Origin: Argopecten irradians | Taxonomy: Eukaryota; Mollusca; Bivalvia; Pectinida; Pectinidae | Length of the DNA stretch: 64,000 nt | Assembly (NCBI RefSeq): GCF_041381155.1 | Contig: NC_091137.1 | Coordinates: forward strand, 16,053,765-16,117,764 | Reading direction: 5' to 3' | In this document: in pieces, positions 1-64,000 of the stretch | Numbering within the stretch: the first letter of the stretch is position 1 | Layout: each line of letters begins with the position of its first letter | Made by a program: the position numbers and the translations under genes | The notes under the pieces: generated by a model | The model's database searches: none | Told to the model about the DNA's origin: nothing | The model's input: the letters and a program-made list of their open reading frames with translations, nothing else

Positions 1-76
1 ACACTTCCAAATGGATAATAAGAAATCGTCACCATTGTTTTATGTTTCAATAGGGACACTTACAATAGGGATACTT

Positions 77-551
77 ACAATAAGCGGTATATGTATACGG
101 ATACGTATTGAAAGGGGAGTGACCATTATTCATAAAACATTCCATATTTTATTTTGCGTCTATTTTCATATGTGATATAACACATTGATATTCTCTCCTC
201 CTCTGATCTCATGATATGAAACAAACGTTGTATATTGGACAAACTATAATGTTAACCGTATAACCCTACCCGTTACCCAGGTATCACACAGAGCATACTG
301 TGACACAGGTACAATATACACGGCAGTCACGCAATGATCGAATTGAGCGGGTTGTCTTCCTGAGATCATGATATGTTTATTGACACGCTAAAGAGCATTG
401 TATTTCTAGCATGCAAATTACGATAGTATGAGTTTATTTTAAATTCAATATTCAAAACTGGAACAATTAAAATATATATGAAATACTTTAGGAACAATGG
501 TCGCTCCCCTTCTAATACGTATGTATATCCGTATGCGTATACGTATACCGA
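77..551. mobile_element. MITE-like element with long inverted ends
   Basis: The left end (about 77-130) and the right end (about 496-551) are imperfect inverted copies of each other. Each carries a TATACGGATACGTATT-like stretch followed inward by GGGGAG(T/C)G and ACCATT. The interior has no open frame and looks non-coding. Long inverted ends around a short non-coding core fit a non-autonomous DNA transposon (MITE). The family is not identified and no target-site duplication was confirmed. Confidence 0.55.
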
Positions 552-562
552 TTAAGGCTATT

Positions 563-1295
563 TACAATAAGCGGCATACGTATACGCATAAGCATACGGA
601 TACGTATTTGAAGGGGAGCAATAATTATTTGAGTTTTCTAAATATATAATTAGACTTATGATATCGTAATTCATTTTGGTTGGATTTAATTGGTTGTGAA
701 TGTCTTAGCGTGAATTGTTCAATGTAGTTGGCGGATAGTTACCTGTTTGACTTAGAATACACGATCATTGCATGACTATTGTGTGTACCTAGGTGAACTT
801 GTATACCGCCGTAAAGGAGCGGAACTGCACGCTAGTTATAAATGTGGTTCGTCGAACCATTCATTATGGTGGCTGGTGCGACAATGCGCCAAGCGAAGTG
901 CGACGATGCGCAATGCGATAATGCGCCATGTGATAAACATATTGTCACATGGTGTATTGTGGCTCTTCGTACGGCACTTTGTCGCCAATGGCAAACCTGC
1001 AATGAAACAGTGTGAAACAATTGCTCATTCGCTTGGCTCACTGTCGCATAGCGGGCTCGCCAAGCGACATAACCGAAAGCAGCCACCGTAATGAACCACA
1101 CTAATTACTAGCGTAACTACAAGGTACACACGTGCCATGCAATGATAGTGCGTTTTAGTTCAAGCATGTAGCTATCCTGTGACGATATTATTAGTCTAAT
1201 TTTAAATGTAAAAAAAAAGTACAAATAATGATTGCTCCCCTTCAAATACGTATCCGTATACTTATGCGTATACGTATACCGCTTGTTGTAAATAG
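563..1295. mobile_element. second MITE-like element of the same inverted-end family
   Basis: The left end (563-625) and right end (1223-1295) are near-perfect inverted repeats sharing AAGCGG, TACGTATACGCATAAG, ATACGGATACGTATTTGAAG and GGGGAGCAAT. They are clearly related to the ends of the element directly upstream. The interior (about 840-1090) is richer in GC and repeats short AATGCGC/GCGACAATG-like words. It contains open frames of about 100 codons on both strands, but these resemble no known protein and are probably products of the short repeats. The two elements lie back to back, so one may have inserted beside or within the other. Confidence 0.6.
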
Positions 1296-1329
1296 CCTTA
1301 TAAATTGTACCTACAGCGCTGTAAAGTTT

Positions 1330-1735
1330 CATGAATATTCATTAATTGTTTGAGCAAACTGCCGCGAGTTGTAATTCATGAATAACTCATTAATTATCAC
1401 CAATTAAGATTCATGATTGGTCATGATGGCTTAAAATATTCATGAACTTTTTATGAATTTTCATGAATGGGTTGTTCATTAATGTTCCTGATTTCATGAA
1501 TATAAGTGATTCATGAACATTAATGAATTCATGAATGAAAGAATTCATGGATGTTCTTGGAATATGTTTTCCTAAGTTAATTTAAAAATAAATTCATGAG
1601 TTGCATAAAAATATTCATGAATATTGAAAAAATATTCATGAATATTGAAAAATATTTTCAATATTCATGAATTTTTTATTCGTAAATAATTCATGAATTA
1701 TTCATGAATGTTCATAAATTATTCATCAACGTCTC
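1330..1735. repeat. cluster of TTCATGAA palindromes
   Basis: About 400 bases are dominated by ATTCATGAAT-type words. TTCATGAA is a perfect palindrome and recurs many times with variable AT-rich spacing, in places alternating with AATATTGAAAAATATT. No unit length is fixed, so this is a palindrome-rich low-complexity tract rather than a regular tandem array. Confidence 0.6.
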
Positions 1736-3090
1736 ACAGGGGTTATGTCTACAGGGCAGTGCAATAAGAACAAAAGGTAAAACCGAGAACTCAATTTCAT
1801 TTTATTTGACGTTTTTTACAGTGATAATAATTATTATGTAGTTTTTTTTTCAAAAATGTTTTCATCTAAATATACATAAAGCATAGAAAACAATAACTAT
1901 TGCAGTGTAAAATCTGTGTTGTTGTAAATACTTATACAAAATTAAAATATTTCACCGTGGAATACATATTTCTCCTTGCCTTTGAATACTTTTCTGAGTT
2001 TAGCTCATCAAAACCTATAACTTGCAATAGATTACTGATGTAAAAAATAACATGTCAAAATTTTCGTCCAGTAATGGCACACATAACTTTAACGGATTTG
2101 GCTCTCATCTACAGCATGTCACTAATCTTTATCTTTTCAAACTGTCATGAATGTTTCTGTAAATTTTGAAAAGTTTTCATTGTTTTATATACAAAAAGAA
2201 AATTGAATCATAATTCTATCAAATAGAACATCATTCCCTGTCATAAAATTCCCTAAATAAGATGAAACCGCACATCTGACAAAGGCAGTCAGCGTCATTT
2301 CTAATCAAAAATATTAATCGATGACTTTTACAGTTTATTAATTGCACTTGCGTAATTTTATGAGAATACATTTAGTGCTTAAACTTTACATTAAAATTTA
2401 GCACATCTGCGAAATTCGTTTGTCATTTCATGATTCATCAATGACGTAGTTTTAATTAGAACTCAATCGAGATATCAGTATTGCATTAGGTAACACGTGA
2501 ACAATTGCATGTATTAAGCCACTCCGAAAGGATGAATATCATGCATCAGGAATGATTAATCTTTCAAATGAACAAAAACATGAGTAATATTATAGATGTC
2601 ATAACTTAATCAGTTCTTCATGTATACATATCGTTACGTTCATGGTCATCGCTAACCAAATCCTGTAAATTAGAGAAAAATCGGGTCCGGTTTCTCGATA
2701 ACATTCGTACATCGTTACATGTATGCACCCTCAAACTGAAGTTGTTTCGATTAATCGAGACAATGACTAGTGTTTAATTATCGGCACAACACATGGGCTT
2801 CCACATCCATTGCTAGAAAACACGACTATGATGTTCATTCCTCAGTATGATGTAAACAACCGAAAACACATTCGATCTATCTTAAGGATACATTTTTGCC
2901 AAGAAAGTAGCATTAACATAGAAAGTTGATTCTTGATAAAAACCAGCTTGGTTTTTTTTATTTGTTCAAGGATGTCTAATAGAAATCAAGATTTATCCAT
3001 ACATCTGTTTATTTATTTTTTATCGACATTGACACCATTCAATCCTTAGCCTTCGCTTACCCAATCAATAATTTGTGAGGCTGAAGTTGG
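1736..3090. other. intergenic DNA, no gene seen
   Basis: AT-rich sequence without a supported exon, RNA gene or clear repeat. Short open frames are random in length and composition. Confidence 0.5.
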
Positions 3091-3540
3091 TTCCGGTTCC
3101 GAGTTCCGTTTAAGATCTTTGTTTTTAGAATGAAATAGTTTGCAATTGGTACATATAACAAATGTTGTCTGTTGTGTTTTGTCATGGGTAATTTGTGATA
3201 TAGTCAGTTTAAATAAGTTTTCGATTAACTCCCATTTCCGAGTTCCGTTTTAGATAAAATCAGTCAATATACTTTAGACATATGACAAATTTTGTCTGTC
3301 GTCTTTTTCCATGGGTTTCTAGTGATGAATCCATTTTAATTTAGTTTGCGATCAACTCTCATTTCCGAGCTCCGTTTAAGTAAAACGGAGCTCTGAGCCA
3401 AGTTCCGAATTCTGTTTAAGGAAATTTTCTATCATTCTAGATAAAATCAGTCAACAGGCTTTAAAGATATAATAAATGTTGGCCGTTGTGTTTTTCCTAG
3501 GGTTACTAGTGATCAATTCACTTTAATTTAATTTTCCATC
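3091..3540. repeat. diverged tandem repeat, about three copies
   Basis: A segment starting with a GAGTTCCGTTT-like word recurs at about 3101, 3240 and 3367, followed each time by related blocks such as GATAAAATCAGTCAA, ATATGACAAAT, GTTGTCTGTTGTG and TCATGGGT. The period is irregular (about 130-140 bases) and copies have diverged and lost segments. It has no coding potential. Confidence 0.5.
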
Positions 3541-4494
3541 AATTTCTATTTATACACATATGGAAGCATTAGCCCAGCAATCTGCCGTCCTGTGTTCAAA
3601 CATAGGAGCGGGTTATGTGAGTATACAACCTGTTTTATATGAACATACAAGTTTGGATTTTGTATGTCATAATAAAATGAAGACATCATTGTATTATCTT
3701 AACGTATTATTTATTCTGTAGCTAATGATGAAACTCGGTCACCCACTCTCGTTATACCAGGGCGTGGTGGACAATAGATTCCATTGTCCTAGGTACACGT
3801 GACTGGTATCACTAATGAATAATACATACATCAGCCATTCGTATATCTGGTCTGAAAGACCCATTCTGTGTGTATATTATAATGATAATAATGAATGTTT
3901 GCTGTGTATATTTTGAAATCTGCCCAAGTAACATGTGAGCGGCTAGTTCAGTGTTTCGCATAAACTTACTCACTTTTGAAACTTTTAAATCCCTAGCCTT
4001 CTTATTGAATAACTATATTCTATTTATTTGCTCATATATCCTTGAACAAATGTATTGTTGTTTTTGTGTGGGTTTTTTTTCCAGAAGATTGATAAATAAT
4101 CGTATATTATACACATTGAATTACTATAAGTGGGGACAAAATATTGTATATATTTCAATAGAAAATTATTAAGATGTTGTACATTTTTATATATATAACA
4201 GCAATTCCTGGTAACAATCACTCTACAAAACAGAACTTATCATTGCGTCTTCTTAAATAACACTTCGCCAGGAATTGTAGCTTTTGTAACATTATGTGAA
4301 TTATATAAATCATGCTGAATATATTAATACCATTTATGTAATATTTAGAACAAAACGACATGAAATGGTATGAAGGACAAAGAAAATTAAACATGAAATG
4401 GAGCATTTTTTCTACATTTAAGATACATTTTTTGGTGATTAAATTAAAAGTTTGAAAGGATGGTAAATTATTGATGGGTTGAATAATTGTGTAG

Positions 4495-4627
4495 ACAGTT
4501 TCAGATTGAATTGCGCCTGAGATATCAGGCCAGCAGACTGGCAGTCCTTGACACCTGCGTGACATCATCCCTCCTCTCTACGGCTGTGTCGCTTCTACCT
4601 GTACAGACTGAGCCGTCCACAATGCCG
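4495..4627 (+). other. putative first exon of gene 1 (5' UTR plus two codons)
   Basis: This segment is less AT-rich than its surroundings and ends with ACA-ATG-CCG followed by a strong GTAAGT donor at 4628. The start ATG (4622-4624) has A at -3. Joining it to the exon at 8027 stays in frame and extends the signal peptide. The 5' edge is uncertain: an AG at 4493-4494 could be a splice acceptor, but its pyrimidine tract is poor, so transcription may simply begin near here. Confidence 0.5.
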
Positions 4628-7600
4628 GTAAGTTTTCTTCCATTTTATTGCCAGCACATACTAATGTTTATATTGACATGTAAAGTTCACAGTTGTATAT
4701 TACATTATTTATTTGGAAGGTTTAATTTCTTTGAAAATGTCTGTATCAGAAAATTATTATAACCCTGACATTTATCTGGACACGTATGAACTATTCAGCG
4801 TTTTGGTTTTTGCACTACCTGTCATATTGTTTTCCGCTTTGATTCTGTACTGGAATGAGTCCTGACCTTATCACCTAACATCTGTTTACTGGATGTAACA
4901 CTTCGCTAACGTGATCAACATACATTAGTTCCTATATCAAACCATATATCATTAATTTGTTATATCTTAATATTCAAATCATCCACATGCTATTTATAAA
5001 GAATGGTCTCAGTCTATCACTACCTAAGATCCTCTGTAGTTTGATGTAACACTTAAACTATTCATTACTGCTCTAATTGCATTTACTTTTAATGTTGTTC
5101 TTAAACAACATCATTTCTCATCACTTTGTCTACATTCATGTTAATTTGAGCACCAGTGGTATGTATCAACCTTGTTTTGGTAGTGTCGATATAGAATAAA
5201 AAAGACCAAGTTTGGATGTTTTGATATATTTTTTATTTTTATTATTATTGGGAGCATATCTTGATATGCACTCATGTTTTGTAATCGTTTCTATCTCTAG
5301 AATATTTGTAATACTATATTTCCCCTGATTTATTCACAGCTGTAATGTTAAATTTTTAATGCTGGCACTCACCAATTGGAAGGTTGATGCCGTAAAAATC
5401 ATTGCTAAATCGCATTCAATGCGTTCTGTCCGTCCGTCTCAGCTTCCAAAAAATCCTACCAATTATTTCTCAGTCGATTTTATCATTACGAAAACTCTGA
5501 ACATTTAATATAATCAACAGGTGACACAGGTGAGACAAGTGGTATGTTGCGCAATCGCTGTATAGGTACATGGAATCTTAAATTCAATACTGTCATGCTT
5601 CGCACAATCTGACATTTGTCACGAATGTGAATTGTCTAAAACGTGAGAAAGATTCTAAATTTGGAATGTAAACTCTGGAGCATTTTAGAATTATACACAA
5701 AGCTTTTCTAATTGAAAGAGGAAACAATAAATCATTTATTTATGGCATTAGCATTAAAAAGATATCAAAGTTAATTATCCATGTAAAGCTATCACTGATG
5801 TTGGCAGTGTAGTTATTATATTTATTTTATAGAAGTTCAAAGAGACACATTTTACATGATTAAAAGAAATATCAATTGAGATAGGTTATTGCTTCAAATC
5901 TTCGACCTCTAATTATTGTAACTATATAGAATGTTTTAATTGATATCGACCATTTTAAACCGAAAACTCCGAATTCCTTTTAGAACAAATTAGATGTTTG
6001 CCCATTGCTTACGGTCTATCAACAAAGGATGCTATTTGTATCTATATGAAATAAGAACTAAATAGGAATTGGTATATTTGTGTGATGTCTATATCTTGAT
6101 ACGATATTTTAATACAGTGTACGATTGTAATACCTTTCGTAGACACCCAGATTATAATAATATGTGAACATAACTGGTCACAAATCCATTCGATAGTTTA
6201 TTACATAACATGTATTTCCAATGCTAAAAGTAATTGCTTATTCTCAGAATGAATACTTTGAAGTTCATAACACCACCACACCCCACCCCCACCCCAATTA
6301 ACTGATATGGGTATGGATATAGGCTATGGAAATATATTTGAGAAACAAAGCAAATCTAGACAGTTTAGTTCGTCCAAATTAAAGGAGACTGAATGTGTAT
6401 GCATAACTGTACAAATGAAATCGCGAGTGTATTAAATGTGAAGGGCCGGGACAATAACAGAATATTCATAATTAAACATGACAATGTGATCTCTGAGACG
6501 TCACGTACAGTAAAGTCAAATAAATAGTTCTATTGTATTATCACAGCTAGTGCAAATGTATATATTACATTAGTTTGGACGTTGGCTACCTACACCTTCC
6601 TTTGTTCTAAAGACAAAAGAACACAGCTTTAGCATTAGTTAAGTAATGAGGTAAAAGTCTACGATAAACTGACTTTTCTTTTGTTGTCAGTCAGTTACCT
6701 AGACAGTTGTAGTAATAAGAAAACGCGCGTTTTATTTACCATTCAGACACTTAATTAATTCGTTACTACATCGAGTCCTCCGTTAGCGAATTTTACACCA
6801 GGCACAATGTCAAAACTGTATAGTTTTATACATTTATTAACTACACCAACACACATCATTCCGTTACCGAGAACACGCATATTTTCCTCGTCAAAGTAAT
6901 GATTTGCATGTAAGACTATGCATTCATTGCATTTTACTGAGTGAAATATGAAGATTTGTTCACTCAAAAACATGAAATTTCCCAAATGTGAGTTATAACG
7001 GCGAATGTTACCTGTATTTACATACACCATTTAGCAACACGTTAAAGTAGAAATGATCCACAAAATCAAATAACTTCTAGACCAAGTTATTTCCCTTATT
7101 GGAATAGGATGACTTGTAATATTTTCGTTACATGTATGTTTCATTCATAATATTTGTAATCAATTAGCAACAAATATACATTGATTTACGATTAATTTGA
7201 TAAATATCATAAACAGGAATTCTCTAAGATCCCGTACTGCTACATGAACAGGAGATACATCAGATGGACGCTATGTCATGTTTCAGCAATAAACGTCCAT
7301 TATCTAATCTGATGTCGCTATAATGTAAATATTATTAATTCTCTTTTATGTTTTATACGCAGTCTTATGCATAGTCAAGTTCACATATAACAGAGCATCC
7401 TAATAATTTGCTTTGCTACTAGATTGACTTCATTTTTTGCAGGGTAAATATTTACGGATATCGAAGAAATTTACTCATTAAAACTAAGTCAATGCATATT
7501 TCTATCATGGTCACTTATGAACGGATATGGACATTTAAAAAATGTTAAGAATACACGTACATGATATAGATTTAAAATTACAGTGCTTACCATTCACGAA

Positions 7601-10600
7601 AGAATAACAAAATTAATAGTTAGTAACTCATGACATAGTATATATATTTAAGGACTTTTCTCTTATGAAAGGGTAGCAATAATTATTAAGGAATTAACTT
7701 AACCTTAACATTAACAAATATTCAGATCAATCATTTGAATTTCCATATTGATGGCTCATTTTTTTTCTGAAATAACCCTACGCTGTGTAGCAACTAATTA
7801 GAACCAACGTTACAAATGGCGACATTATTTGTACATTGTAACGTTATGATACGATAACATATATTGAAAAATAAAAAAAGACAAAAAAATGCTTGCTACA
7901 AACTAAAATGAATTATCAGCTGTTAACGAATGATATAGCATTCGGGACTGCATTACATTAAAAGATATGAATTTTGGATTTGTAAATTTGTACTGAATCC
8001 AGAATTGTAACATTTGCCTTTTTCAGAACCACGTGATGCTGTTACAAGCAGTCGTGTTTCTAGCCTTTGTGACGTCAGGTAAGTTGATTGAATCTTTTTA
8101 TCCAAACGAAATACAGTTACTTAGATGAACTTAAACTATTTGAGAAGTGCGATTTATTTTCATATGAATATTTCTTCAGATCAGCAAATAAGTCATGGGA
8201 CTACGTTTACGTGATAACGTGAATGGAATATATCGATACAGTAGGACTGATATCAATACAAAAACAAATTTTAAATTTTCATTGAGATAAAGAATGGCAG
8301 AAAACTGAATACAAATTATGTAATTGACTTTTACAGTAATTAGCTACTGTCAGCGTCCTGGCTTCATATGTATGAACAGGGGAAACTGTACTGAGGAAAA
8401 GAAGTGTCAATGTGAGAGAGGATGGGCGGGCTACGACTGCCGGGCACCTGCAAGTAAGTCACCCATATACCATTAACTTTTCATTCTCTGAGAAAGCAAA
8501 ACGTTTTTGTAAGTTATATTTCATTTCACTATCGATATCTTTTTGTTTTATTTTGAAATATTTTGAGTGTGAGGTGCTATGAAATATTTTGATTTTGTTC
8601 GGTTTTCATATCTGTATTTTTTTTATTTATTTATTTATTTTTTTATTTTTTTTTAATTCTAAAAGATTTGTTCCTGTTAACCTATACACTTTGGTTTTGT
8701 ATTTTCCCGGATTGTATAAGTAATAAACTGTACACTAATTTAAAGTTGAACAGAAAATTATATTGAATTATATATCTCTTTCAAGGGATTGTTTAAACTT
8801 TAATGAATAAAAATGATTAAATAGTTAATTGCTTATAATAAAAAATAAGGTAGAAATGTGATATTTTATCAAATATCATCGTGTATACATAAAAAATAAA
8901 AATGAAAAATAAAAAAGGTGTTCAAAACTTAAGCGCATCTTTATTTTCATTACATATTTAACATGTTCCTGATCTCCGATTTCCAGAGTATTTAGATTGT
9001 TATAAGAGGTGCAGTAACCATGGGACGTGTGTACTAGGAACCTACTGTTATTGTGACTTTGGATATTACGGCGATAACTGCGAAAAGAAAAACGGTGGGT
9101 ATTATACAGTAAGCCTTTCGTACAATTTAGAGCTAGGGTAATTCGTCACCATGCTTAGGTTTGAAGATTGATCTAGGAAAGTCAAAATAACACGTATCTT
9201 CTAAAATTTAGGGCACTAAATTGATTTCTTAAAACACCTTATGTATGTCAGGTATGTGTAGGAATCTTCAATTAAGCAATTAAAGAGCTGAAATATACGG
9301 TTATCTTTAAAACATAAACCTAGATACAATAATAAGAAATATTTTATAAAACATAAAATCGTTTGTCATTATTTTACCACATTAACAATATTTTTCTTCA
9401 GAAACAATCCAATGTAATATGTTCAGTATGGATATCACTATGAAGACACCTGGAGATCGTGTTATAAGTCTGCATGGTGCAGATGGGTGTACGCTGAAGC
9501 GTGACAAGTCGCCTGCTGCGAAAAATGAATATTCGTTCAAGCGAACTTTCTCAATGACCCCTTTGCCTGGTTCACCTTGTGACGGCTATCGCCGAGAACA
9601 ACTTGGGGTACGACAGTAACTCATTTATGATTTTATAATGAGGTAGTATTTTTGCTGAAATTGTGAAATAATATTGTGATAGTGTATGAATGAATGATGA
9701 TGAATATGACGATGATGATGATGAACCATTTGCTCATTTTAACACTTAATCACATGAATGATTAATGTAACTTGTTCAAATTTGGTATCGTTTCAGCCTG
9801 GAGTGTTTTCATATACCTTACCAATGTCTGTGCAGCGCAAGAAGAAAACATTTGCACCATTAGACTGGATGACCGAGTTTACGTGCACATATGAACGAAC
9901 GTATGTTGATCCTCTTATGAAAGTAAAACTATTTGATGCTTGATTCATTTGCATAAATTTCAGAGTGAAATTTTCAATACTGTTTTGCATCAATATAAAT
10001 CCATTCCAAAGGTTAAACCTGTGATATGATCTAACTATATAATTGTATCATGCAATTTAAATAAAAAAGATCACTCATGCTAGGATACACGGCAAACTTG
10101 TAAGGATTGCAACACGGACGCCGTGACGTCACGAAATTGTATAGTATTGGTAGCAATACAGCCTCACTCATACGACCGGCTGTAGTGCTTAGGATTAAAG
10201 CCTGTAATACACCTGTAGGCATACAATAAAGATGCTTATATACCAATTCAAAGGGTAAAGACAATAGTGATGACCATACAATATATATTAAGTGCTAAAG
10301 AATGCCTTCTGCTCTACCCACTTTGTCATTCAAATGTGACACTGAAAGGTTTTGTAAATATATAAATTGTGTATTAATATATGTAATGATTAACCTAATC
10401 ATTAAACACGAGTTTGTGTCTTGTACGTAATCGGCTAAAAAATATATTAAATATGTCTATTCATAAAATCTTTACTTCTATAATCTGGACAACGAAGCTT
10501 TTAATTTTCTTGGCATTTTTCTTAAATGGATGTTGAAAAAAACACTAATCAGACTACACATTTAGATAATTCATTAATTATGCATTATCCCTTTTATTTC

Positions 10601-13600
10601 TATGGTGGGAAATCAATTGCGATAACAGACCACAGAAAGGCCACACACTGAAGGGTTTTCTGCAATAAGACATCAAAATTTGATTAACCACAATTTATTT
10701 TAAAATTCATAGTACATGTATCTGTCAAATTTGCATAAAGCGTAGGTTTTAATTTTGACGTCTTTTGTATTTTCTGATCTGTCTTTACTTTTTTGCATTC
10801 CAATATGAAAAGAAAATCCGAGAGTGGTGCGAACCAATCACATTAGAGACACTGCTGTTGCGTATTAATTCGGAAAAAGAATCAATAAAGATTACTAAAA
10901 TGGTACATTTAAACATATTTTATTTTATCACATAGATTAAAAAATTAATTCTAAGTATTGTTGTCACCATTTTTCAATTTCATGGGGGTATGAAAAAAAT
11001 ATTGCAAACTCTTAAGAGAATTCGCTACTCGAATTCACACGGTTTGCAAACAATTTGTTATTCATACCCCCATGTAATTAAAAAGTAGCGATATCAATAC
11101 TTAAATGGTTCAATAAATACTATAAAAGAGTAGATGAGAAAATATATTACATTGTAATCATACAACGACTGATGTTAATTTCTAATGTGAATAAAAATTG
11201 TGTTACAGAGCCAAAAGTTCAGTACAGACGAATGAAGACTACAAGCGGTTTGAAGTTGATCTCGTTGATTATTTACAAAACCCCGTTGAGCCGCCACTTA
11301 CACAGAGCAAAGAATTTTCTTTGGTATTTTTCTGTACGTATTCACACAATTACAGTTCAAGATCAAAAACCTTTTCGCATTGGTTTTTTTCTTCATATTC
11401 TATGTATTTTTACTTTTTCAATTGGAATTTTTAAGATAATATTTTTGTCCATCGCTTTGCGAATCATTTTCTCATTTGTAATACTAATATTGGTAATTGT
11501 AGTTTGTTTGTGTTTCCATATGAAATATGAATTTCTCAAAACATACATAACGGAAAAATATGCAAATATTATTAGCCTTAGCTTTATTAGATTTGACAAT
11601 GTCCAATTATAATGGCAAACATTTAAATTCATCTGTGGATCAGGAACATGTTAAGAAAAAAGTAAAACTACACATAACATGTAGAAAAAATAGCAGTGCT
11701 GAAGGACGATTGACCCATAATATTACGTGATGTATTACATGTATTGTATAATATAATAATCAATTACAATATAATATAATAAATATTATACAAGGTACAG
11801 ACTCTCATACAACCAATGATTAATTTGGCTATAATCATATGATTTGATAATCAATTTACGGTAATTAAGGCATAGTGTTTTATTCCTTTCTCTATAAGTC
11901 AAATTTATGGCCAATTTAGACAGTCGATATCTATGACAGTAATATGTAAAGTTTTGGAAAAAAAATTATGTAAGCTTTGAGTTTGTTTTCCAATCCCAAA
12001 TAGTCCCTGCATACATTATCAAAATATGAATATAATACTGTTTAAGCGAAAGAATAATGTTAGCTCTTAATGCTTTTCGTTGATAATGTTCTCAAAGACA
12101 AAACATGTTTATATCCCTCATGCTTTTCCTTGCAGCCAATGATACAGACTATGAAGTATTAGTTATTGAATTGGTAATGTACAACGCCATGAATTCTGTA
12201 AAGATGTACGAAATCATCATGGACGGGTGAGTTTGTAATCAATGTTGTATTTTGATGCATTTTTATCCCATCTTTTTAAACTAATCAGAATCAAACTCAA
12301 TGTTCATTGAACATACCATTCAAACAAGATGATAATATAAAGAACATCGTACATAAGGTAGACCGTTCTAATTCAGCCCAGACATGATCAAGGATAATTT
12401 CATCCTCACTTCTTATCGGTGCTTTAGTTGTTTATGTTAACTCTAATTGTCTAATTGGGGGGGTTGGGGGGTTGGGGGCGCTGCGATGATTTTATCACAA
12501 GCAAATAGGCAAATAAATGTCTGATCAATCATTGAACAAGTATTAGTGGAAATTTTCTCCTTAACATTTAAACTTCTTTAATGCAGTCTAATTAATTTCT
12601 AATATTGAAAATCATTTTATCATTTTACCAGCGTTTTCCTGTCATTAATGGACATGTAACTGATAAATGTGTTTGTTTACGGGCTAGGTGTAAGACATTT
12701 AGCGGCGAGACGATGCTAATGAGTGACCAGTATGTTGCTGACCATCTACGTAATGACAATAGGAGACAGGTAACTGGTACATTTGTAACCCTCCACCCTC
12801 TTAACGAAGCCATAGAAGTCTTCTTCGACTACAAAGTGCGTGTATGCAAAGGCCAGTGTTCCAAGGTAGGTCACACAACTAAGTGGCAATGTTCTTATCG
12901 TTCAAACGCTTTGTCATTTTACAATTTCGAATTGTTTAATTTTGCATAAAACACAATATCTTCAATTCAGAAAAAAAACATTGATTTTAGTAGATCTTTG
13001 TAGATAAGATTGTAATGCACAATTACATAGATGCCAATAGTGATTCACGTGTACAAACTTTACAATAGGGTTTATAATTTAATATGTAAGTATTCGATAG
13101 TGTTCACATAAAAAGATGTTTCAGTCTCATGATATAAAATAGAGGTTTTGAAACAAACACGAGACAAATATTTAGGTGTCTTTTTGATCATATCATTAGA
13201 TACGTTCTGCGCTCCGGCATTATTTAATTCTACCAGGGCAGTATACCACCATTTGGACCTCAACAAAGGTCCATAACTTATATATTTGTTAAAATGCAAT
13301 ATCATATAGTCTTATCGGCAAGTTCTTAAAGTTATATGGGCCGTAAGTTTCATACTGACAAATTATGAAGAGATTTTATAATATTCCTCAATATCAAAGA
13401 GATATCTTAGAATTACAATATCTAAAGCGATAGATAGACAGTACATGGTTAGTCTCTTACAATACAAGGCTTATTTTGGGTCGATTCTTAGGAAAACCGA
13501 GGTAACGAGGTACCAGTTATTTACTCGGTTGCGCTCGAAGTGAGACGATACTTTGATGCGGAGGAAAAGATTCATTCACTAAACCGAATGAGAGTTTACT

Positions 13601-14132
13601 CATTTTTACTACCGAGAGGAATATAGAACCGCATACGTAAATAGTAACAGTAATCCTGTTCAGCGTGTAATATCTATGGAAAAAATAATAAAAAAAACTA
13701 TAATTATCCATCAAAGATTACTTGACAATACATATCTTTGCCGTAAGCCATAAGTGATTTTCGATATCGTAAAAATGATGTCATTCCGGTGAATGTGACG
13801 TCACTTTTAGCCGGAATGAATGACGTTTCTTTCAACGGAAGGTTAAAGTTCGGAATGAAGTTTAGAAAAAGTTCCGTTAGATGTGACGTAATCGTAATGA
13901 CAGATAAAGCATTTCGTATTGATGGATAAAGCATTTCGGATTGACGGATAAAGCACAAGTTTATCCGGCAGTAATAATCTATCAGTATGTGTTGCAGTTG
14001 CGGGATAAACTATGATAACCATTACAATGTGTGACTATCATCTAATTCTGTTTTATGTTATAATTGTAGCCCATCTGTGATCATAAAAGAATACCGGAAA
14101 CACGACCAGGAACACGGATTAATCTCGCGTGA
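4622..14132 (+). CDS. Gene 1: secreted protein with two EGF-like domains and a ZP domain
   Basis: Coding exons (window positions): 4622-4627, 8027-8078, 8337-8453, 8987-9094, 9402-9607, 9797-9900, 11209-11333, 12136-12226, 12688-12865 and 14070-14132; total 1050 nt, 349 aa, all joins in frame with GT/AG borders. Residues 1-22 form a hydrophobic signal peptide. EGF-like domain 1 is C24-C54 and domain 2 is C63-C90, six cysteines each. The ZP domain runs from C99 (IQC) to about C332. ZP-N keeps four cysteines, with the last in a TEFTCTY motif; ZP-C opens with DGC (C271) and ends near VCKGQC and PIC. No transmembrane helix or basic cleavage site follows; the last exon adds 20 residues. Family knowledge: ZP modules polymerise extracellularly, and EGF-ZP proteins occur in bivalve shell matrix. 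A shell or matrix role is inference. If the two-codon first exon is wrong, M6 is the likely start. A possible AATAAA poly(A) signal lies at 14322. Confidence 0.82.
9690..9724. repeat. GAT/GAC trinucleotide-like microsatellite
   Basis: A short run of GATGATGAATATGACGATGATGATG-like words lies in the intron between the two ZP-N exons of gene 1. It is not coding. Confidence 0.6.
10952..11103. repeat. foldback (inverted repeat) in gene 1 intron
   Basis: The arms (about 10952-11011 and 11041-11103) are reverse complements around a short centre. The strongest blocks are CATGGGGGTATGAA paired with TTCATACCCCCATG, and ATTGCAAAC paired with GTTTGCAAAC; the outer ends AAGTATTG and CAATACTT also pair. 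The size (about 150 bases) and position about 100 bases upstream of the exon at 11209 suggest an inserted foldback MITE. It could form a stem in the pre-mRNA. Confidence 0.65.
12457..12480 (+). repeat. G-run tract with quadruplex potential
   Basis: Three runs of five to seven G separated by TT lie within 24 bases, in the intron upstream of the gene 1 ZP-C exon. The longest run could supply two tracts, so a G-quadruplex is possible on the sense strand. Confidence 0.5.
13903..13956 (+). repeat. 22-bp direct repeat, three copies
   Basis: GATAAAGC starts at 13903, 13925 and 13947, an exact 22-base period. The first two copies continue with ATTTCG(T/G)ATTGA; the third diverges after GATAAAGCA. 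It lies in the last intron of gene 1. Confidence 0.6.
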
Positions 14133-14321
14133 GGTCAAGTGCACACTTAAGGACTTCCAGAGCGAAATGTTCCCTGTGCCTATATTTAATATTATCTAAG
14201 GATACGCCTTTGTTATTTTCATTTCCGCGTGAATATAACGAACTATCATTTGTACAATCCATGCTTCAAAACACGTTTTACCAATGTTTGTGTTTATCAG
14301 TAACAACTGACACTTGCATAA

Positions 14322-14327
14322 AATAAA
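14322..14327 (+). other. possible poly(A) signal of gene 1
   Basis: An AATAAA hexamer lies about 190 bases after the stop codon of gene 1. That is a plausible 3' UTR length, but AATAAA is common by chance in sequence this AT-rich. Confidence 0.35.
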
Positions 14328-15370
14328 AGCGAACTTCTCTGAGGTTTATTCGGTACCAAAGGAAATGAACACTTGTCCAGCATTTGTTTACCACTTCAGA
14401 CACCGATGGTGTATCTGGGGTCGGTGATTCGGTGAGTTGATGACTTTGATTGTTACAGCCATTTAAAAGATAATAAATACAATGGCAAATGTTGTAATGT
14501 GTTGTGTTTTCTGGAATGGGCGCTTGTGTTGATAGCATACCTTTCCTCGTCACATGTTTTCTCCGTTCTGTTAAGTGACATTTACTTGGAGCCGATATCA
14601 TTATATAAGCCTGTTAAATACTTAATGTAAAATCAGTCATCACGTTGTTTATATTTGGTGTCTGATTTAGGTTGGGACACGAAAGGAATGACATTGCTAC
14701 TTTTTTGTATAATTTGTTGACAGTTTTGGTTTTCAAAGTAACGCATATCTCTTTCTTCCAAAAATAAATGTTATCTGCTTGTTAAGGTTTCCTGATTTAA
14801 ATAGATAGGTTTTTTTCTAACGCAATGTAATATAGATTTTAAGTTAGTTACGTTAATATGTACAAAATATCTTAAAGTATATCACACAACATTTTCTTTT
14901 CAAAAAAAACATGGGGCAATGTCAAAATATATGGTAAGACAAGCGTTAATAACACCATTTTGACATTACAGGTAATGATAACATTGTAACTAATATTTTA
15001 ACACGTCTATATAGAAACGAAATTAAAACGAAATCAAAAGTGCTGTCATATGCCACTGATGATAATTTTACGAACAATTCAGTCTTACGATCTTAGGGTG
15101 AAGATCTATATACATGTAGGCAATGAATGCTATCTCATCCCATTTTCTTTTGTCGATTAAATGAGGTGTATCAATTCGGCCGATTTATGGTCACTCTGTG
15201 ATAAGCAAAATATTTTGCATACAGATACCTTAGGGTCAGCTGCAGATTGTATGTTATTCAGAATATCCGATATTTTCTGCGCTCATGGTTATTCAAAATG
15301 TTAGAAAAGAGATTTTTTCATGTAAATATTGGGTTTGTGAAGTTCAGTTCAGAAAACTGATGAAAAATTT
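14328..15370. other. intergenic DNA, no gene seen
   Basis: No exon, RNA gene or regular repeat could be supported here. Composition is AT-rich throughout. Confidence 0.45.
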
Positions 15371-16545
15371 AAAAGGTATGTCACAGTGACCTAGTTAAAC
15401 ATTTGTTCCATTTAAGCATTAAAAAAGTTAGATTTTTTTGCTGAAAACTAAGATTTTTCAACGATTTTATAGCTTGAGATCGATGTTTAGTTCTGCATGT
15501 GGATCTTCACATGTCCTGCATAAGATGATTACATCCCAGGGTCACATTGGCTAGGTCACGTGCTTAAATTGCGTCATATACAATGTAATATATCATCTAT
15601 CCACTAAACAAACGCTGTTTTCCCTTTTTAAGCAGGTTTCTAAATTGTTTAGGCTTGTTTTAATGCAAGCAATGCCTTCACTGAAGGTAGGATGTCATAA
15701 TTGTGCCTCTTACCCTATTACATGATCGTAAATGGAAACTAAATTTGGACTCTTAATTTTGTGGGTATAGAGATGAAAATACTCTATTTTTTCAACCATT
15801 TCGAAGCTTTCTAGTATTTTATATGTATTTTGTCACAATATTCTTCAGATAGCTACATCCTAAGGTCACATTTGCTGGGCAAAAATAAGGTCACATTCAA
15901 TGGAAAGATATCTTCTGCCTATTAAGTATCATCTGGGTTTTGCATGTTTAAAGCAAGTGTTTAAGCTTTTTAAATTTATTTTATAAGAAAAAAATAAGCC
16001 ACATCTACAATGCAAGTATGATGTTAGAATTGAACCTGCTACCTCATTGCATGATCGGAAAAGGCGACTTAATCTGCGATCTCATTTCTGGTGGGTACCT
16101 AGATAAAGATATATTAGATTTCTGCCTCAATTATTACATAGAGAAGGTTTCTTTCTCATGAAGACTTTCCTATCACTATAAACTAATTATTTTCAGGATA
16201 ACATCCGCTTATCGTGAACGCTAGATGTTAAATACATTATATTGTTTTCTAAAGCCACAAGATAAAGGTTACATATTTAGTCGCCTTTTATGATCATGCA
16301 ATGGGGCAGCAGGCAAAATTCTAACATTATGTTTGCAATGTAGGTGTTGCGTAATATTATCTCATAAAACAAACTTAATTAACTTAAACATTTGCTTAAG
16401 CATTGAAAACCCAAAATCCAAACAAAGCTTTAAACGTCACTTTAAACCTAGGAAATTGTTGAAAAATTGAAACATTTCCATTGAAGTTACCACAAAATTA
16501 AGATTCCAAATGTAGTCGCCTTTTACGATCATACATCTCGAACCG
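15371..16545. repeat. dispersed repeat family, diverged copies in both orientations
   Basis: Related blocks recur: a CATCCTAAGGTCACATTTGC-like block with AGGTCAC neighbours (near 15530 and 15855), an ATTACATGATCGTAAATGG / GCATGATCGGAAAAGGCGAC block (near 15715 and 16050), and its reverse complement, TAGTCGCCTTTTATGATCATG (near 16280) and TAGTCGCCTTTTACGATCAT (near 16512). A further AAGGCGACTAAATCTGG copy lies near 32780. The mix of direct and inverted copies suggests nested insertions of one repeat family of unknown type. Confidence 0.5.
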
Positions 16546-19500
16546 AGTTTCCATAGAAAAATAATTTGTGCAAATTTTTGAAGCTAAATTAACTAGGCTA
16601 AAAGCAAAGCTAGTAATAGGTTTGTTTCTACTGGATATTGCAATGTCAAACTTAATAGTATCCTCGGTGATCCAGGAGTTGCTATCACTGTGGTTATATA
16701 CCCCCTTTGACTATCTCATAGTAAAACTGGAGACAGCTCATGAGAAAAACAAACTGACCAATCACAGGCCTGAAGAGATTATAGAGAGAGCGATGCTCAC
16801 CTTCAAAAACCACGTAGTCAGCCATAGCGTACCGTTATTCAAATATTTTGATGTGCATCAATGGACCACGCTGGAATTATCTGTGTCTTATGATGTCTTC
16901 AGTTTTATTATGACACAGTCCAGGAGTGTCTCATATTGTTCTGAGAGCAATGACCATTGAAGAAAACACTTTAATGGAAGATTCAAATGTTACATGAAAA
17001 TTTCAACTTATGTAATCAGTACCTGACAAACACTTTGTTGACATTAAGCGCACGAACCTTGCTCAAGTGCAAAAATTAGACAATGTAGCGCCTCATCTAA
17101 TCGACGATAGCAAATAGTTCCTTCTATCGCCTAACTTGATTTCATGATAACACGTGTTATACATATTGTTGTATTGGAGTTAATTGCCTTAATTAATTGC
17201 ATTAATGTTTACATAGTTTCTTGAATTTATTATCGCATTGTTTGTATGTAAAAACACAACTCTCAGCATTATGCGTTCGACTCTTTTTCGATAAACAAAT
17301 ATATTTTCCAAAAACTGTTATAAATACCATTTCAGAAGATTTGAACGAAAAATGCAGCGGATCATCACATTCTACACATGTAGTAAAGTTTGTAATATCT
17401 GACAATGTATCTCAGTACTTTGAAAATTAAGGCAACATAAAAGGGAAGACGAAACTAAACTAAAAAATCTTCACATATCTAGTGATTCCCCAAATTGAGC
17501 TCTGTGTGGAGAACCGATAATAACCTATATATGATTTTGCACATCCAAATTATGGGGTACTCGGGTAGTGTCGTATCTATTATGTTGCTTAAACGACAAA
17601 ATCAAATTATTGAAAAAGCCATATTTGCTGTCAAATTTGATATTTACCTAGGATTTGCGATAAAATGCTATCCGAAATCGGATACGGTGTGACATGTCAA
17701 TATGAAGGCATTCTTATATATTGCAACGAAAAACGGGATTCAATGTTTACTGTAACCTTTGCCAGGTTAAAGGCCCAAAGAGCTTTAAATTTACAAGCGT
17801 CAATAAAGGGGGCGCTGTAGTCATAATAATGATCTAATCGGGTTTAAAAAACTGTGACATATTTGCATTAAAATTCTATTTCTTCGACCACATGTTTCGT
17901 TTTCGAAAAATTGTTGACATTTCTCTTGGTTTCGCATCTCTCGCGCTACTTCGAGATTGTCGCGACGATGTTCGGAAGAGTTCGGAATGATTCGGTCTCT
18001 TTCGAGCCCTCTTTCGAGCCTATTTTTTACGTGTACACGTTAAAAAGAATTTTTACTTTTATAATTAAAAATACTTCCAATGCTGCAACTTCATAAAAAA
18101 CTGTAAAATTAGAATGTTTAAAATTCAGATAAACGGAGAAAAATATGTATAACACTTAAACAGAACAGTTTTCACTTTGACAAAAAGAGCGAAAGTGATA
18201 GACCATACAACTTTAATGCGATGAACTAATTCAAATTTTAAAAAAAAATCATAAATCTATCGTGGGCTGATTTTCACCCTAAATGCAACAAAGATAATTC
18301 AGGCAATTATATTTTGTTTTGTTATGTCACGATTATCTAACTTTGCGGAAAGGATTTCCGTGCATATAAAAACTGCGACAACTCAGTACAAAATTATCCA
18401 GTAGGTTGCATACTCGCCATTTAGTCAATTAACGAATACACTTTGAGTCCTCACAGTGTACGATGTATGTTCATTATATTTTCATTTGAGAAATTATGTT
18501 TATACTAATACTTGAGTACACGAAAGGGAAAACACTGTATGGCCTTGGCAAAGCAGCAGGTTGCGTGCGAATATTCATTTTTTTTTCAATCATGTACCAA
18601 CAGCTATTCTGCATATATGGCTACCCATCGTATGGTGACGCTCGACTGCTTTTTCTAATAAAGTAAAAATCACATTCAATTATAAGATTTCTTTAATCGA
18701 ATTCCATATCAAGAGCCGTACTTTTTGATTTTGAAGCATTAATTGGTTGTAATTGCAAGTAACATTAGTAAAGTATTGAACGCGAAGAAGTTTTTAACAA
18801 GGTGACAAATCTCTGTTTTTTCAAGTATGAACCTGTTCATTTAATTAAGCAAAACAACTCTATGCTTATGAGGCATATGCAGACAATAACATGGTCTCTA
18901 ATTCATATTGTTTGAAAATTTAAACACGATAAATTGTATTTTTCAGACTTCACCCCTTAAAGTACGATGGCTTAGGGGAGAAATCCACCCTTTTGGCACG
19001 ACAAGAATGTATGCAGCTGACTCTTATGGATGTATATACAAAATATACAGTAGAATGATAAACTCTCCACTATGTATTCATTAAGACTGTTGGAAAGGAA
19101 GGTATACCGGCAACTAAAAGGGAAATAGTAAAAATAGTCTTCAGTGTAGGTGTTAAACATTCCTTAGGATATAAATAGCCTGTATGATTAACGGCTGATC
19201 TCACAAACACATCTTACGTCACCTGTACACTCATTACCATAGGTCAATTCCATGACAGAATTATTCCAAATTCCGTTTGAAATTCAATAGGACGGATATG
19301 ATTTAATATGTAAAACTAACTGTTGAATATTAAGGATAATGCATTAACATAGATCAATTCCATAGGAGTATTCTTTGGCGTAGACATAACAAAAGGTAAG
19401 TGGACTTTTCTCATACTCTTGAAATAACACCTTTGTTAACTGTGGCTTTTAGAAAATAAGTTTTTTGTTAAATGATGATTAAATAATGTAAGTTTTGTTT

Positions 19501-21909
19501 AAAAAATCTGAAAAAGGCGACAAAGAATTAAACAAGCATTGTTTTTCAAAGTGAATTTGAATTTATCAGTTCCATTTCATATGCATTATTCCAACTCTCT
19601 TATATAAAGACTTATCTACTTAACGAAGAACAATCCATAGTTCTACATAGTTTTAGATACATTATAACATCAGTGAAAGTATTGGTGGACACAATAAGAC
19701 AATAAAACCGAATACGTCTTGTAAACTTTTTCATTATATAAACAGCTAGGACAGATACGTGCTCTTATATGGTTCACAGTCACTGTACTCCGCAGTGGTG
19801 ATTTTAAAATCTTATTGCTATTCGTTTTCTCCACACTAACCATACCATTTGTCTAACAGATAGGATATATAAAATGCTGTTTTTTTATTGAATTTCAACA
19901 ATCGATGTTGAGAAACTTTGACAATGAACTTGACACACACTTTTCTTTATTCATGCAGTTCAGAGCAATGTCTTCCTGTGAACCATAACCTTTTTAGTGT
20001 ACCAGTAAATTTGGTATATGTAACAAATTTCTCCGTTTTTATCGTTTTCAAAACGGGTTGGTGTGATGTCGATAAGTGTTGTTGATAAAAAGGTAAAATT
20101 AATAGTTTAATTTCAATTCTATTGACAATGCCAAAGGGATAAGACATCATGCATTGCCTACACAGGTCTTTTCTAAATTATCTGTTTGCCGTAGGTTTTA
20201 ACATAAGTTCAACTGCATGATAGAGTATTTGTTTAAAAGTATGAGAACGGGGTCGTTCTAGGATAAGTATTCACCTAATTCAATTGCTATGCTTTATTTT
20301 GGTTGAAAGGTCATAGTTTTATATTGTTATCCGTTGAAAACTCGCACAGAAACCTAGAACAGTACGTTATAATGATTTATCGCCCGAATATTATTTCAAT
20401 CAGCAGCAAATAGATATAACAACGCAATAATTTTCTAATTAAGTTTTTAAACAGGTAAGCATGTTCTAAGATATGTCCGAATAAGCCTAATTAGGTAATA
20501 AACGATGAAATAACATTCGCTGGACATGTTATACCACTTTTCTTCCGAGTTTGTCAATTCTAATTAGACTTACTGTGACCTGTGTAGCGTAACTAATTGT
20601 CAAACAATGTACTATTTAATATATTTGTATTCTAAAGTGACGAAATAGATTTTATATGTACAAGTTGTTAGTTGATATTTGACGACCTCGCGAGACTGTC
20701 ACGAAATGTACACTGATGGAAAGCCCTGAGGCTACACGAGATTTACTATTCCTTATTAGGTATTCAGTGTAACTCATCCTGGTGTTAGCCAGGTGATCGT
20801 TACTAATACCTACAGACACAGGCTGTGATTTTCTCCGATACATGAAGGATTTTCGAGAATAACCTGTCGCATTTCGAAATCATCAACTTCTCATAAAGGT
20901 AAGAATTTCTATAAAACAATAAAACTTTACACAGATATGGATTTTAAGTGACCATTCCTGTGATGTTTTGGACATTAGAATTCACTGATTATGTAAAAGG
21001 AAGACGTATAGACAAGAGAGAAGACAGGCCGTGACTGGTGTATAGTTAATATTCATTAGTCATTTACGTCATACGTCGACACGCTAACAACAAAAAACGC
21101 AATATTCTTACAGCATTTTATAATTAGTTCTTTTAACGTAAGTAAATCAGCCATACATATGTCTATTGCACCTATAACAGTTTACACCACTTTTAATTTT
21201 ACTGTAGCGATTGATATTGGACATATTACATTGTACTTTATTTTGATTTGTTTTAATGATATTTTACTCATTTAAATAGGTAACTATACCAATGTTTTGT
21301 AAATTGGGGAATCATTTGTATACTGTATTTTCTTCTTTTTTGCACTGACAATTTTCATTTCAAAGAAATTGATGAATATCAATTGACCATGAATTACAGT
21401 GGTATAAGATTTAAAAAACAAAACTGTTCGAAATAATGATACGCCTAATTTGTTTGCTAACATTTTATCTTTTAACATGCCTAGCATTTATCCTAAAAAA
21501 TTAATAAAATCTTATATGTAATGTATATTGATATTTTGTAAAAACAATTATACAAACAACATATCAAGACACAAGAAACATTAATGACAAACAGGTCATT
21601 AAATAGTTTTCAATATTGTAAGCAGTTGTTTTCTTATTGATTTAAATTTTGTACGTGTTTTCATTCTTATTGTTTGGACGGTAATCGTTGCTTGCTTCTT
21701 TATTTAATTAAGTACAATATTGTGTTGATATGTTTCATTAATGCATCATTGATCAACCTTTGACTATGCATATTTGTATTGTATTTAAAAGCAGATAACT
21801 ATACGGATATATCATATTATGAAATATATTGGTAAGTTCCATCTCATGTATATACAATGTATGTAAATTACATTGTTTGAATATGTAAATTTCCTTTTTT
21901 TATTGGCAG
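16546..21909. other. intergenic DNA upstream of gene 2, no gene supported
   Basis: An open frame of 130 codons at 16568-16960 (+) has no recognisable domain, no flanking splice logic and sits beside the dispersed repeat, so I do not call it a gene. A TATAAAA box at about 18364 and a CpG-richer patch at 17900-18030 could mark a promoter for gene 2, but no 5' exon could be traced to it. A GTAAGA donor-like site at about 20899 is another candidate end of a 5' UTR exon. All of this is weak. Confidence 0.35.
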
Positions 21910-24900
21910 ATGTCATCCTTCATCGTGTTTTCGTCATTATTTGTTGGCCTTACATTTGTCGTCCTTGGTAAGAACCTTTGTCCTAGATTTACATCAATAA
22001 ACTGTTAATAACGAATATTGCATATATATTAATGTATGAATTTCCAATATAACAATAAAAACTATTTGAAAATCATTAAAATCAACCATGTCAACGGGAC
22101 AGTTATATATGTAATTTATCTGTTCTCCACCTGACAGTGAGTCTTACACGTTATTCTTAATTCCGTTCTGAGGTTATGTCTTTGAAAGATTGACACAATC
22201 ACAGTATGATTGCTTTCAGTAAACAGTTACTGTCAGAGACCGGGGTTCTATTGCCAAAACTATGGAAAGTGTACCGAAAACCAAACCTGTGAATGCCCAA
22301 CAGGATACAGAGGCTTCGACTGTCGGGTACCACAATGTAAGTAAAAACTGGTTATGCTATATCACTCAGAGTATATGTTGCATCAAGCTTTGTGTTCGTA
22401 CTAACCTATTAACCTAATAAGTTTAGATTCAATTCAATTAGTTGACTATCAAAAATTATTATTAATGCAATAAATCAGCCATAACACAATGTTTTTTGTA
22501 ATTATAAAAAAAACCTTTAAATCAATCATCTCCTCTGTTCATATATATAATTCATATTATCAATAATGCATATTGAATTTACTACCAAAAGATTTGCCTT
22601 CTATCAAGGCTATTATGGGGTTTTTTCTACAATTTATATACCGGTATATCAAAAACAAAAAGCTACATAATTGATAATTTACTCTTTAAAAAGGAGTTAA
22701 AAGACACTACACCGCACATAGATGCAATTGGATATATAAGACCATAATAATTATGATAGTGATGGTTTAAGGCCTGGGAAGTTCTGAACACATCTTAAAT
22801 TAAATCAATGTTTCATTAAAGAATGCTGACAAATAAAGATGTGCACCACAAAAATGTCCTTACTCATTGAAAGATAGGCAAAAACAAATATATGTAAATG
22901 AGGGTTAAACGTAAGTGTGAAAATTAGAAGATTTGTATACACATGTTTTATTGAAAAGTGAATATCAAAATATCTTTGATCGTGTATTATGATATCAACA
23001 ATTCCTTAAATGTGTTTTCATTAACCTTTAAAAGTTTAAGATACTTTAATTTCCAGCATATTACATGTGCTTGATCAGGAAACATCTGTCTATATTGCAC
23101 AACAATGAATTAATCAGTAACAAGCAGTATGAATATCATTCCTGTATCATTATAATGAGGAAAACTAAGCCCATCTTCACGACACTACTTAATTAACATG
23201 CCTGACAACTTGATCCATCAATTGTCGCCTGTCTAGATATTATGCATACGTCATTACATTCTCCTCTTCTTAACTCTGAAATATGACTTGCTCTATATAA
23301 CAAAAATCAAGACATTGAAAAAGTCATTTTTCGTGTAGTAATATTTATAATTCATATAGCTATATGCCAATGGTATATGCATTATAATTAAAAGCATCGT
23401 TTTTAATTTTATCAAAGCTTATTTTAACTTTTTAAGCTTTACTAGATACAATATTAAAGAAAGATGTTTTCTGCTTCAAATACATGTAGGATAGAATTAT
23501 AATATAGGTCAAGGATAACTGTATATTGTAAACTATGATGTAGTAGTTCGTTATTCTTATATTTAAGTATAGGTATTCTCTAAAGCATTATATGATCATT
23601 CATACATGGTTTGCATCTTATTTGAAGGCAAAAGTCGTCCAGTTTTATTTGCTTTGTAAATCACTTTCTTAATCAAAGAATCTAAACTGAGTATAACTTA
23701 TTCAGAAACTTAATACTTCGTTGTGTGAATTACAATGTAGGTGGTTGGATGATGATTTACCAAATAGATTTATTGATCAATATTCAGTAAACACAAATCC
23801 ATCCATCGTTTAACAGACTTTGGCATTTTATGTGATGGGTAGATGCAAAATAATAATGAACTCAATGTTGACATAAGAAGTAAAATGCTGTTTATTAAAG
23901 ACGTGGTTGGCTGACTGCAATGTAATATCGATGTTTTATTTTATTTCCCAGGGGTTCCGAAATGTAATAACAACTGCAGTGGCCACGGGGAATGCGTAAC
24001 TACAATGGGATCAAGCTGGTGTTACTGCGATTATGGATACTTTGGAGAGAACTGTAGCATCAAGAATGGTAGGCGATTGCTTTAGGTTTACTTTGGAGAG
24101 AACTGTATAATCAAAAATGGTAGGCAAATGTGATTAGGTTTAATTTGCAGAGAACAGTAGCATCAGAAAAGTAGGCATATGTGGTAAGAGTTACTTTGGA
24201 GATTAAAAGTAGCATCAGAATAGTAGACAGATGTGATAAGAGTTACTTTGGAGATTAAAAGTAGCATCAGAATAGTAGACATATGTGGTAAGAGTTACTT
24301 TGGAGATTAAAAGTAGCATCAGAATAGTAGACATATGTGATAAGAGTTACTTTGGAGATTAAAAGTAGCATCAGAATAGTAGACATATGTGATAAGAGTT
24401 ACTTTGGAGATTAAAAGTAGCATCAGAATAGTAGACATATGTGATAAGAGTTACTTTGGAGATTAAAAGTAGCATTAGAATAGTAGACATATGTGACAAG
24501 AGTTACTTTGGAGATAAAAGTAGCATCAGAATAGTAGACATATGTGGTAAGAGTTACTTTGGAGATTAAAAGTAGCATCAGAATAGTAGACATATGTGAT
24601 AAGAGTTACTTTGGAGATAAAAGTAGCATCAGAATAGTAGACATATGTGATAAGAGTTACTTTGGAGATAAAAGTAGCATCAGAATAGTAGACATATGTG
24701 ATAAGAGTTACTTTGGAGATAAAAAGTAGCATCAGAAGATAAAAGTAGCATCAGAATAGTAGACATATGTGATAAGAGTTACTTTGGGGAGAACAGTAGT
24801 ATCAGAATAGTAGACATATGTGAAAAGAGTTACTTTGGGGAGAACAGTAGTATCAGAATAGTAGACAGATGTGAAAAGAGTTACTTTGGGGAGAACAGTA

Positions 24901-27900
24901 GTATCAGAATAGTAGACAGATGTGATAAGAGTCATTTTGGGGAGAACTGTATTATCAGAATAGTAGACAGATGTGATAAGAGTCATTTTGGGGAGAACAG
25001 TAGTATCAGAATAGTAGACAGATGTGATAAGAGTCATTTTGGGGAGAACTGTATTATTAGAATAGTAGACAGATGTGATAAGAGTAACTTTGGGAATAAC
25101 TGTATCATCAGAATATTAGGCATTTGTGATAAGAAGTACTTTGGGGAGAACAGTGTCATCAAAATTGGTAGGCGGAGGTGATACGGTTACATTCGACAGA
25201 ATAGCAGCATCACAAGAGTTATGTTTTGCAACTTTCAAATTTTAACTACGCATCCAAATGGTTCTTGCCTGGGTTACTACATTATTTCTTTTATTTATAA
25301 TTTTTTTTTTCATAAAATAAGTTTTTCTCAAAATAAATTATATTTATATTATTAAATCATCTATCTATTCTTTTCTTTGCAGATACTGTCACCTGTGGTC
25401 CTAAAAATATCAGTATTGTAACTCATTTGTCATCGCCCAAGTCTGTGTCACTCCATGGTCATCCCAGGTGCCAGTTTACCCGTGTCAATGCCGGGCCAAA
25501 TGTCTACAGGTACGAGCTCACGATTGACAGGATTCCAGCTCCAGGACATCCTTGCGCAGGCGCACTACACACTATGGTTATAGATGTAAGTATATTGAAT
25601 TAAAGATATTTATATACAGGGTAGGAAAGTATTAACACGTATCAATTTCTCTGTCCACGTAGAAAATGCAATATGTTAAACTTGGTTTTGGGTTTCTTTT
25701 TAAGCCGACCACAACAGTGCAGATGTTTCATATGGAAATTCAGACAGGTTACGGATTAGTGGCGCCATTAGATTGGATCACAGAATTTGAGTGCACATAC
25801 AAAAGCAGGTAAGTCCAGTAACGAAGCCACGATGGATAGTGCTGGTACAGGCATGGTTGTGTGAGAATGTGAATTTATGACGATTTGTCAGGATATGTAT
25901 ATATGATTAAGGAGCTCAAGGAGTGAGAATTTAGATTATATGTCAAAATTATTACAACTCATGCGAAAAGAAAGACAGCATGATTACCTCTTCTTGTAAT
26001 TACTTGTCATTTTTCTAGACCAGCACGATGACTTTTTATTCCCAAAGAGTTTCCTCAAAATTAATAACCATAAGGAATTTAAGAAAGATGTCTTGTTTAT
26101 TTAACGAAAATATTAAGACAAACTCAATCTTAAAAGAAGGTACAATGAAGGAAATCAGTTTAGCATCCTTGTTGGACAATATCGGATGCCTCCTAAAGGT
26201 TTCATTATTCAAGATATTATTTTATTATAATAATCACATGTTCATTTCCTATATTTTTTTATATGTCTGAATTCTATCATTTGTGCAACAGTACCATTGG
26301 CGCTACCCGAGAAAAGAAGGACGCGAAGCCATACGAGGTAAAGCTGTTGGACAGTCAGTATGACCACAAGACTAACGGAGAGGTCCCCATGTATCAGGAG
26401 TTCTCCCTCGAATTTACACCGTCTCTAACACTGAGAGGTCAGTTTTATCACCTTTAAATAGCATACCGTCTCCAATATTGAGGGGTTTTTATATCCCTAT
26501 TATCGCATTTAAGTTAATTTTAGACAAACATATCGTATCAATAACTGTGAGGCCAGTTTAGAATCATTGATAACTAAATGGACTCTGAGTATGAACAAAA
26601 TAGGTACTCATTATACTAATATATTAGACTACGCCTTGTATCAATTCAGTTGTACGTATAAAATGAAAAATTATCAAAGCAAGGTCTCATGATAATCATT
26701 TTTGTGATGCATTTTCATTTAGGGCCGGATGCTCACCTTATGGTTTGGGACCTGACAGTGTTTGAAACAAAGACATCACGACGGGTAGCCGAAGTTCTAA
26801 AGGAAGGGTGAGAGAAAAACGCAAATATCCGAAATAATCGAGCTTTATCATGACGCCAATAAGTAAATCAATAATAGTCCTTAGAAACCAATCACTGGGC
26901 TTTTACGTCCTATAAAGCTGAAATTATCTGACAGCCAATGGTTTTTCTGGATCTTTACCATGACAACACCAAATGCTATGTACTTAAGGAGTTGTCTTTG
27001 AAATGTAAATCAGCATAATTGAAATAGGTCTATAAACAGTGATGAAATATCATGCAACGTATCGATGTTGATACTTCACATGAAATAACTCTAGAAAGCT
27101 TAATAATAATATACAGTGTAGCTTGTAACATTATTGAGTAATGGTATATCCGACAGATTTGTAAATCGTAATTTGAATCATTCATGTTTATACATCTTAT
27201 GTATTAAATTTATTATTTTGTATTTCACCAACACTTTTACAACAATTTACATCAGAAATCACAGTACCGGAAATGTTGCTAATACACAAGTGTATGGGCT
27301 TATCATACCAGACAATATCGCTAAGCATGATCGATTACGCTATTACAGGTGTCTCACGATTGCTGGAGAGGAGAGACTGTTGGGACCACCAGCACAATCA
27401 CAAAAAGGCATCGTTCTCACCTTTGCTCCTGTTAATAAAGATACCCTCCTTTTCTATGACTACAAGGTGAAAATCTGTGAGGGACTGTGCCCACGGGTAA
27501 GTATGGAAAGTACAATATTATGTAACAAAACGCTTGATGTACTGCATGATAAAACTGGATATTATACTTTATCTAATTACCACATACATGCATATTTGTA
27601 CCAAAATGAAGTTATATAAGATATTACTAGCGCTAATCAAAATATTTTGTCTATATGGCTGTTAAGTAAAATCAATATGGGTTACCTCCCCTTACAAATA
27701 TTATTAATCCTATTATTTGTTTATAATATGTGTACGATTATATACAATTTTCACAACTATTGGATTTTTTCTTTATACTGACTCTATGTGTTTTGATGGG
27801 CTTTTTTGGTAATAGAAATGTAATCTAAATGTCCTGTCATATTTGTTTTTATGTCCCATGTATTTGTAATTATGTTATATATATTTGTATGTCCCATGTA

Positions 27901-28936
27901 TTTGTAATTATGTTATATATATTTGTATGTCCCATGTATTTGTAATTATGTTATATATATTTGTATGTCCCATGTATTTGTAATTATGTTATATATATTT
28001 GTATGTCCCATGTATTTGTAATTATTATTTGTATGTCCCATGTATTTGTAATTATGTTATATATATTTGTATGTCCCATGTATTTGTAATTATGTTATAT
28101 ATATTTGTATGTCCCATGTATTTGTAATTATCTTATATATATTTGTATGTCCCATGTATTTGTAATTATGTTATATATATTTGTATGTCCCATGTATTTG
28201 TAATTATGTTATATATATTTGTATGTCCCATGTATTTGTAATTATGTTATATATATTTGTATGTCCCATGTATTTGTAATTATGTTATATATATTTGTAT
28301 GTCCCATGTATTTGTAATTATGTTATATATATTTGTATGTCCCATGTATTTGTAATTATCTTATATATATTTGTATGTCCCATGTATTTGTAATTATGTT
28401 ATATATATTTGTATGTCCCATGTATTTGTAATTATCTTATATATATTTGTATGCAAAAAAGATGGCGAAAAAAAAAATTGAGGGAAGGCAAATGGGTATT
28501 CTTAGCCTCTGCAAAAACAAATTCATTCATTACCTTTTTATTTTTTTTTTCTGAAGGGATTTACTGTTATTTCTCGTGATATTCTCTACAATAACACGAT
28601 GCTTGTGTTAGTAGATTAACATATGGAACGCGATAATATCAACAATATCTAAGGCATCATGCAGTGATAAAAAGGTGATTTAAACGGGTTTTTTTTTTTA
28701 AAAAACTATCTGTTTCCTACGCAATTATAATTATGCTGCATCTCATCAATAATTAACATATGTACTGATACATACTGTTCAGTGTAATTCTTTAGGTACG
28801 GCATGTTCGACCTAAGTACTCGCTTTAATGGAGTCTAAATGTGGTTTTGTTAAGTTTTATCTTCTTTCCACAGCCTACCTGTACAGGTAATCCGATTCCC
28901 CGTGACTGGATGGGCTTCAATGTTCATGTCGTTTGA
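21910..28936 (+). CDS. Gene 2: secreted protein with two EGF-like domains and a ZP domain (paralog of gene 1)
   Basis: Coding exons: 21910-21967, 22220-22336, 23952-24068, 25383-25585, 25705-25808, 26292-26437, 26723-26807, 27349-27496 and 28874-28936; 1041 nt, 346 aa, all joins in frame. The ATG is the first codon after a splice acceptor, so a 5' UTR exon lies upstream but is not located. Residues 1-22 are a signal peptide. EGF-like domains span C24-C54 and C63-C93. The ZP domain runs from C102 (VTC) to C329; TEFECTY matches TEFTCTY of gene 1, and ZP-C begins EGC (C278) and ends with KICEGLC and PTC. Several N-X-S/T sequons occur, including NCS, NDT and NIS. Like gene 1 it ends 20 residues into the last exon with no membrane anchor. 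Exon sizes 117, 104 and 63 are identical in both genes, showing a recent common origin. Introns carry two minisatellites. An extracellular-matrix role is inferred from the family. Confidence 0.83.
24030..25190 (+). repeat. 51-52 bp minisatellite derived from the end of an EGF exon
   Basis: About 22 tandem units start with the 3' end of the gene 2 exon 23952-24068 itself. The unit equals the exon end coding YFGENCSIKN, its GTAGGC splice donor and about 20 bases of intron. The second unit still encodes YFGEN followed by CIIKN and keeps a GTAGGC donor. Inner units changed to a TAGTAGACATATGTGATAAG form. Three subtypes form blocks: GGAGATTAAAAG (52 bp, mostly left), GGAGATAAAAG (51 bp, middle) and GGGGAGAACAG (51 bp, right). 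Units of 51 bp keep one frame open, giving repeated 17-residue open stretches, but a stop (TAG at about 24084) follows the first donor, so the array is most likely intronic only. Confidence 0.85.
27840..28453 (+). repeat. 38-bp AT-rich minisatellite
   Basis: About 16 nearly identical tandem copies of a 38-base unit containing GTATGTCCCATGTATTTG and TAATTATGTTATATATAT lie in the last intron of gene 2. One copy (near 28020) is shortened, and a G-to-C variant (TTATCTTA) recurs in several copies. The high identity indicates recent expansion. There is no coding capacity. Confidence 0.9.
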
Positions 28937-30720
28937 GAAGTATCATCTCAATGAAATCAGATCTGGTCCATCGTCAACTGTGTCCGCAAAAACCAATTCA
29001 GAACATGTCAACAACGTCTTTATGGATTGTGTTTTTATCATCAAACACGAAGATGGATCATATAGTTAAGATTATCGACAAACTTGAAAACAGAGAACAT
29101 ACCATAATATATTGATTTCTAGCTATCTATCCATTGATTTTGCACATTGTCTTCGGTTAGTATAACTAAACTATTTTTTGAAAAAAAATGATTGGACTAA
29201 TGCACACCATTTAGCATTGTTAAATACTTTTTTTGTTATCATTGGCATATACGTAAAATGTTAAATGGCATGCGCTTTTGTTATACTATGTTCTGTTTAT
29301 AAAAAGATTTGATGTAGGTGTAGATACATTATTTTGTTAAATCTATCTGAAATAGCAGTAGATATTTCCAATGATTTAAGGATTGTCTCCCCTTCATGCG
29401 TATATTGTCTGTCGGCGACAGTGTTTTGGAAACTGTAACAATATGTAGAAAATGTATTTACGCTGGATGTTGGCAGTGTTTCAAGAGACAATGCTTTCCA
29501 TGCCAGTGTTGCCTCTTCTGTTCTATGTAAATTACCACTTAATATCAATGAAGGTTTTGATATGGTCATGGATTCTGTAGGCTCGATTGATTAACGTTAA
29601 TGCATCATGAAAATCAAATTGAATAGAAAATATTTATTTCAATTTTGTCGTTCAGAAAACCCATTTCGGATCAACTTACGCCTGCATAATTCCTTAAAAA
29701 TAACTGCTCTATTGTAAGGCTCGAATATAGTTCTTATAAAGTATTACCTGTATAAATACAGATTTGATCAAGACGTTTTTACCAAATAATGCAATACTGC
29801 ACATTTTCGTCCTTTTCAAATGTTGAGTTATCTTCTCCTGTGCCCAAGCAAGTGGTAAAATACCCTTCTGGCATAACAATATTACAACTAGTTCACAAAT
29901 GTAGAAAACTCTGGTTTACAGAGAAAGACAATAATTGGCATTTAGCTTTAGATTAGTAAATTATATACTATCAAGAATTGAACTTGGACATTTGTCTTTG
30001 TCCAAATTATGTTCCGGTGAGTTGTTGACTATGTATGAATATCAAGTGGATGTAATATACTGTTTACCCGTTTTATGTTTATACACAACTACAATATGTG
30101 AGATGTGTATAGTGTAAAGTGACGGCTACGACAAAATTATGAAATGAAACAGATAGACATTAAATTTGAATCCTGACTACGTGATACCTCTTTTTTCGTC
30201 AGTTTTATGAATAATTTATTATGTACACTTGTTTCTCCAATTTTCCATTTGGGGTTTTTAATTTAAAAAAGGGCCTTTGATTGATCGTTCAGAGTTTTGC
30301 TTTTATTTTATTTCTCTAAAACATAATTAACCTTTCGGATTGATGAATTCATCCTTTGACAATATCCTGATTCTTTATATTTCCTATTTTTAAAAGTCAT
30401 TTAGATTACTTTTGTTTACAACAATTATAGCAATTAGGTAGTTTTAGTAACTAACAACTTTAGGATACAATGCATTTGTAGTCCGAACGTTTAATATTAG
30501 GGCGGTACTTTGTAGTATACCTGCTGTTATTAATAAAACAATGTTTCAAAAAGAAGACATTAACTTCTGTTTTATTTTACACACAAAAAAAACGAATAAA
30601 AAAGAAAAAAAAGGAATAAAAAAGAAACGAAAATCAAATATCCACGTGGAAACCTATATAACAAAAATCAACCAATAGTCCTTGACTCTTGCCAATTTGA
30701 ATTTTATTCATGAAATTAGT
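28937..30720. other. gene 2 downstream region, probable 3' UTR then intergenic
   Basis: Sequence just after the stop of gene 2 has no further EGF, ZP or membrane-spanning exon that I can see. An AATAAA at about 30532 could be a distant poly(A) site; no closer good hexamer was noticed. The rest is AT-rich and featureless. Confidence 0.4.
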
Positions 30721-30880
30721 TAAGGAATATATTTTTATTTTGTTGATATTATGAGAGTTTAATGACAATTGAGCATGTGTAAATTATATAACCCCGACGA
30801 AGCCGGGTTACATAAAATTTACACGGGCTCCATTATCATTATACCCTCATAAACTCAACAAAATAAAAAGTTATTCCTTA
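30721..30880. mobile_element. 160-bp foldback element
   Basis: The two halves are reverse complements over almost their full length, with a centre of only a few bases (ACGA near 30797). Matching blocks include TAAGGAATA with TATTCCTTA analogues at the ends, TTTTTATTTTGTTGA with TCAACAAAATAAAAAG, and GTGTAAATT with AATTTACAC. The inner arms are CCCCG and CGGG. This is a nearly perfect long hairpin, most simply a foldback MITE; a hairpin RNA cannot be excluded from sequence alone. Confidence 0.7.
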
Positions 30881-33800
30881 CATTTACGCAAAGGCATATT
30901 GTTTATTCTCGCGACAGTTGCAAATTTTTTTAAATACCCATATTTTTCTTTCCCGTTATAGTTAACAAATTTGATTGAACAGCTGATTGTAATCGAGTCA
31001 TTTCCATCATAAGTTTCCCGCCTGCGGTATTGACAACAAAAGAAAATTGTTCCCTGTTTCTTACAATTTTTAAAGGTCATCATGTCAGAAAACATTAGCC
31101 TAAATTTAAAAATATCAGTTAAATGTTTTAACAATGCTTTAATGTCTGTAGCATCATTTCTTTGTTTCGCGAACTGATTTCCGAATTTTGTATATCGAGT
31201 TACCTCCCCTTGATAGATTGTCTTTACAACATAATTGCCGCACGTGTTCTTCTATATTGATATATATTCCCCTAACCTGCAGCTTTCCGTGTTATGATAA
31301 TATTTTAACACATACATACTCATTCAAAATGAAATTATATTACATATACATACACTACTAACGTCGATCACTTTAAAGAATACAAGTCTTTTTGGAATAA
31401 AGTTGGTGTTAAGAACAAATAAACCAGTCTGTTCATATCCTGGTAGAAAATATAAATGTAGTATTCATTTGTCTACGTTCTGCTTCTTCAATGTATTTTT
31501 TTTCGGATTGAAAACTTCCAAAATACAGCCATTCCAGTGATCTAGTTGACCAATCGTAATATCGTGTGTATAGCCTGTACTTGGTACTATACATATGATA
31601 AGCACAAACAAGAATTTCTACGTCTTCGTTTTTCCAGCCTAGGCGTTAAACCTAGGATAATTGTTGTTGGTTTGAGCAAGTGATTTTATACGATATAAAG
31701 GATGCAGGTACATTATATATATTAAAAGACACAGATACTTACCTATAACGGTTTTATCGTATATGTGTTTGAATAGGTTTCAAATGATTGGAAATAAACT
31801 TATTTAATCAATATTGTTAACCTTTGGCAACAAGAATGGAATTCCGGCAGTAATGGATCCCTATCCTTTAGACATATACTGAAAGACGTTTATACGCAAA
31901 CAATAGCATCATTGTCTGTACCATCTGAACAAAAAAAAAGTTTTTCAAAATTCTGCTCGGTAGATAGATACCCATGATCTGTAAATCGATACCAAATTAT
32001 CAGCCATTCGCATTGCTTTCAGTTCAGTTATGTACGTCTGCAAAATATTGAGGGTAAAACTGGTTCAAGTCTGTAAAGCTGACGATAACTTGAAAATATG
32101 CTTTTTAGACTCTTAAAGACTCTTTTAAGATTGTCAACGTGTATTTGAGACAAAGGCAATAACGGGCCGAACATGGCTTATATGTCAGTATCCATTGAAG
32201 ATTTAATTATTCGCTTTACTTATCTACGATATATTTCTTTTCATATAATACAATTAATTGATAAACGATTGCGAGGATTTGTGGATTGAAGGGTTACTTA
32301 AGTCAGAAATGATTTGCATATTATTTTCTAATAACACACTTCTTTACAACTAAAATAATCAATATTACATTGCGAATAAAGTTCACATAGTTTACAAAAG
32401 TTACAAGGGTGGAATTATACGCTAGTTATTGTGGTAGGAGATAACCATTCCTAACAGGGCAGGGGAGACAACCCGTATTCCTCATTAAACGAGGCAGCGG
32501 CATAGCGTTACAAGGATCCACTTCATTATTATCTTCCATGTATATATATATTTTGTGAATTTGTGTAATTTTTGTAAATTAGAAATATAAGAGGACAGTA
32601 CATGAACCAAATGAACATGACCTTTTATTTGCGGTGAAATGTTACATGAAATATGACAGAATGTATATAATTCAATCAGTTATCTATACTGCTATTAAAA
32701 TTATTTATGTGTCACTTTATTCGCATTTGATTTACATAATACATAATCCCTTTAGGCAGCTACTCTTAACATGATCCTAAAGGCGACTAAATCTGGGGCT
32801 TGTCCTTTCATTAATTACTAAATGACTTTTCCCCTTAACGGACCATTGACAACACCTCACGTTTGGCCATCAATTGAGCGCTCGTCCCTATGAAGAAGGC
32901 TCTAGTTTTCCTGGCGGAGGCATATTGTAGCTCATAAAAGTGGTTGTTTTTGCTGCTGAGTTACCCGCAGTCAATATAACGTGACCGGTATGGATGTACT
33001 GTGTGTCTGACGGTATGACATTATAAGATATTAATTCATATTAACATACCAATAGTTTCACATCCTACAAGATGGTGTAATCATGTTATTGGCTATAACC
33101 TATTACCAGATTTAATATATAAAATGATAAAAGACAAGCGCAATGTGAAATTATCGAATTAATACGTCTCTTATGATCAAGTTCCCACGCGATGTTAGAA
33201 TGACTTTATCTTATCAACTTGCATTTAGCTAAATTAATCAAATTAGAAAAAGATTATTATTATTTTAAACCCATGAAATGTTATTATAAATTTTACATTT
33301 TTGGTAGGTTGCACAAAGTTATAACATTGCAATAAATTTCGTACGTCATCAGATGATGTGAGGTTTCACTTCTATTGTACACATGTATGAGCCAAATGTG
33401 ATATTGCAGTAACGCTATTTCAATCAGGAGTTAAAAGGCGTTATATTTCGTTTTTTGTATTACCACTGATTTACATTTGTCTTATTTTATAATTCGTGTG
33501 ATTATCTTCAACATTAAAACAATTTATAAATCTATAAACAGTGTTAATCCTGCCACCGTATCACATTGCTGTACGTAATCGTGTGGGTTTATCGTCAATG
33601 TATCTTAGCATTAGTGTTCCCTGTTAACTAATCCTCTGTTACTATGACGGACGTGATCAGATTATAATTCAATAACATGATATTAACTAGGAAGTTTCTA
33701 GTAGTACATGTTGTCATCCCAACCATAGCAGACATTATTACCTAGATGGGATATGCCAAATGAAACCATATCCGAAAATAATAGAGATTGTTTTTACATT

Positions 33801-34469
33801 GGAGTTATTGCCCTTGTTTAATATGTCCCCATAGTGTACCACACAAAAACAAAATATTTTTATCAATGAAATCATTCGTTATACAGAATCACACGTATTT
33901 ACATATGAACACTTATTTATATATACTTTATACATTTCTGGGCTAATTGTTCGTCACTCTTCTTGTGATGTTAATTTCATCCTTTTAATATAGAAAGAAA
34001 GTCTATCGATCAATAGCTAACTTCCGCCTTCTTCTTGGACGACTTGTTCGAGTCCGATTCCTTCATATTGCATCATCAGTATACTATAAAAGCATAAAAC
34101 TTGATTATTTTCGTAGTTGACGATGTGTTTGTTTCGTACAAACCATTTTGATTGTCTCAACTCAATTTTCCGTCCGCATTTTTCTGTTATAGGACTTCCA
34201 TATGAGTGATACTTATAAAGGGAAACGTGTTTCACGATATGGATATTGAATAATTCAAAACTTATTGTACTTTACCATTTCTTATTTTATTGTGCTTAGA
34301 TTTAAAATCCAAATTCATTCCATTATCTCTTATATGTAGTTTAGTTATAGTTAATTCCAACGTGTTATATGTTTTCCTCGAAGAGATTTTTCACCGCTGG
34401 TGTATTCCATCATCCAAAGTCGTTTACTTTATGGAACGCATATGCTTCAGCTCATTTGGAAAAATATTT
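30881..34469. other. intergenic DNA, no gene seen
   Basis: No exon could be supported. A copy of the AAGGCGACTAAATCTGG dispersed repeat lies near 32780. Sequence becomes the 52-bp array at about 34470 without a sharp border motif. Confidence 0.45.
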
Positions 34470-37400
34470 GATAGAGCTTTATAGTCCCTCTACATATGGT
34501 ATCCGCAGTGGGTGGACCCATGATAGAGCTTTATAGGCCCACTACATATGGTATCCTCAGTGAGTGGACCCATGATAGAGCTTTATAGGCCCACTACATA
34601 TGGTATCCGCAGTGAGTGGACCCATGATAGAGCTTTATAGGCCCACTACATATGGTATCCGCAGTGAGTGGACCCATGATAGAGCTTTATAGGCCCACTA
34701 CATATGGTATCCGCAGTGAGTGGACCCATGATAGAGCTTTATAGGCCCACTACATATGGTATCCGCAGTGAGTGGACCCATGATAGAGCTTTATAGGCCA
34801 ACTACATATGGTATCCGCAGTGAGTGGACCCATGATAGAGCTTTATAGGCCTTCTACACATGGTATCCGCAGTGAGTGGACCCATGATAGAGCTTTATAG
34901 GCCCACTACATATGGTATTCGTAGTGAGTGGACCCATGATAGAGCTTTATAGGCCCACTACATATGGTATCCGCAGTGAGTGGACCCATGATAGAGCTTT
35001 ATAGGCCCACTACATATGGTATCCGCAGTGATTGGACCCATGATAGAGCTTTATAGGCCCACTACATATGGTATCCGCAGTGAGTGGACCCATGATAGAG
35101 CTTTATAGGCCCACTACATATGGTATCCGCAGTGATTGGACCCATGATAGAGCTTTATAGGCCCACTACATATGGTATCCGCAGTGAGTGGACCTTTGAT
35201 AGAGCTTTATAGGCCCAATACTTATGGTATCCGCAGTGAGTGGACCCATGATAGAGCTTTATAGGCCCATTACATATTGTATCTGCAGTGAGAGGACTCA
35301 TGATAGAGCTTTATAGGCCCACTTCATATGATATCCGCAGTAAGTGGACCCATGATAGAGCTTTATAGGCCAATTACATAATTATTGCATCCGCAGTGAG
35401 TAGACCCATGATAGAGCTTTATAGGCCCACTACATATTGTATCCGTAGTGAGTGAACCCATGATAGAGCTTTTTGGGCCCACTACATATGGTATCCGCAG
35501 TGAGTGGACCCTTGATAGAGCTTTATAGGCCCACTACATATGGTATCCGCAGTGAGTGGACCCATGATAGAGTTTATAGGCCTCCACTGGACCATATGGT
35601 ATAGCCCACTACATGTATCCGCAGTGAGTGGACCCATGATAGAGCTTTATAGGCCCACTACATATGGTATCCGCAGTGAGTGGACCCATGATAGAGCTTT
35701 ATAGGCCCACTACATATGGTATATCCGCAGTGAGTGGACCCATGATAGAGCTTTATAGGCCCACTACATATGGTATCCGCAGTGAGTGGACCCATGATAG
35801 AGCTTTATAGGCCCACTACATATGGTATTCGCAGTGAGTGGACCCATGATAGAGCTTTATAGGCCCACTACATATGGTATCCAGTGAGTGGACCATGATA
35901 GAGCTTTATAGGCCCACTACATATGGATCCGCAGTGAGTGGACCCATGATAGAGCTTTATAGGCCCACTACATATGGTATCCGCAGTGAGTGGACCCATG
36001 ATAGAGCTTTATAGCCCACTACATATGTATCCGCAGTGAGTGGACCCATGATAGAGCTTTTATAGGCCCTACTACATATGGTATCCGCAGTGAGTGGACC
36101 CATGATAGAGCTTTATAGGCCCACTACATATGGTATCCGCAGTGAGTGGACCCATGATAGAGCTTTATAGGCCCACTACATATGGTATCCGCAGTGAGTG
36201 GACCCATGATAGAGCTTTATAGGCCCACTACATATGGTATCCGCAGTGAGTGGACCCATGATAGAGCTTTATAGGCCCACTACATATGGTATCCGCAGTG
36301 AGTGGACCCATGATAGAGCTTTATAGGCCCACTACATATGGTATCCGCAGTGAGTGGACCCATGATAGAGCTTTATAGGCCCACTACATATGGTATCCGC
36401 AGTGAGTGGACCCATGATAGAGCTTTATAGGCCCACTACATATGGTATCCGCAGTGAGTGGACCCATGATAGAGCTTTATAGGCCCACTACATATGGTAT
36501 CCGCAGTGAGTGGACCCATGATAGAGCTTTATAGGCCCACTACATATGGTATCCGCAGTGAGTGGACCCTTGATAGAGCTTTATAGGCCCACTACATATT
36601 GTATCCGCAGTGAGTGGACCCATGATAGAGCTTTATAGGCCCACTACATATGGTATCCGCAGTGAGTGGACCCATGATAGAGCTTTATAGGCCCACTACA
36701 TATTGTATCCGCAGTGAGTGGACCCATGATAGAGCTTTATAGGCCCAATACATATGGTGATCATACGTTCCGCAGTGAGTGGACCCATGATAGAGCTTTA
36801 TAGGCCCACTACATATGGTATCCGCAGTGAGTGGACCCATGATAGAGCTTTATAGGCCCACTACATATTGTATCCGCAGTGAGTGGACCCATGATAGAGC
36901 TTTATAGCCCATACATATGGTATCCGCAGTGAGTGGACCATGATAGAGCTTTATAGGCCCCATATATACATATGTCCTGAGTGGACCCATGATAGAGCTT
37001 TATAGCCCACTACATATGGTATCCGCAGTGAGTGGAGCTTTATAGCCATCATAGAGTGATGGACCATAGAGCTTTATAGGCCCACTACATATGGTATCCG
37101 CAGTGAGTGGACCCATGATAGAGCTTTATAGGCCCACTACATATGGTATCCGCAGTGAGTGGACCCATGATAGAGCTTTATAGGCCCACTACATATGGTA
37201 TCCGCAGTGAGTGGACCCATGATAGAGCTTTATAGGCCCACTACATATGGTATCCGCAGTGAGTGGACCCATGATAGAGCTTTATAGGCCCACTACATAT
37301 GGTATCCGCAGTGAGTGGACCCATGATAGAGCTTTATAGGCCACTACATATGGTACTATGGTATATCCGCAGTGAGTGGACCCATGATAGAGCTTTATAG

Positions 37401-40400
37401 GCCCACTACATATGGTATCCGCAGTGAGTGGACCCATGATAGAGCTTTATAGGCCCACTACATATGGTATCCGCAGTGAGTGGACCCATGATAGAGCTTT
37501 ATAGGCCCACTACATATGGTATCCGCAGTGAGTGGACCCATGATAGAGCTTTATAGGCCCACTACATATGGTATCCGCAGTGAGTGGACCCATGATAGAG
37601 CTTTATAGGCCCACTACATATGTATCCGCAGTGAGTGGACCCATGATAGAGCTTTATAGGCCCACTACATATGGTATCCGCAGTGAGTGGACCCATGATA
37701 GAGCTTTATAGGCCAACTACATATGGTATCCGCAGTGAGTGGACCCATGATAGAGCTTTATAGGCCCACTACATATGGTATCCGCAGTGAGTGGACCCAT
37801 GATAGAGCTTTATAGGCCCACTACATATGGTATCCGCAGTGAGTGGACCCATGATAGAGCTTTATAGGCCCACTACATATTGTATCCGCAGTGAGTGGAC
37901 CCATGATAGAACTTTATAGGCCTACTACATATGGTATCCGCAGTGAGTGGACCCATGATAGAGCTTTATAGGCCCACTACATATGGTATCCGCAGTGAGT
38001 GGACCCATGATAGAGCTTTATAGGCCCACTACATATGGTATCCGCAGTGAGTGGACCCATGATAGAGCTTTATAGGCCCACTACATATGGTATCCGCAGT
38101 GAGTGGACCCATGATAGAGCTTTATAGGCCCACTACATATGGTATCCGCAGTGAGTGGACCCATGATAGAGCTTTATAGGCCCACTACATATGGTATCCG
38201 CAGTGAGTGGACCCATGATAGAACTTTATAGGCCCACTACATATTGTATCTGCAGTGAGTGGACCCATGATAGAGCTTTATAGGCCCACTACATATGGTA
38301 TCCGCAGTGAGTGGACCCATGATAGAGCTTTATAGGCCCACTACATATTGTATCCGCAGTGAGTGGACCCATGATAGAGCTTTATAGGCCCACTACATAT
38401 GGTATCCGCAGTGAGTGGACCCATGATAGAGCTTTATAGGCCCACTACATATGGTATCCGCAGTGAGTGGACCCATCATAGAGCTTTATAGGCCCACTAC
38501 ATATGGTATCCGCAGTGAGTGGACCCATGATAGAGCTTTATAGGCCCACTACATATTGTATCCGCAGTGAGTGGACCCATGATAGAGCTTTATAGGCCCA
38601 CTACATATTGTATCCGCAGTGAGTGGACCCATGATAGAGCTTTATAGGCCCACTACATATGGTATCCGCAGTGAGTGGACCCATGATAGAGCTTTATAGG
38701 CCCACTACATATGGTATCCGCAGTGAGTGGACCCATGATAGAGCTTTATAGGCCCACTACATATTGTATCCGCAGTGAGTGGACCCATGATAGAGCTTTA
38801 TAGGCCCACTACATATTGTATCCGCAGTGAGTGGACCCATGATAGAGCTTTATAGGCCCACTACATATTGTATCCGCAGTGAGTGGACCCATGATAGAGC
38901 TTTATAGGCCCACTACATATTGTATCCGCAGTGAGTGGACCCATGATAGAGCTTTATAGGCCCACTACATATTGTATCCGCAGTGAGTGGACCCATGATA
39001 GAGCTTTATAGGCCCACTACATATGGTATCCGCAGTGAGTGGACCCATGATAGAGCTTTATAGCCCCACTACATATGGTATCCGCAGTGAGTGGACCCAT
39101 GATAGAGCTTTATAGGCCCATTATAGGCCTACTACATATGGTATCCGCAGTGAGTGGACCCATGATAGAGCTTTATAGGCCCACTACATATGGTATCCGC
39201 AGTGAGTGGACCCATGATAGAGCTTTATAGGCCCACTACATATTGTATCCGCAGTGAGTGGACCCATGATAGAGCTTTATAGGCCCACTACATATGGTAT
39301 CCGCAGTGAGTGGACCCATGATAGAGCTTTATAGGCCCACTACATATGGTATCCGCAGTGAGTGGACCCATGATAGAGCTTTATAGGCCCACTACATATG
39401 GTATCCGCAGTGAGTGGACCCATGATAGAGCTTTATAGGCCCACTACATATTGTATCCGCAGTGAGTGGACCCATGATAGAGCTTTATAGGCCCACTACA
39501 TATGGTATCCGCAGTGAGTGGACCCATGATAGAGCTTTATAGGCCCACTACATATTGTATCCGCAGTGAGTGGACCCATGATAGAGCTTTATAGGCCCAC
39601 TACATATGGTATCCGCAGTGAGTGGACCCATGATAGAGCTTTATAGGCCCACTACATATGGTATCCGCAGTGAGTGGACCCATGATAGAGCTTTATAGGC
39701 CCACTACATATGGTATCCGCAGTGAGTGGACCCATGATAGAGCTTTATAGGCCCACTACATATTGTATCCGCAGTGAGTGGACCCATGATAGAGCTTTAT
39801 AGCCCCACTACATATGGTATCCGCAGTGAGTGGACCCATGATAGAGCTTTATAGGCCCACTACATATTGTATCCGCAGTGAGTGGACCCATGATAGAGCT
39901 TTATAGGCCCACTACATATGGTATCCGTAGTGAGTGGACCCATGATAGAGCTTTATAGGCCCACTACATATTGTATCCGCAGTGAGTGGACCCATGATAG
40001 AGCTTTATAGGCCCACTACATATGGTATCCGCAGTGAGTGGACCCATGATAGAGCTTTATAGGCCCACTACATATGGTATCCGCAGTGAGTGGACCCATG
40101 ATAGAGCTTTATAGGCCCACTACATATTGTATCCGCAGTGAGTGGACCCATGATAGAGCTTTATAGGCCCACTACATATTGTATCCGCAGTGAGTGGACC
40201 CATGATAGAGCTTTATAGGCCCACTACATATTGGTATCCGCAGTGAGTGGACCCATGATAGAGCTTTATAGGCCCACTACATATTGTATCCGCAGTGAGT
40301 GGACCCATGATAGAGCTTTTATAGGCCCACTACATATTGTATCCGCAGTGAGTGGACCCATGATAGAGCTTTATAGGCCCACTACATATTGTATCCGCAG

Positions 40401-41553
40401 TGAGTGGACCCATGATAGAGCTTTATAGGCCCACTACATATGGTATCCGCAGTGAGTGGACCCATGATAGAGCTTTATAGGCCCACTACATATTGTATCC
40501 GCAGTGAGTGGACCCATGATAGAGCTTTATAGGCCCACTACATATTGTATCCGCAGTGAGTGGACCCATGATAGAGCTTTATAGGCCCACTACATATTGT
40601 ATCCGCAGTGAGTGGACCCATGATAGAGCTTTATAGGCCCACTACATATTGTATCCGTAGTGAGTGGACCCATGATAGAACTTTATAGGCCCACTACATA
40701 TGGTATCCGCAGTGAGTGGACCCATGATAGAGCTTTATAGGCCCACTACATATGGTATCCGCAGTGAGTGGACCCATGATAGAGCTTTATAGGCCCACAT
40801 ACATATGGTATCCGCAGTGAGTGGACCCATGATAGAGCTTTATAGGCCCACTACATATGGTATCCGCAGTGAGTGGACCCATGATAGAGCTTTATAGGCC
40901 CACTACATATGGTATCCGCTGTGAGTGGACCCTTGATAGAGCTTTATAGGCCCACTACATATGGTATCCGCAGTGAGTGGACCCATGATAGAGCTTTATA
41001 GGCCCACTACATATTGTATCCGCAGTGAGTGGACCCATGATAGAGCTTTATAGGCCCACTACATATTGTATCCGCAGTGAGTGGACCCATGATAGAGCTT
41101 TATAGGCCTACTACATATGGTATCCGCAGTGAGTGGACCCATGATAGAGCTTTATAGGCCCACTACATATTGTATCCGCAGTGAGTGGACCCATGATAGA
41201 ACTTTATAGGCCCACTACATATTGTATCCGCAGTGAGTGGACCCATGATAGAACTTTATAGGCCCACTACATATGGTATCCGCAGTGAGTGGACCCATGA
41301 TAGAGCTTTATAGGCCCACTACATATGGTATCCGCAGTCCGTGGCTTTATAGGGACCCATGATACGAGCGTTCCGCAGTGAGTGGACTCATGATAGAACT
41401 TGATAGGCCCACTACATATTGTATCCGCAGTGAGTGGACCCATGATAGAACTTTATAGGCCCATTACATATGGTATCCGCAGTGAGTTGACCCATGCTAG
41501 AGCTTTATAGGCCCATTACATATGGTATTCGCAGTGAGTGGACCCATGATAGA
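34470..41553 (+). repeat. 7.1-kb satellite-like array of a 52-bp unit
   Basis: About 135 head-to-tail copies. Taking CCCACTACATATGGTATCC as the start, the unit continues with GCAGTGAGTGGACCCATG and ATAGAGCTTTATAGG. Long runs are base-perfect (for example 36070-36700 and 37080-37900). The main variant replaces CATATGG by CATATTG and becomes frequent from about 38200 to 41300, so the array contains two intermixed subtypes. Copies at both edges are more diverged (34480, 35160-35500, 41330-41550). Rearranged or truncated copies occur at about 35575-35620, 36745-36775, 36895-37075, 37345-37370, 39115-39135 and 41335-41380. Open frames inside it are products of the repeat and not genes. Confidence 0.95.
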
Positions 41554-42608
41554 AAAGTGACACCTATCATTTCTATTCTATGTTATTTATTTTCTAAGTA
41601 AAAAGTAACAGATAATAATTTGATAAAATAAATGTTAAGTTTAAACAATCCAGTTAGGATTAAGTAAACATACAAAATATCTAAAACGGGAGTACATAAA
41701 ACACATTGTATACTGTACAAATAGGAAATGACAGTTTATAAATTACTCAATAATGTAATAATGCACACAGTATTGCGGTTGGGTGTTTGGTACTTATCTA
41801 TTTAATGAATGTTATGTTTGATATTTACACATAGTATGCATGATGTTCCAGTATATATCATAAGACTCATACTATATGCGTAAGTCTAAATATGCATAGA
41901 TAATTTTTCATGCTACCTTTTCCTCTTTATTGTGGCTAAACATTTAAAAATAATCTATCTATACTGAAATTTGTTTCCATGCTGTCGTGCTTTGAAATGC
42001 AATCAATTATACATGTACCTTTTAAATTTATTACCTATCTTGAAGGCATTTGTGCTACAACCGTTCGAAAAGTTTGAAATGTGTTTTTTAATCACAATTA
42101 AAACACAAACCACGCTGCGAATATACATCATGGCTTCCATGCATGAAAATAAAATGATTTCACAATTCATTCCGATATACACACAATATCAAAAAGTGAT
42201 GTCCTCGAGTCCATGCTTCTGAAGTGTTAAACACCTCATAACATTCCTTTTTAACTGTCTCTGTATTATATTGATCTTCGTCTATTTCTTTCCTTCTTGT
42301 CTCTCACACACGTGACAATCTAGTGCATATTAAAAATAATATACAGATCATAAAATCTGTGTGCCTTACTAATACTCTGAAATATGAATTGGTGGTTCAT
42401 TACGAAATTAGTTATTGTTTCCTTTGAAGTATGTATTACCGAATACAGGTAGATGTAGACAATCTCAACCACACACTTTGATCAAACGTCTTGGCGAATG
42501 TGCGGGCTCGCTTTCGTGGTGTTCGTTGTTTACAATAATGGATATTATTAACTAACATTTGAGTATATATTTTATATATTGACTATATGACGATACTGTG
42601 TAAGTTAT
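41554..42608. other. gene 3 downstream region, probable 3' UTR then spacer
   Basis: This lies between the array and the stop codon of gene 3 (minus strand). Minus-strand AATAAA hexamers at about 42027-42032 and near 41927 are candidate poly(A) signals, giving a 3' UTR of about 0.6-0.7 kb. An open frame at 41971-42222 (+) has no recognisable features. Confidence 0.4.
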
Positions 42609-45600
42609 CTACAATGTTAGTTTAGCCCGTGGTATGTGAATTCCGTGTGTATTCTCCACTAATTTCTGTACTTTTCCCCGTGAGCGTACTATGAGCGTTG
42701 CTAGGACGATACATGCCACCAGCATCACCAACACAAGTGCTGACATAGCAATGATAACAATGATGATTTCACTAGATCGGAAACAGTCGGACTCTGCTTC
42801 GGCTGAAAAAAGAACATTGAGTATACTTAATCATATCGATTAATGATATGATTACAAATGTTATTTCGTTTTTCAATGAGTCTTGAAAAGTAAATGATCA
42901 TTATCGAATATCTTTCATGAAGCCACTTTCAAATATAAATGTACGCAATATTTTCCAACCAGAAAATAATTGTAATTATGAGAAAATAAGAATATTCCTT
43001 TTAAAGAATTATCATAAAAAATATCATGGATTAATTAAGAATGATTTCCAACTTATGTTCTAGATGACCAAGTTTATAGTATTGACATTTTGTTTGTTAT
43101 TACCTGTTTCCTTTTTGGGTAGAACAATAGGTTTCTCAAGTACAGTGAACAACGCGGACACTGTGTGTTCATCTGTACTGTTGCTATGATCGTCAGCACT
43201 ACGACGTCTTCTGGCCACTCCTTGTCCGTTACAACTGGGCTATAAAACAAGTTTATAATGGTAAGTAAAACTTTTACGTAATAATGTTACAAAATAATGC
43301 AAAATGGTTATAGAAATCTAAAACAAAATCCCATGGTTTCAAAAGTTGACAGTACACGATTGGATATATTCCAGATGGTTACGTTTAGACTTGTACACTG
43401 AAGAACCGTTTATGTACATCGTAAAGTCATGAATGTATGTACTTGGCATTATTCTAGTTTCGTACATCTATTTTTTATTTATTTTGACAAAACATTAGAG
43501 AAAAAAAATTGCTTACTACTTCACAAGCGGCTTCATCCTCGGCTTTACATATCTTTACAACACACTGGATGAAAACCTGTTTGGAATCGTAGAACCGGAA
43601 ACCAAGCATGTGGAGGGCAGCGGCTGGGATGGGGGCAGTGAAATCGGGCGGCGTATAATCCATCTTCACTTGGCCTGGGGGGTCTTGCATCACAAGGTTT
43701 CCATCAGATGTTGGGCACCTATAAAGATAAAGATATCACTAAATAATAAACATTCCTCTTTGTATTCCAGTATAACCAGAAAAAATATAAATAATTAAAT
43801 TGATATAATCAAACGCAATGATCTTCAAAAAGCGTTCCAATGTGGGTAGTGCCACGACACACTGTTGGTCTATGACTTTGTACGTTCTGACACTATACAC
43901 ACGCGAAATGTCTTACACGTAAACCTGTCTATAGAGTCTTTATATATAGTGGAATGTTTTATTATTAATTCTGAGTTAATGTCAATTCAAGTGAGAACAT
44001 TTTTTTAATATTATTTCATTTACTTAAAATGCACTGCCATCAATATGCTTACTCTGAACATTTTATAATCGTGCTCTAAAATGATTAATTCCTATCGTGA
44101 TGCCATTGAAAAATATAACCACAACACAATGGAGGTTAGCAGAAAAAACTTGTATACAGAATAACAAAATGATATGTGTATAAATGCGTGTCCAGTCTTT
44201 ATTCTGAATCTATGAATTGGATGCTGGTATTTACATAATCATTCTGGTGAACATATAATCACTGATGTAAACACTTTTGATAATACTGGAAAGCTTAGGC
44301 CGAATGAGACGCTATGGTACATGTATCTGCTAGTGAAACATATATATTTCAAATACGTACCCATTGTCTAAAAGCACGACCTCAGTCTGTGTTCCTTCTT
44401 CGCCGTTATTGGCGACGCATTTTTCCAACAGGAGTGCAGTGTATACTGGAACAGAATGTTGATCGAAGGGTTCATATATCAGATTCGTGGAACATTTAAT
44501 ACACTTTATTTAAAAATAAAGATGCCATCTCTAATATTTTAGAGTCCAATAACTTACTCAAAACACACACTCGCTCACTAATTACATGGATAATCAACGT
44601 TTAATGATAACATTCTGTGATTATTAAACACTGATATTTACCGTCAGTTGAGGTTAGATAGACCATGTTGGTGAATTTCTCGCCTACGAAAAGAGCTCGT
44701 GCCAGAACGTTCTGGTTATCGTCGAGGAAGTGGAATCGCACAGGAGAGTAAGTCTTTTTCTCCTCATTTCTGGTCAAATTTCCACTGTAAACAAAAGCGG
44801 AAAATAATGGTTAGCGCAATAGGTATATCGTCGGAGAATTAAACATCGGTGTATTCGCGGTCAAATTAATTTCGGCGAACACTGATAATCGTTTGTTTTT
44901 CAAACGTGATTATTGACTTTCATAACATTCATGATCGATCGCTAGATAGTTACAAACATATTTACTATAGCCACGCCAGGTACTACCACTTGCACATGAA
45001 GTTATTCAATGTGGGATCATACAAAATGTATAATGCAAAGTCACGCGCAGGCGGCTTGATTGCCAGCTAGTATCTTTCCGATCATTGGGAGCAACAAACC
45101 TCCTAGTTGTTTTTTGTGAAAAGTTAAATAACCCATTGTATTCGGAATATAGACAAAAGAAATAGAAACCCTATATAAATTTTACTGTATCTAATTTGCA
45201 ATACGTGGAAATTTCCCGTAGCAAATCAAGAACTTTCTCCATACACAATTATATAACTACATATGTGCAACTATATGTAAAATGTAATATTGCTTGTTTG
45301 TTTTATAGATCAACGTCCTATTAACAGCCAGGGTCACAAAATGTAGTCAGATCGCATATTACTAATTATAACTGAAATATGGCCAGAGAAGGTACAGGGT
45401 GTTACATACCGTTGGTTAATGGAGCTGTCCATATCAGCTTCCATGGAGACGTTTGATGCGGGATGTGTACAGTTGAACGTGATGATACGATCGTTTCTGG
45501 TCTGGATAAATGAATGGAATCCTACCACTATGTCTGTGATGTAGGTGATGTCTCCTGTCTGGAATGGAAACATTTACGTGACGGAATGGCATAGTAAATT

Positions 45601-48600
45601 AAATTATTGACTATCAGACATAATCAACACACAGGTTCTGTTAAAAGTTTGTTTGAAAATATTTTTTGTATTTGGTATTTGTTTTGACTTTCTCATTTCG
45701 CTAACAATATTGAGGTAATACAAACAACATGCAAAAATCATATAACACTACTGTTGTACTGTAGTATCCACATTTACTACTCACTCCCTGATAAGCAATC
45801 ATGCACTCTAAAGCAATGAAAATAATAGCTATCATATAATGTAATGCGGATGGTGTACTTGCTGTTACCAGTAAAGAAAAAGTATTCGTGAGAGATAAAC
45901 TGGAAACTATTAAAAACTTATTTTGGATTAAATCAATGCGCATCAGATTATCATACTAACAGACTGTTTATTTTCTGATTTGACCTTTCAGCATTACCTA
46001 CCATTGGGTAGTCCTGAACTTCTGTAGCACCACATGTGGAGTTATCGAATCCAACGGATGATGTGAATTTACGGTAGCCCTCCACATCACTTGTCTCCTC
46101 CTGGAATCGACAGTCTGTCCGGGAAGTCGCTCCATAGATGGCGCCACTGAACCCTTCTGGAACCATCATACTGATCTTCATATCCGTACCGAGACATTCC
46201 CAGGTATCTGGAAGGAATCTTTAGTTGGCTGATTGCTGTATTTAGCTCTGAGGCGAAATAGTGATCTTTTATAAATATATATGAATCATTATTTGTTTTT
46301 GTCGTACATAACAACATAGATATAACATTTACATAAAGCCACCCGAAGTATTTGATCAATAAATATACTTTTTGAGTGCGTTTAAACATGGGCGATTGGT
46401 ACACAGTTCCATGAAGTTTCCTAAAAACGCTACTTGTAACCATCATCTATACCGCAGAGGAACCATTATATTGTGACACGTTATGTAATAATCGATAAGG
46501 AAGTTTGTTTGTGTACTATTGTATAAGTCGCATTTTGAGATGTGTACAAACCTATTGACAATGAATGAATAGTCAATACTTATTTCGAATACAAAAACCA
46601 TCATACAAATGTATTATTTCAACAGGATATTGATATGTAACAACGGATCTAGATTTTGCAAAAAAAAATCAATTCAAATATTCTACACATGTAATGATTT
46701 GATTAACTTGAGAACATTGGCTGGCAGTTTGTTCCTATTCTCGAGAGTAACTTATGTATGAGTATAAACGTCACATATAAACGTAAGATCAAATAGCAAA
46801 CTGAAAGCGGAAATGTAAATATTCAGGCATATGTCATATCATACCTGCTGTATTATTAGATGTACACAGGTGACGAACGCGCCAATTGCGTTGCCTAAAT
46901 GACTGTATACACCCATTAGTCAACTGATTTATTTGTATCCGTTGTAAATTGATAAATGTCTTAGGTCAAAACACTATAACATGAAATAGAATGGTCCCTT
47001 TTGATCGTAAGTTGATTCATTCCTCCGACACTGCTGTGATGTGTTTTATCATACACTATTTGTGATATTTAAATATTTGTAACAATCCGCAATTGTCAAT
47101 TTGTCTATAAAATCAAATAAATCATATTATGGTGCATTTGAAAAGAAACAGATAATTGATCATCAATCACTTCTGAAATACTGTTGCGAGAAGAAGAATG
47201 CAAAATGAATTGTAACCAAAAGTATTGAGCACATCACGACATGAAATAATTCATCTTAAACAAATTGTTAAATTATTGTATTCTTAGGTTTTAAAGGAAC
47301 TACATCATAGTCAACTGATATACGTTATGGATGAAGAACTTTTATTCATAGATAAAAATCAAAATATTTTGTTGTTTTTGGTGTTTTTTATATCCTTTCA
47401 TTTTTTACATTTTTGTTGTTTTCATGTGTACCACATATTCCATGATCTTCAAAAACTATTTTATATTTTCATTATTATTACTTAGTTAAATATTTATTTA
47501 TTTTTTAATGTAGATAACAGATGTCCAGCTTTTTTTATAATGCGAAACTGACAATGTATCATAGGGAGATATAATTAGTGTTGCCATAAATGGCTTTGTA
47601 ATTACGAGCATCTCTACACGCCTATGTCGACTCCAAATTATAATGTACATTAATTAAAATCTGTAACACCTTCACTTCACTAAGGTGGTAAGCCATTTCA
47701 ACTAAAAAGTTAATTATGTTTTGCGCAAAAACTCTAATTATGTTTAATTAGAACAAACTTCACATGAATGCTTATCACTTTACACAAGGAAGTGAATTAT
47801 AAATATCATAATTAGAAATATTTTATTACACATGCATACATTAAATATTCATTAGTAAAGTTATATGGAAAGCATTGCATTCAAATGTGAATGTGACGAG
47901 TGTAAATGGAAACAAGCCACTTGTACTTCCTAATGGTCCATTATGTTTATGAAACATCTTAATTGGAATTATGCTTTTCATATTCTATGATTTAATCCAG
48001 TTGCCCAAATAATAATTCTTACCTTGAAATATTTGACAAAATACGGTATTGTCGGAAGATAGGATTTCAACGTGAACGCAATATTTAAGCGTAAACGTTG
48101 TTCTGTAAAAAGAACACCTATAAATTGTTGATATACATGGGGAGGGTAGGGTCTTTAAGTGACCCTGTCTGATAGTAAGACATTAAACATGATAAAACAA
48201 AACATGTTTCAAAATTATTTTTTTTAAAGTATTATATCACTAAAAATAGTTGTTATCAATTCTCACATTTTATTTTATGTAAACAAATGAAAAACTACTC
48301 CTTTTTTATTAACAACTACACTTTTTTACTCAACGAACTACGTATATACCCATCTCAACAAATTTAGGTAGGCAGATTTCTGAATTACGACGACTGTGAT
48401 AATAACCCCTATAGTATCGAGTGTTTGGTTTGGAATGTAAAGTATAAACAATTCTATTAAATGTCTCAAAATATATTGGATACATGTATTCAATAATGAT
48501 AATATTTGAATGACACAAATTAAGGCCATTAACAGTAACAATTAAAAAAAACAAGTTCCTGGTTCGAAACCCAGTATGGTTGTCACATTCTCTTCAATTC

Positions 48601-51301
48601 TATTACAATATTAACTGGTGAGCTTGCCAACCTATTTTAAGCATTGAAGATAAGCTACGCAGTGGAATATGTGAACCTTTAAGTTGTTGTGTCATCGGGG
48701 AGAAAGCTTGGGGAAAAGAGGGGGAGTGAATCGATCATCGGTGACCAGGTATCTCTATCGCTAGAGCATGAGGTAAGGGTTCGGAGGTCCCTGGTTCGAA
48801 CCTCGATCAGACCGCTACATGTTCTCCTCTCCTGTTGAACAGGGATACACAAACACGGCCGACACCTTATATTTCTACAAATAAAGTATTTGTTTATGAA
48901 GTAAAATGTATTACAAAATGATTTTACATTGTTTGGTGTTGGGGGCTATAAAAACAGGTAACCATGGAAATAAACGCATGCCGGAACCTGCTTGTCGTTC
49001 GGTTCTCGCCTTATACTGGGTACTATCTAAAATTAGAAAAGAGCATCGACACCCACAAAACGAAAAAAGCTTTTCTAATTAAAACATGCTGGTTAACAAA
49101 TGAGTAAAACTGTAAAACCTCGATAATATCCATCGTTTTATAAGAAATATCAACTTTCTCATGTGTATACCTTGAATTTTAAACTTGTTTTCTTCAAATC
49201 ATACGGAATGTATTTTTATGACATATATAAGATTGTTCAAAGATAATAAATAAAGACATCTGACATAGCGAGGTTTTACCGTATTTCTTATTTTAAGAAG
49301 ATATGCTCATCCACTTTTTGATTCCATTGTATCGCAATTAAGAATATAATAGTTGAGAATATATGGTTGATGGCAATAAATACAGTCCACTGGGTATCAA
49401 CTAACACATTGTTATAGCTGACAGAAGGGTTTGTTGTCTAGTCTACTCGTTTTGTACACTGATTAATTTCAGACCTGAACTCAACCAGATGATGTCTATG
49501 TCATCCTGATTCAGCCAAGTCACTTAAGGTTAGCCCTGGGTCATGTGTCTGAATCTCACTCCCGATCAGTTTATGGCTCCTCATTGGCCAAGACGTGTTT
49601 GCGGAAAGATACCAATGCGTAGATCGATTTGCTTGTTTTCTAAGTTTCATCAGTTCTATGATATCGATAAAATGGGACAAAAACTGAACATATTATAGTA
49701 AAACCAAAGTATATGAGTTTGTCGAATGTATAGCGTCCCCTTACTAATTTGAATGACCATTGTTGCCCATTATACAGTGAGTAAGGTAAGTGTCATAGTT
49801 CCTATTGTAACGTCTCGTTATAACGACTACAGGGGTAAGGATGGCCAATGAACTTATCCGTACATATCATCTACCTGTACATTGAAATCTTTCCATCTAA
49901 CCCCAACGAGTGAACGCTTATATCATAAATCAAAAGAAAATCTTTTCCACTTTCAATAAAATATTCCGCACTATTGACTGGACTGGTTCGATAATCAAGT
50001 GTTTGAGCATATCCATCTACAATTCTACATAATAATTTCATCTGCATATCTTTTTGTATATGACCAATATAATTCATGCAAGCGATGCTGTATTATAATC
50101 ATATTATTAATAAGTATATAACGGAATATAAGGTACATTATTCTATGAACTAGCGTACAGTGTGAAATACAAGCACAAGTGTTAAATTACTAATGATCGA
50201 TAGGATGAAGTTAAGTTACAAATGAAATGATTCAGAATGAAATATAATGTGACTATTCTGGTTTTGCATATCAGAGAGTTACCTTCAATGGAAGTTGGAA
50301 TCGAATGTGACGTAATTATCTTGTGAACGAAATTGACGTCATTTTCTCTGAAAAATATGATGTCACGCTCGCAAACACATGATGTCACAATCAATACCTA
50401 CCCACAAAGGTAGATAACTGTGTAATGTGCGAATACAGAATTGGAAGTAGAAGCTTTAGACAAGAATAGTTTGAATACATCAATGGCTAAGCTTATGGTT
50501 ATATAACAGAGTAGATAGTACTATACGTGGCTCACCTGTCTCCGTCTCACAGGTGGGACCATAGTGTGTCACAGGACAGTAACACGTGTCGGTATTGTAG
50601 CAAATACCTCCATTTGAACATGGATCATCCACGCAATCTTGTTCAGCTGGAACCAAAAAATCACAAAAATAAACATCAAATGCTTTGAATCCATGACTAT
50701 TTCTAAGAAATAAGCAAAAACTCTAAATCATCGTTTCTTTCTTCTTTTTTTCGTGTCGTCATTATATGATTATGTTCTGACATCGATTCAAATGATCTCT
50801 TTTAACTATCAAAGACATATTTCTTGTCTGTTTAGCCACTAATTGAATATAAACGAACGAGGTTATAATTCACAGACACATGTACAACACCTAGTATATC
50901 ACCTACCTATTGCGACCCCGCAGTCATACGATGTATACTCAGGGGCACATGCGCATGTCCCATCCTGGCATGTGCCTCCGTTCTTGCATTCATACCCTCG
51001 ACGACGACAATTATATGGATTCTCCTCTGTATTCGCGGTCATGTCCTGCGCAAACGTCAGGTGTAGAACTGGAATGAGAAACAGTTATTTCAAATAATGC
51101 ACTGTTAATAAACAAGAAACAAAACATTTTTCGAACACCGATTTATTAGCTCTACTTTCCTTAACAAAATTGAATTGATATTAAAAAAAATCGACAATTT
51201 CCAGTAGATACAAATCAGGAGAAGAAAATGCAGCACTTCGAGGTAATTTTAAGTAACTTACCAGAAAACAGACATAACACGAGTATCCCTGATCGAAACA
51301 T
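42609..51301 (-). CDS. Gene 3: membrane-anchored protein with two EGF-like domains, a ZP domain and a furin site
   Basis: Coding exons in transcript order: 51262-51301, 50907-51068, 50536-50646, 46002-46207, 45410-45558, 44642-44784, 44361-44445, 43517-43718, 43104-43239 and 42609-42802; 1428 nt, 475 aa, every join in frame. Residues 1-21 are a signal peptide ending HLTFAQ. EGF-like domains are C34-C63 and C72-C100. The ZP domain runs from C109 (WEC) to C369: ZP-N has four cysteines, and ZP-C begins NGC (C300) and includes FRFYDSKQVFIQC, VVKIC, AACE and PSCNGQG. RRRR at 376-379 followed by SAD is a furin-type site at the expected place after the ZP module. A transmembrane helix spans about 424-450, followed by a 25-residue basic tail. 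Family knowledge: such ZP precursors are cleaved at the cell surface, releasing the module for polymerisation. Intron phases match genes 1 and 2. N-X-S/T sequons include NST, NCT, NVS and NLT. Confidence 0.87.
45301..45340 (-). mobile_element. 3' end fragment of a dispersed SINE/LINE-like repeat
   Basis: Read on the minus strand it contains GTGACCCTGGCTGTTAATAG and GGACGTTGATCTATAAAAC. A related tail lies at 48155-48206 on the plus strand. To my knowledge this tail type is very frequent in bivalve genomes. It lies in the intron between the gene 3 exons at 44642-44784 and 45410-45558. Confidence 0.5.
48023..48102 (-). other. possible unused or alternative 80-nt exon in gene 3
   Basis: On the minus strand this segment follows TTCTTTTTACAG and ends CAAG before a strong GTAAGA donor. 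One frame reads YCVHVEILSSDN and then TVFCQIFQ, which looks protein-like, but that frame does not fit the upstream exon phase. In the phase dictated by the preceding EGF exon it would shift the frame and stop the protein about ten codons into the ZP-N exon. It may be a chance splice-site pair, a relic exon or a frame-breaking (poison) exon. Confidence 0.25.
48150..48206 (+). mobile_element. 3' tail fragment of a dispersed SINE/LINE-like repeat
   Basis: Contains AAGTGACCCTGTCTGATAG, TAAGACATTAAAC and an A-rich end, the same tail type as the minus-strand copy at 45301-45340. It lies in the long intron of gene 3 between the EGF and ZP exons. Confidence 0.5.
48737..48905 (+). mobile_element. tRNA-derived SINE in gene 3 intron
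   Basis: The head (about 48737-48816) keeps both RNA polymerase III promoter boxes of a tRNA: an A-box-like TATCGCTAGAGCATGAGG region and a B-box GGTTCGAACC. It does not fold into a clean cloverleaf with matching acceptor ends, so a functional tRNA is unlikely. The body after it (CATGTTCTCCTCTCCTGTTG) is of unknown origin. A second B-box-like TGGTTCGAAACCCAG at about 48560 may be another, truncated copy. Confidence 0.6.
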
Positions 51302-51308
51302 CTTAAAT
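51302..51308 (-). other. 5' UTR part of the gene 3 start exon
   Basis: On the minus strand CTATTTTTAG precedes ATTTAAG and then the start ATG, so the signal-peptide exon begins with a splice acceptor and seven untranslated bases. This implies at least one upstream non-coding exon. Confidence 0.5.
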
Positions 51309-51515
51309 CTAAAAATAGAAACAAATTAGCGTTATCAAAATAGTAATGTACTGTAGTGTTATTCCCGTTTGGATCATTTGTTTCATGAACCCACTTTGGG
51401 GTCGTAGATGGGCAGTTTTACAGAGGTTCTAATGTCTAATGAGCTATTTTATATGGGCAATTAAAGTTTGACCGTGTAGCCTTTCTACAATCAGTTAGTG
51501 GTTTGGTACACTTAC

Positions 51516-51570
51516 CTCTGAAACATAACGAAATGTTGAAACTATATTTGTTTCCATTGTAAGGTGCTAG
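51516..51570 (-). other. candidate non-coding first exon of gene 3
   Basis: On the minus strand a TTTCAGAG|GTAAGT donor ends at 51516, about 210 bases upstream of the acceptor of the start exon. Joining the two gives a short upstream open frame (14 codons from an ATG at about 51557) that stops at the TAA in ATTTAAG just before the main ATG. The 5' limit is arbitrary. Confidence 0.35.
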
Positions 51571-53065
51571 AGATCGATAAAAATATAAGCTACAATAAAA
51601 CATACATTACAAGACGTCAGAATGTAATACGTCATGTAATATGACCATCAGACCAATTTTTACGGCGGAGATATTCCCATAAATAACACGAAATCGTTTT
51701 CTCCTGTCTAACAATGACTTTTGAAAACAATTGATCATACCACGGTAAAAAATAGAAGCAATATTTTCTTACGTTACTGTATAGATAAATACACAGTCAT
51801 TATCATTACGTTGCCTTCCATAATCTTACTCAGGGGCTGTGTGTCAATTTTCTCTTTTTTCTTCTCCCTCTCTATTTGCTATACCCCTGTGTGCTACGTA
51901 TATGAGCTTAAAATTGCATTTTTTAATGGTAACAGTAAAATATAATTCCTTTATTAAACTATTCAATATTGCATTTAACAAACATTACTATGACATGGAA
52001 ATATAAAAAATACAAAAGACGAAATAATTTATAGTAACTGTCCGATTAAACAGAGTAATGAAGTATGGAATTTCATTCGAAGGAGTATACTTATTGAATT
52101 GTTATATAGAATTAAGTTGAATTATTAATGTTCCATGGATCTATAAATCAGCCATTAAAATGTAATGTATGTACGAACCCGTAAATTCATTCATGGTTTG
52201 AAGAATTTCGGAATAGTAATAATACAAAAAAATGAACAACCATGTATAATATAGATCATCCTTGGTTTATATTATTAATCATTAATATAGTATACATTGT
52301 ATACCTAATAAAACTAATCAATATGGTCGATGAAATGTTTTGACATGAACTTTATTATCGTGAAATATGCAATATATCGGGGGAATAAAGGGTTAATACC
52401 AGATCACAGATTTCTGATCCTTTCTTTGATATTAGTTTTGAGTGAAATGTAATTCCTCGTCTGACGGAGGTAATTGATCACGGAGATGTTTAATGTGCAC
52501 ATTTGCAACAACAACGCGAATCCTTATGTGTACTGTCTACAACGAGACTGAACGATAGTGCACAAGTCACGATAAAACCAGTATCTCGATATTTCCCATT
52601 GTTGGGATATTTTTTGCACTAGTTTGCATTTTATTTGCATTTCAATGGGATATAGTCCATCATTTCACACATAACGTGTTTAAGCCTTTCTGTATTCCCC
52701 TTTGGAGACTACTTTGCGTTGTAATTACCTTGAGCAGTCTACTGTGCAGGTGTGAAAACAAAGAAAAATGCTCCTTAATGAAATCAAAATTAGCATTAAC
52801 TTCCTGATATATATCTAATCCATCAAATAGAAGCAAACAGTCGTCTTAATTCACGCATTCCTCCTATCATTGTTAATATTGTTAATTACTGGTAAAACTG
52901 TATGTCTATGGTACTAATTTGTTTTATTGTATTGACATATAAACAAATTAACACTATGTTTAACTTGATACATGGTTTTCTATTTGGTTGGTTGATTGTG
53001 CTTTATATGCTAATTACAGTTAAGGTCATTAAATGTTTGGTTTTTGTTTTATTATATATGATACT
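51571..53065. other. region upstream of gene 3, no gene seen
   Basis: AT-rich sequence with no supported exon. The gene 3 promoter should lie here if the candidate first exon is right, but I could not identify a convincing TATA or initiator element. Confidence 0.35.
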
Positions 53066-53148
53066 GTCCAACATGGGATTCGAATTGGTGACTAAGAGTT
53101 GGAGGGCCTGTGTCGAGACATCTTGACCACTCGGCCACCGCAGCCCCT
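53066..53148 (-). mobile_element. tRNA-derived SINE head, Leu/Ser-like
   Basis: Read on the minus strand it begins GGGGCTGCGGTGGCCGAGTG followed by GTCAAG, a typical Leu/Ser-type tRNA A-box, and later has a B-box-like AATTCGAATCCCATG. The acceptor ends do not pair and no CCA-adjacent discriminator is evident, so a SINE is more likely than a tRNA gene. Confidence 0.6.
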
Positions 53149-54304
53149 AGACATCTTCCATATATACAGTTATTTGTGTATGTAAATATATGTATGCAGT
53201 GGAAGGCTGCGGTATAATCGTTTTGTGTCGTCTGGTAATTGTGGAACTCTTGTCCGTTTTATGCTATCTGCATTGAAGCATGCCGACAGAGACACACTAC
53301 CGGTCACATTGTACTGATAACGGGCAAACCAGTCGTTCCGTTCTGTTTATGTTGTGCGCTATGCAAAAGCATAAAACATAAACTTTAAAAATATAAGGTT
53401 CGTTGGGACAAAAGGTACAATTATAAGGTACTATCCATATGTTCTATTTTATTTAAGATCATATCAGGGTAACCTCCGTAATTCTAACGTTTTATGATGA
53501 GATTTGTATTTGAATGAACAAACAGCTTGGTAATGACAAACTGAATTTTTACTTTAATATTTTTCGGAAAAGGACTTCAATGTGTTTTGTAGCTCTGCTT
53601 GATAGTAGAGGAATAGTAGGCAGACGTTATTTTACTTGATATGCTGAACAGAAGTAGGCTAAAGCTATAAACAGTAGTTCCGTCAGAATGGTAATGAACA
53701 TATGTGTCAGTTCTAGCTGTTTCACTTTTTACAATAGATGTATCCGTGATGTAAGTATGTATGTAAATAGAAACATTTATTAAGTGTTAAACAGGTTACT
53801 GTATGAATTATCTGTACTGATATAAATATAATATATATACGTGACCAAGCCGAATGAATACCTGCCAGGCGAATAAGTCCACGCCCGAAAGTATTGAGAC
53901 TGTTGAAACATAAAAGTCTTGAAATTGTGGCCATACACATTGTATATTATTTTGACACCTCGGGATAATGTGTGGGGGTAATAATCGGACATGTTGATCC
54001 CTACCAGATAAACACATTATGAATTTGTATATAAATAAATATTGTATAAAGCCGATACATGTAATTGTAATACATATATATTCGTCATGGATGAATGTGG
54101 GATAAACTGCTGGGAGCATAATTGTTTCGTAAGATATAATCCTTTTCAGTAACTACTTATACGTATCATATTTATTTGAAGTGAAAAAATATGTCCTTTC
54201 TCTGACGTCTGTTCTCTTATCCACCATCATGGATATTATTTCATTGTATTTCATTGTATGAGATATGGACATAGAGGCATGTTACTTGCCTGCGTCCATA
54301 AAAT

Positions 54305-54345
54305 ATCTTATTAAATCTTATTAAATCTTATTATCTTATAATCTG
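54305..54345 (+). repeat. short 10-bp tandem repeat
   Basis: Three to four copies of a CTTATTAAAT word follow each other directly. It is a simple AT-rich microsatellite. Confidence 0.5.
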
Positions 54346-54650
54346 AATGTTTTGAAAGCCATCTTTCAAACAAAATGAAACCATTCTTAAATTGATTGTG
54401 TAGCTACATATATTATAGTATAGAACAACAGTAAGCTCAGCTAGAGTTAAGCTATTTTAATCAATCATTTAATTTTCTAGGATTTCATAGGTATTTCTTC
54501 CATACTTTACAGGGTTATTTCGCGTTTGCTAGGTAAAAGATAACTCACACGCGCTAGACAGTGACGTCATCATTATATGCGGAATATATTTTTAAGCACA
54601 GCAACGTCCTTCACCATTTCTCGTTAAAGTATGGGAGAAAAAGGATCAAA

Positions 54651-54788
54651 CATGGACCTGTCAGTTGGACAAGGATATCTCAACCCCAGTGAAAGATTTT
54701 GACCATCAAACCTCGGCAAGCCTCGGGTTCACAAGCCAAAATCTTTCACTCGGGTTGAGATATATCCCTGTCCACCTTACAAGCCCAT
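54651..54788. mobile_element. foldback MITE
   Basis: The arms (54651-54701 and 54737-54788) are reverse complements. Key blocks are CATGG(A/G)C at the ends, GGATATCTCAACCC with GGGTTGAGATATATCC, and AGTGAAAGATTTTG with CAAAATCTTTCACT. A 35-base centre contains CCTCGGCAAGCCTCGGG, itself a small palindrome-like motif. Size and structure fit a foldback element. Confidence 0.7.
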
Positions 54789-55365
54789 GTAAGATTCTAT
54801 TAGTCTGTAGCATCAATTATAAATACTGCATAACATAAAGTATTTTTTATGAAAAAACTATCGTTATTTTCGTGGTTACTGTGGTAACAATGACTTTTGT
54901 TCGTCGCCATACCACTGAAATTTCCACCCATAAACCAGGATAGAAATACACACAAGTACTTCATGTTACATGTATTCAGCAAAGATCGGCTTTGTGTGGC
55001 TATTCAGTCAATATCAGTCATCACAAACAATACCTACTCCTGTGAATGTCATAGGCAATTGTTGTCTTGTTAACTCAAATAACTTAAACATGAAAAAGTT
55101 GGGTTTTTTAAAACTAAACTACTCAAGTGGACCATGACAAATAAATTCAAGGCACACTGTGAAATACAGAATTATTTTCAATGTTCTGATAATTCTCAGC
55201 ATGACTATTACAACCGTCCTCGTTAATATGTCAACACTAACAATAAATCAAAGTAATGAAAAAAAACATCAGTGTATATTTTTTTTCACAGAATGGAATT
55301 CGGTGGAGTCTTTGATTGCTCTTATTTCATGTCGAAATAAATCATTGATTAAAAGCAAACAATAA

Positions 55366-57009
55366 AGCTTAATTTGAATTGTAGAGGCTTTCGCTAAATT
55401 CTTCTGAACATATTGTATTGGTTGTAATTTGAATCCTTAATTTCATAAGACTTATCATTGGTTTCCCCCTCTCCATCCACGACTGACGCCCACCATCGTT
55501 ACACGACTTGGACCACGCAGACGGGCGGGGCAGCTAGCGTTTTATACACATTATCACTCAGACACCTTGCGGTCGTGCGTAACCTCTAGACTCATAAAGA
55601 ATACATTTATTATCATAATTAATGCATCCATTTACGTTTTGATGGTTTAATTTGTTAAATCCTGAAGTCAATACGCCGTCATTGTGACGAATGGTAACAT
55701 CAGAATGCAGCTTCAATGTAAGTCAACAATGCTGTGTATGTCACACAGTGTTGTGTTCTTAAGCACAACTTAATAAAACAAGATCAGTCCAAATTAAAAA
55801 CTATTCGTTTGATGACAGCTGTGGTATCAAACGCCACTTTAATTATGATATTGAATACGCAAAACCTCTCATGATACAATAAAAACTGAGTTAATAAACT
55901 AACTAGAAATGTAAATTTATTGATGTACAACATCATATATTACTTAACCAAGGGACCTCCGTGTAAAACAATGCTTCATTTCCTCAAGTCACGCGCCAAT
56001 TAACTGTCAAAGTGTGTATCAGCAAACCTGTGGGTGATGATGATTTTAATAGCTACAATTATAACTCCCACCGCTACATTTGTATATGGTTAGATAGAAT
56101 GTGTTAAAGGATTCAGTGCCATTAACAGTAAAGGGAATTCTATAATTGATTTTCGAACAGCACAAGATATCCATTTACATTCAACAACAGTATAAATAGA
56201 AAACAGATTCAATTTAAACTTCAAATTCAAGACAAATATTTCAATTTCTTCGCACAATTACACATACTTGCTCGGCAAATAGTTTACCGAAAAGAAACAA
56301 AACATGGAAGGATTTAGATACAAGTTTGACGTATATTCTTTTAACGTGTCTGCGTTCACCAAACAATACAATACATGTATTCCCTAGATTTCTAAATCTC
56401 TTAAATTTCTGAACTTATGACAGTTTTCTTTATTATGCTTTCAGAAGCGCCCACACGCCAATACTGTTAGTTTTATACCTTATAGCCAGCTATTTACGTT
56501 TGTCAAACGTTTCGCGATTTTACTTCAATGTGAAAAAAAAATCATTTTGGCTGTTTTAAAATTTTGCAATCTGCCTTTCTGAGTCTATCAATCGCAATCA
56601 TTTCTCAACATTTCGCGGATCAAATTTTCGCGATCATAGCAACGTCCCGCGAAATCGTGAAAATATCATCCCCGCGAAAATACCCAACATTAAGGTTAGT
56701 GATGGAACTTTAACATATGAACATAGTCTTAAGCATTTAATTTTGTATATATACATGTATAATAATAGGAAAGCCCATCTATGAATGAATACAAACATCT
56801 AGATATGAACTAGTCACCACTATGATATAGTTAATACATTACCCTATAAGATACCAATATGAAATGCAAGAATGCCTCGTCTATACAACATGTTAAAAAT
56901 ATATCTCAGGAATATAAAACGAAAATACTATGATTTTTTTAGGTTAAATCACTGGCCAAGGACAAAAGAACGCTTTCAATTCTAACACTTCATGATATAA
57001 AACAATTAT
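55366..57009. other. intergenic DNA with a CGCGAAA-rich patch
   Basis: No gene was found. At about 56500-56700 words such as TTTCGCGATTTTA, TTTCGCGGATCAAATTTTCGC and CCCGCGAAATCGTGAAAATA recur in both orientations. This looks like a decayed repeat with CpG-containing inverted motifs. Confidence 0.4.
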
Positions 57010-57379
57010 TTAAAGATGCTCCACCTCCGACAGAGCATAAATGATATTCATCATTTAAACAATAATTCGTGTTTAATTAATTGTATATATATATATATAC
57101 AAATATAACAAAAAATAATATGAAATAATTTATTTTGCCTTTGGTGCATGCGCAATCAGTACTTCATTCCATAAAGGATATAGTGCCGCGGAATTTTTTC
57201 GGGATGCAATTGATTATTTTTGATATTTTTATTTTGAAATAAAATTAGAAGCTCAAACTTTTCAATAGTGGTAATGGTGTAAAGTAAGTAACTTTTGTAA
57301 CTGAAGAAAAATACTAAATCGTCTGTTCCTGTTTTTGATAGTGAAAAAATACCATTTGTCAGCGGTGGAGCATCTTTAA
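57010..57379. mobile_element. MITE with about 25-bp terminal inverted repeats
   Basis: The left end TTAAAGATGCTCCACCTCCG and the right end, read inverted, TTAAAGATGCTCCACCGCTG differ at two positions and continue with (A)CAGA/ACAAA. The 320-base interior is AT-rich, contains a (TA)n run at about 57084-57102 and has no open frame. The TTAA at the borders may belong to the target-site duplication. Confidence 0.75.
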
Positions 57380-59255
57380 CATATCTATTGTCTCGAAACG
57401 ACGTGCTATGGTACCATTATCTGCATTCTTGGGTGTTTGAAATAGGAAATATGTAATTGTACATTAGTGTATGCTAAAGTTAAGACTAGTAGAAAGCCAG
57501 ACCATATTTAATATTGAGATTAATTGACTCATTCAGGGATTGGATTTGTAGTATCAATTATTGATCAATTAACGGTATATGAAATTATTTTTGTCGTCAA
57601 TCAAATACTGCGTTAAATGTTAAACCTACTTGAAACAGTAATTATCAATACGCGCCTAGCAAACGGTCGTAAAGCAACATACAGATTCAAGCTTCATTCG
57701 GTTAATAAATGAATATAATGAATATAACGACCTGAAAAATGATGTATATGATGGTTTTGAAGAACATCACTGTGCCTTCAATTTTCTAGCAACACTAAAC
57801 TAAAGCAAAGCTAAAGGTTAATATCATAACCTTTAATACTTCTGGGTCTATCGTTTATGTATCCTTAATCAAGGGTAATTAAGGAAGTACAAATAAGTTT
57901 ATTATCCTAGATTATACTATATAATTACAAAAATGACATACAAATGTATAATATACTTCTCGAAATCAGGATTAAGACTTTTGAATGGCAAGGAACGGTC
58001 AGGGGGCATACAACACCGACGATTTTTTATAGTAAAGGGACACAGTGTCTTATAACTCAGGTTAGTCGCCTTTAGCAAACCTACAGTCTCTGATCATTGA
58101 CCTCTGATAATTACATAGAACCCCTGAACCATAACCCATACATTTTAACCAAAATCTGTGAACCATGGAATATAATGTATTGTCCTCTTACATATACCAC
58201 CTGTTCCTGGGGCATATGATTAAGTATAATGATTGCGCTGTTATCATTTACCCAATAAGTCAATGATTGAGTCTTAATTAATCATACCCATCATAGTGTG
58301 TGTTGACAGGCACAATGGTTTAATTATAAGAAGATGAATTACTATAATGAGAAATCAAAACTATTATCACCGTGACTTTACAAGATTAGTAGTGTTCCAA
58401 ATGTATGTGTAGGCAGCAGACATTTTCTCCAGGACATGAGGTTGAGTAGACAATGTTACCAGGGACAATCGATGTCAGTACCCCAAATTATGTTTTAGAT
58501 GTATACGGAACAAATTTATACAGACAATTATATGCTTGATGATATTAAAAAGCATGATTAAAAACGCATATAATCATCGAATAATTCATTCAAAATTCAT
58601 TCATAATTTGGAACATAATATATCATAGCTTTTATTTTTTGTGGTTTATCAGTGTGTTTTAATTTGTAATAAATTTCAACGCAGCAACAACTTTAATGTA
58701 GGTTTCAATTACATAGTTTTCACAGCATTGGTTAATTAAAATATGATTAAAAAACAACCCAAAACATCGATGTAAAACTAAACTTGTAAAAACAATGGAT
58801 ACACCATGGCAACTTTGTACAGTATCCAAAACGACTGTATACGACTGGTAAATAAATTATATATCAACCTTCAATTTAACAGATTTGTAGATTAATAATC
58901 TCTTAAGAATCTTAAGATTTTCCGTTTCTGGATAAATGTATCAACGCCCTTTTAGCCCTAATATATCATTTACAAATACCTTCGTCTATAAAAAGAGAAC
59001 ATTCGTCATACCGAATAATTTTGATAAGTTTTGGGGAAATACATCATTTATACTTAATTAACTATCATTACCTTGTTTTCCATGACATTAAAGGAGATCT
59101 ACACATGCATGTAATTAAATATGATTTATTTAGTCCGGTTAATGTAAGTTTAGTAAGAGTTAGTTCGACTATAAAACAGGTAATAAGCATATGCCACCCT
59201 GGCGATGGTAAAACTAACATATAACGTGATATACAGTCATTATCAGAAACAGAGA
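57380..59255. other. intergenic DNA, no gene seen
   Basis: No supported exon, RNA gene or regular repeat. A short GTCGCCTTTAGCAAACC word near 58070 may be a fragment of the dispersed AAGGCGACTAAAT family. Confidence 0.4.
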
Positions 59256-59376
59256 AGAAGCAATCAATAGATTATTAAATCTAAAGCATGTTGTAAGATA
59301 CATATATATTGTTGAGATGAAGCACTCAATAAATTATTAAATTTACAGCATGTTGTAAGATACATCTATATTGTAA
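59256..59376 (+). repeat. 62-bp tandem duplication
   Basis: Two adjacent copies with a 62-base period share AAGCA(A/C)TCAATA, ATTATTAAAT and AGCATGTTGTAAGATACAT. They are about 90% alike by eye. Confidence 0.6.
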
Positions 59377-62300
59377 TCATATTAAAAAAATATGCGGCGC
59401 AACAATACATGTTTCTCCCACGACATAACAAAGAAAGTGCAAGCGGTACAAAATGGTCAAACTGTGTTTAAACAAAGGTCAAACAACGAACATCTATGAA
59501 GACACGTTACCAGGATTAAAGCATTTACAAATCATTCCAGGGACGTGACACTATGCTTGCTACATAATTGTTGTGATTAACACATTATATTATTGTTATA
59601 TTATATTAGTATACCTAGCATTTCACAGATATCAAGGCTGCTATAGGAGACATTATAGGTGTTTTTTTTCGTTTCTAAACGTGATCGCCACAGTTGGGGG
59701 AAATCAGCCATCCCCGGTAATACCCGTATTGAGTATTACATTATGATGATAAAGGACATTTATATAGGTGTGGAATACACATGTTTAGGTTATAGGATAA
59801 CTACAAACATGACTCATTCTAAGATCGTTTTATAGTGCCATGTATTACTGGGATAAAGATGTTTTTGAAATTGTGTTTGTAATGTAAACTGTGAGAGCGG
59901 CCTTGTTTTGTCTGAAATCTACTTATTCCTTAAAAAATTAGCATATGCTCTTCTGATGCGCGGTACCGCGTTAAACGTACTCATCAACGCAACGCTTCAC
60001 AATGCATAGACAGCCACAGAAAAACCATATAGGGGATTATCAGTCATAATCTATACAGCACATTACTTATCATGGTGTACATATTACCTTCTATGTAGAC
60101 GTTACTGTCTTTAGATCTGTTTTTATAAAAGAACTATTTGTTTATCACTTTAAACAACTTTAGTAACTGTACCTCAGAGTACCCCCTAGAAGTTATTCAA
60201 GTACACTGATATAGCAATGACAACCCACCAACATTTGGCAGCGTCTTAACACTGTATTTGGAAGGATGACAAAACAGACAATAGCAGAGAAGATAATAGG
60301 TATTACGTATATGTTTTAGTCCGTGAAGATATTTTTTATTTCTTTTATATCACCAATGATGTAACAATTGAAAAAAAAATTACCAGATTACATTACTTTT
60401 ATAAAATTATCACACTGAAACCATCATTTATTTTGTAATTTGGACAACGAAAAAATATAAATAAAATTAGGCCATTGGCTAGGAGGGTCCCACATGCATC
60501 CCGCAACATCCGAACCAATATTTTTTCTGAACTCTTATGAGCCACTGATCACAAATCAAAAGATAATCTACAAAAAAAATCTAAAGATAATAATTATTTT
60601 ACTAAGTTCCCAACAAAAACAATTTTACACCAACGTTAATTATTAGGCAAAGTGACAAAATTCAAATAAAAACGCTCTTCACAGAAAAGATCACACTATT
60701 AATGATTTAACAAATAAAACGACATTAAGGAGGTTTATGGATCTGTGTGAACTACCGGTAATGGATACGTTGTCACAGCCATTACAATCACACACCAGCC
60801 ACAGGCATTGTTTTAACATATGTTACAAAAATCAATAACATTGCATAAACAAAACATGTTTTGTAAACACAATATATTGGATTGTCTGTATGTCTTTAAG
60901 CGTTTTACGGTTTTATTCCGTACCTCTAGCTTCTAACAATCCATATTTGTTGTAAACGCCTTCTTTAGCTTGGAACTGTAAAAGATCCCCTAAGGAGTTA
61001 ATATATTGATGCTTATTTCCTTTGGATATTTGTTCCATCAGATGTTATCTGGGAAACTATGTCCTAATGTATTAGAATACATATACCGACAGTGATAATG
61101 CGGGTCTATGTCTATACTAGAAGGTCCCTATGTGTACTGTTTAGACGACATTAACGAACTACTGTCTTCCCACATCCACGGTACCACCGGGGAATGCTAG
61201 CTTACTCTCATTATCTCCCATGTGGCCAATGCCGATACGTGATCCTGAATCCAGAATAATTTAGCAGAAATATTTCTCACACCCACAGAGAACTTGCACT
61301 TTCGATTATAAGAAGCTTTCTTCATTTGGCGAGTTTTGATTTTTAACAAAGAAAATGTTCAGATAAAATATATGAAATCATAGCACAATAACCATGAATT
61401 GTATTACGCAGAAAGTTGACGTGTTTGTGAGACGAATGGTATTTTAAGTTTGGTATATGTCATGTTTATTGTAATGTAAGATTGAATGTTATTGATACAA
61501 TTATAACACATGGTTAATAGATAATAAGAATTAGTAGTAGTTTGTGTTATGTTATATGGCGTATTATTCAGGTAATAAAAAAGAATTTCTCCATAGTATT
61601 TTATTGATAATGAATTTATTTCAAACTAAAATATGAACAAATGATACAATTTACCACAATGATTGAATAATCTAGCTTAAGACTTTTACTTATGTTTAAA
61701 ATATCTTTACAGATCGCCATCCCATTCCCCTCAACGACTGTTCTTTGACCTGGCCTTATTTGTTTATGATAAAGTGATAGTCTTCAATGTATCAGTTTGT
61801 ATTCAATAGAACTTTGTGAAAGAGTTATTCTTTGGAAACCTGAGGGTGCAACCAAACACTTGAATGAATAGATATAGAAAACATCTTAGCTTTAAATTTT
61901 ATATTGATGTATTCGTATGGCACAAATTTACGAATTACAAAATAAAAATGTAAGAGAAAGGAACGGAGCAGAAATGTTTATTACAAAACTTGCTATATAT
62001 AGCAATATTAACACGTTAAATAGTATAATTAACTTCATTATTTATTTACGTTCATTATTTCCTGGACTAATCTGTAATTATCCATCAGCCTGTAAATGTT
62101 GGGTTTACGCCCTTTTTGAGTTAAGGCTGTATCCTGCTATACCAAATGAAGGTAAACACCAGAAATTACGTCATCCTCAAACCACAATATCCAACCGTTT
62201 TGTTACTTGTATGTTTATATTAGGTGTTGTTTATATCGATAATTGTTTGTTTGCTCGTTCATTACGTCATGTTCAGGTAATCGGTCCATTGATCATCCGC

Positions 62301-64000
62301 GTTCAGGCGTTGTCTCTTCTTAGCGATGGTCAATGCTCGATACACCACAGGGATAGGTCACCAAATGCCACAGCCATGATATAATAATATCTTTGATTTA
62401 TCAAGGGTTACATATCGAGATTTCAATATGACCTTGCAGCAACTATTTAGTCAAGAAGGGCAATAACAATATCAACTGATTGAAGAGATTATCCCATAAA
62501 TTAAATACTGCCTTTCAATGTATCACTTTTTTCTTTTCATATTATCATTAAATTTTATTCATATTCACTTCATGGAAAATTGTGATTATCGCACTTTGGG
62601 TTTTAACCGTAGCCGCAAATCTTGTGTTATCTGTTATGTAAGCTTAACATGTTGATAAAATACATTTCTTAAAGATAATTAATAATAAATTGATATCATA
62701 ACTTATGGTACCATGGTGACACGTTGTGTAAGTGCTATTTTGACCTGAAGAAGGCTCTATTGTGGCTGAATATATATTCAAAAAAAATGATTTTTTATTT
62801 TACTTTGAACTCATTTTGGCCTTTTATTTCGGACTATTTATATACCAGCTTTATATCGTTTTGATCTCATCATGATTCCCCAAGCTAGCCACATGATCAA
62901 AACCCTGATAATATCTTGTCCGGGTGGCGTCTTCCTCTACTTGTAAAGTAGACATCATACATAGGGTTCACTTTCTTTGTAATAACTGTTAAATGACAAT
63001 TTTAAAATTGATGAAGGCTTCACTTTATCATTAAGATAATTTTAGTATGTGCTTTAAATAATAATGTGACAAAGATACCAAAACTTAAATATACAGACCA
63101 CTTTACACACGTAACAATGTGTTCGACACATCCCTTTGTCCCTTCTAGTATTCGTCATTGGTGCCACATAATATTTACTTGAGGTGAAAGGTCACCAGAA
63201 AATAAAACTCGCGGATTTGTGTGATTCATTTCACTGACAATTACCTTTGTTATGAGACGTTTAACAATATTACTTTTTTATTTTGATTGACTATGTACTA
63301 GATGTCTAGGTAGGGTAAGATTGGGCGTTAAGGACACTAAAGATTAATGTCTTTTAGTGCAGCCTGAAGTAGTAGTGAATGCCTACTTTGGAGGAGAGTG
63401 ATAGATGTTATACCTAGGTAATGGCATCCTCACATCAAATGTTCACTGATTATTTCGCACGTATTGTCTCCAAGAATGTGGACCTGTTACAACGACGTTT
63501 TGTCACTAAAACTACCAATAATGCAGCATTTATCATTTTTGTTTTGTATTTTCATTGAAAATGAGAAATGGTTTTTTTCCTCATAATTTAAATATATACA
63601 CCTTACGCTAAACATGCAACATATGACATACACTTGAGTGGTACATCGCTGACGAATCACGTTAAATGCATTATTTACTTCATATTATCTGTCTTAATTG
63701 TGTAACGTTTCTTATACAATAGCGGTCACATTGTTATCTTTTTAACGTATACTGTATAGGAATAATGCCAATAACTTGCTGACATTGTCATCACGGCGGT
63801 GACCTATGGTGGACCTTTATAAGTTTGTAACATTCATATTAGACGTCAAGCCAAACAACAACTGATGATGACCTAATTATTATTGCACAATATATACCGT
63901 TTATATAATTAAAATGTCCAACTAACAATGCATCCTATCATCTGTGTGCAGTTCAACATAGAGTGTGGTAAGTTGAAGAGAAGTGCTTTTGTCTATATCT
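59377..64000. other. intergenic DNA to window end, no gene supported
   Basis: An open frame of 155 codons (61917-62384, +) is the longest here but shows no domain, signal peptide or splice context that I recognise. A GACCTGAAGAAGGCTC motif at about 62741 resembles words found near the 3' ends of some retroelements but stands alone. Otherwise AT-rich and featureless. Confidence 0.4.

Follow-up and report, generated by a model that had tools for sequence, protein, structure and literature searches.

A 64-kb window of the Argopecten irradians genome probably contains most of a scallop counterpart to the EGFZP/EGFL shell-matrix gene cluster of bivalves. Gene C would represent the EGFZP type, and genes D, A and B would be tandem copies of the EGFL type that lack the furin-type site and the transmembrane exon, have lost pairs of ZP-C cysteines and are likely soluble, mantle-secreted binders. 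The window, i.e. the whole stretch of DNA analysed (64,000 nucleotides, NC_091137.1:16053765-16117764), had been described in a first-pass annotation as carrying three EGF-EGF-ZP genes. This needs correcting: there are four genes, and the ZP region is cryptic in three of them (A, B and D).

Gene structure and genomic context

Exons were identified by six-frame translation and self-comparison, and the exon joins of all four genes were predicted from the DNA sequence alone. Three multi-exon genes were present where the first-pass annotation had placed them. Gene A (CDS 4622..14132, + strand) consisted of 10 exons encoding 349 aa, with a signal peptide, two EGF domains and a diverged ZP region. 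Gene B (CDS 21910..28936, + strand; 9 exons, 346 aa) followed the same plan. Gene C (CDS 42609..51301, − strand; 10 exons, 475 aa) encoded a signal peptide, two EGF domains, a full ZP module, an RRRR furin-type site, a transmembrane segment and a short tail. The fourth gene, D (NC_091137.1:16039033-16048564, + strand; 9 exons, 357 aa), lay outside the window, ended 5.2 kb upstream of its edge and shared the plan of A and B. The genes were arranged in the order D, A, B, C within approximately 66 kb of one contig, a tandem arrangement in a bivalve, and the copies were 22–34% identical. All introns of the predicted models (34/34; 26 in the window in A, B and C, and 8 in D) were bounded by GT-AG. 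The EGFZP/EGFL domain plan (signal peptide, EGF-like domains, ZP region) was found throughout, with a diverged ZP region in A, B and D.

In gene A, exon 1 (4622..4627) codes for the residues MP and is followed by a phase-0 intron; an alternative start ATG is present in the next exon. The signal peptide is encoded by exon 2 (8027..8078), EGF1 by exon 3 (8337..8453) and EGF2 by exon 4 (8987..9094). The ZP-N domain spans exon 5 (9402..9607; Cys1-3) and exon 6 (9797..9900), which holds its end with Cys4 and measures 104 bp, the same as in B and D. Exon 7 (11209..11333) contains a linker and the start of ZP-C, which continues without Cys5 in exon 8 (12136..12226), with Cys6, CysA and CysB, and without Cys7, in exon 9 (12688..12865), and ends with Cys8 and the stop codon in exon 10 (14070..14132). 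An upstream extension of exon 6 was dropped, since B and D have the equal length of 104 bp. A frameshift before exon 9 was rejected; the acceptor at 12688 preserves the frame and yields a conserved Gly-Cys.

Gene B starts with the signal peptide exon (exon 1, 21910..21967), followed by EGF1 (exon 2, 22220..22336) and EGF2 (exon 3, 23952..24068). ZP-N is encoded by exon 4 (25383..25585) and ends in exon 5 (25705..25808). The acceptor of exon 5 was shifted from 25663 so that the exon measures 104 bp, as it does in A and D; the 146-bp version starting at 25663 was dropped. The linker (exon 6, 26292..26437) is followed by ZP-C without Cys5 (exon 7, 26723..26807), by the exon with Cys6, CysA and CysB and without Cys7 (exon 8, 27349..27496), and by Cys8 and the stop codon (exon 9, 28874..28936).

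Gene C, on the − strand, begins with the signal peptide (exon 1, 51262..51301), EGF1 (exon 2, 50907..51068) and EGF2 (exon 3, 50536..50646). Exon 4 (46002..46207) encodes ZP-N and contains the CUT_N match described below; exon 5 (45410..45558) encodes the end of ZP-N and part of the linker, and exon 6 (44642..44784) linker and the start of ZP-C. Cys5 lies in exon 7 (44361..44445), Cys6, Cys7, CysA and CysB in exon 8 (43517..43718), and Cys8 with the RRRR furin-type site in exon 9 (43104..43239). The transmembrane segment, the cytoplasmic tail and the stop codon are in exon 10 (42609..42802).

The surroundings of the cluster were searched for further members. In the flanks (40 kb before and 30 kb after the window), searched with the four proteins (with A, B and C for NC_091137.1:16033765-16053764), no additional member was found at E ≤ 0.5. 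The sole flank match outside the four genes (E 0.13, in NC_091137.1:16013765-16033764) contained an internal stop. In NC_091137.1:16033765-16053764, searched with A, B and C, the matches were the exons of D. In genome-wide searches (845.8 Mb) with proteins A, B and C, in which the best candidates were scored, matches outside the cluster fell in the EGF part or were at chance level. One weak ZP-C match of gene C was obtained outside the cluster among these best candidates, and it belonged to another ZP gene (NC_091137.1:32178827, E 0.046). The flank search with A, B and C and part of the genome searches used the model of B that preceded the exon 5 correction. The proposal of a local gene family was borne out and extended by D, the member outside the window: homology, shared introns and tandem position make it a well-supported reading that A, B, C and D derive from one such family.

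Conservation and divergence of the ZP region

The first-pass annotation had assigned a signal peptide, two six-cysteine EGF domains and a ZP domain to all three genes, and had made the last of these dependent on a sensitive profile search. The N-termini of A, B and C were hydrophobic (signal peptides were judged by eye), and the 6 + 6 cysteines of the EGF domains were in register, but a ZP domain was recovered by curated profile in C only. Gene C matched the Pfam models Zona_pellucida (2.7e-9) and CUT_N (1.6e-7), both above the curated cut-offs, whereas A and B remained unmatched by Pfam ZP models even at E 10, as did D; for a profile search, this is the outcome that the first-pass annotation had named as a refutation. 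Scanned exon by exon over the genome, the Pfam ZP model matched 11 places, none of which (0) was in the window. Among the EGF models, EGF_2 was above the cut-off in A, and EGF_2, EGF and EGF_Teneurin were above it in B (corrected model); the EGF matches of C and D were under the cut-offs. The identification of C as a ZP protein rests on the profile match, four ZP-N and six ZP-C cysteines, the furin-type site and the membrane anchor.

A profile comparison connected A, B and D to C. A profile of A, B and D aligned with the ZP segment of C over 235 columns (hhalign; E 1.7e-4, probability 50%, score 35.6). No shuffled version of the segment reached this score (0/100; best 29.3), and the reversed segment scored 9.8. 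The single ZP halves also matched C (A: 3.9e-5, B: 2.5e-4, D: 5.0e-5). No match resulted when the profile of A, B and D (B before the exon 5 correction) was compared with one further ZP gene in the genome. Against PDB, with the same earlier protein of B, the best 60 of 99 matches (E ≤ 10) were topped by EGF domains; among those listed, one weak match to uromodulin (E 0.043) extended over EGF2 and the start of ZP-N. Gene C itself gave 20 matches in PDB, in the EGF part. Because they resemble C and share its introns and cysteine register, the second halves of A, B and D are homologous to the ZP module, i.e. diverged remnants descended from it. It is a real limit of this assignment that it runs through C only, the other ZP gene and, with one weak exception, PDB having given no such support. 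Over the ZP half, codon position 3 was less conserved than positions 1 and 2 in all gene pairs (6/6; for A and B, conservation at positions 1, 2 and 3 was 0.51, 0.56 and 0.34). Since third positions were the least conserved, the reading frames of the remnants are probably under protein constraint.

The divergence of the ZP region was uneven. Six cysteines are present in EGF2 of all four genes and in EGF1 of every gene except D, where one has been lost and one lies elsewhere. Each gene has four ZP-N cysteines; the third of C sits ten columns away in the alignment and was counted as the equivalent residue. In ZP-C, gene C has six cysteines in the order Cys5, Cys6, Cys7, CysA, CysB, Cys8 (the names Cys5-8 were assigned by cysteine order, which is our reading), A and B are without Cys5 and Cys7, and D is without Cys5, Cys6, Cys7 and Cys8. 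The placement in D depends on the alignment: its remaining cysteines were CysA-CysB in the preferred alignment and CysB plus Cys8 in an earlier one, and its last intron was offset from the others by four and six columns, respectively. The standard ZP-C pairs are Cys5-Cys7, Cys6-Cys8 and CysA-CysB, and ZP-C domains vary mainly via the gain or loss of disulfide pairs (PMC7456536). The losses in the scallop genes appear to follow these pairs, with Cys5-7 lost in A and B and both Cys5-7 and Cys6-8 lost in D. Compared with the uromodulin-type ZP-C described there (PMC7456536), C is alike, with six ZP-C cysteines in the same order; A and B differ by the absence of Cys5-7, D by the absence of Cys5-7 and Cys6-8, and all three by the absence of a furin-type site.

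The C-terminal ends also differed. Downstream of the RRRR site, C has a propeptide and a hydrophobic segment and ends in a short basic tail. The stop codons of A, B and D lie 63, 63 and 69 bp, respectively, into the exon homologous to the furin-site exon 9 of C, and the three predicted proteins contain neither a furin-type site nor a transmembrane segment. A second match to exon 10 of C was absent from the window and the searched flanks.

Intron positions

The first-pass annotation had reported an identical run of intron phases in three genes. The common run 1,1,1,0,2,1,2,0 was confirmed, and it makes up all introns of B and D; the identity does not extend to the complete genes, as A has one extra phase-0 intron at the 5' end (after two codons) and C an extra phase-1 intron at the 3' end, before the transmembrane exon. 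Intron positions were compared on a protein alignment built without exon positions. Between A and B, A and D, and B and D, 8/8 introns were common, in the same phase and within 10 columns; by then, the length of exon 5 of B had already been matched to that in A and D, and with the uncorrected model the fourth intron of B was 14 columns off. Each of the three genes shared 7/8 introns with C within 10 columns and 8/8 within 15. Random draws of eight introns (200000 draws, with phase weights chosen by us) gave at most 5/8 at 10 columns and reached 7/8 once at 15 columns.

Two ZP genes located elsewhere in the genome (L059 and L060), for each of which two exons were read, were included in the comparison. 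L059 shared 2/5 ZP-region introns with the cluster (phase 0 inside ZP-N and phase 2 before Cys6) and L060 shared 1/5 (phase 2 before Cys6). Part of the intron run is therefore older than the family. Among the genes compared (L059 and L060 with two exons each), the complete run was seen in A, B, C and D only. The phase-1 intron after the furin-site exon was present in L059, L060 and C alike, which suggests that C is closer to the ancestral form.

Relation to known EGF-ZP proteins

In bivalves, genes of the EGFL and EGFZP types reportedly occur in tandem, with EGFL expression linked to the formation of calcitic shell and EGFZP expression to that of aragonitic shell (Shimizu et al. 2022). The scallop cluster resembles the arrangement reported for Pinctada fucata in having one full EGFZP gene beside tandem EGFL-type genes. 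Visible in the scallop EGFL-type genes, and a possible difference from the EGFL of P. fucata, is the retention of every ZP exon as far as the furin-site exon.

The first-pass annotation had also stated that EGF-ZP proteins occur in bivalve shell matrices, which agrees with the literature (PMC5379566, PMC13361971). EGFZP and EGFL of P. fucata are given as shell-matrix ZP proteins in a review table (PMC13361971). For Crassostrea gigas, three EGF-ZP genes on one scaffold are described and ascribed to duplication (EGF-ZP1/2/3: CGI_10017543, 10017544 and 10017545); they are relatives of gigasin-2 / IMSP-2 and were found by BLASTp with known shell-matrix sequences (PMC5379566). The scallop cluster is like these genes in its signal peptides, EGF-like and ZP regions and tandem position, and differs, in a comparison by description, in comprising four genes, with the ZP half diverged in three. 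An EGF-ZP protein is described as common to the four marine conchiferan shells compared (PMC8700984), and relatives are described from Lottia, Mytilus and Placuna, gigasin-2 of Placuna being higher in the mantle than in other tissues (PMC3374290, PMC4517812, PMC8933548). For a ZP protein of Pinctada, binding to other shell-matrix proteins in pull-downs is cited in PMC11291548.

Putative role of the cluster

A shell-matrix role is the best reading of the cluster, because the host is a scallop and tandem EGF-ZP genes are published bivalve shell-matrix genes. The myosin regulatory light chain of this genome fits a pectinid scallop (Pteriomorphia), probably A. irradians: three of its exons (92 residues) were identical to the scallop myosin 1b7t_Y of PDB (92/92; 1b7t is from A. 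irradians), against 83/92 for 2os8_B (2os8 is from Placopecten). A fourth exon (26 residues), perhaps an alternative one, agreed with 2os8_B at 26/26 and with 1b7t_Y at 13/26 residues. The general statement that ZP modules polymerise, made at first pass, can be transferred to C only; A, B and also D have neither a furin-type site nor a transmembrane segment and are short of one or two ZP-C disulfides. In the mechanism that we propose, C would be a membrane-anchored precursor that is brought to the membrane. Its ZP module would be freed by a furin-like protease at RRRR, a processing step predicted from sequence features that are themselves observed, and would then assemble with other ZP subunits. 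D, A and B retain the signal peptide, both EGF domains and an entire ZP-N with four cysteines, but the furin-type site and the transmembrane exon are missing from them, together with one (A, B) or two (D) of the three ZP-C disulfides. Given these losses, they are unlikely to polymerise into filaments in the standard way. Most likely they are secreted by the mantle as soluble proteins that would use two EGF domains, a full ZP-N and a reduced ZP-C for binding and would enter matrix complexes without forming the filaments. Binding as the retained function would fit the Pinctada ZP pull-downs (PMC11291548). The shared losses point to a single EGFL ancestor from which D, A and B arose by duplication, an order that we infer.

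An egg-coat role was considered, in which the proteins would form a vitelline envelope that coats the oocyte and binds sperm, the copies diverging by reproductive selection. EGF-ZP proteins of nemerteans are described as expressed in oocytes, one of them on the egg surface (PMC11673550), so the EGF-ZP architecture alone leaves the role unfixed, and the strong divergence of the scallop copies would suit such selection. However, shell-matrix genes of oysters share this domain plan and lie in a comparable tandem array (PMC5379566, PMC13361971), and in each scallop protein only EGF domains, and no repeat run, precede the single ZP region. We regard the egg-coat role as unlikely.

The losses in A, B and D could also be read as an artefact or as decay. 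If the true 3' ends had been missed, alternative transcripts might, like that of C, encode a furin site and a transmembrane segment; the models were made from sequence, and a fast-evolving transmembrane exon might escape tblastn. Yet the last exons begin at a site homologous to C exon 9 and stop within 63-69 bp, and the lack of a second match to C exon 10 also speaks against overlooked ends, which we consider improbable. Still less probable is that A, B and D are decaying, functionless copies and that C alone works. Missing ZP-C disulfides, the absence of a furin-type site and of a transmembrane exon, and the lack of a Pfam ZP match would be expected of such copies, but their reading frames run uninterrupted through the 9 or 10 exons, the introns are GT-AG, every ZP-N cysteine is kept, the ZP-C cysteines are lost as whole pairs, and codon positions 1 and 2 are more conserved than position 3.

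Under the preferred shell-matrix reading, scallop EGFL-type shell genes would not be EGF-only, as they contain, exon for exon, a ZP region that standard domain searches miss. The cluster would be a testable case in which the control of ZP polymerisation (furin site, anchor and ZP-C disulfides) was dismantled while ZP-N was kept, and this likely scallop cluster, mostly contained in one 64-kb window, could be compared with those of oysters. More tentatively, and with considerable doubt, the genes might represent successive stages from a self-assembling ZP filament subunit to a soluble binding module: ZP-N is whole in all four, the ZP-C pairs number three in C, two in A and B and one in D, and the furin site and anchor are gone in three genes. 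The soluble copies may then bind or cap the filaments of C, or co-assemble with them, and so tune the texture of the shell matrix.

None of the literature titles seen concerned this scallop cluster or such disulfide-pair losses in shell proteins; the paper defining EGFL and EGFZP was unread. The cluster is of an already published kind; what is new, on a small scale, is that ZP features are lost in a graded manner within one cluster and that gene B contains a minisatellite. This minisatellite (24038..25154, + strand; units of 52/51 bp) occupies intron 3 and begins inside an EGF exon: its first unit consists of the end of the EGF2 exon, i.e. the final 31 bp of exon 3, together with the splice donor of that exon.

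Minisatellites in the EGF-EGF-ZP gene cluster

Most of intron 3 of gene B was occupied by a minisatellite with units of 52 bp and then 51 bp (window positions 24038–25154). Its first unit consisted of the final 31 bp of the EGF2 exon (exon 3, 23952–24068) and the splice donor; what is repeated in the array is therefore an exon–intron junction. The 51-bp part of this minisatellite fell within a 152-codon open frame. The final intron of this gene also carried a tandem array, with 16.5 copies of a 38-bp unit (27835–28453). Between genes B and C, an array of 7.1 kb with a 52-bp unit (34469–41553) could be read as about 136 copies of 52 bp or about 45 copies of 156 bp.

The introns of gene D, upstream of the window (C4:16039033–16048564), contained two stretches of repeating open frames, one covering L051:7327–10000 and L052:1–515 and the other at about L052:3666–4700 (L-numbers denote stretches of this genome). 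Given these frames, minisatellites seem to gather in the introns of the cluster formed by genes D, A, B and C. Upstream of gene D, open frames at L050:462–1890 resembled, by eye, those with which a LINE-type element encodes its endonuclease and reverse transcriptase.

Other genes and open frames

In the myosin regulatory light chain gene (L093 with L094–L096, C11:32721390–32724560), one exon was identical to PDB chain 2os8_B and three others to 1b7t_Y, which suggests alternative exons. A short open frame at L055:5380–5733, with a hydrophobic start and the motif DFPRIGKR, looked by eye like the precursor of a neuropeptide, with a dibasic site for amidation. On the minus strand of L056 (C4:7082000–7091999), EGF-like matches occurred at eight places, which may belong to a single gene with many EGF domains or to several small EGF genes in a cluster.
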